From Euborellia annulipes (taxonomy: Eukaryota; Arthropoda; Insecta; Dermaptera; Anisolabididae): DNA of 64,000 bases. The stretch spans positions 248,001-312,000 of the forward strand of contig JAKCPI010005554.1 in the NCBI GenBank assembly GCA_023213315.1, read 5' to 3'. Shown in pieces: positions 1 through 64,000 of this stretch. A program made the position numbers and the translations under genes. The notes under the pieces are model-generated. The model was not told the origin of the DNA. It was given only the letters and a program-made list of their open reading frames with translations, and made no database searches. How positions within the stretch are numbered: position 1 is the first letter of the stretch; every line of letters begins with the position of its first letter.

Positions 1-20
1 CCACAGTTTAAGAACGCCTG
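1..20. mobile_element. Right terminus of a hAT-like element
   Basis: The window opens inside an element. The first 20 bases read, in reverse complement, CAGGCGTTCTTAAACTGTGG, a typical hAT-type terminus. The following CTCTAGTG would be the 8-bp target duplication. The rest of the element lies outside, so family and size cannot be given. Confidence 0.45.
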
Positions 21-1149
21 CTCTAGTGTAATCATAAGTAGAACACTTAAATATGTATTTCCATTAATGAGGATTATTCTCTTAAAATGATAAAATTTGA
101 ATTTTATTTTCAAGATGTCTTTAATGTTTATTTGATAATTGGTGGGCTGTTAAAATACGATTTCAGTGAATGGTAATAATCTTTGAGTCAATTTGGCTGG
201 AGAACATGAATATAAAGTATGGGGTGGGGGTGGGGGTGGGGGTGCTGTGTGGTGTGCTCTATGCTCTCTTCTCCTCTGCGGGGTGGGGTGCACCCCCCTA
301 TTGCCAGATGGGAATCTGCTAATCGCCAGAGGGGTTCATATAATCATCATATAGACAACCCCATCGACCCTTCCATCCCCTTCAATCACAAGGGATCAAC
401 TCTCTGTTAGTTTAACACTAGGTCCTACATATGGTGCCTTGAAACCGCACTAGCTAAATTAGGGCCCAATTACCCTTGTTATTGAAATTCGAAAAACCCC
501 CCTCACCCTCCAATGTGTGGCCAACCCTTCGGTTGCAATGTTTCAATTAAAATTTTCTATTCTAAACAAAATGTCAACTTTTTTTTATAAGCAATTCTAT
601 TCAAACAAAGCCAAATGCTGTAAAATATCCTCCTCCTTATATAAACAAAGTCGGACAATCATTATTCGGATTAATTCAATGAATCCCATCCCGTTTTTTA
701 TTAAGTTCACAAAAATAAAGACGACACTTAATTTCAATCAAGTTCAAAGCAAAGAAGAAATCCTAAAAATATTTAAGCCAGTTTTTTAAGTCATTCCCGA
801 GGGCAATGGGGCATTTTGCCCACCAACATAACAAAACTACTCACAAATTTGTTAAATAAAATTATTAGTTTCTAAAATATTAATATATTTCGGTAACTTA
901 TTGATTTTCTTCACTAAGAGATATTTTTACGCTTGATGGATCCATGCATTTGGAGTGAACTAATCCCATTGAGGTGATTTCTCTCTCAGTTTCTTTGTCG
1001 TTTATTTGAAAACAAACAAATAATTAAAAAAATCCTTTAAATATATTCAAAGAGTCGTTCCAAAAAATGGGTCCATTAAAAAATTTTTGAAAATCATATT
1101 ATACGAAAGAGAGTTGGCTAATTTTCAGGAATTTCTTTCTTCCTAATAA
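21..1149. other. AT-rich stretch, no gene seen
   Basis: Holds a G-rich microsatellite (GGGGGT units, 220-243) and a C-rich patch near 490-515. Short open frames here have no codon bias, splice context or recognisable motif. Confidence 0.6.
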
Positions 1150-1377
1150 TAGAATTACCACAATTTTTTAGACCAGATCCGGACAGACGATTTCTGGGGA
1201 GTCTGGGGGTATGGAAAATTGAAAGGGGGAGAGATATATGTGTGGCTTTGTGAGGTTAATAAATTAGTAAAATGCCACGTTTTCGGATCATATTAGTAAA
1301 ATTCGACATTTCTAAGATCCGGATCTGAAACCGGACACGTGTTCCAAATCCGGACGATATCCGGTATGGTAACCCTA
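1150..1377. mobile_element. hAT-like non-autonomous element, TAGGGTTACC family
   Basis: Ends are TAGAATTACCACAA on the left and TGGTAACCCTA on the right, an imperfect TIR. The interior is rich in TCCGGA motifs. The flanks CCTAATAA and CAGAATAA match at 6 of 8 bases, a worn 8-bp TSD. A relative lies at 3480-3835 in the opposite orientation. About 230 bp, no coding capacity. Confidence 0.5.
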
Positions 1378-3027
1378 CAGAATAAGCTCTCTCAATGCAC
1401 ACTAGACCAGTCGAAAGAGAATTTTTTTAATCAAAATTGAATGAGTTTGAGAGATATTAATTCAGTTTCAATCGTACCAAGTTATCTGTAAAACTCAGAG
1501 TAGACATTCTGGCGAAGTACGGTTCCATCTGAGAATACAAAAAAATCCTCTAGTAATAATTTCTTAAATCCCAGGAAAAACTTGAGTTTTTTCTTTTTTT
1601 TGATATAGAAAGAATCTATTTCTTGACTCAACATCTTATTCAATTTAAATAATTTATCGTTGTCATAAAGATTTTTGTATGATATAGGTTAACTATCTGG
1701 AATGGACACTCACAGCCAATATTGATGGAAGAAAAGAATTTTTTCATTCATCCAGCCGAGTGAAAAAAAAAATAATAAACGAACTGTAATTTAGCTTGTC
1801 AAAAAATTGATTTTGCAACGTACGTAGCAAAACAAATGGAGAGTGTAAGCCTTGTTTTAAGTCCTCTCATTCGGACAGGAAGCGATTATTTTTTATGGTT
1901 TTTGTTTGTTTCCTGGAAACATTTTGTATTAATTTTCGATCACTCCATAAGGATTTATTGGGCGCTTAAAACGATGTGGTCGGATTTTGGTTCATTGAAT
2001 AATCATTTTCAAATTCTTCCAACTTTTAATTATTCAATTTCGATTTTAAAACTTATATGTAGATATATAATAATTCCTTTTAAATAATAAGAGAATGGAA
2101 TCTTATTTATTTTAATTTTTTATTTAGGTCTCTATGTAATTTTCATTAATATAGATACTAATTTACGTTTAGTATTTAAGAATTTTAAAGAGTTAGTTAA
2201 AATTAAATTTCTAATTATCTTTAAGAAATTTCCCTAAAAATTAAAGAAAATCATTAACGAAAAGTCTGGTGTAAAGAATAGAACAACACACAACATTCTC
2301 TCATATATTGTACATTCACATTATATATTTGATAGACATTATTTAATAAGTAAGAATTTTATGACAATATTATCAATATCCTAAAGGTGCCTCAAACTTT
2401 CGATTAAAATTTAGATCTAAGAAAATATTTATATTTATATAATTTGGATTAAAGTCTTTTTTTAATAGATAGGTAGAATTGGAAAATATTTATTTTTTGA
2501 CATCTTTACGAAAGATGATCTAAGAAATAAATTTTTTTATTATCAAAAAGACCTACGGAAATAAAAAAAGTAAAAATCAGGTATTTTTGCAAGCCCAAAC
2601 TTTCTCTTAACTATTTAATTAATAAGGGAAATTTTTGAAATTAACTGGGTGACAAAATTATTTTTTATATACTAAATTAATTATAAATTATTATTTTAGA
2701 GTTAAAGCTTTTACAGTTATTTTCATTTAATGAATTATTATTTTCAACCCTTAATCCATCTGTGTGTTAATAAATAATAATATATATATATATATGCTGT
2801 TTGAAAAAAAAAAAAATTTTAATGGGTAAATGAGCTGGTGAAAGTCTTTAATAACTCGTACCTCCCTTCCCCTCTTTTCCTCCCCCTACGCTTAAAATAT
2901 TCATTTAATAATGAGTTTAATATTCGAAAAGTTCACTACATAATTCGAATATGTTCCTGTTATTGAAATACTTTATTAAGATTCGACACATTTTAACATG
3001 AAATTATTATCTCAATACTTTTCCATG
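1378..3027. other. AT-rich stretch, no gene seen
   Basis: Very AT-rich with homopolymer runs and an AT microsatellite near 2780-2796. Nothing recognisable as an exon or an element end. Confidence 0.6.
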
Positions 3028-3077
3028 GCCACTCAAAAAAGTTGGGACCAGCAGTCTGTCTGTCTTCAAAATAAAGT

Positions 3078-3320
3078 CTTCTTCTTTCTTCGCCTTAATT
3101 ATTCCCGCGGTGTGGGGTCGGCGGCAAATAGAGAAGGGGTAAATGGGTTTTTTGCGACCGGAAGAAAAAGAACAGGCCGGCCCTTCGCACGGTTTGACGC
3201 CTGTTGAAAATATAGAAGCAAGGGATAGACATGTAAAGAATAGAAGGACTGCCAGCTGGGCCAGCTCGGGTAGCTCGTGGTCGCCATCCACGTACCCAAA
3301 AGATGTGGGCCCCTGAGCAA
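3078..3320 (-). mobile_element. SINE-B, full-length copy with TSD
   Basis: GC-rich SINE of about 240 bp. On the minus strand it starts near GCTCAGGGGCCCACATC, passes GTGGATGGCGACCACGAGC and CCGGCCTGTTC, and ends in CGCGGGAATTAAGGCGAAG plus an AAG-rich tail. It is flanked by a perfect 16-bp TSD, GTCTTCAAAATAAAGT, at 3062-3077 and 3321-3336. Open frames on both strands come from this repeat and are not genes. No clear Pol III A/B boxes were recognised, so its RNA ancestor is unknown. Confidence 0.82.
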
Positions 3321-3479
3321 GTCTTCAAAATAAAGTAAGAAGGAAATTATTTTTCAAAATTGGCTCTAACAGTTAATAAAATGCATACATCAATTATTTT
3401 TTAGATGCTCCTTAAAATGTATTTTCTTATTTTGTCCTCAAAATTGTATGAAGAACAAACATTTTACTCTTGTATATCA

Positions 3480-3835
3480 TAGGTACGACTGGATTTGGTC
3501 CGGACAGTCCGGATTTGGAACACGTGATCAGTTTGGAGTCCGGATCTGAGAAATGTTTGGACTTAACTAAAATAAAGTGTCCAAATTGGGAAATTTTACT
3601 CTGCTCTGCACCACATATTATATACCGGTACTATAAGTAAATGTTTTATGGAATTCAAGTAGTTAGTAGATTATAGTGTACTAAAAAGGCTTAATTATTT
3701 TTTACGTCTCAGGATAGTTAAAAACGCAGATTTCAGTGCCTAATTTTCAAAAACTTTTCCTTACCCCCAGATCCCTTCGGAAGTCGTCTGTCCAGTTCTG
3801 GTCTCAATAAATTATGGTAACCCTAATCATAGTGA
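3480..3835. mobile_element. hAT-like element inserted in family A
   Basis: Starts TAGGTACGACTGG and ends TATGGTAACCCTA. It shares TCCGGA-rich subterminal sequence and the GACCAG..GACAGACGA block with the element at 1150-1377, reversed. It splits the family A block CTTGTA..TCATAGG from the CATGGTAACAAAAT block. No clean 8-bp TSD is visible. Confidence 0.5.
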
Positions 3836-4008
3836 TTATAGAAGTCATGGTAACAAAATATAAATATTTTTCTATGGTTATAAATGTTACATCTAATCTA
3901 ATCCCGAATTAAATATAAGTCCACACAAATATCTGGTGTGAACAGAACTTTCAATTACCGAAGGTAAGAGAAAGTTCTGGGCGGTAAGACCAGTCACGCC
4001 AGATTTTT

Positions 4009-6334
4009 ATTCAGTAAGTATTAGGGTAGGAACCACGATAGAGAGTTCGAAACCCTAAAAATTGCTGCCTTCCCCTATCCGTGTTACTGATTCTCTTTGA
4101 AATTTTATGTTACAATACTTTTGGTATATTAATATTATTTAACAGATATTTTTTTTTTTTTGGAATTTCATCAATAGTTATAGTGAAATAAATTTATAAT
4201 TTGTCAAAAGCTAGAGAATAAAAATCTCACTTGCAGATAATAAATGGATTGATTAAAGCGTGACTTTGCTCCGGAGGGAGCATCTCTCTTTCTCTCTCGA
4301 TGCATTTCAGGATTAATAACCCAATTAGTTCATATAATTTTACGATCCACTGAGAGAATTAACACTTGAGTAATTTGATTTGAATCGAACCAAGATTGTT
4401 ACTTTAAAGCTGTGTGTTGATTAATTGATCCAACCTTGCAGATACTCTAATGAGAAAATTCGAATTGCAATCTATTAATCCCATTTTCGATTCATTTAAT
4501 TTCGACCTTTGATTTTTTCATTTCCATTCATTCCAGTCAATATTACGAGCCATTAAAAATACATTTACGGTCTGATGTTTACACACTACTTATCGGCATT
4601 AGCTGATGCGGTGCAAAGCATCGTCATGATACGTTAATTAAACTGATTATTCCAATGCCCATGAGCATATTACTCTATCGAAGCAGTTCAATTTGTTTAT
4701 CAGTAAATTCAATCTGGAAAGATAGATATTTTTGCATTTGGAATATTTTTTTTTTATTGAATAATGTTCTAAATTCATATAAATCTGAAAGCCTGTCAAA
4801 CGAGAGCTTTTTTGATTAATAGCCCATCTGATTTGCATTTCCATACAATATGCTGCGTCTTCGGTCATAAATATTGTTCTAGGGCATTTGATTCTTGGAT
4901 CGACTTCCGTATTCCATTATTGAACACTTTGGCCCTTTATGTTTTTGTAATGTAAAAATATAAAAATATGTTTAGAGGAATAATGAGTGGGTGATGTTTC
5001 ATTTTTGACACAGCCAATGGCTGGTACGTCCGGCAAGAGGGCAGCCCAACAGCTTAGGCTTGAGTCACCCCTTGACTAGTACTTCCGGTCATCGGAGTCA
5101 TCCATCCCCTAAGACTTTAACTCACCCTCACTCAACAAGTCCTGGGTTTGCCCGCCTTTGTCTGCTGCGCGCCATTTGCACGTCCGAGAGCCATTTCCGG
5201 TGAATTGATACCATCCTCTGAAATGGTCCATCGCCTTCAAGTCTACATATTTATTTATTCATACTTTTATAGTTGTCTGCTTTGTTTATAATGTGTACGT
5301 TACTACCCTATTGACATATTCTGCAATAAAGGATTAAAATTTTGTTTGTGCATTCTTTTAAATTGTTTTTTTTTTTTTTTTTTATTTGTGCTCAAAATAA
5401 TCCTTATTTATTCTAGTTTTATATAAAAAAGATTTGACTCCGTTAACTTAAATAGTTATTAAAATATTCACTCGAAAAATGAAAATATTTTTTCACGTCT
5501 CTATCTCTAAGGATTTAAAATATTTTTTGATAGTCGACGTTGGAATATTAACAAAATACTAGTATTAAGAGTTTTTTTGCTTTCTTTTGAGTTTACCTTG
5601 CTCGAAGACGAGTCGCCCCCACGACTATTGTTAAGAGGAATTTTTGAAGCAACTTAAAAGGTAGAGGCTATGACGCTCGATGGGGTAAATAATGATGCTT
5701 ATAAGACCCAACGAAATTTATTGTTACGTTAATATGAAAAAATAATTGAATTATTTGAAATATTTCATTGTTTCAAAATTGTGATATCTGTGTCCTGGCT
5801 CAGTGTATAACATAAAATCTATTCAGAAATAAACCTACTCGTTATCACTAATATATTTTATCTTACTTGTAATTATTGTTTGAATTTTTTCATTATAAAT
5901 AAGTCAACTTTGATACGACCAAAAGATTATTATTGATGACGAAATTAGGAGAGTCGTAAAATCAGACGAAAAAGAAAAACAATCCTTAAGAAAACACTTA
6001 GAGGGAGCGACTTAAATTTCCATCTAATTAGCATCTCATAAGAAAGGGAATTTCACTTAAGATTATGTTTAAAGTACCATGATATTATTTTAATACAATC
6101 TCAATAATACCTTGGTTCTGGAAAGCCTTAATGAGAAAACATTTTCAAAGTCTTAACGAGCCACAGTCAAAGAAAATTTCACCTAATTAAATTATATTTT
6201 TGAGTTAAATAGTTTTAGATAAGATATTATTCAATGAATAACGAACTGGATAAGTCATAGATATATTGAACAAATTTGTGAGAATGTTTATTTGTTGCTG
6301 GGCCAAACGTTGAAAATTATTTAACTATAACTAA
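4009..6334. other. Unique-looking stretch, no gene seen
   Basis: Mostly AT-rich. A GC-richer segment at about 5010-5235 (CCGG-containing, non-repetitive within the window) stands out and could be a conserved regulatory element, but it has no open frame of note. Poly-T at 5368-5383. Confidence 0.5.
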
Positions 6335-6600
6335 CCCCTGGTAAGGGGTGCTGCTGAGAATAGGAGGTTAGAGAAGACCAAAATATCTCCTGGTAAGTAT
6401 TTGTTGGTGTTGATCGAGGGTAGCACACCGATACTCCGGAAAGCCTGGAGATCCTGGGTTCGATTCCTCGGGAGACATGAGGCGTTTGGCCAATGGGGCA
6501 GGTTTGGTTACTTCGAGCATAACGAGTGAGCACTATGTTTAAAGGTTGGAGTATAAGGAATATTTCCCCATGGTATATTTATTAAAAAACCTCAACGGGA
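6335..6600 (+). mobile_element. tRNA-derived SINE (type D), degenerate
   Basis: Carries a Pol III A-box-like GGTAGCACACCG (6419-6430) and a B box GGGTTCGATTCC (6456-6467) at tRNA spacing, followed by a non-tRNA body (GAGCATAACGAGTGAGC) and an A-rich end near 6590-6630. The acceptor and T stems do not pair properly, so it is not a functional tRNA gene. Related debris: B-box-like sequence near 13425 (minus strand) and the CCAGGATCTCCAGCC tract near 21810. Confidence 0.6.
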
Positions 6601-6610
6601 TTTGAGGCGT

Positions 6611-7259
6611 TTAAAAAAAATGAAAAAGAACATTGTTAAATTATTTGGCAATGAGAAAAGAAATAAATTTGAAAGTCTAGTGTTGTCTAAGAATAAGTTA
6701 TGATATGAGAAACACAAACATTTTTTTTTCATTAGTAAAATCCAATTTTACACGGTTCGTAATCCCTGTTCTAAATACTTGACATCTATTTAAAAAAATT
6801 TTGAAATATTTATTAATTCAAAGAGCCGAAAAAAGCAATTTGTTCTCGGCCTACCTCTGGACCATACCACCGCATTTTCTTAATTTTATTCTTCAGAAGA
6901 AATGTCATCTCGACAAGGCGATACCTATCTTTCTCCGGTGTTTGAATTAATAAATATTAATTATTTCATGAATTTTCTTCCCAGGCCCATATCTAGTTTT
7001 TTATTCCATAATATGTGAGCTTAATATTAAAAATAAAAAAGAAATGATTATTTGTTTAGGAAAGAAAATAAATAATGTGTTGTATTAAGAAGGGTTTGAG
7101 AAAACCAGTCATGGTTATTGGAGCTAAATGTGTTTTATCAGAGAAATTAATGTTTCTAAGATTACTTGTCAAGAAAGTGAATAAAAATCTATTTATTTCC
7201 TTTTGGCAGCTCCCGATTGAATCGAAGCCAGATCAATAGATTTTGTTTTTGCATTTTGC
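6611..7259. other. AT-rich stretch, no gene seen
   Basis: No exon, element end or structured repeat recognised. Confidence 0.55.
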
Positions 7260-7700
7260 AACCCCTAATATGTTCAGGGGGTGAATAATAGCGGCGTAAG
7301 TCGAATCGTTGTGTCTTTTGCTATTGGTTCAGGAAACGGCTTGGAATAAAACAAAGCCGGGGCCCGTTTCCTTGTTTCTTGTCGGTGATGTTTTATCGTT
7401 GGGCGGAATTTCGCCACCTCCAGCAATTATTTGCAATTGGATTTCTTTGTTGATATCGCTCCTTGGTTTATTGATTTTGTTTCTTGAGATTTTCGGAAGA
7501 CGCGTGAGTTTATGACTGCCGCCGCTGCGCGCGCTGCAGTCGCCGCCTCCGTAGGGCTTAAAGAGGGCGGAGCTTCTCGCATTGCTATTCAGAGACCTAG
7601 GCCGGGTTTTTGCACTCCTTCGATTGCGATTCGCCAATTGAGTGGCGCCCCGTGACGAGGCCTCTGATTTATCACCGGCCAGGGCGCTTCCCTGGCTTCC
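7260..7700. promoter_or_regulatory. CpG/GC-rich island, possible promoter or leader exon
   Basis: In an AT-rich landscape this segment is GC-rich and CpG-dense, with CTATTGGTTCA (CCAAT-type, about 7319-7330), a GCCGCCGCTGCGCGCG core near 7516-7532, and GGGCGGAG near 7565. It holds a 68-codon + frame and a 102-codon - frame, but neither has clear coding character or paired splice sites. A conserved regulatory region or untranslated exon is possible; this is inference. Confidence 0.3.
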
Positions 7701-8444
7701 TTCAAGCTTATCAACTGCTCCTACTACAAGTCCCTAGACCCTTACCCTAGACATATGCACGCGATCCCTTCTCCATTCCTCCCGCTCCAATCCTTTTTCT
7801 TTCTTTTTTTTGCCAAATTTTATCTTCCTTATCTTTTCAGTTGAACTTCAAAAAGTGAAAGCCTTAATTGTATTGAGATTCAATGGGATAAGACTCAACG
7901 AATACGGATTGATTAACATAAATTCTAATTTGTAAAATATTTTATTTTGGTAAAATTATAATTGGGGAGGAAAATGGAGCGCGAATATCAACTAAGCAAA
8001 AAAAAAAATTTAATATATTTAATTTAATATATGATAATAAGCAATTAGAGTTGCCATATATTCCCTGTCTATATTACACAAAATTTATCTTTTATGTTTA
8101 TTAAGTTTGTAAGTATGTTAGTTTTTTGTTCGTTTGTGTGACGGGGCCAATCTCAAAAAGTAATGAACCGATTAAAAAAATTCTTTCACTGGTGATGATT
8201 TGCTGAGATCTTTAAGACCTTATAATAAAAAGAAAATATTAAAAAAAGAACGAGGAAGCTGTTATTTGATTCATTCAAACTGGACCTAACGTTTCGGTTA
8301 CATTTCTCAAATTATGGGGCGAGCTCCCCTGGGTCCAAAGGGGACGCTGAATAAATTAACACGAAAATTATTTTCATATAAATGCTTAATTTTTAAAAAG
8401 TTGGTAGCTTCTTTAAAAAATTTATTGAAATTCAAAAGAATTTT
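7701..8444. other. AT-rich stretch with a worn interspersed repeat
   Basis: Around 8115-8215 is TGTGTGACGGGGCC followed by AACCGATTAAAAAAATTC, resembling a 3' repeat module widespread in invertebrates (usually read as a LINE or Helitron end). Too degraded to classify. A related tract occurs at 28455-28600. Confidence 0.4.
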
Positions 8445-8560
8445 TTTTAAGGTCTTTTTCGGCATCTAAAATAAATTTTTCTCGCCTGGGACTGGAGGCG
8501 AACCCGGGGCCCCGGCGAGAGAAGCTAGTGTCTTCTCTCTGAGCCACGGGTCAAGGGCAA
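8445..8560 (-). mobile_element. tRNA-derived SINE (type C)
   Basis: On the minus strand: A box TGGCTCAGAGAG (8546-8535) and B box GGTTCGCCTCC (8504-8494), 53 nt apart as in a tRNA, with an arm of AGCTTCTCTCGCCGGGGCC between. The body continues into the GACCTTAAAAAAAA end near 8445. A second copy lies at 18368-18520 and a fragment at 12540-12600 (AAGGTCTTTTCCGGCC). No clean TSD found. Confidence 0.7.
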
Positions 8561-10909
8561 AATAATATTAAAAAAAAAAAAAATAATTTATCAAATTAAT
8601 ATTATCTTAAATATTTGTATTCAAATAATTTATTTGTAGTTTTAAAAGTTCTGCGTTGAATGAAATTCGTCTTAATTATTATATTATTTTTTGAATTTTA
8701 ATAAATGTGGCAAAGTAAATTTTATCAAATTGAGTATTTAGATAAAATTTATTTGGAAAAATATCTCTTCCCTTCCCCATCCCCTAAAAACAATAAATTT
8801 TAAAGAAGAAAAAATATTTTTTATTATTTCTAGCAAGATTTAAAATTTTAACACTAAATTTCTTTCGGATTATTATGAAAGCAAGTGGTAAAGCCCGCCT
8901 TCAGCGGGCTACGCCCCTGGACCCTCTTGCCTTCCCCTTTCTGAGAGCAAATGCATCAAATTTATTCTTGCTCACTATTTGGAATTTTGAACATATATTT
9001 TTTACTTTTATCTATTCCCATATCAAGTTCCAGATTAAGTTAATTCGATAACGGGGGAGGCTGGCTGACCCCTCCCTTATTCTACTTTCTCTCTTACCCT
9101 TCAAATGCTGTCCCAGTTCAGCTTGTTCTATAAATGTGATAACCAATTAAAGTGGATGCAAATTGAAAAACTTTTTGCTACCTAAAATTAACTATCAATT
9201 TTTGGAATTTAATTTCGATATTTATTTATGTTTTAAAGCGGGCGATTAGAAATTTCTGGTATAAAATAGGCTAAGGTGAGAGGAGTACCAAATATTCAAA
9301 TAAAAAATAAATTTATGAAGATAGGTTAGCATTCAATTTATGTTAATTAGGGGAGTTGAGGGTTGTTCTATCGGAGATCGCCACTTAATTAAAAATTATT
9401 TCATCCATTTTAGAGAATATTTTTAAAAAACGAAGAATTATTACTAGATTGAAAAATATAAAATCAGAGCTTTGTTAGATGTAAAAAATAAACTTTGTAA
9501 AATTTTTATTTTTTATATTAGATAACAAGGTCAACATGTCACCTTTCTACAGGTGTTTAACCCTTGATTGACTTGCGTCATAAAATGCGATAAAATTAAT
9601 AGACTAATCATTTAATTTAACTCATTTCGATTAATATTTATATTTATTGTAAATTCGGTAAAGCGTTTATTTTTCAAATAAATAAAATAAAGTTGATAGA
9701 GAGTGTTGTATTTGTTCCAAAGTGACTTTCTCCCATTTTAACGTCGTTTATGGTTGGTAGGGGAAGACGGATTACGCCTGGATATCAACGTGAGAGGGTC
9801 TCGGTTTACGCTGTTGTTCCCCTTTTAAAGACATTTCACTTGTCATTTTAATATTGGTGAGTTGAAATTTGCGCAAAGTGAGTTTGACATGACGAAGCTC
9901 CCGTTTCTCTTATTCTTCTGCGATTCTCGTATTCCCTTCTTTTTTTCCTTTGCTTTGGCCAATAATTGAAAAACACGTCGCGACGCCAGACCCGTGAGAC
10001 CAGATAATATGGATCTGGGGCTTGGATCAAAATGCACCGACAAATAGAATAAGCACCATCAAAGTCGTATCCTGTAGCTCAATTTCAATTTCTTTGACGA
10101 CCACCCTTAAGAAGATTGATAAATTAAATGCTTTGTCTACCAAAAACTAAGTGGAAAAGATAAATTTATATTGCGATCAAAGATTTCATGATCGTTCCTT
10201 TCTTTTTAAACTTTCTCTTTTCTCACAACTCGTGAGCAGAGATAAATGTAAATAATAATTTCCAAATTACCTATTAGACATTTCACACTAAAATAATAAG
10301 AGAAAGTAAAAAAATTAGATGAGAGGAGTAAATCCTTAGATTTGTTTTATCTCTTGTGGAAATAAGTCATCAGCTTTCTCCTCTCTGTCACCACGAATTC
10401 GACTTTGCAAAAACATGCTTGCTGATTTTATGAAATTAAAATGAGGTAACATTGTGTCAACCATAAAATTCCTTTGAATTATAAATAGCTTTATTAATAG
10501 CTAACTGAGTGAGATAAAAAAAAAAAATGTTTTCGGGGTTAAGTTCAATTTTGTTTTCTTGCTATGAATCTTAATATATTGTAATACAATAATTAGATAA
10601 TAATTCTTGTCAATTTCGAGAATACTGTTTATTGTGAGTATAGAGGAGGCTTATACTTGTATTCATAGTCGTTCCTTGAGGAAGAGGGAATCCTTATATC
10701 TATATATTTATATAGGCATAAGGATTCCTTGTTCCTCAAGAAAGACTAAGAATACGTGTATAAGCCTCGGATAAGCTTCAGAGTACGCATCTGAAGTTCC
10801 AACACAATTCGAGTCCAGTTTGCAGCAAATAATGTCTCCTCACAGACACCAAGGAGTGGCCTAAGTGTCTTAAAAATAGGCCTGGGAAGGAGCAATATAT
10901 TTAGTTTCC
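8561..10909. other. AT-rich stretch with one fold-back, no gene seen
   Basis: Contains CCTTCAGCGGGCTACGCCCCTGGACCC near 8897-8925 (echoed in reverse near 20215), which looks like repeat debris. The 10644-10768 inverted repeat is listed separately. Confidence 0.5.
10644..10768. repeat. Short inverted repeat, arms about 52 bp
   Basis: GAGGCTTATACTTGTATTC (10647 on) is the reverse complement, with some mismatches, of GAATACGTGTATAAGCCTC (ending 10768). The spacer is an AT-rich loop of about 20 bp. No hammerhead core is seen. Confidence 0.7.
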
Positions 10910-11170
10910 ACCGATATATTAGAATTCAAGATGTAAAATTTATAAACATGGGAAAATATTTATATTTTGTTACCATGGCAACCAATTCTCCTACTCTCTT
11001 ATGAAGTACAAGAGTAAAGTGTGCTTCAAACAATTTTGAGAGCAAAATGAGAATATACATTTGAAAGAGCATCTAAAACATAATTGATTTTTGAATGTTA
11101 TTATTTTATTCGACGTAGTTAGAGCGAATTTTGAGAAAATCGAAAAAAACTGAAAAAGTGCATTAGTAAA

Positions 11171-11397
11171 TTGATGTTTTATGCCTGTGGAGATTTACTC
11201 AGGATTCGCAGAGATTTTGCAGCCAGGTGATTAAATAAAAAAATCTTTTATTTAATTTCTATTTGCCGACGTTTATAATTAATAATCGTGTATAATTGAC
11301 AATATTTGCCTTGATGAAGGTCGTGATTGGCGACCGAAACGTCGGCAAATAGAAATTAAATAAAAGATTTTTTGGCTGCAGTCCCTGCGAATCCTGA
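11171..11397 (+). mobile_element. Hammerhead fold-back element (FB1) with 13-bp TSD
   Basis: The arms (ACTCAGGATTCGCAG ... TTTGCCGACGTTT at left; AACGTCGGCAAAT ... CTGCGAATCCTGA at right) are inverted copies. It sits inside a family A copy and duplicates the target GTGCAT(T/C)AGTAAA at 11158-11170 and 11398-11410. Intact family A copies have this target only once, so insertion is directly shown. No ORF. Confidence 0.82.
11311..11343 (+). ncRNA. Hammerhead-ribozyme-like motif (FB1)
   Basis: TTGATGA (one base off CTGANGA), stem II GGTCG/CGACC around a 7-nt loop, then GAAAC and GTC. Flanks pair as stem I: TATTTGCC with GGCAAATA, 8 perfect bp. Stem III is minimal, as in retroelement hammerheads that work as dimers. 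The C-to-T change at the first core base may lower activity. Confidence 0.6.
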
Positions 11398-11760
11398 GTG
11401 CATCAGTAAAGTACTAGTACTCTTTGGCCGATTTCTGTCACGTCCCAGGGAGGTGCCTAACTTAAATATAAAATTTCAACCTCCTACACTGTTGAAAAAT
11501 TTCGAGCAATATTCATACACAAGTATAGGAAGTGTGTTACACAAACTGTTTATGAATATTCAATTTGGGTCAATTTTGGCTATAGCTCTTTTCGTTCTTG
11601 AGATATTTTGTTCACAGACTGGCCATGTTACGAAAACCACTTTTTGGATTCAGGGGACCTCAAAACGTGTATATCCATCAAAATCTCGACATCGAATTTT
11701 GACATGAATCTAATACTTTCTCTCTATTTATTAACATAAATAGAGGAAAGAGAAAGTAAA

Positions 11761-13005
11761 CATTTTGGGCCGAAAGCGGTTTTCGTCTTCGGCCTCCTGC
11801 ACATCTCCAAAAATTATATCATATAAGATATAAATTCTATGAATTATTTTAAGCCATTTAATAAAATCTTCTTTATAAATGAAAATTTTTAAGGAAAATA
11901 TGATTGATAAGTGTAAATTAATATTTCCTTTTTAAGGTGATTTATATTCTTTTATTAATTCGGTTAGAAATGTGAATTTACCTAATTGGAGATATGAATT
12001 TAAATGAAAAAAATCCAAGTTAGACATTTCTTTTTCTTAAAGAAGGGTACAAAGATCATGAAATATTAAAAGCTTTTATATTATAAAAATATCGCAAAGG
12101 GAGGTAAATGTGAAATAAAAATGTTAAGTTTAATCTTTCTAAAAATTGGATTCGTCCTTTTGGTAAGCTTCTGCCGTTCTCTTCAAAATAGATAAAATAT
12201 TTTACAAGCTAACTTAGAAAAATGAAATAACCTAATAGAAGAGATCCGCCTCAGACATAAAGTAGGAATATTTGCCACGCACATGTGCTGGCAGACAAAC
12301 AGACAGTCAAACATCCATCTGTGGTGACGTTAATAAATTCGCTAAGCCGACTCTCTCTCTCTTCTCTTCTTTCCACCACCCACCCCCACCCCTTCCTCTT
12401 CCACCCCCAAAGGTGATATCGAAAAATAATTTTTTTTCTCATTTCGTAGAATTAAGATAATTCCATTCACCTACGAATATGCGTTTCTTTAATAAAGACA
12501 TACAAAGATAAATCTCTATTTATATTATTTTTTTTAAATTTGTTTTAAGGTCTTTTCCGGCCATTTAAACCCCATCGCAATTTATTTCAAATATAAACGT
12601 AAAAGAAAAAACTTTTTAAAATAATTTATCATAATATGACAAAAAATTATAAATTTCTAAATTTTATAAAAAAAAATCATTGTGTGGTTTTATGAAACCA
12701 CGATGCAAGTGCAACTTTTTTCGGATTAGGCGTTTAACTGAAAATTTTCAGAAAATTATTCAATTAAGAGTATTAAAATCGCCTTTTTAATCTTAACTTA
12801 ATAATTGGAAAATGGAAATGATAATGGAAAATCAATAGACGCATTTTAACATGACTGAGAACAATATTTATTTAGCAATTGAAGATTTGAATCATTATAA
12901 AAATTACAATATATTTTATCAATTTAAAAATTGAATAATTAAATCTCACAATTATTTTTTTTAATTCGTCATATATATTAAATTTCAACTTTCCTATTTT
13001 TGTCG
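11761..13005. other. AT-rich stretch, no gene seen
   Basis: A pyrimidine-rich, GC-richer strip at 12260-12420 (TCTC runs, CCACCC runs) interrupts plain AT-rich sequence and could be a regulatory remnant. A SINE type C fragment lies at 12540-12600. Confidence 0.5.
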
Positions 13006-13070
13006 TCACGGCTTGTGGCGTCATGACTTGTAGCGTCACGGCCCTTGACGGCACGGCTTGTAACGCGACA
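13006..13070. repeat. Minisatellite, GCGTCACGGCTTGTA-like units
   Basis: About four to five degenerate copies of a 15-bp unit (CGTCACGGCTTGTGG, CGTCATGACTTGTAG, CGTCACGGCCCTTGA, CGGCACGGCTTGTAA). A small GC-rich island in AT-rich sequence. Confidence 0.75.
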
Positions 13071-13439
13071 TGCTGATAGAAGAGCGAAAAAATTTGAGGG
13101 GATCAAATAAAAATGTCACTTTAAAAACTTATTAGGTTGACGTATTTATTCAACAACTTGACACAGATCTATAATTTTAGTGTAAGACAAACATTATTTG
13201 TAGAGTCAGAGTCATTGCCGAATTGTTTTTTTATTTTTAAGGGGAGAATTCTTATGAACACTCAAAGAAAAATTTTGGCGAGTAGTTTCAGACTCTTATC
13301 GGCTAAAACTTGCTTCCGTGGTCTGCTGTGCAATTTCCCCCCTCAAAATTGCAGAAGATATTGAATGCAATTTATTTTGAAAACTTAACGAAATTTTGAA
13401 CATTTTTTGTTCCATGATCCCGGGAATCGATCTCAGGAT

Positions 13440-13690
13440 CTCCAGTACAGTTTAAAGGGAGGGATTAAAGGGGGGGGGCGGTGGGGGCGATCGCCCCTCC
13501 CTGAGAAGAAATTCATAAAGTTATAAAAACTAGTAATCTAAAGAAATTATGATTTCCGCTCTTTAATTTCAATTGAATTTGTTACCAATCAATTTAAATA
13601 AATAGGAAATGGGTCTAAATGGCCAGAGATGCCCGTAAAGTCCTTAAATAACCCCCCCCCCGACAAAATTGCATTAATCCGCCACTGGGT
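13440..13690. mobile_element. Possible non-autonomous hAT-like remnant
   Basis: Right end reads ATTAATCCGCCACTG, the reverse complement of a CAGTGGCGGAT-type terminus. The left end near 13446 (CAGTTTAAAGGGAGGG) is diverged. A G9 run at left and a C10 run at right are inverted. No clear TSD. A better member is at 34684-34837. Confidence 0.35.
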
Positions 13691-13784
13691 TATCGATGAA
13701 ATAGAAAAACAAAATTGGGACTACAAAAATAAATTTGATACATGTACCATTTATCAGATTAAAGTGATAAGAGAGCAAACAGAT

Positions 13785-14018
13785 CTTCTTCTTCTTCTTC
13801 TTTTTCTTCGCCTTAATCCCGCTGTGCGGGGTCGGCGGAGGGGATGGGGGTTTTGCGACCGGGAAGGATTAGAACAGGCCGGCCCGTCGCACGGTCTGAC
13901 GCCTGTTGCAAATATAGAAGGAAAGAGACTGACATGCAAAGAAAAGAAGTGCTGTCAATCCCAGCTAGGGCAGCTCGTGGTCGCCATCCACGTACCCACA
14001 AGATGTGGGCCCCTGAGC
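13785..14018 (-). mobile_element. SINE-B, full-length copy with TSD
   Basis: Same SINE as at 3078-3320, with an (AAG)n tail on the minus strand (CTTCTTCTTCTTCTT on +). Perfect 16-bp TSD AAGAGAGCAAACAGAT at 13769-13784 and 14019-14034. The 142- and 92-codon frames across this region are read-through of the repeat. Confidence 0.85.
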
Positions 14019-14034
14019 AAGAGAGCAAACAGAT

Positions 14035-17000
14035 TATATTGTGGTAAATTATTGTAAAGTGTTCAAAGAGAACAAAATAATTTTTGAACAATAAAAAAAC
14101 AAATTATTTTATTCATTCATCATTTATAAAAAAAAAATAAATAAACAAACTAGTCTTCTAGTATGTATTCTATACCTAGAATTAGCTTTGAACTTACAAG
14201 TAAAATATACATAACGTTTCTCTTCATATTTTAAATTTAAATTACCTAATGAGATAATCTTTAAAATGATAAAAATAACACTTTTCTACAAAAAGATATA
14301 AAATTTGGGGTTTCATTTGCCATTCTTATGTATCTCCTGAATTCAAATATGTAATTAATTTTTCTTTGTCAGGCAGATTTTTAAAGATATAGAGAAAAAT
14401 AAATTTTAATAGAAAATTTGCTCTAAAGTGGCTCTAATTTTGAATATTTCAATGTATTTTAACTAGGTAACATCTTAAAAAATTTTGAAAACTCAAAATT
14501 TCTATAAAACAATGCCTTATGGGGCAAAATTGATGGCATTTTTGGAAGCAGCGCTACCCATAGAGCATACTCAAGAATAGATCATAATACCCCAGGAGGA
14601 AATTCTCTGTTGAACAATGTAATCATAATCCACTGAATGAGTTTAATTTATTTTAGCTAGGTTCGTGTAACTTAATCCAAATAATCGATGGCCCATTTCA
14701 CATCCTTCTTTTATTTATTTATTTAATTATTATTTAATTTACAAAGTTCCCTCCCTATGGCGGAATGGTGCCTCTTTCAGTTGCCATTCAGTACAATTTC
14801 CCCTTATGAAAGTAAAAATATAAAAATAATTTTCTAATAAATACTAAAAAGATAATTGACATGAATTGCAATTAGCAAATCGACATGGTGGGAAGACCCT
14901 TTACATATAATGTCTATCGCTACATGGATCGGGGTATCGTGAGTATCCCGGGAGAGTTCTTGGGACCCTCAGGCCTCCTGTTCCCTCCTATCATTCGATT
15001 CTATCCCAAGAAACTCCCACTGAATAATAAACAAATCACAAGCAGAGTAAAGAAAGGAGAACACATTATTCAAATTTAAATTAAACGAAAATTTATGCCC
15101 TTCCAGTGGAATGACGACGTTTATATAACTAGAAGAAGAACGGAACTTTCCTTTCTATGAAAATCAAGATGGTATTCAGATGAATTTGTTTAAATATTTA
15201 TTGAAAATATATTAGTAATTTAACTGTTCATGTATTAAATATATTAGAGATAATATCAATGAGAGATCGAGAATTAAGATTCCTAAACTGGTAAATGATT
15301 GATTAATAATATATAAGATTTTATCTCTTAGCAGATTTAATTGAGTTTTTCTACTAATCTTTAAATTTCTGAAAGTTTTTGAGCACATTAGTGTTAAACT
15401 TAAGTTATTAACATTAATTGCACCAACAAATAGTAAGACACATCTCGGACAAGGGCGTTTTGAGATGTAGTCTCGACTTGAGATTTAAGGCATTGCTCAT
15501 GAATTTTCAAGAGATCTTATCCAAGCTGGTCTTGAGAAAAAACAACATCTAACAACCTCGCATTTTTGTTTAAAGTTAGCCTCTAGGCGGCAAAAACAAA
15601 CATATTTGACAACCAAAGAACGAAATTTTATTTGAAATAGTAAAACAAAAATTAGAAAAAAAAAGATTTCAAAAGGAAAATGTGAGAAAAGCAATAATAT
15701 AATGGATAAAAACAAAATTTATTTTGAATTTTATAATTAATAAACTTATTGAAGAGATCATGAATCTTGGAAAATTTATTTTTGAGTAAAAACCTCTTAA
15801 AATATAAACTTATGACCGGAGTTTCTGAATAAATGCAAGTGAACCAACTACTGTATAAACACAAATAAAAAATGATTGGACCAGCTCTCTTTTTTGTGAA
15901 GAAAATATAAATTTTTTAAAAAGATTTATTTATTTAAAAAAAAAATTTAAATACATCATTAAAGAAAAAAAAAATTATTTTCAATTTTTATATAGACTTA
16001 CATAAAGGGGGGGGTATATTTTTTAATTATTCTTGGCCAGTATGACAAGATAATTTTTACTTTCTCTTACCTATATATGAAATATAAAATAAGAAAGTAT
16101 TGCGATCATGTCAGAGATTTTTTTATAAATAAGAATTTTAATAAGATTTATTTATCTTAAAAATATATATATATATTCTATTTATATAGAGCAAAAGAGA
16201 TAAAAATGTCACATCTTTAGGCTCAAAGCTAGTTTAAAACTTGAGATGTAGGGATTTTAAGACCCGGTTTCCTGTTAGTGCAACGTTTCAAGTTCAATTG
16301 TAAGATGTAAGACGAGATTAAGATCTTGTGATGAAAGCGGGCATAAATAGAGTTGTTTCGTACGGTACTTGAAGTTATTAATAAAAAAATTAGAATCTCC
16401 AAAAAACTTTAAATAACTTGGAAAAAAAATGTAGAATTTCTAAAAAAAAAAAAAAAAAATTAATTAATAATAATATCTCGAATATAATGATTTTAAACAA
16501 AATGCCAATTATGAATAAATCCCCCTTCTAAAAAATATTTAATTTTACATTGAAGCTGTTTCTCTTAAAAGCGATTATTCAATAGTGCATTGCTAACTAA
16601 CACTATCATCGATAGGTCATCTCGACGTAGGAATCTCATTATACTTGAGGGTAAGGACAATTTATCAATCCCCAAGAAAAGCCCTGATCGATGAATAATA
16701 TTATATAACCTCTCTATTTGTTAGAAATCCTGCCTGAAATGATAATTTTAAACTCAAGAAGTGAAAGAAACTTTTTGATTTAAAGAAGATTGAATAATCA
16801 TTGATACAACATTAAATGTAATCGCATAGAAATAGATTTATTCGTTTAATACTGTTAGCATTTTCAGTGAAACATAATTAATTATAAAGAGGAAAGCTTT
16901 TTAAAGTTGTTAAAAGTTTAATGAGGAAAGTTTATAAAAGATTAGTCTCTAAGTAGAGTGTAACCGAAATATTATGAGGTTACTTTTAATTAGCTTCATA

Positions 17001-17587
17001 AAATAACCGAAACAAACACAGACATCCAAATTGTTGCTGCCAAATGCCAATCAAAAATTTGTCCATTCACCTCCTCATTAATTAACTGTCTTTCTAGAGG
17101 AGGAAAATTAATTAATAATTTTCACTATAATCTAATCATAGAATTAAACTCCATAAATAATAAATAAATAAATATAATCTAAATGACATTGCTGAAGTTG
17201 GTAATGGCATGAAATCCTGAGAAGCCCTTTCTCTAAACACCCATTTGGGTGTCTGCCTACAAGATCGACTGACGATCTCAAGGAATTTAATGATTGGTAC
17301 AATGATGAACATACAAGAATTTCTCAAGAGTGGGAATTGAAAAAGGCGCCATTCCTTCTTAAGAAAAGAAAAACGTAATTTAATAAATAAATATCATAAT
17401 TTAAAATCTTTCTCTATTTTGAAATGATATTTTGATGAGATTTAAATTTTGATCTTGTTTTTTGAAGTATTTCTTTTTTAGTTGAAGTATAAATTGTAAT
17501 TTCATAAATTTGTAAAGAAAGAAGTCTCCTTTTTTGCATTTAATTATATTAAAAAATATTTTTTTTAAATTATATTAATAGTGATTT
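14035..17587. other. AT-rich stretch, no gene seen
   Basis: No exon, SINE or element boundary recognised apart from a short family A head at 16036-16110 (TTTTTACTTTCTCTTACC ... ATTGCGATCATGTCA). Poly-A at 16441-16459 and a G8 run near 16007. Confidence 0.55.
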
Positions 17588-18192
17588 ATTTTTACTTTCT
17601 CTTATCTATCTATATTAACATATAGAGAGAAAGTAAGGGTTTCATGTCAAAATTTCGATGTCGAGATTTTGATAGATTGAGGTCTTCTGAATCGGAAAAA
17701 GTGCTTTTCGCAACAAGGTCTGTCTGTCTGTGTTCAATTTAAAGCATGAAATAATTGAGCTAGGAGGTTGAAATTTTATATTTAAGTTAGGCGTAAGAAT
17801 AAGCTTTTAATCAAAATCGGCCAAAAAGTACTAGTACATTACTGACTTTTTTCAGTTTTTTTTTTCGATTTTTTTATTAAAATTCACTCTAACGATTTTG
17901 ATTAAAATTCAAAAATCCATTATTTTTAACATGTAGGCCTAGGCCTATATTCTCATTTGGCTCTCAAAATTGTTTAAAGACTACTCTTGTATTTCATAGG
18001 AAAGATAGAAGAAATGGTTGCCGTGGTAACAAAATATAAATATTTTTTTATATGTATATATTTATCTTGAATTCTATCTAATGTCGGAAAATCGACATTA
18101 AAAATCTAGTGTGACAAGACAGAACACAACTTTATATTTACCGAAGATAAGAGAAAGTTGTGTGTTGTGCGACCAGTCACAACAGATTTTTT
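17588..18192 (+). mobile_element. Family A copy, about 0.6 kb, near complete
   Basis: Start hairpin ACTTTCTCTTATC ... ATAGAGAGAAAGTA, then TCGATGTCGAGATTTTGAT, a TCTG repeat, the AGTACTAGTAC module, TGCCGTGGTAACAAAATA, and the terminal palindrome at about 18096-18192 (ATCTAGTGTGACA ... GACCAGTCACAACAGAT). No ORF of note. Confidence 0.8.
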
Positions 18193-18367
18193 GATTTGTA
18201 TTTTGTCTTCATTTCGGTGGAATAAACTACATTCATTTTCAGGAGATGCTCTAATTCTAAAAACAAGCGACACTCCTCGACAGCCAGACCGGCCAGGGGT
18301 ATTAGAACTTAGTATATACAATACAATGTAAAACGAATTTTTTATTTTATTCTATTTTTTTTAATTA

Positions 18368-18520
18368 ATTTAAGGTCTTTTTCGACACTAAGGCTTTTAA
18401 GACCCCATCCCTATTTATTTCAAATGATTGGTAGTCAATTCAAAAAAATAAATTTTTCTCGCTTTGGACGGGGACTTTGGACTCGGGACTTCTCTCTGAG
18501 CCACGGGTCACGGGCAAACG
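18368..18520 (-). mobile_element. tRNA-derived SINE (type C), truncated
   Basis: Shares TTTTTCTCGC and TCTCTCTGAGCCACGGGTCA with the copy at 8445-8560, including the minus-strand A box TGGCTCAGAGAG. The B box is damaged. It ends in AAGGTCTTTTTCG. Confidence 0.55.
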
Positions 18521-19535
18521 AATAGAAGAATAAATTTTAAAATTGCAAATGGCTTCCTTCTACCTTCTATCTCAATTTAAAATTTATATCGAATTTATAT
18601 TTACAGAAGACAATTAGATAAATCAATTCACAGATGAATAAAAATTTAAATTTCAGGGGGAAAAATTGAGAAGCGATTTTTTTTTTTTTTTTTTTGAGAA
18701 GTAAATAAAATCAAAACAAATATTGACAGTGAAACAAATAACATTTCAATTGTTAAACAAAGCAAAGAACAAGTGCAAAAAAACAATCGAAATCGATGTT
18801 TGGCAATTGGCAATTGGCAAGTGGAAGCCCTCGGGCTCCAAATGCAGTCTTCAATTACGCCTGCCATCTTGCCAATGTTTATGCAATCCAAAGTCTGTCA
18901 ATTTCCTCTCTGCGATACGAGCCAGCAATTTTCGGAGTTTGCGCCAATAAAAACAAATTTTTGTTACTTTCCTTTTACATTATCTGATTCAAAGTGCATT
19001 TTTATAGTAAAGAGATCTAATATATTTCCCCGCTATTTTAGGTAAAACAATATAAAAGCGAAATAAATTATGATCATGAAAACTCTAATCCCCCAATTAT
19101 GTTTCAGTTCAGGAGGACGGTGCAAGTGCAGAAGTCTTAATGTATTTATACATTTGGACATATGAGAGTAGCTTTTTATTTCACTTATAGGCTACCACTC
19201 ATCGGATTAGAATGACATGACATTTATAATCCTAAGTAATAGTAAGAAGGTATTAAAATAAGGAGTGAATCGGCCCTTAGGGAGCTGTAAATTAATAAAA
19301 TAAACCACGATTTTCTCAGCTTCTCTCCCAAAAAATCTTTTGAAACCAGTCATAATAATTAAAACATTTTCCTTTTGTCTTAAAACAAATTTCATAGAGG
19401 AATTTGCAGAAACACAAAAATAAAATTTGAGTTAAAAATTTAAAGATTTGTTAAAACGATATTTTTTGGTTGTTGACCAAAGGCAATCCCAAATATAATA
19501 TATATATATATATATTATTATAGTGATTCAATATG
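18521..19535. other. Unique-looking stretch, no gene seen
   Basis: A GC-richer tract at about 18795-18945 contains three TTGGCAATTGG/TTGGCAAGTGG half-repeats and several overlapping frames of 60-90 codons. None has splice sites or a recognisable domain. It could be a conserved non-coding element. Confidence 0.4.
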
Positions 19536-19920
19536 TGACCGTCCACATGAAAAGGAACCAAATCTTCACTGGGCTAAATTTTCAGGAGAACCGATTTACT
19601 AAAAAAGTTCAAAAAAATCGATTTTTTTTTTATTACTGATTCCGATTCTCTAATTCTTCATCTTATATGATGAAATATTCGATTTGTCAGAATCTATATA
19701 TTTTATATTAAAAAATTGAAAAAAAAAAAAACAAACTTTAAACTCATTATTCTCAAAACTAAGTTTTTCATAACCAAAATTTTAAAAATTCATATCTTCC
19801 AAACAATGGTAAAAAAAAATTCAAAACCGGCTTGCTGAGCAGGATGTGTTCTGTACAGGAAGCATAAAAACTCAATTTGGATCCCGGTGAAGATTTGGTA
19901 CCTTTTCATGTGGACGGTCA
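19536..19920. mobile_element. MITE-like element with 38-bp TIRs
   Basis: Begins TGACCGTCCACATGAAAAGG and ends with its reverse complement. Inner TIR sequence ACCAAATCTTCAC / GTGAAGATTTGGT extends the match with one indel. The left flank is an AT microsatellite. 385 bp, non-coding. TSD unclear; superfamily not assigned. Confidence 0.75.
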
Positions 19921-21970
19921 TATATAGTATTTGAAACGGGGAGTAAAATAGTAATAATTTAAATCTCTTAAATGTTTTGGGGAATTAATTATAATCAAAT
20001 ATTTGAACACAAATCTATTTTCTTCCTTTTGGCAGTTTTATGATTTATGGCCACCTCCTCCAGGCATAGGACTGACCCTTTAGGCTGTCATAAATAGACC
20101 CTGCTGCTGTTCTCACTATCCTACTTGAACTCAAGGTTCTTCCTTAACATCTTAACACTTGCAATGCAACAAGAAATATCCTAAATTGGTAATAAACTTA
20201 CTCGCCGAAGGTGAGCAAGGGGGTCCAGGGGACTTCGGGGGCTTCACGTCTATTATTAATAAAAAACACATTTGTTTAAAAAAAATACTTTTAAGAAAAT
20301 GCAAAATTTTCCCACTAGGCCGTTAGGTGGTATACTTATGATTAGCTAAGCCTAAGACTAATAGCCTTAGGGTTAACTGTGATAAAGCTCGAAAGTTTTG
20401 CAAGGTTCGTTGCCTATTTTTTGTATATTATAGCTATATAATAATATAGCTTTTTTAAAAACATCCAATAAATAAACAAAAATTTTTGGTTTTAGGATAT
20501 GAATTTTAAATTGTCAATAAATAAATTTAAAATAAGTCTCATTGTTAATTTATCTAACTCTAAAAAGGGCTCTATTCTAGGTCCAGGGGACAATTTTTTT
20601 ATTAACAAACATTGCTTCTATTGATCCAAAACATCTCCTAGATATTTTCTGCACTAAAGAAATATCTTTATCTCCTTGTGATCTCTTGCCAACCCGGCTC
20701 TTTCCCTCCCATCAATATATAATAGAATAAAGTACGTGCATTTTAAATCAAAAGGATTGAAGCCTAATGAAATAAGCATCTTCCGTTGGCGTACTTTGTC
20801 AATTTCCATCTCTAAAATAAGCTTCACTTTTTTATACATCTAATTGTAATTTAGTGACTTACTTTCACTTCACCGAGGAACTGTCATGTCAACTGATAAT
20901 CTGAAATGAGCTAATTGTGTCAATCCAATGCTAACTTAATTATAAGGGAATTTAAAAAATACCCTTCTGTTATTGATTATGTTCAATTATTTAAACAACA
21001 TTGCATTTTTTATGAAGATAAAATTAATATTTTTTGGTGTTTATAATTAATGAATAGTTGAAATTCACTGTTGTTCTTAGGTAGGGAATTCGCTCGATAT
21101 GGAGGCTTCAATGTAATACAATGTAATTCATTATCAGCTATATGAATACATTAAAACATCATAGCATATGGGTGTCTGCTATCTAAAAAGGTTTTACAGA
21201 AAAAAAACATTAATAGAATAATTGTGTTAATTTTTACCTGTAAAAGGTTCCAATTTGTGAAACGCAGAAACAGAGCTCCCCTCTAACTAGATGTGTAATT
21301 GGAATTGACTGGATTATGAATGAAATTGCGTTTTGTTAATAACAATAATATACAGTAAATGAAACCATAAAAAAGTTGATTTTAGAATTGTTAATAATCC
21401 TACTCGAAGAGAAAGCAATTTCCGTCCCCATTTGACCACCGGATGGATTAATAAATATAAAAAAATCAAACTTTGTCAAGAGATGGGGAGTTTTTGTCAA
21501 GTCCGGTAATGCAAAATAGAAACTCAAGTTAAGATTCTCCTCCCGTACTAACAGGAAGGTGATAACTTAAAAAATAAAGCTTTTCTAATATTCAAATCCA
21601 TATTTCACTTATTTATATGTTTTAATAAACTTGGGAAGTTAGAATAATACAAAACTTATCTTTGAATAATTGTCGAAATAATAAGATATTAATATTCATA
21701 CCTCGGTTCGGATTTAACTAGTCATAGTTATATTTAAAAAATATGTGAGTATGTTTATTGGTTTGTTGGTATTTGTTGGTGAGCCAAGCGCTCCATGTCA
21801 CCCAGGAAAATAATCCAGGATCTCCAGCCTTTCCAGATAAATGGAGCCCAAAAGTGAGATGTCATTTTCTATCACTAAAAAACAAGAGAAATTGAAATAT
21901 CTTCTATTTTAATAAGGTCTTATTTAATCTAAAGAATTTACCGCAGACACTAGTTTAAACATTTTTAAAA
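19921..21970. other. AT-rich stretch, no gene seen
   Basis: Repeat debris near 20200-20250 (GGGGGTCCAGGGGACTTCGGG) and a SINE-like remnant near 21775-21855. Otherwise nothing recognised. Confidence 0.5.
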
Positions 21971-22181
21971 TTAAAATAATTAATAGTAAACATTAGGTTT
22001 AGTTTAAAAAAAAAAATAGTTTTATTTGGGTTATGTCCATTTTGATGTTAAAATCATCAGAACCTTATTACAAAACTGGTAATAAGGTTCTGAAGATGGT
22101 TTAACATCCAAATGTACATAAACCAAATAAAACTATTTTTTTTTAAACTAAACCTAATGTTTACTTTTAATTATTATTAAA
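21971..22181. mobile_element. Degenerate hammerhead-type fold-back (FB2)
   Basis: Inverted arms: TAGTAAACATTAGGTTTAG ... GGGTTATGTCCATTTTGATG at left, mirrored at right, with a spacer of about 14 bp. The right arm has CTGAAGATGG (22090) but the GAAAC box is altered (CAAATG). The left arm has CTGATGATT on the minus strand. Reads as an old member of the fold-back group. Confidence 0.55.
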
Positions 22182-22256
22182 TTATTTTAAGGTCTTATTA
22201 TTAGACGGCTTCAATTGTCTTTAACACTCTGATTCTAAAAAAAGTGTTCGAAATAC

Positions 22257-22352
22257 AAAAAAATCTGGTGCGACTGATCGCACAGCACACAACTTTCTCT
22301 TACCTTCGGTAATCGAAAGTGGTGTAATGTGCTTGTCACACCAGATTTTTTT
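22257..22352. repeat. Family A terminal palindrome, solo
   Basis: ATCTGGTGCGACTGATCGC ... GTGCTTGTCACACCAGAT folds into a long hairpin around CTTTCTCTTACC TTCGGTAA. It occurs without a forward family A body and is followed by TGTGTCGAGATATATTT, which also follows the palindrome at 50826. It may move or persist on its own. Confidence 0.7.
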
Positions 22353-23300
22353 GTGTCGAGATATATTTTGCTTCCGACAGGTACGGTACATTTGAATTTG
22401 AAAAAATTCGCGCACCTGAGCGTTACCGAAACGTCGCTCGAAGCAAAAGCTGCTCATTAGAGACTTTATTTATTTAGGAAAAGTCATCAAACGAGAGAAG
22501 TTCTTGAAATTTTTTAGATTTCCAAAGCTCAGAATATTCTCATTTTACCAAGTTCATTATAATAATAATCTTAATCCAAGCATTCACCATTCTTTAAAGC
22601 AAAGAATATAATTATTTCATAATTCTTTGTTGAAAATATTGATAAGTTTAGAAAATATATTTTCAATTTAAATAATATTTATCTTTATATAAACTTTAAT
22701 TATATGCTAATGTTTAGTCTATTAACAAGATAACAAAGACTTGAGAATCGATATATTTTCAAATTAAATAAAAGATGCCAAGTCGTAATTGAATCCATTT
22801 GCTTTAAATCGTAATGGAATGAAGTTAAAAGCATTCAAGCGTCTGAGTTTGCTAACTTTATAAAATTTAAGATATAGAAATAATAAATTCTAGAACCAAC
22901 GCCAACAATCATTATTATTGCCTTCTTTTTAAAAACATTGACATCATGGAAGTTTTTATTATTTATTAATTGATTATTATTATTATTATTATTATTATTA
23001 AATAAATAGCAAGGTGGCTCCCCTGTCACAATGCCTACATAACCTCACTCTTCTCCCCAGGCCCGACAATCTTCTTGCTCTTTCACAAACCCGGGGAAAT
23101 CCTTCCTTCGTATTCAATGCGAGTTGAGTGGTTTGGGAGTATACAATTTGTTTTAGATACAATATTACATAAATTGGTTAAAAATAAAATAAAAACAAGA
23201 ATAAGATCAAGCAGTATGTAATAATTTTATTTAAAAAAAAAAAAAAAAAAAAAACAATATATAATAACAATTTAATAACATCAAAATAAACAAATAAAAA
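22353..23300. other. AT-rich stretch, no gene seen
   Basis: TTA/ATT microsatellite at about 22974-22999 and poly-A at 23232-23254. No exon recognised. Confidence 0.55.
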
Positions 23301-23620
23301 TACTTTCTCTTACCCTATATATGAAATATATAGAGAAAGTATTGCGATCATGTCAAAAATTCGAAGTCGAGATTTTGATGGATAGTCTGTGTGGACATTT
23401 TTAACCATGAAGGAAATGAGTTTGGAGGTTGAAATTTTATATTTAAGTTAGGCACCCCCCGAACTCGTGTAAATAATCTTTGAAACAAAATCGGCCAAAA
23501 AGTACTAATACTTTACTGATCTACTTTTTTAGTTTTTTTCGATTTTCTCAAAATTCGCTCGAAAGATTTTTTTTTTAATTCATAAACCAACTATTTTTTA
23601 GATGCTCTTTAAAATGTATA
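23301..23620 (+). mobile_element. Family A copy, 3'-truncated
   Basis: Start hairpin, TTGCGATCATGTCAAAAATT block, GGAGGTTGAAATTTTATATT, AGTACTAATAC module and TAGATGCTCTTTAAAATG are present; the sequence stops before the CATGGTAAC block and terminal palindrome. Confidence 0.75.
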
Positions 23621-24348
23621 AACTAATTTTTATGAAAAAAGACATTAATTAATTTTCCGATGATAACTGTATTCATTAAATAAAATAAAAGTTTTCAAAA
23701 ATATCCCACTCAACTAAGAATCAATTCTCCGGAATCAAGGCAATTGTAACCTAGAGTGAGCGAGGAATTAAAAGAACCCCATATCATTATCCAGATCTAA
23801 TAAATAAAAATATTCGTAATTATTAAATGAAACAAAATCTATTTATTATTTATATAGAGTACAGTAAGTGAATAATGAATTATTTTACGTTATTTCAAAT
23901 AAATTGAATTTCCTTTGCCCTCTATTGATAATATACAGTATAACCTACTGGATATAAATAAAAATTCTTATGGAGTCGAAATCGATTCTAACTTTTTAAT
24001 ATAGATAAATAAACAAGAGCTCTAGGCAGGAAAAACGAATATTAAATAATAAGAAGTAGTAAGGGAAAGTAGGGGAAATTGAAAGCCAACACCCCTCGAG
24101 GGAGTCCCTGGGATCCCTGAAGCCCTTGGGATCCGCCCCCCTGGACACCCCAGTCACGTGTGGGCACTTAAAGAGCCCCTGACAAAGGAAACAACCCGCT
24201 TTTGTTTGTCACATGAATTATTTGATATCATTTCCAAACAATATCTCTTATTAACAAATAGAATTTAAAAAACCTTTTTATTCTTTCTTAATAGTTTAGT
24301 TTTTTTTTATATAATTTTGCTTCTACATTAAAATTTAATTTTTTTTAT
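23621..24348. other. AT-rich stretch, no gene seen
   Basis: A C/G-rich strip near 24085-24180 (repeated TGGGATCC and CCCCTGG) looks like repeat debris. Nothing else recognised. Confidence 0.5.
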
Positions 24349-25158
24349 GTACTTTCTCTTATCTATATACTGAATGAATATATAGATAGAGAGAAAGTAT
24401 TGGATTCATGTCAAAAATCCGATGTTGAGATTTTGATGGAAATACACGTTCTGAGTTTCTCTGAGTCCAAAAAAGTGGGTCTCGCAAAATGGTCTGTCTG
24501 TTTGTTGAACGAAAAGAGCTAGGAGGTTCAAATTTTATATTTAAGCCAGGTACCCCCCTGTGACGTAACTGGAAGCTTTTGAGCAAGATCGGCTTAAAAA
24601 TACCAGTACTTTACTTTTTCACTTTTTTCAATTTTCTCAAATCTCGCTCCAACTCTTCTTCTTCTGTCCTCGCCTTTTTCCCGTGATGCGGGGTCGGCGG
24701 ACCTCACTATATCCCTCCAACCCTATCAAGCGTTTTTGCGACCGGAAGAAATAGGACAGGCCGGCCCGTCGTACGGTCTGACGCCTGTTGAAAAGAGGAA
24801 GGAAGAGACAGACATACAAATAACTGAACGACTGTCTGTCCCAGCTCGGGCAGCTCGTGGTCGCCATCCACGTACCCACAAGATGTGGGCCCCTGAGCGA
24901 AAATCTCGCTCCAACTATTTTGAATAAAATTCATAAATCTATTATTTTTTAGATGTTCTTTAAAATCTATATTCTCATTTTGCCCTTAAATCTTCTGAAG
25001 CATACTTTGCTCTTATACTTAATGGGAAAGATAGGAGAAATGGTAAGTATTTTTCCATGTTTATAAATTTTATGGGGTGACAAGCACAGAACGCAACTTT
25101 TAATTACGGAAGGTAAGAGAAATTTGTGTACTGTGCTGCCAGTCACACCAAATTTTTA
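24349..25158 (+). mobile_element. Family A copy carrying a SINE-B insertion
   Basis: Runs from start hairpin (ACTTTCTCTTATC ... GATAGAGAGAAAGTA) to terminal palindrome (GGGGTGACAAGCACAGA ... AGTCACACCAAAT). The AAATCTCGCTCCAACT block is duplicated by the SINE at 24655-24900. The 75-aa minus-strand frame is a by-product. Confidence 0.8.
24655..24900 (-). mobile_element. SINE-B, full-length copy with TSD inside family A
   Basis: Perfect 16-bp TSD AAATCTCGCTCCAACT at 24639-24654 and 24901-24916. Minus-strand AAG-rich tail at the low-coordinate end. Same internal blocks as the other copies (GGCCGGCCCGTC, GCTCGTGGTCGCCATCCACG). Confidence 0.87.
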
Positions 25159-26263
25159 TAGGATTCAAATAAATAGATCTCAAAAACTATTTAGGCCGGT
25201 TGCTTCAGTTCTAATTAACTAGCTATCTCTCGGATAAGCTAGTTGACTATGACTTACTAGTCTTTTCATATCGATAAGCTAATCATATGATTAAATAAGA
25301 GCCCAGGTCATATTTTACTAGCTAAGACCCAGAGTTCGATATATAGCTTAACTAAGAGGTGAAATTACTACACAGTTGCTATCTTCGCAAAATTTCCTTA
25401 TACCTCAGATAGCTAATTATAGGTGAAAAACTATTTTTTAACTCGAAGGTTGTGCGTGTTCTTATTTACTATTTCGATGATTTGCTATCGGTCGGATAAG
25501 TTTGCTAGTTGACTAGAACTGAAACAACATGTCCTTAATTGCATAAAATCTTTATTTCTTTTTTCGCAATAGCTACAAATTGTTTTTTATTTCACTATAT
25601 GACGATTCTGGGGCCATATTTTTTTTTTTCCTCCCTACTCTTACAGTTTTTTTGACGAAGATGCTGTGGACAGCCCATTCAATAAATATTTTTTCAATTA
25701 TTTAAATTACAAATGATTCATAATAATTATTTTTTTTAATGTTTCGGGCTTTTTAAGGTGTTTATTTCATTCTTTGCTGGAGCCATTTGGCTCAAATTAA
25801 TAAAATTGCAAGTGCTTATCATTAAAGGAAGCCATTCCAACTGATATAAATCAAAGTAAAGAAAGTAAGGGGAGAACTTCCGGGGAATCTCATGAGAATG
25901 ACATAATTTATCTTTTTTCTCTTCTTAACTTTCAGAACAAACAATAATATATTTCATTCTTATTTTTTATGAGAAAAAGTTATAATATATATATAGATAG
26001 ATATACGACGTACATGTGTGCAGTGTGTGTGTGTGTGTGCATTTACTTTTTTACAATTTCATCTTCCATTTAAAAATATAAATAAATACTGTAAATTTAC
26101 TTACTTTAATCTTTCAATGAAAAAAATCACAATTATGATTTTCATACATTTTTAAGATTACTGACAATATTATTTTTATTTAGTTTAAAATACTTTTTTT
26201 TTTTTATTTAACTTAATATTAAAATTTTTTTGGAAATATTATAAAATTTTATGAAAAAAGACA
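25159..26263. other. AT-rich stretch, no gene seen
   Basis: Around 25195-25530 there is a run of repeated CTAGTTGACTA/AGCTAGTTA-like words, probably an old internally repetitive element. A GT microsatellite sits at 26021-26038. Confidence 0.5.
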
Positions 26264-27275
26264 TTTTTACTTTCTCTTACTCTATATATGAAATATATAG
26301 AGAGAGAAAGTATTGCGATCATGTCAAAAATTCGATGTCGAGATTTTGATGGATATACATGTTTTGAGGTCCCCTGAGTCCAAAAAAGTGGGTCCCGCAA
26401 ATTGGTCTGTGCGTGTGTGCGTGTGTGCGTGTGTGCGTGTGTGTGTGTGTGGACAGATTTTTAGCATGAAGGAGTTGAGCTAGCGGATTGAAATTTTATA
26501 TTTAACTTAGGTACCTTTGAAGAATCTCAAAATAAGCTTTTGAACAAAATCGGTACTAGTACTTTACTGATGTACTTTTTCAGTTTTTTTCGATTTTCTC
26601 AAAATTCCCTCCAAGGATTTTTTTAAAATTCATAAATCAACTATTTTTTAGATGCTCTTTAAAATGTATATTCTCATTTTGCCGTTGAAATCTTCTGAAG
26701 ACCACTTTACTCTTGTTCTTCATAGGAAAGATAGAACTGGTTGCCATGGTAACGGAATTTAAATCTTTTTCTTGTTATTAGATTAAAAATCAATTATTAT
26801 TTAAATTCCCATTTTTTTTTATTTTTTCTGTCTTTAATTGTTTCCGGGAAAACATATATCACTCTCTCTCTCTCTCTCACTTGCAAACATTATCGCCTGT
26901 CTCTCCGCCTTCTCTCATAGGCCTAATGTTAATTTCCTATAGGGATTTGTATGTTAATTTCGATTCAAAAGGGGGTCCCCTTTGGAACTTTTTACGCATT
27001 TAAAATTTTTTTTCCAATTCTTATGAAATTTTGTATTTATTTACGATTCTATATTGTGTATAAAATGTCCAAATATGAGATTAAAATTTGGAAAAATAAC
27101 CATAGTTTATTTCAAGCAGTCAACATTTAAAATGCAAGTTTGAAACTAAGGTGCTATGGGAAACTAAATATATCTCGACACAAAAAATCTGGTGTGACCA
27201 GCACGGTGCACAACTTTCTCTTACCGAAGGGTAAGAGAAAGTTGTGTGCTGTGCGCCAGTCACACCAGATTTTTT
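26264..27275 (+). mobile_element. Family A, long (about 1-kb) full-length copy
   Basis: The start hairpin (TTTTTACTTTCTCTTACTC ... AGAGAGAAAGTA), (GTGC)n/(GT)n microsatellite at 26404-26452, AGTACTTTACTGATGTAC, GGTTGCCATGGTAACGG, an extra about 400-bp block (CGATTCAAAAGGGGGTCCC, CAAATATGAGATTAAAATT) and the terminal palindrome at 27184-27275 are all present. The same long form occurs at 50736-51737 (reversed) and 52001-53028. No coding capacity, so non-autonomous. Confidence 0.85.
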
Positions 27276-27383
27276 CATTTGCTTAGATTCGTCATTGTCT
27301 AAAAGAAAAATATTTCTTGTTTCCTCTTCCTGAAAGTTTTTAGAATATGAAATTTGAAATTTCTACACACTCCAATGATTTAC

Positions 27384-27610
27384 TCTTCTTCTATCCTCGC
27401 CTTATAGCTCGGTGCGGGGTCGGCGGGCCTCTTTCCCTCCATTTTATCTCATCTACCCAAGGATAAAACAGGCCGGCCCGTTGGACGGTCTGACGACTAT
27501 TGGAAATATAGAAGGAAGAGACAGACATACAAAGATCAGAAGGCCTGCCTGTTCCAGCTCGGGCAGCTCGTGGTCGCCATCCACGTACCCACAAGATATG
27601 GGCCCCTGAG
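27384..27610 (-). mobile_element. SINE-B copy
   Basis: Shares GTGCGGGGTCGGCGG, CAGGCCGGCCCGTTGGACGG and CTCGTGGTCGCCATCCACG with the other copies. No TSD was found around it, so it may be older or rearranged. Confidence 0.78.
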
Positions 27611-28454
27611 CGAAAATATCGTAGACTTACAATACAATATCACCAATTAATAGATCCGAGAGCCGGACAGTGAATATTCTAATAAAAAATATTTTTTTTA
27701 TGAATTTTTGTTTCTTGGTTTTGTTCTTCTATGTTATCAATTATTGCCTTAATTATTTTACATTTTTCAACCTCTTCATACCCAAAATGTATGTCTCTAA
27801 ACGCTTGTTTTTATCACTTATTAATACATAATAAAAAATAAATAAAAGAGTTTGTTTACCTCAGTTGTTTAGAGGATAATAATAATAATAATATAAATTG
27901 ACCAATAGAGGGGATAGAAAAATTGCCAGCAAACCAGGAGGGTTCGATAGGAACTCTAATTTAAATGAATTTGCTCTCTGCTTTGAAAACAAATGGCGGC
28001 GGAGCCAAGGTTTGATTTTAAAATAATGGCAGAAGGGGAGGAACAGGAACAACCCCGAAGTAAGATTTGTGGTGATGTCTTTATCGCATGCCAAGGCGAG
28101 ATAGAATAGCTCCCTGCCGTATTGATAGCATTAGCTGATGGCATTTGACAAGAGGTCTTGGGACATGCAAGGCTTAAATCTAATGCAATTTACACCAGCA
28201 TTATGCCATGTCTTGCATTTAATCGAGTGAATGTTTCTCCTTAACTTAATTAAAGCATTAGAATGTTTGCTAAGTGGAAATCGGAGCCCACGAGGATCAC
28301 ACAAACGGAATTAGCAACACTTTTTACCCAAATATAAACTTGAAATTGAATTGGAGAAGCTTGAACTGGCCGACGGGATGTAATCTGAGCTATGGATCCG
28401 GACCCCGATCAAGATTACGACTTGGACTCGGACCTGAGCCCTATAGAATTGCAA
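27611..28454. other. Unique-looking stretch, no gene seen
   Basis: 28095-28330 is less AT-rich and non-repetitive, and 28392-28440 has repeated GGACC/CTCGGAC words like those in the TAGGGTTACC elements. No exon with paired splice signals was found. Confidence 0.45.
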
Positions 28455-28860
28455 ACTCTAGTTATTATCTAATACTATTAAACGTGCAATGTACGTTTAT
28501 TTGTTTGTTTGTCAGCACATCAGTTCTCGAAAACGGCTCTAACCATTTTTTTTCTAATTTTAAATATATACTATTTCCAGCAACAATATGAAATTGCGCT
28601 AGGTCTCATCTTTGGGGAAATTCGGGTACTAGTACTTTACTGATGTACTTTTTTAATTTTTTCCATTTTTCTCGGTATTCCCTTTACCGATATCTTTAAA
28701 ATCTTAAATATTTACTATTCGCGGTATAGAAAACAAATTAAGGAAGGTCACTTCTTTGGGAACTCTTGAGTACTAGTACTTTACTGATGTACTTTTTTAG
28801 TTTTTTCCAATTTTCTTAAAAAAAAAAAAAACCCGAGCTCCAGCTTGGTCAACTCGGAAT
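28455..28860 (+). repeat. Interspersed repeat with GTACTAGTAC modules
   Basis: Begins with AACGTGCAATGTACGT and GTTTGTCAGCACATCAG, then two tandem-like segments each holding GTACTAGTACTTTACTGATG (28626 and 28770), ending in poly-A and CCCGAGCTCCAGCTTGGTCA. The last 90 bp recurs at 30111-30220. The short hairpin before the end recalls Helitron-type 3' ends, but no CTRR end was confirmed. Confidence 0.5.
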
Positions 28861-29100
28861 TTTCAATTAAGCTTACAAGAGAGAAATTATTTTTTATAGA
28901 TAAAATAAAATCTTATATATTTAAAAATTTTACTATTTTTATTTATTTATTCATTTAAAATATTAAAAATGTTTTAGGTATTCAAATTATTTTATTAAAA
29001 AAAAATTCTTTTTGAAATTAAAAATAGATCCAACAATCAAACCGGTTTCTTTCAATTACACATACACTTGCACTTCGGGAGAGTTCGGCTTTGTTCGGTT

Positions 29101-29301
29101 TGAGACGAAGACGACGACGACTGCAGCGGCGGCGGCAGCGCTCCCGTCGCCGCCTCAGTAAGCCTGAAGCTTGTGATCCCGTTACATCTCATTCATTCTT
29201 ATCTCATCAAATAATGTTTCCTTCCTCACCAATCCACGATACCGACACATCACCTGAGTGTTCCATGCCTGCTCCTTTCTTTTCATCCTCGATATCACCA
29301 G
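29101..29301 (+). CDS. Candidate first coding exon of an unidentified gene
   Basis: A CpG-rich leader (GACGACGACGACTGCAGCGG region) is followed by ATG at 29214 and an open frame to 29301 with a donor CCAG|GTAAAC. The 29 codons read MFPSSPIHDTDTSPECSM... and are rich in Ser, Pro and acidic residues, ending in phase 1, the kind of disordered N terminus seen in transcription factors. A longer frame from 29091 includes an Arg-rich stretch that is more likely leader. Also possible is a donor at 29158 (GTAAGC), making the first part a non-coding exon. No family is recognised and no downstream exon was found. An artefact of a GC-rich patch cannot be excluded. Confidence 0.3.
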
Positions 29302-29574
29302 GTAAACCCACGTTTTGATTAATTAAATAGAAATAACAAAGATTGTTGGTTGATCCAAGTGTCGTTTTCCCTCGCTTGGCTTGGGACAGTCCGCGACAAA
29401 AAGAAGTGAACCCATCTTTAATTTTTTTTTATCTAATTTATATTTTAAATTATTTTTATGAAATATAGAATAAATATAGAATCAATCCTTCTATTGATTC
29501 TTTTTTTTTCTTAATTTACAAAATATAAAATTAATATAAAATGGAAAGAATTTATATTTTATACTGCACCTCTT

Positions 29575-30098
29575 GGTTTTACTGTTAAATGTTAAGAAAT
29601 ACTCGATACTAATTGGTATCGATACTTTTCTTTAGGAACCGACCGAATATTCGGTTTCGGTTACGGTTTCGGCCAGTTTCGGCCAAAAATCATGGTTTCG
29701 GCCGTAGTTTCGGTTTCGGCCAAAAGGAAGGTGGCCGAAACCAGAGTGTGAAAAAATGGGATGAGACTCGCATGCAAAAAAAAAAAAAAAAAAAGGTCAA
29801 ATAATTTGCACTTGAGGGAGAAAAAAATTTTAGTCTCCCTAAAAAAAAGGTAAAATGATTTTCACGGGAGGGAAAAAAAATTCAAAAAAAAAAAAAGGTA
29901 AAATGAAAAAAAATTTTTATAGGAAATACAAGTTTCGGTTTCGGTTACGGTTTCGGCCGAAACTAAGGTTGAGGCCGAATATTCGGTTTCGGTTTCGGCT
30001 GAAAATCTTGTTTCGGTCGGACCCTACTTTTCTTCTTATATCTTTCGATACGATATCAAGTACAAGCATCGATACTTTTTTTCGATAGCACATCCCTA
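29575..30098 (-). mobile_element. hAT remnant, TAGGGATGTG family, hosting another hAT
   Basis: The right end reads ACTTTTTTTCGATAGC..CATCCCTA, the reverse complement of the terminus at 39278 (TAGGGATGTGGTATCG, then AAAAAAAGTATCGAT). Homology continues on the far side of the inserted element (GATACTAATTGGTATCGATA) to about 29575. The other terminus is lost. Confidence 0.65.
29633..30026. mobile_element. Non-autonomous hAT, TTTCGG-rich, with 8-bp TSD
   Basis: TIRs TAGGAACCGACCGAA and, reversed, TAGGGTCCGACCGAA. Perfect TSD CTTTTCTT at 29625-29632 and 30027-30034. Both subterminal regions are arrays of GGTTTCGG/GGCCGAAA words in inverted orientation; the centre is purine-rich with A runs. The Arg/Phe-rich frames here are products of the hexamer array. 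Confidence 0.85.
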
Positions 30099-30110
30099 CT
30101 CGTCTTTAAA

Positions 30111-30220
30111 AAACTTCGAGTACTAGTACTTTACTGATGTACTTTTTTAGTTTTTTCAATTTTCTCAAAAAAAAAAAAAAAAAAAAAAAAAAACTGAGCT
30201 ACAGCTCAGTCAACCCGGAA
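30111..30220 (+). repeat. Second copy of the GTACTAGTAC-module repeat end
   Basis: Nearly repeats 28766-28860: CGAGTACTAGTACTTTACTG, a 30-nt A run, then GAGCTACAGCTC (a 12-nt hairpin) and AGTCAACCCGGAA. The two copies bracket 28860-30110, which contains the candidate exon and the hAT nest. Confidence 0.65.
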
Positions 30221-31084
30221 ATGATGTTTATAAAATTTCTTCTTATATTTTTTTTTTTCTACTTATAAAATATTACAAACTTTTTTAAACTTAATGTTTA
30301 TATAAAAACATAAAAATCGGAAAATTCAAGAGTTGAATAATTTCTCAAAGAATTTTTTCAAAATGTTTTCAAAATATAAGTGATAAGAAGTCCTAATAAA
30401 TGTCTTCGAAATATTAGGAGAAAACACTCTAAAAGTTATTTTTCTCACTGTCGAGAAACAAGCATACACCTTTCCTCATTTAGTTCCGAATTCTAATTAG
30501 TATGAAAGTATAAAATTATAATATTAATTATTTTATCTTCAAAGCGGGTCCTCTGAGCTCTTTCTGGGATCTTTAGGGAATAAAGTATATTTTCCTTGTC
30601 TATTCAAAAAAAATTTTTTATTATAGACCTACTGATAAAAATTATTAAGATAATATTGTAACATATAACAAGTATGTCAAAATTAAAAATAAAGAAAAAA
30701 AAATGTTTTAGAGATATGTTAAATGGAGGCAAACAAACTGTAATTCACCGACCCCTGGCCTGGTATTTAGTGCTTTTCAAATTTCCGAAGCCAAAAAATA
30801 CTCGATCATTTTTGTTTAAATAGAATACGCCTCATTTCCCATAAAAAAATTTTAAAACTTTCATGTAAATTTCATCTTACAAATCTGAGCTCATGATAAA
30901 TTATGAGCTTGAATAATTATTGTTTATTCTTCACTGACTTTCTCACCCGTTTAGAAAAGCCGACCAATTATTATTATTAGCCTAGTATATTATTAGAAAG
31001 CTTGCCCCTATACACAATTTATGTTAAAATATGAAATTGACCATAGATAATTCCTTCTCATCGAATATCAACATTATTAATTCC
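30221..31084. other. AT-rich stretch, no gene seen
   Basis: Nothing recognisable on either strand. Confidence 0.55.
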
Positions 31085-31148
31085 TTTGAGAGGAAGGGCA
31101 GAGGCAGCCAAAAAGAAATAATTCTGAAAGCTACCGCAATTTTCCGGA

Positions 31149-31184
31149 GACGTTTCAGTGCATTTATTAGTGCTCCATCATCAG
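31149..31184 (-). ncRNA. Hammerhead-like core, left arm of FB3
   Basis: Minus strand: CTGATGA, TGGAGCA...TGCACT, GAAAC, GTC. It mirrors the right-arm motif and points out of the element. Confidence 0.65.
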
Positions 31185-31425
31185 TCCTTTAATTGTATTT
31201 TATGCTCAGAGTAGTCTATAAATGCTTGATATATACATATGTTTTAAATTGTTGGCAATTGAACATGTATATTGTTGAACTGGCATACAATGTTTAACAA
31301 TGGTCACCACAGAGAGTGAATTATATGATTTGATTCATATTCAGTTCAATTCAACAACATGCATGTTCAATTGTCAACAATTGCATTTAAAGACTAACTT
31401 TGAGCATAAAAAAACAATTAAAGGA

Positions 31426-31461
31426 CTGATGATGGAGCACTAATAAATGCACTGAAACGTC
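31426..31461 (+). ncRNA. Hammerhead-like core, right arm of FB3
   Basis: CTGATGA, stem II GGAGCA/TGCACT (one A-A mismatch), GAAAC, GTC. Stem I pairs as GGA/TCC, then an internal loop, then CAATT/AATTG. That internal loop on stem I is typical of type I hammerheads. Stem III has no proper loop, so activity would need a dimer. Confidence 0.68.
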
Positions 31462-31548
31462 TCCGGAAAATTGTTGTAGCATTCAGAATTATTTCTTTTT
31501 GGCTGCCTCTGTTCTTCCTCTCAAAATTATCTTCACAGCCACCACTTC

Positions 31549-31919
31549 TTAATAATTATTTTCTTATTAAAAACGAGCCGTCCAGTATATTTTTAATAAA
31601 ATTAAAGGAAGATTTATAGAAATGAAGGACAATGCTGAGTATTTATAAACAAAATAAATCTAAAAGCCAGTCCTTTACAAAAAATAAAGGAATAAATATA
31701 ATGTGTGATGCGTACATGAAATAAGTAGTAATAGGGTTAGGAGTAGCATGAGAGTAGTATTGTCAAAGAATGCGAGGGGAGGGGGTTAATTGAATGATTT
31801 TTGTAAATGAGGGGGGGCGCCTCTGATTGCGTGAGCCTCCATGTTGCCTTAGAAGGGGAGGTAAGATAGGGAGGGGAGAGCACGTGGTACCCCCACTGTG
31901 CGTCTAAGCCCCGCCTACC
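31549..31919. other. AT-rich to mixed stretch, no gene seen
   Basis: Purine-rich strips (GGGAGGGG near 31868) lead into the GC-richer island that follows. Confidence 0.5.
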
Positions 31920-32153
31920 GCAAATACCGAGCATGCGTTTTTCACTTGAAATGAGTCGGCTGCTAACTGGCGTTCGTGTGTTCGGCTTGTCTTCAATGCT
32001 GTTGCTGTCATACAGCTTTTAAACGTAGATACTCTCGCGCCCGTGTTGTCTCTGTGCTTCGCGTCGTGGAGAAACGCAAGAATTCTTTGGAGGAGGCAGC
32101 GGTATCTCCGCCGCTTTTATTCAACGACTATCGGAGTTTTAACGGCCACAAGG
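31920..32153 (+). promoter_or_regulatory. CpG-rich island, possible leader exon with donor
   Basis: GC-rich segment with an ATG at 31951 opening only 23 codons, and a second open frame from about 31967 to the donor CACAAG|GTAAAT at 32153/32154 that lacks any ATG. It best fits an untranslated first exon or a promoter-proximal region, such as an upstream start for the gene at 49.6 kb, but no link is shown. Confidence 0.3.
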
Positions 32154-33389
32154 TAAATTGAAACAAAGCCAGCCGAGCTGGGGCAAGAGAGATCCGTATA
32201 GCCTTTGCCCTTCGCTCCCGCCTAATACTATTAATCCCGGCAAGGATATCATTCAGGATATAAGCCATTAGAGCTCATACTCAGCATCAGCCAACTAAAT
32301 AATTGAAAATCGTCTTTCTATTAGATTGAGAACATAATCAACGTTGTAACTTAATCGAGTTAACGGCCCCTGTAAAATTCAAATCAATCAAATCCCCCGA
32401 ATCATTTCAATTAGAAACTTAACACTTTCAACTCCTTAATCTAGGAAAGAGAATTGTAAATTCTTTCTTTGAAAATATTTTAACAATATCTCTTGTTGAA
32501 ATCAGATAAATGAATTTTATTTATTTAATGACATAAAAAATTATTCAAATATTTCTTTATTGTTTTTATGATAAAATTTATATTTTTCTTTTTAATTAAC
32601 TCCGGCTAGACATCTAGCCTTTGCTTTATATAAGGCAATATTTATTTTATTTTGATAGTTTATCGAAAGAATTTTATTTGTTAAAATAACGATATTTCAT
32701 TATATTTATTTATACATGCATTTTTTCTCATGTTAGCGATTTTTCATTGTATATGAAATGAAGGGTTTATTGCTGAGACCGGAGTTGGTTTCGAGGTGCC
32801 AACATCAAGTATAAATTCTGAAATGAGTTCTCTGGTGATTTGGTCAAAGGTCCATTTCATTAGATTTGCAGTTCCCAACTTGAGAGCGTTTCATTTTCAT
32901 TGAATTGTAAACCTTTGAGGAGTGCATTCACGGCAGAGAAACTGAAAATCCAAACGTTAATGAAGTATTTGGAAGTCAGATCCTTTTAAGCTCCAAGTTA
33001 ATTAATTCAGGACACCTCTAATCTTGTGGCATATAAAGCAATAGCCTATAATTTAAATACACTCGGATATGTATACATTTTTATTTAATCAAAATAAATG
33101 AATCGCACACAAATTCCGAAAAGAATCTCATCTCGGGTATTTTACACAAAAAACTGATTTTTTTTTGTTTTTGAAACTTGTTATTAATGTGTTAGACAAT
33201 GTTCTTGCTCATAAAACATCGGTTTCGATGAAAATAAAATTCTATTTTATAAAATTTACCGGATGCGCTCTTTTCGGGTTAAAATATTTTCCAAAAAATT
33301 GTCTCTTCTAATATGCATGTTTTAATTAATTTCAATTTTTTTATTATTATTAAATATTTTGTTTCAAATTATTTACTTTAGAGCAAACC
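32154..33389. other. Unique-looking AT-rich stretch, no gene seen
   Basis: 32160-32300 remains moderately GC-rich; the rest is AT-rich without exons, SINEs or element ends. Confidence 0.5.
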
Positions 33390-33439
33390 TTCTTGCTTCT
33401 GTCCTCGCCTGAATATTCCCGCGGTGCGGGGTCGGCGGA
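33390..33439 (-). mobile_element. SINE-B, 50-bp 5'-truncated copy with TSD
   Basis: Only the tail-proximal 50 bp of SINE-B is present (CCCGCGGTGCGGGGTCGGCG on +). It is bracketed by TACTTTAGAGCAAACC at 33374-33389 and TACTTTAGAGCGAACC at 33440-33455, 15 of 16 matching. It fixes the SINE's 3' end and strand, because LINE-driven copies lose their 5' end. Confidence 0.82.
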
Positions 33440-33455
33440 TACTTTAGAGCGAACC

Positions 33456-34683
33456 AAATTTTTAAATTTTTTATGGTGTAAATTAAAGTTTTAAAAAAAT
33501 GATGATGAAAAATTAGAAATGTCAATTAAGCCTATTTATTTATTTTAAATAAATATAAAAATAAAATACACAGCAAACTATTGAACTACACTATAGAACT
33601 TTTTTAATTTAGCACGTTTTTCCACTAATTAATTTGATAATTATTAATAAAAAAAAGAGATGTAAATTATTATTAATTATTTGGATGTCAAATAAAAATT
33701 TGCGAATTTTTTCTCATTGTTTATCTTGATTAGAGTTAATTTATTTATTGGTTAGTAACCAGCGCGATCCCTTAAGAGCCTTTGGTGTTTGATGAGGCCG
33801 AGAGGGAATTTTTTAGGGAGATGCATCTCAATAGAAGTGCAATTATTCGATTTGTGAACGAACAAAAGAGAAAGATTGCCGGCGGCCAGGGAGATGCTGG
33901 ATCACAGCTTCAGTTTCATTGACAATAGAATTTTCAAATTGGGACAAATTGAGTAGAATATAGAATAATTTTTCAATAGCTTGAGGCTAACTTTACAATA
34001 TAGGTATTAAATTGAGTTTTCTTGTTATTTCACAATGGAAACGCGACTTGCTACTGAAATTTTGCCTAATTGAATTATCTCTGTATTATAATTTAAATAA
34101 AGATTGAAATTTAAATCTTATATTCCATTATACTTTATATAATATACTATCATCATATAAATCAAATATTTTATTATACATAAAATTTCTTTTCTATAAT
34201 TCCCTGACGCAACCAGAGAGGGAGTTTTCAATTTTCTTTAAAAACTTAGAAACATAAAATGTTTTATTATTTACAATGAAAACGCAAAAACTAGTTTTGT
34301 TAGCACAATTAGAATTTTTTTCCTATATTCTAATTGATTATTTTTTTTTTTCTGAAACAGCCTGGAATTCATGTATTAAATAGCAAAAAGAGACAATAGA
34401 TAACAAATTAATATTTTTATTAATTTCTATACATGTAGTAATAATATAATATACTCTCTTATCGTTTTCTTTATTCAAACGCGGATCGGTATTTTCTAAA
34501 ACGTTTTTGCATATCGTATAGAATGGAACATAGAAAGAACATCCATCGATGTCTTAAAAAGATTGATCCATCAGCTATGTTAAAAAACATAGAAGGCGCA
34601 GTTAAAAACATTTCTCTTTTTTCAGTGCTTACATATTTTAATACTTTGCCGAAACTCTCTTCACATCTTAAAGTTAGTATAAA
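33456..34683. other. AT-rich stretch, no gene seen
   Basis: No exon or element recognised. 33755-33910 is slightly GC-richer. Confidence 0.55.
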
Positions 34684-34837
34684 CAGTGGCAGATAAAATC
34701 AAATAGTAAAAATATCCTACTTAAATTCAAGTCACAAAAAAACTGTCTTTGAGTTGTTAGAAATAATATAATCAAAAATTTCATAGAAAGATTAAGTAAG
34801 GGCTCTACATGGTCCCTTACCGCTTAATCCGCCACTG
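34684..34837. mobile_element. Short hAT-like MITE, CAGTGGC family
   Basis: Ends CAGTGGCAGATAAAATC and, reversed, CAGTGGCGGATTAAGCGG. Flanks AGTATAAA and AATATAAA match 7 of 8. 154 bp, non-coding. Confidence 0.6.
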
Positions 34838-35569
34838 AATATAAATTCAATCCGAGAACGCTAAAAGTATTAGACTTGAACTAAATTTATCCACATTCAG
34901 AATAAAGGTTCTTCATAATTTTTATATTTCATTAAAAATAAATTTATTTATTTTCAGTCTTTTTCCGTGAGTTGGTTTTTAAAGTTTGGGGAACATCTTA
35001 TTTCAGGAAGGGGAATCTATTTTAAATGAAATTTTATATTCATTTTCCGTAAGCAAGGAAAGGCTCTACCTTCAAAATATTACTTATGAATTAAAGCATT
35101 TATGCTAATTTATAATATTCTTAAATGTCATTAAATTTTATCAAAAAAAGTTTTTATAATTTTAAAGATGATAAATAACTAAGAGATTTTTTAGAAAAGA
35201 AAATTTATAAATATATTTTTTCAAAATTCAAACCATTTTTATGCCGCGTCCATATTTTTTTAGTGGAGAAATTTATTTTTTTGTTAAAAAAATGGATTAA
35301 ATTTTTTTTTTTTCAATAAATATCTCTTCGCCCAAAGAATGAAAACAAAAAAAAAAAAAAAAAATAATCTCAACAAAATATCAAGAGTTCGTCTTCTGGG
35401 CTTTTTCGGTTAAAATGTTCTTAAAATATTAAAATAATCCCTAGTTTGTTTACAGAATAGAATTAAATTTTATCTCAATTAAATGTTAATTAACGTTAAC
35501 GAATTAAAATGTTTCTCGAATAAAATAAAAAAACTCTCACTATAAAAAATAATATCGTGGAGAAGGTAA
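34838..35569. other. AT-rich stretch, no gene seen
   Basis: Homopolymer-rich; nothing recognised. Confidence 0.55.
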
Positions 35570-36230
35570 GACTTGAATAAAAATTCGGGCCCAGTCTCTT
35601 TATAGTTCCATGTCAACGTTTCAAAGGCTAAACGTCATGCCCATCCTCAGGACTCAAAGCAACAGCTTTATTCTTTCATTAATTAAACACATTATTGGTA
35701 AAATAACTTTGTCAGAAGAACTCTTGCCTCCAACAATCATGGGATGTCATTTGATGGGTTAGACCATCAGGATCAGATCCATACCCAGCAGCTGGCATCC
35801 TTTTAGAGTGTGGACTGTAATTGTCCGTTCCGCTACATGGCACGGTTGTTGAAATCAAGATTTCTACTGACAATCCATGTCCTAAGGATGTGATAAGGAG
35901 GCGACGTGGCTTATCGGATAAGCTGGGGCTTAGTAATACGAGGTAAAATTGTACTCGAGTTCGAACCCGGCTTGCCGCAAAAATTCAACCAAGTCGAGCG
36001 TCTCTACTGGGGCAATGGGAATACAATCCTCTCCAGTTCCAGGCACCTAGGGCCTGAGGGATGGGCATGAACCATTCCTAGAATGTTCCTCTCCAGGGGC
36101 CCTGTACCCGGAGAGGATACGGGGAGCACAATAGATCTATAAAGGTCGCAGTGCAGAGAAGCCCCAGAACATCAAATCAAGGATGTGATAAACTCTGGAA
36201 CGTCGGCATGTATCAGTCAAGTATTAAAAT
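35570..36230. mobile_element. Fold-back-type element with two hammerhead-like ends (FB4), SINE-split
   Basis: Minus-strand motif at 35615-35650 (CTGAGGA ... GAAACGTT) and plus-strand motif starting at 35882 (CTAAGGATGTGATAA, then after the SINE ACTCTGGAACGTCGGCATG). Pairing of ATGTC with GGCAT forms stem I for the right one. About 230 bp of unique sequence separates them. A tRNA-derived SINE sits in stem II of the right motif. Confidence 0.55.
35897..36178 (+). mobile_element. tRNA-derived SINE (type E) with 13-bp TSD
   Basis: A box TGGCTTATCGG (35907-35917) and B box GAGTTCGAACCC (35957-35968) in tRNA register, then a body with TCCCAGGCACC-like words and a conserved-looking end CACAATAGATCTATAAAGG. 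Perfect TSD AAGGATGTGATAA at 35884-35896 and 36179-36191. Likely transcribed by Pol III from its internal promoter when active. Confidence 0.85.
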
Positions 36231-36443
36231 AATTTTTGTTTAAAATTTGAAAAAAATTAGGAGACTAGACGAAAAAATTTCTTTTATATTATTTTTTATT
36301 TAATTTTAAAATGAGAACTGTGGGTCTGTGGGTCATATTATGGAAAGCGGATAGCTTCTTGCTTTCTGAGCGAGATAAGGGGAATGAATCTGCGAATGTT
36401 TCTTTTCTATAATTGTTATCATTTCTACTTATATTTAAATTTA

Positions 36444-36767
36444 AAAATAAGAGGATAAAGGAGCAAGCAGCCAGGTAGTTAGTCTCCACGAAATGAAACC
36501 TCTGTTGAGGAAACATTTTCGGTTTTAATGAAATATAACCATCATCAGTCCATTTATCGAGAGTGTGAGCTCAAATGACAAAGCTCAATGCTCATGTTTT
36601 GTCATTTGAGCTCACATTCTCGATAAATGAACTGATGATGGTTATATTTCATTAAAACCGAAACTGTTTGCTCAACAGAGAGTTTCATTTCGTGGAGACT
36701 AACTACCTGGCTGCTTGCTCCTTTATCCTCTTATTGCTAAATATTACAGCCACTTTATCTCTTCTTC
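36444..36767 (+). mobile_element. Hammerhead fold-back element (FB5)
   Basis: Arms of about 145 bp (AGAGGATAAAGGAGCAAGCA ... GAGCTCAAATGACAAA) around a tiny centre. The tail after the right arm has TTACAGCCAC. Flanks show TAAATTTA at 36436-36443 and 36768-36775, a possible TSD though AT-rich. The 75-aa minus frame lies across the left arm and is not a gene. Confidence 0.75.
36632..36664 (+). ncRNA. Hammerhead-like core, right arm of FB5
   Basis: CTGATGA, stem II GGTT/AACC with an 11-nt loop, GAAAC, but the cleavage-site triplet is shifted (TGT instead of GTY). The left arm (minus strand, about 36508-36541) has GAAAATGTT. Both look partly decayed. Confidence 0.5.
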
Positions 36768-36775
36768 TAAATTTA

Positions 36776-37101
36776 GAAAGTTTATTTGCTTATTAATTTC
36801 TTTCTCTTTGGTGAATTTTTGAATTTATTGAATTAAGGAATTTTATTTTTAGTTTCTTTGTCAGACTCATTCCACAGACACAAAACATCATCCTTTAAGT
36901 AGTCGGAACCATCAGAATACGTAGTCGAAGTTTTCAGCTTACTATAACATGATCCAGAGACTCCTAAATGTTGCCATTGATTTTGATAAAGAAAAGATTA
37001 TTTATTCTATTGCGATAAACAATGGTTCTCCGAAATAATTAATTGACAAACTCTTTTATTATAAAAAGGACTTTGATTGAAAAAATTCTTCTTCCTAGTT
37101 A
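36776..37101. other. AT-rich stretch, no gene seen
   Basis: Nothing recognised. Confidence 0.5.
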
Positions 37102-37305
37102 ATATTCGTTAAATCGCGTTTTACCACTCAAAAGAGAATTGGGAGGTTGCAGCCATAGCAGGCGTCTAGAATTATGACGCATTTCCACTCGTGCTTGCTA
37201 GATGGCGTGCAGTATTTTAAGATCTTTTAGAGTCAATGAAATTTTAATTTCATTAGTATAATAGACGCATGCGAGTATTTGAATATATTCGAATTTTCAC
37301 CAATA
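37102..37305. repeat. Dispersed repeat F, copy 1
   Basis: About 200 bp matching 53350-53540 in the same orientation: GTTAAATCGCGTTTTACC, GGGAGGTTGCAGCC, TAGATGGCGTGCAGTATTTT, CATTAGTATAATAG. Class unknown; both copies end near an ATTCGAATTTTCA tract. Confidence 0.75.
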
Positions 37306-37490
37306 ATATTTGCTCTTTTAACACGAAAATAATAAATATTTATAGAAATCTTCCATTCAATAGAAACACTAATCATAAACTATCCAAAAAATACTAAAAA
37401 CTCATAACATTACGATCTCCCTCTATAATAGGTACAATTTCTCTTGATAACAACAAACTATTATAGTTAGATAAATGGGTTACCGTGTAG

Positions 37491-38894
37491 TAGACATGGG
37501 TGATACTGTATCAATCTGATATTTTGTATCAGGTAGGAAAAAGTAACAGGTACACATAATGGGTACGAGCAAAAAGTATCGGGTATTTAAATATCAAAGT
37601 AAAAATCAGATAACTTATTTATAAAAAAAAATATTTTTTTCATTTCTGCTCTCTTTCTTAAAGCGGAGAAAATAGAAATAATGTATAAGTAATAATTAGA
37701 TTTGTATTTAATTATTATAGGGCCTAGTGAGAAAAGTAGAGTAAAAAATCTAAAAATGATTCGGAATGACGTTCGAAAAGAGCGCCAGAGCAAAACGAAA
37801 TTGCCCTGTCACGAGAGAAGAGGCGGGGCGGAGCGTCGCGAGTTGAGGGTCGCAAGAGAGAAGGAATGAGAGAAAAGGAGAAATGAAAACTGTATCGGGT
37901 AACTGTATCGACGCTCTAAAGTGAAAAGCAAGTATTTGATCAATGCGCAAGCGCGAGAATAAGGTATGAGTGAGAAACAGATACGCGTCCTGTCCAGGTC
38001 CAGTCGAGTATGCCCGAGTTGTTGATACTCATATAACAGATACAACAAGTATCTCTTATTTGCTCGGTATTCGTTTCTCACTCGTACCTGATATCTCGCG
38101 CTTGCGCATTGATCAAATACTTTAGAGTGTCGTTTCTTTCTTACCCGATACAGTTTTCGTTGCGCCTGTCCCAGGCCTGCTCTCTCTTTCCTCTCTTGAA
38201 ACCCTCAACTCGCGACGCCCCGCCCCGTCCCTTCTCTCCTGGCACGGCTATTTCGCTATTGCGCTGGCGCGCTTTTCGAACGTCATTCCGAATGATTTTT
38301 ACATTTTTTACTCTACTTTTCTCACTAGGCCCTATAATAATTAAATACAAATCTAATTATTACTATTACATTATTTATCTTTTCTTCTCTTTGAAAAAGA
38401 GAGCAGAAATGAAAAAAATCTTTTTTTTTTTTAATAAATAAGTTATCTGATTTTTTACTTTGAAACTATTTTTTTTTTTATAAAAACATTAATTAAAAAA
38501 ATAAAAATATATGTAACTGTGAATTGAAATACATAATGGACTTCAATAAATTAAATTTCGTTCGCTGGTAAAGAAATTTCTTAATTATTTTTCTAGTGCA
38601 GTATATAAATTGACATTTTAAATTTGGAGACATTAAAATGTCAGTTCAGTCAGTTTGGAAAACTCTTTAGTAATGGATAATTATGAGTTTGTTCTCAACA
38701 CAAGAATAAATAGCGTAGAAAACATTTGAAAAAATGTTAAACACGTTGTTATTGACTTGAATTAATGTAAAGTTAGCGTTGCTGGGTGAAATTTATTTCG
38801 GGTACAAAAGTATCAGGTAAAAGTATCGGGTCAGAACTAGTACCTGTAACAGCTGGTACCTGGTACAGCAAAATCGAGTAACGACCCATGTCTA
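37491..38894. mobile_element. hAT-type element with a large internal palindrome
   Basis: TIR TAGACATGGGT at both ends; perfect 8-bp TSD CCGTGTAG at 37483-37490 and 38895-38902. Inside, about 350-bp inverted arms (37610-37960 and 38090-38455) share ATAACTTATTTATAA, GGGCCTAGTGAGAAAAGTAG and TATCGGGTA words. No transposase frame; the 70-110-codon frames are arm products. Non-autonomous, fold-back style. Confidence 0.85.
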
Positions 38895-39650
38895 CCGTGT
38901 AGAGCAGAGGTGGCCAACCCGCGACCCACCTTGAACATTTTTGCGCCTCGTGAAATTCATCACACATTTACAAAATACAGTATATTTATTTTATTGAAGA
39001 GATAAAGACAGCCAAAGCAAAATAAAGAAAAGAAAATTTTTTTTGCTTTGTTGAACAACAATAGCGACGTTTTGGCCAATTATTCCGGCCTTCGTCGGGA
39101 CATGTCTTTTGTTTGCCTCGAGCATAGAGGGGCTCTTGGCAGCTCCTGGCATAAGTGCGATAGGTACTCCTTGAAATATATTTATTTTATATTTTTTTAC
39201 AGCAAAAAAATGTCTATAGTAGGTTTAGAACTAATATGAAGATATATAATTTTATATGCAGCCCGCTGAGTTATGATTAGGGATGTGGTATCGAAAAAAA
39301 GTATCGATACTTGTACTTGGTATCGTATCGAAAGGAAAGTATCGAGTATTTTTTTAGTATGACTATTAAAACAAAATCTTTTCGGCATTTTAGGTCTTTT
39401 ATATTTTGGGAAACGTTGAGTTCCCCTTTTATGCTTATCCTTTTTTTTTCATATCATATATTCTTCCTGGCTGCATGTGACCACTGGTCATTATAGGTCT
39501 TCGGACATTATGCACCCATTCCAAAAAAAAAAAAAATACTTTAAACGATACCGGTACTTATTATTAAATTACGATATACAGTATATTGCGGTCCCGGCAT
39601 ATTTATTTTTACCATTTGGTAATCAAATGAGTATTTTAGAAAATAGTAAA

Positions 39651-39867
39651 CGAATTTGATTTTCGGTTTAACTGTGGTTTATTTGTAAAAATTACAACGT
39701 TTCGGCCAGTCATTCTGTGGCCTTCTTCAGGTACAATTCAGCTAAGATTATAAAGGTTGTCTTAGCTGAATTGTACTCTGAAGAAGGCCACCAAATGAGT
39801 GGCCGAGATGTTGTAATTTTTACAAATAAACGACAGTTAAACCGAAAATCAAATTCTTTCACTAATG
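39651..39867. mobile_element. Hammerhead fold-back (FB6) inside a hAT
   Basis: Arms of about 100 bp: GAATTTGATTTTCGGTTTAA ... AGCTAAGA mirrored, spacer about 14 bp. The left arm (minus strand) keeps an intact-looking core; the right arm has GAGATGTT instead of GAAACGTT. A single-arm relative is at 44028-44100. Confidence 0.75.
39696..39730 (-). ncRNA. Hammerhead-like core, left arm of FB6
   Basis: Minus strand: CTGAAGA, stem II GGCCA/TGGCC, GAAAC, GTT. Position 7 of the core is free to vary, so CTGAAGA is allowed. Stem I is weak (GTAC with GTA-). Confidence 0.55.
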
Positions 39868-40008
39868 ATAACAACTGTGAAAGCCTAAACTCCAAAATTA
39901 TAGAAAATATATTTTCATTTATTTAATTATTCAACATAAATTGTTGAAAAGTACATAGGTAAAATATGTAAATACAAAAATCTCTATATTCTAATAAACT
40001 ATTCTAAC

Positions 40009-40250
40009 CACGCACATAGCAAAGGGGGTGGGAGCTCGAGAAGCTTCAGCCCCCCCCCCTCCGAAATATTTTTTTAAACTTGGCTCTGAAATTTTCTTAC
40101 ATTAGAATGATATTTACGGTATTGACAGAGCTTTGATATGGTTTGTTTGTTGTTAAAAATGAATGTCATTGAACAAAGTTATAGAGACCCCCCCATAATT
40201 CCCAAAATTTCTAAGCCCCCCCCCTCCGAAAAAATCCTTCTACGGGCCTG
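40009..40250. mobile_element. hAT-like element, third nesting level
   Basis: Ends CACGCACATAGCAAAGG and, reversed, CAGGCCCGTAGAAGGA. Perfect TSD ATTCTAAC at 40001-40008 and 40251-40258. Subterminal C8/C9 runs followed by TCCGAA on both sides. 242 bp. Confidence 0.78.
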
Positions 40251-40701
40251 ATTCTAACAGAGAGTTTCCATATCCTGTATTCGAAATTCATTTAATAACA
40301 AATAACATAAATTGAGAACATTATTTATAAGGTAATAATCAAATTCTAATTGAGATAAATTTATTTAAATCATTTGAATACCAAATGGTATAAATAAATC
40401 GTGGCCGAATAATTTTTATCGTAATATATAGCCAAATTTCTGTATTGTTTAAAGTCTATATGGCCTAAGATGTCGAAAAGACTTAAAATACTTGAATGAG
40501 TACTTTTCATTCGATACTGGCAATCAAGTACTCATATGAGTAAAGTATTGAAAAAAGAAGGCCTAACGAGTAAAAAAAGTACTAGTATCGAAACAAAAGT
40601 ATCGATACTAGTAAGTGTCGATACTTTTTCGTGTCCCTAGTTATGATGCCTTTCCAAAGTGGCACGCAAGATCATGTGGGTTGGCCATCCTTGGTGTAGA
40701 G

Positions 40702-41269
40702 TATCAAAAATTGTAATTATTCTATATATAGAAAAAACGGCAAGAAATCTTAAGATTCGCGGACATGAACATATGCGGGCATGATAATTGAATAAGGGTG
40801 AAAATTCGAATGTATTCAACATTTATTGGAAAATGGACATTCATGTTCGATGGACGGTGTAAAACTCGTTCATAGGGCCCCCAAGGGACTGAAATTAGAC
40901 CTGTGGGTGGCTTTAGAAATTCAAAAAGCATTAAAAAATAATAAAAATATAATGAATGTGCAATTAGATTTGCATAAAACCCCAATGTTTTCGTCATTTT
41001 AGATTATATTGTCCATCGCGAATTTAATATAGTATTATTTATTAGAAAGTAACTAAATTAAATAAATATGTAACGATTAAGTTTGCACTTTTAATACTTT
41101 TGTGTAACGTTTAATCTATGATCTAGCCCGGTTGTTAAATTTTGAATTAACCTCTACCTCCTTTTAGTTAATCACCTCTGATGATGACAAGAAATTGTCG
41201 AGTATGTATCGAGTGTTAATTTTGAAATTAATAGAATCTTTGAAACAAATAACCTACTGTTTAAAAAAA
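40702..41269. other. AT-rich stretch with one decayed hammerhead-like motif
   Basis: At 41178 CTGATGA is followed by a perfect GACAA/TTGTC stem with a GAAA loop, but the GAAAC box is lost. No other feature recognised. Confidence 0.5.
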
Positions 41270-41666
41270 TATATAGAAAGGATTGCGATCATGCCAAAAA
41301 TTCGATGTCGAGATTTTGATGGATATACATGTTTTGAGGTCCCCTGAGTCCAAAAAAGTGGGTCCCGCTAATTGGTCTTTCTGTCTGTCTGTTAACAAAA
41401 TATCTCAGGAATGAAAAGTGCTAAGAGGTTGAAATTTTATATTTGAGTTAGGTACTCCCCCCCCCCCCAAGGGGTGAAAATAAGCTTTTGAACAAAATCG
41501 GCCAAAAAGTACTAGTATTTTACTGATGTACTTTTTCAGTTTTTTGCGATTTTCTCAAAATTCGCTTCAACGATTTTTATTAAAATTTATAAATCATTTT
41601 TGTTTTTTTATGCTCTTTAAGGGTAAGAGAAAGTTATATGCTGTGCGACCAGTCACACCGGATTAT
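41270..41666 (+). mobile_element. Family A copy with half-deleted ends
   Basis: Starts at ATATATAGAAAGGATTGCG (the upstream half of the start hairpin is missing), runs through GAGGTCCCCTGAGTCC and the AGTACTAGTA module, then jumps from GATGCTCTTTAAGG into AAGAGAAAGTT ... GACCAGTCACACCGGAT, only the second half of the terminal palindrome. Confidence 0.75.
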
Positions 41667-42064
41667 TATAATTCTCTCTGATAAACAAGGAATGAAATTT
41701 ATAGATCTGCTGTTGCAACCCTATCTGTTGGTTTTTTTAATTTCATTTTTAAATTCATTTTTTTTTTCTGTTTTTAATTAGATTTTTTAAAATACTTTTT
41801 GGCTAATCTTTCTTTGATCATTGATTGATTATGACTTTGACTTTTGATTATGTCTTTGTAGTTTTTTTTAAATTACGGCAACTCTCTATTTTTTAGTATT
41901 TGAAGAAGTGGCTGTAGTTAAGGATAATATAAGCCAAATATTTTTTTATTCTATATTCCTTTTATTTATTCAATTTTTAACCGATCGGTCGTGCAGATTC
42001 AAAATTCAACAATTTCTCGAAATTAGAAGGTTTAAGTCAGTTATTAGTTCCCCATTCGCAGATC

Positions 42065-42323
42065 TTTTTACTTTCCCTTATCCTATATATGAAATATATA
42101 GAGAGAAAAAGTATTGCGATCATGTCAAAAATTCGATGTCGAGATTTTGATGTATATACATGTTTTGAGGTCCCCTGAGTCACAAAAAAGTGGGTCCCGC
42201 TAATTGGTCTGTCTGTCTGTTTGGGAACAAAATACCTCGGGGACGAAAAGAACTAGGAGGTTGAAATTTTATATTTGAGTTAGGCACTCCACCAAGGGGT
42301 GAAAATAAGCTTTTGAACAAAAT
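42065..42323 (+). mobile_element. Family A copy, 3'-truncated
   Basis: Start hairpin through GAGGTCCCCTGAGTC, TCTG repeat and AATAAGCTTTTGAACAAAAT; then it stops. Most like the copy at 41270. Confidence 0.78.
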
Positions 42324-42899
42324 GATAAGTATTTAACACCTTTAGGACACACAAGGAATCATCTACTTTTATATATTCAGACCTCAAGCAATTCATGTAA
42401 AATTTATTTTTTAATTTGAATTAATATTGAGTTGTCAAGTTTATCCAAAGACCATCGACAAAGATTTGTGATATCAAATTTATTTTTTTTTTTTAAACAA
42501 ATTAATTTTAATCAGATGTTATCATTGTTTTTTGTTTATAAAAGAAAAAGAAGATATTTATAGGACGGAAGGCATCAGATGAGACGATCAGCAATTTTTG
42601 TTTCTTATTCATCTATTTTTTAAAAATTATAATATATATGTGTTTATTAAGCAATAATTGTTTTCTCTAAACCAATTTTAGAATCAGATCATGATTATTA
42701 GTTAAATCTCTTTTAGAAATAATAAATTAAATATTTTCGGGTTTAAACTTAATTACTTTTTAAGTAATTATTTTTTCGTAATAATGAAATATTAAAGAAT
42801 CTTATTCATTAAAATTTTTAGACTAAACAAAGTCGTTTTTATATTAAATTTTAAACCTTTTAAGCACATCTCAGACTATTCCTTTGAAGTTTTTCTTCT
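42324..42899. other. AT-rich stretch, no gene seen
   Basis: Nothing recognised. Confidence 0.5.
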
Positions 42900-43436
42900 T
42901 TTTACTTTCTCTTGAATATATAATGTAACTATATATAAAGAGAGAAAGTAGTGAATTCATGTCAAAAATTCGATGCCGAGATTTTGGTGGAAATACATGT
43001 TTTGAGGTCCCTCGAGTCCAAAAAAGTTTTTACCGCGAAATGGTCTGTCTACGTGTGTGTCTGTCAACAAAAGTACTAATACTTTACTGATTTGCTTCTT
43101 CAGTTTTTTTCGATTTTCTCAAAATTCGCCGGAACGATTTTGATTAAAATTCAAAAAACAATTATTTTTAAGATGCTCTTTAAAATATATATTCTGATTT
43201 TCCTCTCAAAATTGTATGAAGACCACTTTACTCTTGCACTTCATAGGAAAGATAGGAGAATTGCCATGGTAACGAAATATAAATATTTTCCAATGTTTAT
43301 AAATTTGACATCTTGAATTTTAATATATCGGCGGAAACTAAATGTTTGTCGATACAACAAAATCTGGTGTGACAAGCACAGAACACATCTTTCAATTACC
43401 GAAAGTAAAAGTGTGACCAGTCACACCAGATTTTTT
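42900..43436 (+). mobile_element. Family A copy, internally deleted
   Basis: Start hairpin with a variant loop, CCAAAAAAGTTTTTACC, then directly AAAAGTACTAATACTTTACT (the GAGGTTGAAATTTTATATT block is missing), CCATGGTAACGAAAT, and a shortened terminal palindrome at about 43358-43436. Confidence 0.78.
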
Positions 43437-44027
43437 CTTCTTTGAATCACTCACGATAGATCAGACATATAGTACTGCGTGAAATTTGTATTTCGAGCAT
43501 TTCAAATGAACACATCACGCCATATTATGAGAGGGTGGAATGGATGAGATTGGTGCAGAAGAAATTTGAAATCCACGGCGTTTTCTTGCACTTGCTCTTT
43601 AAAAGTGAGAAACCGTGTTTTGTATTGGGGGAATCTGAGTGCGAGTTAGACCTCTACAAGACGCCTGGACAATGCCCATTCATAGAACTAATACAAACGG
43701 TGATCGTTCCATGTGAGTCCCTTCGAATTTCCAGACTATAAGAAGCAGGGAGAAGTTTAAGAACGAATTGGGGCGGTTTCTTTTGGAGGGTTAGATGTTT
43801 CACTTATACCATTTTAATAATAATTCAGTAAACAAAGTGTATCTACTATTGTGTTGTATGAAATCAGACATACTATGCATTGGAATATTGTAAAATGTTC
43901 AAAGAGATCAAAATTCTTTCATTCATACATTAATAACTCTCATCCGTCCAAATTCCTTTTGAAAAATACAAGAAGAAAGTGTTCCGAATGTGAGTGAATC
44001 TGCATTTATAAGTATACTTGAAGAAGG
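43437..44027. other. Unique-looking stretch, no gene assigned
   Basis: 43500-43800 is less AT-rich and non-repetitive, with a 67-codon frame ending 43741 (CFVLGESECELDLYKTPG). No splice acceptor/donor pair fits well and no domain is recognised. It could be an orphan exon, a pseudogene piece or conserved non-coding sequence. Confidence 0.4.
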
Positions 44028-44100
44028 CCCCAGAATGAGTGGCAGAAACGTTACGTTATATATTATACAAATAAGCCACACTACCCGAAAATAAGAAAAA
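44028..44100 (+). repeat. Single-arm relative of FB6 with hammerhead-like motif
   Basis: GAAGAAGGCC ... GGCAGAAACGTT then ACAAATAAGCCACA and CCCGAAAATAAG follow the same order as FB6. The core has TTGAAGA and a mismatched stem II, so it is decayed. Confidence 0.5.
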
Positions 44101-44130
44101 AGCATTACGGAAGCATACTCAAGATGTCCG

Positions 44131-44507
44131 AAATAAAAAAAACTCTTCTTACACATTAAAAGTCCCAATGTAAGTTTAGATTCTATAAACATATTTTTTT
44201 ATAAGCACTTGTCTGCTGTTTGCTAATTTTTGTTTACAAACTTTTTTTGGTTCTAAATTCCGAAATCATTGCCATGTTTGAGACATCTCAACGTGCATAT
44301 TAGTCTCTACTTTGTATGTCTCAGCAAAGTAAAGACTAATATGCACGTTGAGATGTCTCTAACATGGCAATGATTTCGGAATTTAGAACCAAAAAAAGTT
44401 TGTAAACAAAAATTAGCAAACAGCAGACAAGTGCTTATAAAAAATATGTTTATAGAATCTAAACTTACATTGGGACTTTTAATGTGTAAGAAGAGTTTTT
44501 TTTTTTT
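44131..44507. repeat. Near-perfect long palindrome, about 184-bp arms
   Basis: Left arm 44131-44314 and right arm 44325-44507 are almost exact reverse complements (CTCTTCTTACACATTAAAAG ... CTACTTTG), with a spacer of about 10 bp (TATGTCTCAG). A transcript would form a long double-stranded hairpin. The 78- and 89-codon minus frames come from its arms. No hammerhead core inside. Confidence 0.85.
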
Positions 44508-45733
44508 AATTCTCCTCTTATATATAAAATCATAATTTATCAAATCAAATAAATTATGATTAAATATTAAATAGAAAAAATAATGTGATTGTTTTTTAAG
44601 CTTAGATATCTAATAAAGCATTAAATTAAATTTGTTTGAATATGATAGCTGACCAATGATTCATTTAGAGAGGTACCTAAATAATAGGTTCAGGTGTAGA
44701 AAACAACCGAAAGAGAAAGACAGTCTGTTTTCGATTAGTCTGAAGGCAGCTGTGCTATATCTGGCTTACTCCACTCATCGAATTAACATTCATAAAGAGA
44801 GACGAGGAGGCCCATCAAGCTCTTAACAAGACATAAGAAGCTTTTAATAGAGTGACATCATCCGAATGGCAAAGGTCGCGTGCCCAACTCACAAACAGCC
44901 TCCAAAATTCTGTGCATCTTCTTTTCCACATTGTTGGAATTTCGCATTTGCCGCCTGATCTGCCATCTTGAATACGCCATAACAGGTGAATCCCAATTTT
45001 CATCACCCGGACAATAGAAATAAACAGAACTTAATTGTCTGTTCAGTTAAGTTGGATGAGATTATGTCGCTTAATAAATCAAATTAACTCTCCAAGGACG
45101 GCCGATTGCTGATGTCTCTTTCCAATAACAAGAATCATGGATCGGGTTTGCCTCTTAAAATTTAATTAAATTAGTTGACTGGAGGTACGCAAATATTTGC
45201 CTTAAATACACACGACAAGCAGACGCAGAGCAGCCTGGACACTTTCAAAGGGATTTAGAAATAATAAACAGTTAATTAAAGGTAAATAAACTCTGCTAAA
45301 ATTTGATTAAAAATAAAAAAAAAAAAAAAAGATAAAAACGAAAACGCTTTCGTTTAATATTTATTTATTAGTTGATAAATTCGGCGGCTTGCAAGGAAAT
45401 CATGAATAGGTCCTAAGCGTATTTTTTTTAAACAATGGTTTGATCAAAATGGGTATTGAAAATACACATTTTGAAATCGGTGTCCAAAATGGTGGCCATA
45501 AATAAATAAAGAAAACAACTACAACCTTTTTAATAAATTTATTAGAAAAGAATTTTACAAATCTGTAACAAGCACATCTCCAAGCTTTTCTTCAGAGATC
45601 TCTATGGAAATGAGGAAGCGATAGACACCATTTATGTGTTCTGATGAAGGTGGGAACACACCACCGAAACTTATTCTCATTAACAAAGGCTAGGGGTGAA
45701 AGGATATTTTTGGCTTGTCGAAACACTAATATC
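44508..45733. other. Unique-looking stretch, no gene seen
   Basis: 44690-45260 is GC-richer and non-repetitive, a candidate conserved non-coding region. Near 45641 is a lone CTGATGA + stem GGTGG/CCACC + GAAAC motif without an inverted partner or GTY, a decayed hammerhead candidate. Confidence 0.45.
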
Positions 45734-46289
45734 TAGAGACCGGACAAAAAAGCATAATAAAATGGAAAAAAGTGCTTAAAAAAGCATAAAAATCTTGAAT
45801 AATAAGTTGTTAAATAAGCATATAAGTTGAAAAAAAGCATCTAATAAGCGATTTTTACTCATACCAATGGCGTATACAAATTTTTTTTTAAAGAAAAATT
45901 GCAAAAAATTTTGTTTTTGCGGAACCAAATTTTTTCACCCTGATGAAAAAAATTTTTTTCCAGGGCTATATTTTTTCGCACTGCGGGGTTTTTGAAATTT
46001 TTTTTTTTTGGGGGCGGGCCCCCCTCCCCCCCCCTCCTTATATACGTCCCTGGTGTATGCGTGTGTGAATGGGAAAAGTGTTTTTTAATAAAAAAAAAAA
46101 AAAAATTATAAATATTCCTAAAATAAGTTCAAATAAGCATGAAAGGGAAAAAAAGCATGAAAACTCAAAAAAAGCATAAAAAATGCAATCTCAATACACT
46201 TAGTTTTTCCTAATTCGTATAGAAATTAAATATCTAATGGTTGCTTATAAAATTGAGCAATAAGCATTTTGCTTAAAATCCGGTCTCTA
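45734..46289. mobile_element. hAT-type element, AAAAGCATAA-rich, with 8-bp TSD
   Basis: TIR TAGAGACCGGA at both ends; perfect TSD CTAATATC at 45726-45733 and 46290-46297. Many AAAAAGCATAAAA/AATAAGCATA words throughout. A further insertion is likely at about 45866-46052, where GGCGTATACAA and TTATATACGTCCC face each other around G and C runs. Confidence 0.85.
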
Positions 46290-46343
46290 CTAATATCTAT
46301 AAAGCCCTTAGAGTTTTAAATACTTCCAACAGCTAAGCATTTT

Positions 46344-46404
46344 GGTTGCCTAAGCTCAAGGCTCCACTCTTTAGGACATCAGGTACTTGTGGCGCCGACT
46401 GTAT
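46344..46404. repeat. 60-bp direct repeat flanking the piggyBac, left
   Basis: GGTTGCCTAAGCTCAAGG ... GGCGCCGACTGTAT matches 47839-47899 in the same orientation at about 85 percent by eye. The two copies bracket the piggyBac but are not its TSD. Confidence 0.8.
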
Positions 46405-46409
46405 ATTAA

Positions 46410-47819
46410 CCCATTTCTTCCCGGCGTTGCGTATACGCAACACCAAGTTTAACTTCATAAAATGCAGTCAAAATGAAGTTTTTATGCAAAAGTCATCATT
46501 CATTTATTAAAAGGCATTCATAAGCTTTCTTTCTATGTATTTATATTTCAAAATAAGTGCAACACTCCGTGAAAAAAAAATTAATTACTGAACACCTGTT
46601 TTTATCAATATTTTTCAATAATTTTTTTCAAGTACTAAAATATATTTAATTCATCTTTTATGTACATATTCCAGAATGTTATAGATGTGGAATACACATA
46701 TATTTTTTTTCTTAAATATATTCGACCTATGACACAGTAGCGAATGATACATTTATCCGTTGCGTTGACGCAACGTTGGGAGTTCCCCGCGCAAGTTTTA
46801 GTAGTAACATCGTATTATAATATCCTTCTATGACTTTCGTATTTTATTTTATTATTATTATTGTTTTATTATTTGTCCTATTTTTCAATTATTGAACATA
46901 GAAATGTCTTTCTACAAAAAGAAAATACTAACAGCTGAGAAAATTATAGCTATTTTTGAGGAATTAGAGGGAGAAGAAGCCATTGATGTAGTCATCATAA
47001 CTCCTAAAGTAGATAAACTAACTGATGAAGAAGAAATAGAAGATGGACTTATGATTATCAATGACGGGGGGTGAATAATTACAGTACATATAGTGCTACA
47101 TATAAAATTTATGCCAGTATAGACGACAAAACAGATATATTAGTACCTGAAACTACAAAAAATATTTCTGATGAACCACACTAGAAAAAAAGGTATCCTA
47201 TAACAAAGGGGCCGAAGTGTGTCCCAACTAACAGGTATACTCCTAAAAACTGTAAAGTCAGATGTGTCTAAGAAATAAAAAATAAATTTGGGAATTTGAC
47301 ACGCTTACAATTGTTTGAACATTTCTTAGACGAAATTGTGGAGGATATAGTAGAGTTTTGAATAAACTATGCCCAAACTAAAATAACCTGACAATTGTAA
47401 TTTCAATAAGAAGACAGAACTCTCCATATATTAATCCGCGATGAAGAAAATGCGCAGACGAGATGCAAAATTTGCAAAATCCAGATGATCTACATATGCA
47501 AAAAATATCAGTTCACCTTCATTCACATTTTTTTTTTTAATTTCATGAGTAATAGAATCAATCTTGTTCAGTTTTTTCATACAATCATGAATATTTAACA
47601 TTTTGAGCAAAGAAAAGTAGGTGATTGAAATTAAAAAAAAAAAATTATTTTTTACCAGGAAACTCCCAACGTTGCGTGAGCGCAACGTTATGTTATGTCA
47701 AAATGACAACACATACTGCTAATTTTTAATATTTATCATCTTATTTGAATTACTTTTAAGTGGAATTGATGACAAAATAAAATATTTTTTCAAAATTTCT
47801 ATTGTCGGGAAGATATGGG
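46410..47819 (+). mobile_element. piggyBac element, decayed
   Basis: Ends CCCATTTCTTCCCGGC and, reversed, CCCATATCTTCCCGAC, each next to TTAA (46406-46409 and 47820-47823), the piggyBac target. Subterminal palindromes of the GTTGCGTATACGCAAC type occur near both ends (46430, 46760, 47670). Inside are pieces of a piggyBac transposase in the right order. About 1.4 kb, so most of the catalytic region is deleted; it could move only if helped in trans. Confidence 0.9.
46904..47495 (+). pseudogene. piggyBac transposase remnant
   Basis: ATG at 46904 opens 56 codons with the acidic piggyBac N-terminal pattern (AIDVVIITPKVDKLTDEEE), stopping at 47074. In other frames follow YPITKGPKCVP near 47190, LTRLQLFEHFLDEIVEDIVE near 47298-47360 (matching the start of the transposase core), and RCKICKIQMIYICKK near 47460-47505, the cysteine-rich C-terminal zinc-binding domain. 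The middle third with the catalytic aspartates is absent. Stops and frameshifts make it non-functional. Assignment rests on known piggyBac domain order. Confidence 0.82.
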
Positions 47820-47838
47820 TTAAGACAACACTTTTGAC

Positions 47839-47899
47839 GGTTGCCTAAGCTCAGGGTTTTACTCTTTAGGATATCAGGCACTTATGGCGCTGACTGTAC
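47839..47899. repeat. 60-bp direct repeat flanking the piggyBac, right
   Basis: GGTTGCCTAAGCTCAGGG ... GGCGCTGACTGTAC; partner of 46344-46404. Confidence 0.8.
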
Positions 47900-48838
47900 A
47901 GACAGACACAGTTTTGGTTCTAGTCAACTATAAACAGCAAGTTTTTTCCTACCTTTATATTTAATATTGAATATTTACTTAAGTGTATAAAGGTAGTAAA
48001 AGGTAATTTTTTAATGTTTAAATAAAAAAAATTTAGCGGTGGCAAAAATACCATAAGCCAATGATTAGTTAAATAAATAAATAAAAAAGATTTTCATTCG
48101 TTTCATTTTTTCTCTTTTTTTTTTGTTTTAATCGATAAAATCATTTCCGTTCTTATATCTAGTTCTTTTTCCGATATTAAAGAATGAGTCACCTGAGTAT
48201 TAAGGAGATAAAATTGTGTTAAAGATTTAATAAAAGGAAATAGCAATTTTCTAATTAATATTTGCTTCATCAAACAACCGAAAAAGATAGGGGTACCCCG
48301 GGTTTTCCCTATTTATACTATAAAAAATCTTGGTTCTCTTTTTTTTTTTCTCGGGGATTTCCAATTTTACTCGCGGCACCGGTGGGCCCCCTTTTTTCCG
48401 CTCGTTGTAATAAATAATAATTATTTTAATTATTTTTTCTCCTTGATATATATTATATTTTATTTAGATTTTAAAAATTTTTGGCGAGAATAATTAATAA
48501 TAGATTGAAATCAAAGATAAATCCTATTTTTTCTATCACTTTTTATTTTCAAAAATACAATACTACGCATATTTTTACTTTCTCTTACCCTATATATGAA
48601 ATATATAGAGAGAGAAAGTATTGCGATCATGTCCAAAATTCGATGTCAAGATTTTTGTAATTTGGAAATGAAAAGTGCGGAAAAAAATAGGGGTATTTTT
48701 TTTTTTAATTTTTTTCTTTATTTAATTTATTTTAAGTGAAACAATGAAATCCACTTCTTTTTTTGGATTAACCTTTTTTAGTGATATTTAAGATATTTAA
48801 ACCAAGGTCCTTGAAAGTTTTTTTTGAAACCCATACAG
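47900..48838. other. AT-rich stretch with a family A head fragment
   Basis: 48572-48655 is the family A start (TTTTTACTTTCTCTTACC ... TTGCGATCATGTCC), then unrelated AT-rich sequence. Nothing else recognised. Confidence 0.6.
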
Positions 48839-49069
48839 CAGCGTTTCCCAAAGTGTGGGTCACGACTCGGTACCGGAACATAGGTAAATTTTGCCGGGTC
48901 GCAAAAAAAAAAAAAAAAATTTATTTTTGCAATTTTTATGTATAGAATAAACAAACTCGATTTTTATTACAAAATAATAAAATTTGTTTTGTAAATATAT
49001 GTTTTTTTTTTCATAATGCAGTGCTCGAAAAATTTTAAAACCTCGTTCAAAAAGGTTTGGGAAACTCTG
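48839..49069. mobile_element. Short hAT-type element, CAGNGTTTCCCAAA family
   Basis: Ends CAGCGTTTCCCAAAGTGTGG and, reversed, CAGAGTTTCCCAAACC. Flanks CCATACAG and TTATACAG match 6 of 8. This terminal sequence is a common hAT signature. 231 bp, no coding capacity. Confidence 0.7.
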
Positions 49070-49077
49070 TTATACAG

Positions 49078-49520
49078 AATCATTAATTAAATTGCTAAAG
49101 CCATTATTGTAGAATAATATGGGTTTTTTCGAAATTTACAAACAGTGTTTCTTATAATAAAATACCGTAAAATTATACAATTTTTCAAATGAAATTCATT
49201 TTTACCCTTTATATGAAAAATAAAAAAGAGAAAAAGGTTTGTTTACTATTTTTTTATTTTTTGGGAATAAATTCCCTTTCGTTCACGGGATTGGTATAAA
49301 ATTTAGTCCAGGTCAGGTCTGGAGACAAATTATTATTGTTGAGTTGCAAAAGATATTATTCACATCCGTAATTTTTTTAAACCACTCGATGTTTCATTAA
49401 TCATCAAATATATTTTCTTTTAAAATAATTTTTGAAACTAGATTCAATTTATTAATAGTATATTTTAAAATTGTTTTATTAAAAAAAAAAAGAAAGGGAT
49501 ATTTGTTGCAAAGTTGAGAT
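49078..49520. other. AT-rich stretch upstream of Drgx leader, no gene seen
   Basis: No element ends recognised. The composition shifts to GC-rich near 49520, marking the start of the Drgx 5' region. Confidence 0.5.
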
Positions 49521-49645
49521 AACGAGCAGAGAGCAGGGCGCATGACACGGAAGATGCTGAATGCGGCCGGGTTCAGTTTCGTCTAGCAACCCCAACCCTA
49601 TCCTCACCTCTTGCTCGTTCGTGAATCTCTTATGCAAATCTGCAG
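49521..49645 (+). promoter_or_regulatory. Drgx: Drgx promoter-proximal region and likely 5' untranslated exon
   Basis: GC-rich island directly upstream of the coding exon. An arthropod-type initiator TTCAGTTTC lies at 49572-49580 (possible start A at 49575); no TATA box. The segment ends at a strong donor CTGCAG|GTGAGG at 49645/49646. The only upstream ATG-initiated frames are short. An octamer ATGCAAAT (49632-49639), a POU-factor site, lies just before the donor. The exon call is inference from the donor and the acceptor that follows. Confidence 0.5.
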
Positions 49646-49964
49646 GTGAGGCTGCTGTCGCCTTTTCGACTTAATAGGACCTTTCGAACAAATATCTTAC
49701 CTAAAACGAGCCCAATGCGATGAAAGCCAGTTAACAAACTGCTTACCAAAGGTGGCAGCTTATTTGCATAATTTAAGATTTTCAATAAACTTCATTGAAC
49801 ATAAATACTAACAATTGACTTTTTCTAATATCCTTTTTGATTTCTGGAACTTTTATTTTTGCCAATGAGAGAAATAAATACCTTTTATTTTTGATAGACA
49901 CATATGTTTATGTCTGATTTTAAGTTTCCTGGCTGGGTGACCCGCTGACCGATTGTTTTTACAG
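49646..49964 (+). other. Drgx: Drgx intron 1 (319 bp)
   Basis: GTGAGG at the start; TTGTTTTTACAG at the end. The first about 60 bp is GC-rich, then AT-rich, like a normal short intron. Confidence 0.5.
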
Positions 49965-50073
49965 ATCGCGGGCCACAGGGGGATGTTCTGCTATCATTGC
50001 CCGCCGACGCTACACCCGTCGACGGCGCCTCGACTACCCTCACTCGACTACCCCTTTACACCCACGCATCCCT
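49965..50073 (+). CDS. Drgx: First coding exon of a Drgx-like paired-class homeobox gene
   Basis: Drgx is a nuclear DNA-binding transcription factor; the vertebrate version specifies sensory and spinal neurons. The exon follows the acceptor GATTGTTTTTACAG; ATG is at 49983 after 18 nt of leader, and the frame runs 30 codons plus one base to the donor CATCCCT|GTAAGT. It starts MFCYHCPP, very close to the MFYFHCPP start of vertebrate DRGX, continues PRLPSLDYPF and ends THP with a leftover T, so the next codon could be Tyr (HPY). This N terminus precedes the homeodomain in the family. The homeodomain and OAR exons are not visible in the following 14 kb, so intron 2 is probably long and packed with transposons. 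GC content is far above its surroundings, as expected for a conserved exon. Assignment rests on the short N-terminal signature and splice structure, not on the homeodomain. Confidence 0.72.
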
Positions 50074-50272
50074 GTAAGTAGCCTACCTCTGATATTTATA
50101 ATACTTTCAAATTTTATTTCATCTTGAATAGATTAAATGAAAATACAAAAAGTAAATATGACTTACTCTGTAGAATATAATCGCTCTAATATTTTAGAGC
50201 AGGGGTGGCTAAGCTCGTCTTGAACATTTTTCCGGCCCGCGGATTCATCACAGAAACAAATATCACAAATAG

Positions 50273-50826
50273 TTTTACTTTCTCTTACCCTATATATGAA
50301 TTATATAGAGAAAGTATTGAGATCATGTCAAAAATTCGATGTCGAGATTTTGATAGATACACGTTTTGAAGTCTCCTGAGTCCAAAAAAGTGGGTCCCGC
50401 AAATTGATCTGTCTGTCTGTCTGTGTGTAACGATTTTTAGCATGAAGGAATTGAGCTACCGGATTGAAATTATATATTTAAGTTAGGTACTTTCCCGGAC
50501 AATCAAAATCAGCTTTTAAACAAAATCGGCTAAAAAGTACTAGTACTTTGCTGATGTACTTTTCAGTTTTTTTTTTTTTTTTTTTTTTTTTTTCGATTTT
50601 CTCAAAATTTGTTTTAACGATTTTGATTGATATTCAAAAATCAATCATTTTTTAGATTCTCTTTCAAATGTATATTCTCATTTTGAGATCAAAATTGTTT
50701 GAAGCACACTTTACTCTTGTACTTCATAGGAAAAAAAATCTGGTGTGACTGGCGCACAGCACACAACTTTCTCTTACCCTTCGGTAAGAGAAAGTTGTGC
50801 ACTGTGCTGGTCACACCAGATTTTTT
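50273..50826 (+). mobile_element. Family A copy sharing its tail with an inverted copy
   Basis: Start hairpin, TCGATGTCGAGATTTTGAT, AGTACTAGTAC module and poly-T, then directly from TACTCTTGTACTTCATAGG into the terminal palindrome at 50733-50826. The CATGGTAAC block is missing. The palindrome also ends the reverse copy that follows. Confidence 0.8.
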
Positions 50827-51737
50827 GTGTCGAGATATATTTAGTTTCCCATAGCACCTTAGTTTCAAACTTGCATTTTAAATGTTGATTGCTTGAAATA
50901 AACTATGGTTATTTTTCAAAATTTTAATCTCATATTTGGACATTTTATACACAATATAGAATCGTAAATAAATACAAAATTTCATAAGAATTCGAAAAAA
51001 AAATTTTAAATGCGTAAAAAGTTCCAAAGGGGACTCCCTTTTGAATCGAAATTAACATACAAATCCCTATAGGAAATTAACATTGGCCAAATGCGAAGAT
51101 AAGGTAGAAAAATTTAAAACGCGTAGAAAGAGAGAAGATAGTTTTGTGAGAGAGAGAGATATGTTTTCTCCGAAAAAAAATGGGCGTTTAAATAATAATT
51201 GATTTTTAATCTAATAAAAAGAAAAAGATTTAAATTCGGTTACCATGGCAACCATTTATTTCTCCTATCTTTCCTATGAAGCACAAGAGTAAAGTGTGCT
51301 TCAAACAATTTTGAGGGCAAAACGAGAATATACATTTGAAAGAGCATCTAAAAAATAATTGATTTTTGAATTTTAATCAAAATCGTTAGAGCGAATTTTG
51401 AGAAAATCGAAAAAAACTGAAAAAGTACATCAGTAAAGTACTAGTACTTTTTGGCCGATTTTGATTAAAAGCTTATTTTGTCGGTCCCGGGGGGTGTTTA
51501 ACTTAAATATAAAATTTCAGCCTCCTAGCTCAATTCCTTCATGCTTAAAATTGAACACACACAGACACACAGACAGACAGACAGACAGACAGACCATGTC
51601 GCGAAAACCACTTTTTTGGATTCAGGGGACCTCAAAACGTGAAGATCCATCAAAATCTCGACATCGAATTTTTGACATGAAACCAATACTTTCTCTCTAT
51701 ATATATATTACATATATACATAGGTAAGAGAAAGTAA
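50736..51737 (-). mobile_element. Family A, long form, minus strand
   Basis: A mirror of 52001-53028: palindrome, TGTCGAGATATATTTAG, the 400-bp extra block with GAGAGAGAGATATG, TTACCATGGCAACC, AGTACTAGTAC module, GACAGACAGACAGACAGACA microsatellite and the start hairpin at 51737. Very close to its partner by eye, so recent. Confidence 0.87.
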
Positions 51738-51847
51738 TAGGAGAAATGGTGGACATGTTAACAAAATATAAAAAATTTTTCCATCTTTATAAAAAAACAG
51801 AAAATGAAAAAATTCCATCTTTTTCAAACAAAGCTCTACTTAGTTAA

Positions 51848-52140
51848 TAGGGGTATTCATGATCTTGCGTTTTGACCTAAATATCCTAAATCGTAAACAG
51901 TTTAGCACAAAAGTTAACGAACGGACCAAAAATAAATTTGTCCTATGTCGTATTTGATGACTATCGGTGAGATCGAACAACATTCATAACCTACTAAGTC
52001 TTTTTACTTTCTCGTACCCTATATATGAAATATATAGAGAGAGAAAGTATTGGTTTCATGTCAAAAATTCGATGTCGAGATTTTGATGGATCTTCACGTT
52101 TTGAGGTCCCCTGAATCCAAAAAGTGGTTTTCGCGACATG

Positions 52141-52206
<66 letters not shown>

Positions 52207-53346
52207 TCAATTTTAAGCATGAAGGAATTGAGCTAGGAGGCTGAAATTTTATATTTAAGTTAAACACCCCCCGGGACCGACAAAATAAGCTTTTAATCAA
52301 AATCGGCCAAAAAGTACTAGTACTTTACTGATGTACTTTTTCAGTTTTTTTCGATTTTCTCAAAATTCGCTCTAACGATTTTGATTAAAATTCAAAAATC
52401 AATTATTTTTTAGATGCTCTTTCAAATGTATATTCTCGTTTTGCCCTCAAAATTGTTTGAAGCACACTTTACTCTTGTGCTTCATAGGAAAGATAGGAGA
52501 AATAAATGGTTGCCATGGTAACCGAATTTAAATCTTTTTCTTTTTATTAGATTAAAAATCAATTATTATTTAAACGCCCATTTTTTTTTTCGGAGAAAAC
52601 ATATCTCTCTCTCTCACAAAACTATCTTCTCTCTTTCTACGCGTTTTAAATTTTTCTACCTTATCTTCGCATTTGACCAATGTTAATTTCCTATAGGGAT
52701 TTGTATGTTAATTTCGATTCAAAAGGGGGTCCCCTTTAGAACTTTTTAGGCATTTAAAATTTTTTTTCCAATTCTTATGAAATTTTGTATTTATTTACGA
52801 TTCTATATTGTGTATAAAATGTCCAAATATGAGATTAAAATTTTGAAAAATAACCATAGTTTATTTCAAGCAATCAACATTTAAAATGCAAGTTTGAAAC
52901 TAAGGTGCTATCGGAAACTAAATATATCTCGACACAAAAAATCTGGTGTGACCAGCACAGTGCGCAACTTTCTCTTACCGAAGGGTAAGAGAAAGTTGTG
53001 TGCTGTGCGCCAGTCACACCAGATTTTTCTTTTTAAAATTCTCTCACATATCTCATTCATTTTTATTTAAAAAATAAATAAATAAGAGAAACAAACAAAA
53101 CAACACACTAAACACTTGAAAACAAAACACAAACTGCACAAACACTTTTTAGGTTAGAAAAACTTTGACATTTCTAATGGCGGAAATCGATTTACAACAT
53201 ACGACACCGATATAAGAGACCTGTGGCCGTCGTATGTACTATTTAGCAATACGAGAGGTAAATGCCGTATATCGTATACTCAAATAAGACATAGGAGACT
53301 TTTAAGACGATAGGACGTCGTATATACAAGATCATGAATACCCCTA
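51848..53346. mobile_element. TIR element hosting a family A copy
   Basis: TIR TAGGGGTATTCATGATCTTG at the left and its reverse complement at 53327-53346. Own sequence is 51848-52000 and about 53029-53346, with repeated GTCGTAT/TATCGT words. TSD not clear (AT-rich flanks), so the superfamily is left open. Confidence 0.75.
52001..53028 (+). mobile_element. Family A, long form, plus strand
   Basis: Complete from start hairpin (52003-52050) to terminal palindrome (about 52938-53028), with a (CTGT)n(GT)n microsatellite at 52141-52205. It forms a 1-kb inverted pair with 50736-51737 across a 263-bp spacer. Confidence 0.87.
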
Positions 53347-53349
53347 ATA

Positions 53350-53540
53350 TTTGTTAAATCGCGTTTTACCTCTCTTGGGAGGTTGCAGCCCTAGCAGGCG
53401 CCTAGAATTGTGAAGCAGTTCCAATCGTGCTTACTAGATGGCGTGCAGTATTTTAAGATCTTTTCGAATCAATGAAATTTTAATTTCATTAGTATAATAG
53501 GCGGATGCGAGATGTTTGAATACATTCGAATTTTCATTTT
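53350..53540. repeat. Dispersed repeat F, copy 2
   Basis: Matches 37102-37305 (see there), with a small deletion after TTTTACCTCTC. Confidence 0.75.
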
Positions 53541-53645
53541 TTTTTGTTGATAATTGAAGTGGCTGTCCAGCGATTAGAATGATGAAGGAAGAGAGGATGT
53601 CAGTCAAAAAAGAAGCCTCATTCGAATAAAAATCTCCAATTAGAA

Positions 53646-53681
53646 GACGTTTCGGGTTTAATTAGATAAAACCATCATCAG
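53646..53681 (-). ncRNA. Hammerhead-like core, left arm of FB7
   Basis: Minus strand: CTGATGA, GGTTT/AAACC stem II, C, GAAAC, GTC. Same as the right arm; every core base matches consensus. Confidence 0.7.
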
Positions 53682-54079
53682 TTCTTTAGAGCTGAAATGA
53701 GCATAAATAATAATTGTAATACAACAACATAAAATATTTTTTAAAATTATAAAAAACACAGATCTTACATTATTGGCAATCTCAAGGTGTACACCATTGA
53801 GATGCAGATAGAGTTGTTATACATAAACGTATACAAAATTATATAAAAATACAAAATTTGCATATCAGTTGTCAGATGCTCACCAGTCAACACGGCCAAG
53901 TCTCAAATGTATATAAAATTTAATTATCAAATACAGTTATTATAAGATAAATACTGGGGAAGCAATGAAATGATCTCTGATGTTTTTTATAATTTTAAAT
54001 GATGTTTTTTATAATTTTAAAAAATATTTTATGTTGTTGTATTACAATTATTATTTATGCTCATTTCAGCTCTAAAGAA

Positions 54080-54115
54080 CTGATGATGGTTTTATCTAAT
54101 TAAACCCGAAACGTC
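54080..54115 (+). ncRNA. Hammerhead-like core, right arm of FB7
   Basis: CTGATGA, stem II GGTTT/AAACC (9-nt loop), GAAAC, GTC: a full consensus core. Stem I: GAA/TTC next to the core, an internal loop, then CTCT/GGAG. Stem III is only the minimal A-U/C-G step. Confidence 0.72.
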
Positions 54116-54402
54116 TTCTAATTGGAGATTTTTATTCGATAGAGGCTCCTTTTTTGGCTGACATCCTCTCTTCTTTCATTTTTTTTTTTTTTATATTTAA
54201 TCTTTAGTCTTACAGTGTGCGTTAGTATCAATATTATTATAATATCTATGTTTAGAAACACTATAATAATACATTATGTTTCAATTTTTCACCCCATAAA
54301 AATGTGTATAGATGGTCTAAATCTAATATGGGGATATCTAATTTTATATGCGGCCCGAGGAGTTATGATGCATTTAAGTAGTCCGCAAGATCATTTGGGT
54401 TG

Positions 54403-55155
54403 TAGAACTTCGGTGCTTATTCCTTTTTATTTAAAAGAAGTCCTTTTCGTTAGGCAACCAAATAAACATCTCTGCATATGTGTTATCTATTAGTAAGGGG
54501 TTTCGATTTTTTTGTTTTGTTTATCCATTGGAAATAATTATTTTTTTTTAGTTTTGCGATAACCCAATTCAAGGGCATATCTCATATTTCTGTTGTTTAT
54601 GCTATGGTTAGTTCTGTTTGAAAAAAAAGCACAAACTTTTCCACAACTTTGATACGGTTCTCCACATTTATTTTCAAGTGCCTACTTATTTATCATAGAG
54701 GGGTTGTTATTAGTTTCATTCTTTAGCATTTCGAATATCGAACCAAAGCATGTGTTTGTGAGCACACACGTGCCGTGTGCCTGTCACGCTTTTTGCTTCT
54801 GCGATACTTTGTCATTATGATGAAACTTGTTAATTCTTTCAACTCTCGTTTCTCATAAGTTTTTGAGCTCAATTACACTTAATTTAACGATATTCTACTT
54901 TACAGATTTTTTTTTTTTAATTTCTTTGAATTGATATGACTGATTTAGCCCTATGTCTGATACAATTCATCTGATTCGATTTTTGACAAGTAACAAAGTT
55001 TTAAAAGAAATAAAAAAATTTAAATAAATCAATTTATTTCATCATAAATATTTTTTAACGGTAAAGGCTACAGTGATTGGCCCTTACGGCTTAAAACCAA
55101 TAAAATAAGAAATATAATGAATAAATGAGTTTTGAAAAAAATAAAACATGTAAAT
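54403..55155. other. AT-rich stretch, no gene seen
   Basis: Nothing recognised. Confidence 0.5.
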
Positions 55156-55237
55156 AACGTGGCATTTATTAATGTGATATGGAGGACAGCAGTCAGATAG
55201 GTAGCCCCTATTTAATAAAACAGACTCCTTTTAACAA

Positions 55238-55429
55238 AACGTTTCGGCTAAATTTATTACGCCATCTTCAGTTGTTCCCATAAGTTCCCATAAGACTCTT
55301 TAACGTTTCGGCTAAATTTATTACGCCATCTTCAGTTGTTCCCATAAGTTCCCATAAGACTCTTTAACGTTTCGGCTAAATTTATTACGCCATCTTCAGT
55401 TGTTCCCATAAGTTCCCATAAGACTCTTT
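55238..55429 (-). repeat. Three tandem 64-bp hammerhead-bearing units in FB8
   Basis: Units begin at 55238, 55302 and 55366 and are identical by eye. Minus-strand cores at 55238-55271, 55302-55335 and 55366-55399 read CTGAAGA, GGC/GCC stem II, GAAAC, GTT. Only the first has a neighbouring stem I partner (AACAA/TTGTT). Confidence 0.85.
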
Positions 55430-55434
55430 AACAA

Positions 55435-55468
55435 CTGAAGATGGCGTAATAAATTTAGCCGAAACGTT
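55435..55468 (+). ncRNA. Hammerhead-like core, right arm of FB8
   Basis: CTGAAGA, stem II GGC/GCC with a 12-nt loop, GAAAC, GTT. Stem I is strong: TTAACAA (55428-55434) with TTGTTAA (55469-55475), 7 perfect bp, extended by GACTC (55422) with GAGTC (55479). The best-paired stem I in the window. Confidence 0.72.
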
Positions 55469-55590
55469 TTGTTAAAAGGAGTCTGTTTTATTTATTATTT
55501 ATTTTAAATAGAGGCTACCTATCTGGCTGCTGTCCTCCATATCACACTAATTGACATCTCACAGCCACATTCCATCAACGTGGCATTTAT

Positions 55591-56599
55591 GTTTGTTCTG
55601 AAAGCAACATCATTTTGAAATTTATAAAACTATTTTAACTGAAAAAATAAATTTTGTGTGACAAGTCATCTTTCCATTAGAAAAATAAAAAACACCATGC
55701 CAAATATTTAGTTATTAAGTCCAAATGACCGATTATTTACATTTTAAAATGAATAAAACACTTAAATATGATGTTTTTAAAGTTTTTGGTAAGTTACTAT
55801 AACGTCTTGGAAATTTTTAAGGGCGAAGTGCCTGGGGCCAATAACTGTGTCTAAAATCATAAGGAGATATAGTGATTGGCCCTCCGGGTTAATTACTGTA
55901 TATATAGAAAAAAAGACACCTAACAGTTATTGGCCCGGGGGCTTGATTGCTTTGTTGAGCTTGCAGAAATTAACTAGAAAATAGATAAAAATGCTTAAGG
56001 GGGCCCACCACTGTATCCTTTACCTAGTAAAATAAAAATGTTTACAAAAAACGTGTAGCTGAACAATTCATTTTACTTGGAAGTCGTTTATAAATTAATA
56101 ATTTCATTTCTATAATATCTACAAAATACAAATTTGTGTTTTGTGAATCTAATTCTATATTTTTAATATAAATAAATAAATGCTTTTTACATTTATTTCC
56201 TCGAATTGGAAAACAAATAAAAATTTTATATTATTTAGAAATTAAAAAAAATATTAACATTCATCAAATAATGAAACATTTGTTGAATTTTAATTATAAA
56301 TAAATGTTCCGTAATTAATTGCTTTGTTTTTTTTTTTTTTTTTTTTTTTTTTCAAATATCACAAAAGAGACGAAAAATTAGCCCTCGTCTCGGAGTTTTT
56401 ATAATTATACAATAATATCTGTACAATTTATATAGCATATCATTTATTCACGAGGTTCACGAGAAGGGTTCATGGTCAAACTTATCTTATATACAGGAGA
56501 TTTCATGCAAAATTGTGGGAGTTTTTTTTTCTAATATATAACAAAATAGGATGGCAGCCAGTAAGAAATCCAAATAAAGGCTTTTATGAGCAGAAACTC
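55591..56599. other. AT-rich stretch, no gene seen
   Basis: Nothing recognised. A 27-nt T run at about 56326-56352. Confidence 0.5.
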
Positions 56600-56757
56600 A
56601 AAGAGCCGCAGTTACTTCACCAAAATTTCATTTGAATTTTTATTATTACCTATATTAGACCTAAAAATATTAATAAAAAATTAAAAAAATGTTACTAAAA
56701 ATTTTCATTTAATATCTACACCACCCACCGTGTTTTGGTGAAGTAACTGCGGCTTTA
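56600..56757. mobile_element. Small MITE with 24-bp TIRs
   Basis: GCCGCAGTTACTTCACCAAAA at left (56605 on) and its reverse complement ending near 56754. 150 bp, AT-rich interior. TSD not resolved. Confidence 0.7.
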
Positions 56758-57349
56758 ATTAAAAAAAAAAATTAATTTTTCTACCAAAATTTAAAAATTG
56801 CAATGCGTTAACTACACTGAAAAAACCGACCTTGTAAAATTAAAGTGGAATCCCTTTAAAAATTTTCAACAAACCTTCCCATAAAATTAACAAATTTTCC
56901 TTTTATTTTTACAAGAAATCGCCTCAAGTTCTATATGACAAACTCATACCGTAAAAATGAAAAAATTTCCTTTTATTTTTACAGGAAATTTCATCGAGTT
57001 CAAATTCAAAAAGAAATCCTGTAAAATTGACAAGGTTTCCTTTAAATTTGACAGTAAAAACCTTTAAATTCTTATTTTACCTGAGAAAAAGGCAACTCCC
57101 TCCATACCTACCTACCTACCCATTGCTTACCTCTAACTCAAAGCTCGTCATTCTCTCTTAGCAGACAGTATGACTAGGTTGAGGCTACATTTCTTTTCCA
57201 GATTCATTCTTTGAATATTTGAAATCCGAGTTGATATCTTCTATCATATATACTTTTTTAATTTTGAAAAATATTTGTACTTTTTTTTTTTTATTCACGG
57301 CACGTCTAACAAAATTTTCTTTGTGTCCTGTTTTTTTCTTACATATTAT

Positions 57350-57958
57350 GGCAAAAAACCAAGGTACGTCTACAAAATATAATATTATTTTCTTTTAATA
57401 TATTATTTATAATAAATTTTGTGCTTGACTTGCAGAACTTCAATGAAGAGTATTTAAAATTATATCACATGCTAATCGAGTGGGATTTAGAAGATGTTTC
57501 ATATATTAAAAGGTAAATACAGTATAATGTTATAAAACAAAAGGTGAAATGTTTCAAAATATTATCTAGTGTTTATACAAATTATTTTTTTTTTAATAAA
57601 AAACTTTTGCATATGTTTTAGGCTTTCGGCCATTGACTTTAGTGGAAAAAAGGTTCTTTGAGATAAAATTCCTTATTTTCAAGTGACAAAAGAACCGAAT
57701 ACAATAAAGTGGCCTTAGCCCAAAAGGGATTCTGGCTCTCTCGTTAACAGGTAGGCGACTGAGATGAGGCAAGAAGTTAAAAATTTAGAATATAAACAAA
57801 TTTTGGTGGAATTAAAAACCAACTTTTTTTCAGAATACAACACAAAATCTAAGATTCAGCATCTACAATTGAACAATTCATCCTATGGTTCTGAAAATGC
57901 CATTCCAATTGTTTTTTCCATAGTATCTAAAAATAAATACATATCTGTGATATTTTAA
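57350..57958 (+). pseudogene. Exon-like remnants inside the TIR element
   Basis: ATGGCAAAAAACCAAG|GTACG (57349 on) looks like a start exon. TTGACTTGCAG|AACTTC at 57436 opens an exon coding NFNEEYLKLYHMLIEWDLED and ending TTAAAAG|GTAAAT at about 57511. TGTTTTAG|GCTTTCG near 57622 continues in frame as LSAIDFSGKKVL before a stop. The W-x-L-E pattern recalls the start of a SAM-like helical domain often found in transposon-borne genes, but the match is short. A last frame of 64 codons spans 57764-57958. Exons 1 and 2 do not join in frame and there is an early stop, so it is likely dead. No function assigned. Confidence 0.4.
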
Positions 57959-58216
57959 TGTTTCAAAAATTATTAATAGGCCTATTTATAAAATAAGACA
58001 TCTTGATAATTCATTTCAAAAGTATTTATTTATATAATTTTGGTGTACATTACAACTGAGTTGTAATTTTTTTATATTTAATTTAACTCGTAGAATAAAA
58101 AAACATTTTTTTTATGTTATAATTTTATAAATTTGATTTTTTTCACATAATTTCCTTTAAACAAAGAATCCTTTTAAAATTATAAGAAATCCTGTCAAAT
58201 TGTTTTAACTTTAATT

Positions 58217-58460
58217 TATTTCAATCTGCCACAGCTCGTCGGAACACAGGATTTTAGCGTGTTGATTAATTAAAAAAAATTTTTAATTATTTTTTAAATA
58301 TATGTTTGATTTTTCTCAGGTCATTCGTAAAACAATAATGCATACCTTTGACCTGAGAAAAATTAAAAATATATTTAAAAATAATTAAAAAATCTCTTAA
58401 ATTAATCAACACGCCAAAAACCTGTGTTCCGACGAGTGTAGCTGTAGCAGATTGAAATAA
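58217..58460. repeat. Inverted repeat nested in the TIR element
   Basis: Left arm TTTCAATCTGCCACAGC, CTCGTCGGAACACAGG, GCGTGTTGATTAATT, TTTCTCAGGTCA; the right arm mirrors these, ending near 58460. Arms about 105 bp, spacer about 28 bp. No hammerhead core. Confidence 0.75.
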
Positions 58461-58485
58461 ATTCAAGTTAAAATTAAATAAAAAA

Positions 58486-58810
58486 TCATTTTAAAATTAC
58501 AAGAAATCCAGTAAATTTAGTTTTAACAAAATATCCTTTAAAAATTACGGGAAATCCTGTCAATTTCGTTTCAACAATTTTTCCTTTAAAATTTACGGTA
58601 AATACTGTCAACTCCGTTTTAACAAAATTTCCTTTTAAATTTACAGGAAATCCTGTCAATTTCGTTTCAACAATTTTTCCTTTAAAATTTACCTGAAATA
58701 CTGTCAACTTCGTTTTAACAAAATTTCCTTTTAAATTTAAAGGAAATCTTGTTAGTTTTTTTCAACAGGAAAACCTTTTGAAATTATAAGATGCACCTTC
58801 AATTTCGTTT
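58486..58810. repeat. 48-bp tandem array
   Basis: Units start with GTTT(T/C)AACA at 58520, 58568, 58616, 58664, 58712, then less clear near 58755 and 58807; alternate units are more alike (two-unit periodicity). As 48 is divisible by three, the minus strand stays open as a 16-residue peptide repeat (NFKGKIVETKLTGFPV), likely a by-product. Confidence 0.8.
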
Positions 58811-58921
58811 TAACAAGGTATCCCATTGAATTGACGAGAAACCTCATTGACGCATTTTCATTACGGTTTCGGAATGAATTGAAGGGATTTCCATTGAATT
58901 TACAAGGTTTTTTTTTCAGTG

Positions 58922-60478
58922 TAAAGTTAGGAATATATTTAACTCGCCAGAGGGAGTTGCCAACCCTCAAACATATTTCAAACTTGGAGATTAGAAAATA
59001 TTCAAATAATCATCTTCAACACCTTGCCAAATATCCTAGAAATACAATCCTGACTGATATAAAATGAATAACAACAACAAAAAGCGATAGATTGAAGATT
59101 GTTTCTGTTATTTTTATTCGTGAAGTTAGGATGCTGGTGCCAGTCTTGAGTTTCTAATATCACCACTTTGGTAAATCTTACACAGAACTTTTGGCTCGGG
59201 CTAATTTAACAGAGGCTTTGGCTAAAAATTCAACATATATACATATACATATACTCGAAGGCTGAGTTATGCAATTGAAAGCAAAATGGCTACCTCTGAT
59301 ACCAGCGGCCCTAACCTTTAACATATTGTAAAATATATCACATCTCATCATTTTATTGTTAAAAGAAGTTGAATGAAAATAAAAATAACAAATATATATA
59401 CTTCTTTTTTAAATAAAATGATGAGATGTCGTAGATTTTACTATAAGAATAAAACTGAAGAGGTTTTCTGCACTACAAAAAAAAGCCAATTAACAGAAAG
59501 CAACCGGCCCTTAGAGTTGTTTTTTCTAACCATAAGAGTTGACTACTAGATGGATACTTTTGACTGATACAGATAGTACAACGAAGAATCGAAAGTCCTT
59601 TGATGAGTCTTCTTCTCCTTTGAGAAATATTTATAATCATTTTTTTTAGCATAAGCTATGCACAATTTAATTTCATTACATAAAAATATAATAACTATAT
59701 GAATTTTTTTTTTTACTTTCCACTATTTTTTTTTTTTTTTAATTTTTTCCTCTCAATAAATTGTTATCCCGGATTTTTTTATGATAATATATTATTAAAT
59801 TAATTGCATTCTAAAATCTAGTAGAGCCTAAAGTTTCCAATTATTTAAATCTTAATAATTAAAAGTGAATTATGGATATATTAATATAATGTCTATTTGT
59901 TATTCAAAATAAAATACAATGCTATTGGTCAAATAATGTTTTTAATTTTGAATTTATGCATCTCATTTATGTCAGTTAATTAATTTTTTGTTCATAAAAC
60001 CGTGGAGTGGTACGCTGGAGGGATACTTTGTTTAACTTAATGATTGATTGCATTATTTATTTGTATAGAATTATTAATTTAAATTGAGTCCGAATTTGTT
60101 CATGCTTTTTATTATTCAAAATAAAGCATTTTTTCGATATTGTTATTATTACTTTAATGATATGGGATTTTGAGATTTCGGATCAGTGGTTATTATATTA
60201 TTAAATTCCATTCCATTAGGGTTGGGTCGAAAATAGTGAATTTTTTTTTCAAATCTCTAGAGTGCGTTAAAATTGCTTCCAAATAATAAGAAGGAAATCG
60301 AAGTGTACAATTGTGACGTCTTCAGTTTTAAGATGATTCAAAATAAAAATAAAAAATTTACCGAAATCATTATTTAAAGAAAGATTTACTATTCAACTAA
60401 TTTAGAGTTGGTTGTTTGCAAATTTTTTATACCCTAAATGGGTATAAAATTTACGCTTAATTAATCATTGATTTAAAT
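58922..60478. other. AT-rich stretch, no gene seen
   Basis: No exon or element ends recognised; ATGATGAGATGT words recur near 59346 and 59418 in inverted form. Confidence 0.5.
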
Positions 60479-60715
60479 TTTTACTTTCTCTTATATATAT
60501 TAATAAAGTACTGAATTCATGTCAAAAATTCGATGTTGAAATTTTGATAAAAATACACGTTTTATGGTCCCCAAAAAAGTGGGCCCGCAAAATGGTCTGT
60601 CTGTTTTTGAACGAACAAAGAAAGAGGTTGAAATTTGATATTTAAGTTAGGTACTCCGCTGGTAACAACTTTTTGAACAAAATTGGCTAAAGAGTACTGA
60701 CCATTTAGTTTTTCC
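60479..60715 (+). mobile_element. Family A copy, decayed and 3'-truncated
   Basis: TTTTACTTTCTCTTATATAT, AAAAATTCGATGTTGAAATT, CCAAAAAAGTGGGCCCGC and AAGAGGTTGAAATTTGATAT in order, then loss of similarity. Confidence 0.68.
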
Positions 60716-62289
60716 AATTTCAAATTATTTTTATTTTACCTCCATTCAATAGCTTTAATCAGAATGTATTTTAATTTCAACTCAAAATGAATTCAAGAAA
60801 GTTTTTCAAATTTGGAAAGTAACAATAAAAAAAGCATGGTTTCTAAGAAACTTTTTTTGGCTCAAAATCTTTATCCAATATATTGTAAAAAGAATTGATA
60901 AAAGAGTCAATTGTTTATAAAATTGAATTGAAATGATAGAATAAAATCTCTCAACACATTCATTTTAGACAGATAGTATTAGAAACATCTAGTAGCTATA
61001 TAAAATAAAAGCAGTAAATACTAAAGAGAATATTTAAATATATAAATAAATAATCTTTTATAAGTAACATTTTTTATTTCTCTTTATATCAAAATAAAGG
61101 AAAACGAGTTATATTTAACAAAATTCATAAACCGTAAAAAAGTATAAATGAAAAAGTTATTAATAATTTAATAAACATTTTTTACGAACTTTTTAAATAT
61201 CTAACAAAATTACTCTATAAATTAATTTGATCATTATAACTATTGGACTTTTTTTTTTACTTAATTTCATATGAGAAGATAAGAAATCTTGTGTCCTAAA
61301 TATATTGATAACCGCAAACGGTTTGGACTTAAATTACAAAACTGCCTTTTTCCAATAAATTTTGAAATTGAGTTAGAGGTCGCGTCCTACAAGTTCTGTA
61401 GCGGGAAATTTGAACTTATTTTCTTTCTAAACTGTATATTTAAAATAAAAAACATAGTGTGAAGTATGTGATTGGTTGCAAAACTTTCTTTATTCATTGG
61501 GTGTTCGGTTTCAAAACTTTTTTTAACCTGGTGTCATCATATTTAATTCAGTTGAATTGGTTCCAAAACAGACTTTATCCAATTAATGCTTAGCATTGGA
61601 TATATTTGTATTCTTATAATACTCGTAATAATAATAAAATTATAAAAAATGTTTTTATAATTAATCGAATTTTTTTTCCTTTTTATAATAATTACTTTCT
61701 CTTATTTTTTAGTGTTAAAGTTTTTTTATTTTACTGTATCTCTCCCTGAACAAACTTCAAAACTCTCCTTCTCCTAAGTAAATAAATATTTTCTCGTGGT
61801 CGATTGCAAAACTGCCTATGTATTAATATAAAGTTGAGCTGCAAAACTCTCCTTATCTAACACATTTTAATCAATATTTTATTTAAATATATACTTATTT
61901 ACCAAAAAATGTACTTGCTGAATAAGGTTAGTTTTGCATCTCATCTTCACAATGGTTTGAAGATATCAAATTGAAAACGTTCCAATACTAGATCTTCATC
62001 TATATTAGAAATTAATTAAATTTTTTTTTAAGCTTTAATCAATAATTTTTTTATTTTTTATTATGGATTATTAGCTTATTCAAGCAAACCTCTAATTGAT
62101 CATGTTTGTATTTTTGTTTTGTTATATTTAAAATATTTGTTAGAAAATAAATCGATTGAATGATGATGAAGGTGTTATATAGTCCCTCCGCACAAGCCAT
62201 TTCTCTTCTATAAAATTAAATAAAATCTTCCTTTGTGTTCGATTGATTTTAAATAATAACTGTATTATAAAATTTTCTTTCGGTTATGA
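60716..62289. other. AT-rich stretch with a scattered CAAAACT motif
   Basis: Between 61335 and 61860 a motif like TTGCAAAACTSYCTTTAT appears about seven times at irregular spacing. No gene seen. Confidence 0.45.
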
Positions 62290-62541
62290 GAAGCAAGACC
62301 AATAGTTTGCATAGATCCCTTACCGATTATTTATTTGAGAGCACATTTCCAAGCTGCCTCAGGCGATCACCTCAACTCCAAAGCTGATTGTATGGGCCCC
62401 CTGTGGTTTGCACACCCTGTGGATGATACACCCTCGTTGAGGACCCTCGGATATCAAATGGACCGGCTGTTAGTAAAAACACCCCTCTGCTACTTGATGT
62501 TATTGTTATTGGAGCAGAAACTACCTGCCTTCAAAAAATAA
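62290..62541 (+). other. Unassigned GC-richer open frame
   Basis: An 83-codon open stretch, GC-richer than its surroundings (AHFQAASGDHLNSKADCMG, FAHPVDDTPSLRTLGYQMD). A possible acceptor TTTGCATAG at 62306-62314 would keep it in phase with the Drgx exon, but the peptide does not resemble the expected pre-homeodomain or homeodomain sequence and the donor (GTTAGTAAAA) is weak. It may be a fragment of an old element or an unrelated exon. Confidence 0.25.
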
Positions 62542-62725
62542 TTCACTGCTTTTTTTTCATCCTAATCTTAGACGAAATATTTCTGATTTGAACTTCATTT
62601 ATGTTGAATTTTTTCCGACTAATTAGATAGAAAAGTTTCCAAACATTCTTGTCACTTATACGAATTCATTTTTTTTTTTTACTAATAAAAAGAATTTAGT
62701 TCTTAGATATTTCGCTGTTCAACTG

Positions 62726-63096
62726 ATTTTACTTTCTCTTATCTATGTATATATGTAATAATATATATATAGAGAGAAAGTATTGGATTCGATGTCGAGA
62801 TTTTGATGGAGTATTTTAAAAGCATTAAAAAATAATTGATTTATCAACTTTAATCAAAATCGTTTAAGCGAATTTTGAGAAAATTAAAAAAAAATAAAAT
62901 TGAAAAAGTACTTCAATAAAGTACTAGTATTTCTTTGACCAAATTTGTTCAAATCTTCGTGTTACGTCAAATTTCATCCTACTTGCTCTTTTCGTTTTTG
63001 AGATATTTTGTTCACAGACACAGACAGAGCATTTACAGGAACCACTTTTTTTTTATGTATATTAACATATATATGTATATACGTAAGAGAAAATAA
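62726..63096. mobile_element. Two family A pieces fused head to head
   Basis: A plus-strand head (62726-62811: start hairpin, then TCGATGTCGAGATTTTGATGGA) joins at about 62812 a minus-strand piece (GCATTAAAAAATAATTGATTT, GAATTTTGAGAAAATT, AAAGTACTAGTATTT, start hairpin remnant TACGTAAGAGAAAATAA ending 63096). A rearranged or fold-back copy. Confidence 0.65.
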
Positions 63097-63810
63097 CATT
63101 GCGATTTTCTTACCAAATTTAGAATTTACGCAAATTTTTATTCAAAGGTTCCAATCAGTAAATCTATTTACTGTATTTGTATAAGAATATGTTTATTATA
63201 TATTTTATATTTAATAAATATTAAAAAAAAAAATATTAATATTGATTTTATATAATTTTTTTTATGATTTTTATTTAATATTAAAATATTTTTATTTTAA
63301 TTAATTTTTCATGTCATATGATTTATTTAATTATTGATATATTATTATTTTTTAAGAGGCCTTTATTTTTTAGTTGAAATTTTAAAACAAACGTTCATCT
63401 AAAAAAAGAAAAATTTACAAAGTTGTACACCGTGCTTGTCACACCAGATTTTTTTTTATTAAGTTTATTAAAAAAACTAAGATATTTGAATATTTTTCAA
63501 ACTTCATTGAATCAAACGCTATACCGGCTAGATAAAAAATAATTAAGTTTTAGACTATTTATTTAGCTTAAATTAAAAAAAAAAAAATTATTGTCGGAGG
63601 TGTCACATGACATCCCTGTATATATATCTAGTAAAATAAATTAATAAATTAGGCAAAGTAGATCTTGGAGTAAGGAAGAAAAGAGCCAACGTTGCTGCAA
63701 TCGCTCTTTTCTTTCTTACTACAAGATCAGAATTTTTTAGTCTCCCAAGAGCATATTTTCAAAAAACTCCCGAAATATTACCAGTGTCTAATAAAGTTTT
63801 TTATATTCTA
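63097..63810. other. AT-rich stretch with a half terminal palindrome
   Basis: 63418-63452 holds AAAGTTGTACACCGTGCTTG and TCACACCAGATTTTTT, one arm of the family A terminal palindrome. Nothing else recognised. Confidence 0.5.
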
Positions 63811-64000
63811 CTTTTTTCCGCGGTGTGGACCTGTCCTTTCCCTCTATCTCTCCCCTATCATGTGTTTTTCCACCGGTAAGGATAGAACAGGTCGGCCCTT
63901 GATACGGTCTGACGCCTGTTGAAAATATAGAAGAGACTGACATACAAAAAGCAGAACTGTCTGTCCCGGCTCGGGTAGCTCGTGGTCGCCATCCACGTAC
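63811..64000 (-). mobile_element. SINE-B copy running off the window end
   Basis: Begins at TTTTTTCCGCGGTGTGGAC and carries GATAGAACAGGTCGGCCC, CGGTCTGACGCCTGTTG and GGTAGCTCGTGGTCGCCATC. The 5' 40 bp or so of the SINE lies beyond 64000. The 76-codon frame here is repeat read-through. Confidence 0.8.

Follow-up and report, generated by a model that had tools for sequence, protein, structure and literature searches.

Inverted pseudo-LTRs of Penelope-like elements with predicted hammerhead cores make up short fold-backs in Euborellia annulipes

The short fold-back elements analysed here are head-to-head insertions of Penelope-like elements (PLEs): each arm is the pseudo-LTR, or 3ʹ end, of such an element, and predicted hammerhead ribozyme cores lie in the arms. 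In the window, i.e. the whole stretch of 64,000 nucleotides that was analysed, a first-pass annotation had listed eight such loci (FB1-FB8) as a class of its own, built of two opposed ribozyme ends and without a known description. The fold-backs are not a new class of this kind, and the element type is known. We consider it probable (roughly 0.78) that each fold-back results from a single PLE retrotransposition event with two-ended priming and joining. The way in which Penelope elements insert is unsettled, as is the reason for the frequent pairing of copies in inverted orientation; the copies described here record this process, and since many of these short insertions show both ends, the joint and the target-site duplication (TSD), the question becomes countable.

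The features of the window are collected in Table 1. FB3, FB5, FB6, FB7 and FB8 were as the annotation described them, and so was FB1 with one changed core base (TTGATGA instead of CTGATGA, i.e. UUGAUGA in the RNA). FB2 is without an intact core, its two candidates scoring no better than background with model E values of 0.11 and 0.52, and FB4 is without an inverted partner, which was sought in the window and not found. The repeat tool listed FB2, FB3, FB5, FB6, FB7 and FB8 as inverted repeats; the arms of FB1, not among them, were read off the sequence. The arms of FB7 measure 427 and 180 nt, with the tail on the left one. The flanks of FB2 share a 12-bp repeated word.

Table 1. Coordinates of fold-back features in the window.
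Feature	Positions	Strand
FB1 fold-back, core in right arm only	11181..11400	
FB1 core TTGATGA..GAAAC, stem I of 8 bp	11311..11340	+
FB2 inverted repeat, cores at background	21966..22184	
FB3 head-to-head pair of 273-nt unit, tail on right arm	31088..31551	
FB3 core, left arm	31152..31184	-
FB3 core, right arm	31426..31458	+
FB3 GGCTG...CAGCC, presumed RT-start hairpin	31501..31540	+
FB4 core, no inverted partner	35618..35650	-
FB5 fold-back	36439..36742	
FB5 core, left arm, ends GAAAA	36516..36548	-
FB5 core, right arm	36632..36664	+
FB6 fold-back, right core decayed (GAGAT)	39644..39864	
FB6 core, left, intact	39699..39730	-
FB7, two 5ʹ-truncated Penelope 3ʹ ends head to head	53545..54179	
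FB7 core, left arm	53649..53681	-
FB7 core, right arm	54080..54112	+
FB8 left 14-bp TSD (AACGTGGCATTTAT)	55156..55169	+
FB8 head-to-head pair of 275-nt unit, tail on right arm	55170..55576	
FB8 left arm, three 64-bp units in tandem, carrying hammerhead cores	55238..55432	-
FB8 core, right arm, one unit, stem I of 8 bp	55435..55465	+
FB8 GGCTG...CAGCC hairpin, right arm and tail	55525..55566	+
FB8 right 14-bp TSD	55577..55590	+

The relation to Penelope elements, which the annotation had proposed, was borne out by coding copies in the same genome for two families, FB7 and FB5, which are short forms of these elements and do not stand as a self-contained class. At 24 of 30 loci of the FB7 family, including the one locus that supplied the query, the arm is preceded on the sense strand by a Penelope frame. 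The frame of this family (P0001), which at locus L051 has the motifs YLQYVDDS and VYVGQT, had no Pfam match itself; it is 90% identical to P0003, which contains a reverse transcriptase (RT) domain (RVT_1, 39.9 bits, cut-off 29.6). The GIY-YIG endonuclease match within the family (L043) reached 18.7 bits, below the Pfam cut-off of 22.6, and a relative with 32% identity (P0004) scored 25.5 bits. Another RVT_1 match, at L044, was rejected as the RT of FB7, since P0001 does not match L044. The arm of FB5 is 96-98% identical to the sequence that follows an open frame of 854 aa in a Penelope element (G000:C25128), and thus represents the 3ʹ region of that element. A hammerhead-like core was present in all four 3ʹ regions that were retrieved from further Penelope copies. 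As in PLEs, the pseudo-LTR with its minimal hammerhead also occurs in tandem with an ORF, and the optional 3ʹ tail, the inverted pseudo-LTR and the TSD are PLE features as well. For FB3 (36 loci) and FB8 (17 loci), no sense-strand Penelope match was found in flanks of up to 1.5 kb (about 100 nt for L069-L080), and on these fetched loci they may be non-autonomous; coding parents of FB1, FB4 and FB6 were not found.

An abutting inverted partner was present at 18 of the 29 FB7-family loci, and at the other 11 there was none within the sequence examined; all 13 close pairs of Penelope ORFs pointed away from each other. By a hand count among the listed regions, both orientations were present in 31 of 40 for FB8 and in 33 of 38 for FB3. 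At 47 of 49 loci of the FB3, FB7 and FB8 families, one arm reached the 3ʹ tail and the other stopped 14-42 nt short of it, so that exactly one tail was counted in FB8 (12/12), FB7 (10/10) and FB3 (25/27) and two tails at none of the 49, with thresholds chosen after the data had been seen and with loci of unseen outer end excluded. Either arm may be the longer one (12 vs 8 in FB3, 6 vs 3 in FB7). Repeated words of at least 9 bp joined the two flanks of the same locus in 40 of 64 cases, as compared with 176 of 4032 mismatched flank pairs, which indicates TSDs. In FB3, FB8 and FB7, a further 90-106 nt separate the predicted cleavage site from the outer end downstream of it, contrary to the idea that the ribozymes themselves form the element ends.

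To explain these features, we favour two reverse transcripts, primed on both cut strands of the target and joined by their 5ʹ ends. The RNA would carry the minimal type I hammerhead and, about 50 nt further on, a GGCTG...CAGCC hairpin within which reverse transcription presumably starts. The Penelope RT/GIY-YIG protein would make staggered cuts in the target, about 12-16 bp apart, and one cDNA would then be primed on each cut strand, as has been seen in vitro for the Anolis Penelope. One of the two cDNAs would begin at the distal start and include the tail, the other at the proximal start and lack it. Each would extend in the direction of the RNA 5ʹ end to some arbitrary point, and the two would then be joined, leaving two outward-facing copies of one 3ʹ portion of the RNA, both with a hammerhead. 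If neither cDNA went beyond the pseudo-LTR, a short fold-back such as FB5 or FB7 would result, and FB3 and FB8 would arise from short units whose 5ʹ end is fixed. The hairpin folds in one FB3 copy (L010), but it is absent from the minimum-energy fold of the window copies of FB3, FB7, FB1 and FB6, and one further copy (L092) has GGCTG without CAGCC in the fetched sequence.

The Anolis protein PAc cuts and extends both target strands, starts reverse transcription inside an AC-rich stem loop and leaves a tail that corresponds to the interval from one RT start site to a second (PMC11167929). The order of hammerhead and stem loop with the RT start is the same here, and the two starts, the tail between them and the extension of both strands would be shared too. 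In PAc the RT start lies 111-118 into the ORF and the cut at +26, i.e. about 85-92 nt downstream, close to where our insertions end. However, no RT-start difference was seen between top and bottom strands in PAc, which counts against the two-start model, and the main text does not deal with head-to-head products (PMC11167929). As a specific prediction, the strict one-tail rule could be tested in an existing in vitro Penelope system.

An alternative is snap-back self-priming, in which the end of a cDNA (or antisense RNA) folds back and copies itself, and the hairpin is then inserted. It has been proposed for the Penelope of Adineta vaga from palindromes at the inverted junction (PMC3846280), and the FB8 unit has its 5ʹ end in a palindrome-like stretch (GAAATTTCGAAATTTC, L081). 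It would also predict the closer similarity of arms within a locus that was seen in the FB7 family (0.0095 within vs 0.0157 between loci; 0 of 20,000 permutations). The arms of FB7 in the window are nevertheless unlike each other (0.0279, with 14 of 16 other loci closer; 64 variants in one arm only vs 19 shared), and in young FB3 loci the two values hardly differ (0.0161 vs 0.0179; 477 of 5000). Nor does self-priming predict that the second arm stops at one place, typically 21-36 nt short of the tail in FB8 and FB7, that either arm may be longer, or that extra letters are found between the arms (gaps of 9-16 at L007, L010, L015 and L057, which BLAST trimming enlarges). We regard it as unlikely.

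Considerably less probable is a heritable fold-back whose moving unit is the palindrome itself, whether in the form that the annotation proposed or as a DNA transposon with terminal inverted repeats. In its favour, the top matches of FB3 and FB5 are mostly whole palindromes with common outer ends. On the other hand, the position of the inverted junction varies between insertions, which means that for the most part the fold-back is formed afresh with every insertion and that insertion itself gives rise to the palindrome. The two outer ends differ and the tail is one-sided, in place of matching termini and a kept palindrome, and the arms of FB5 and FB7 are found behind Penelope frames. A retrozyme tandem was likewise rejected: the two arms stand in inverted orientation, and FB8 has all three of its 64-bp direct units within one arm.

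Much of this structure has been published, as hammerheads in PLEs and as inverted pseudo-LTRs with an optional tail in Adineta vaga, so that the annotation's statement of novelty falls. In the sections of that account concerned (PMC3846280), the pseudo-LTRs are likewise head to head, with a tail on only one and the inverted one shorter, and TSDs, junction palindromes and solo pseudo-LTRs are described. Most copies described there contain an ORF, whereas here many two-arm loci of several families are ORF-less; the hammerheads and the tail rule are counted here, and the word 'hammerhead' is absent from that text. In being short and non-coding, with a type I hammerhead and presumed use of PLE machinery, our units resemble the metazoan non-LTR retrozymes as portrayed in parts of PMC7229834 and PMC7761336, but those consist of units repeated directly in tandem and have a more complete hammerhead, while the fold-backs have inverted arms and lack helix III. 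Numerous short, nonautonomous Penelope derivatives without an ORF are also known from Heliconius (PMC6685494), without a description of structure or ribozymes in the passages concerned. We tentatively suggest, at less than even odds, that two RTs, probably a Penelope dimer, copy one RNA simultaneously from both starts, one per cut strand, which would give every two-ended insertion one tail and one tail-less end, and that the ORF-less 273-275-nt units of FB3 and FB8 (hammerhead and start hairpin) are SINE-like, palindrome-forming parasites of Penelope.

The fold-back cores are predicted hammerhead ribozymes, real in form. We found 12 matches to CTGANGA...GAAAC (pattern CTGANGAN{6,36}GAAAC) in the window against 0.66 expected, a count reached in none of 100 shuffles. 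Stem I of at least 3 bp in the exact hammerhead register was present in 6 of 9 cores (equalled in 60 of 100,000 re-pairings), and at stem II positions 3-6, 25 of 36 were paired (equalled in 2 of 100,000) with strings entered by hand, FB3 being taken from copy L010 and FB7 trimmed by one C; in strict register FB3, FB4 and the core at 44018 score 0 and FB7 scores 2. Comparison of the families shows covariation in both stem I and stem II (21 two-sided cells, 0 of 500 shuffles). In an eight-row alignment, 77.5% of cells were paired, as compared with 18.8-52.5% in slid versions, and the number of pairs with two-sided change was unexceptional there (matched by 50 of 500 shuffles). The Rfam covariance search of the window, a check that the annotation had named, gave no match at the gathering threshold and 18 at E<=10, no hammerhead among them; sub-threshold microRNA matches at fold-back loci were set aside as hairpins of the inverted repeats. 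An ordinary repeat motif resembling a hammerhead by chance, for which the lack of an Rfam match and the decay of several cores could speak, is hardly credible given the core count, the register-exact stem I, the covarying stems and the hammerheads reported in PLE terminal repeats in the relevant parts of PMC7761336 and PMC6155905.

By its sequence, the ribozyme would be of a minimal type I, with CUGANGA, GAAA, NUH and stems I and II and without a real helix III; FB5 requires a one-base shift. An origin of FB8 stem I partly from the junction was considered and dropped, as copy L081 has CTCTTTAACAA natively upstream of the core. Two cores beyond the first list were recovered, at 45641 (+) and, in decayed form, at 44018 (+), both without stem I in register.

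We found the hammerhead core pattern to be enriched in the window, with 12 matches against 0.66 expected. On a wider reading, cores were located at FB1, FB3 (two), FB4, FB5 (two), FB6 (two, one of them decayed), FB7 (two) and FB8 (four), and lone cores outside these loci at 45641 and 44018. The first-pass annotation had listed at least eight inverted loci of this kind. FB2 was found to lack an intact core; inverted arms were recovered computationally at six loci and by reading the sequence at FB1, but FB4 has no inverted partner. The cores consist of CTGANGA, an additional A or T, GG...CC, GAAAC, GTC or GTT, and the second strand of stem I. An additional base of this kind is known from a viroid hammerhead. 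Stem I pairing was confined to the predicted register, and stem II changed in sequence between cores with compensation. Both helices covaried over eight aligned cores, with one of five measures not exceptional; the proposed Rfam hammerhead search of the window returned nothing. A model built from the window cores re-finds those cores by construction, and it also matched fetched Penelope 3′ regions outside its building set.

The suspected relation to Penelope was supported in the 903 Mb eukaryotic assembly containing the window. The FB7 arm corresponds to the 3′ portion of such an element: in oriented FB7-family loci the match extends upstream into a frame bearing RT and GIY-YIG-like motifs, which lies upstream on the sense strand in 24 of 30 loci. 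At one fetched locus, L040, an N-terminal part comes after the hammerhead. A near relative of this frame (P0003) scored above the Pfam RVT_1 cut-off, and GIY-YIG in the FB7 family itself was below the Pfam cut-off. The FB5 arm shares 96-98% identity with sequence that follows an 854-aa frame. In all four more distantly related Penelope copies whose 3′ region was fetched, that region carried a hammerhead-like core. A genome protein search gave 4332 candidates, 113 of them scored, many of these with open frames of 600-858 aa; among the scored candidates, all 13 close frame pairs were head to head. Long frames paired in this way, a few kb apart, were seen on contigs C10557, C25128, C25164, C373 and others.

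To describe the arms, we mapped both arms of 36 FB3 loci on a 273-nt unit from copy L010. The arms point outward; one arm ends at unit position 273 and its partner mostly at 239-259, with 5′ limits that vary by locus between 1 and 220. FB8 (275-nt unit) and FB7 have the same layout, the 5′ limits of FB7 extending into the coding region. Exactly one arm carried the short 3′ tail in 47 of 49 counted loci and both arms in none, arms that stop ≤9 nt short being scored as tailed and those ≥14 nt short as tail-less, a threshold set after the values were known; L004 and L017 were tail-less at both ends. This count includes 12 of 31 two-armed FB8 regions and omits four FB3 loci that duplicate others (L011, L023, L024, L058) and, for want of an outer end, L063, L065, L084 and eight loci of FB7. 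The longest word common to both flanks reached at least 9 bp in 40/64 two-armed loci, duplicate loci retained, versus 176/4032 mismatched pairs. Clear target-site duplications were 12-16 bp long; FB8 of the window has one of 14 bp, and FB7 a T-rich 14-bp word in both flanks.

Arms of the FB7 family differed by 0.0095 within a locus and 0.0157 between loci (17 loci; 0/20,000 permutations). For young FB3 loci the contrast was nearly nil (15 loci; 477/5000), whereas for older ones it was present (9 loci; 0/5000) and can be explained by subfamily structure. These comparisons of arm sequence therefore indicate that both arms usually share a source, which may or may not be a single molecule; FB7 of the window is an exception, its arms differing more than most pairings.

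Two-ended target-primed reverse transcription can account for outward arms, target-site duplications, unequal ends and varied joints. We therefore read the fold-back as largely a trace left by insertion; both arms contain hammerheads because each copies the same RNA region. In vitro, insertion by an Anolis Penelope proceeds without need of the hammerhead (PMC11167929). The self-priming model of PMC3846280 accounts for the inverted joint but leaves the fixed tail-less end unaccounted for, and we regard it as an unlikely explanation of the fold-backs. The tail-less end falls inside a loop bracketed by TGGCTG and CAGCCA, presumably a hairpin at which reverse transcription starts; minimum-energy structures include the helix for L010, FB5 and FB8, three of nine stretches folded. 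Insertion ends 90 nt (FB3), 96 nt (FB8) and 106 nt (FB7) past the predicted cleavage site. In the published Anolis element, the stem loop is found about 85-92 nt beyond the cut (PMC11167929).

The loci had been taken for an undescribed fold-back class; Penelope-like elements are, however, well known to carry inverted pseudo-LTRs and short 3′ extensions (PMC8969392, PMC3846280). Within the open literature searched, the one-tail count is new, as is the large number of two-armed copies that lack an ORF (per family, 1013 to 2395 candidates at first look, most unscored), and so are FB3 and FB8 as possible non-autonomous units. Further repeats are collected in the table; the FB8 tandem array looks like template switching.

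Additional features of the window and of family loci fetched from the same genome
Sequence	Position	Strand	Feature
Window	37615-38437		Long-armed fold-back (blocks of 179 and 65 bp); no match to a hammerhead
Window	39056-39108	-	Weak model match (E 0.078), other core type, CGACGAAGGCC...GGCCAAAACGTCG
Window	44131-44507		Palindrome, near-perfect (98-99%), lacking a hammerhead; the decayed 44018 core is about 80 bp away
Window	45641-45670		Lone core; stem II is good, GUC/GUU and an in-register stem I are absent
Window	50302-53031		Large nested inverted repeats; arms up to 451 bp at 96%
Window	55238-55432		FB8 left arm: three perfect 64-bp tandem units; joint directly after GAAACGTT, the predicted cleavage site; units run on into a reversed piece of upstream sequence
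L055 (FB3 copy)	855-2330		Tandem array between arms, repeat about 117 bp
L086 (FB5 copy)	538-1433		Tandem array between arms, repeat about 83 bp
L062	2497-3181		Piece up to about 0.7 kb between FB3 arms, shared with L004, L061, L068 (400-690 bp), elsewhere standing alone; captured or nested repeat
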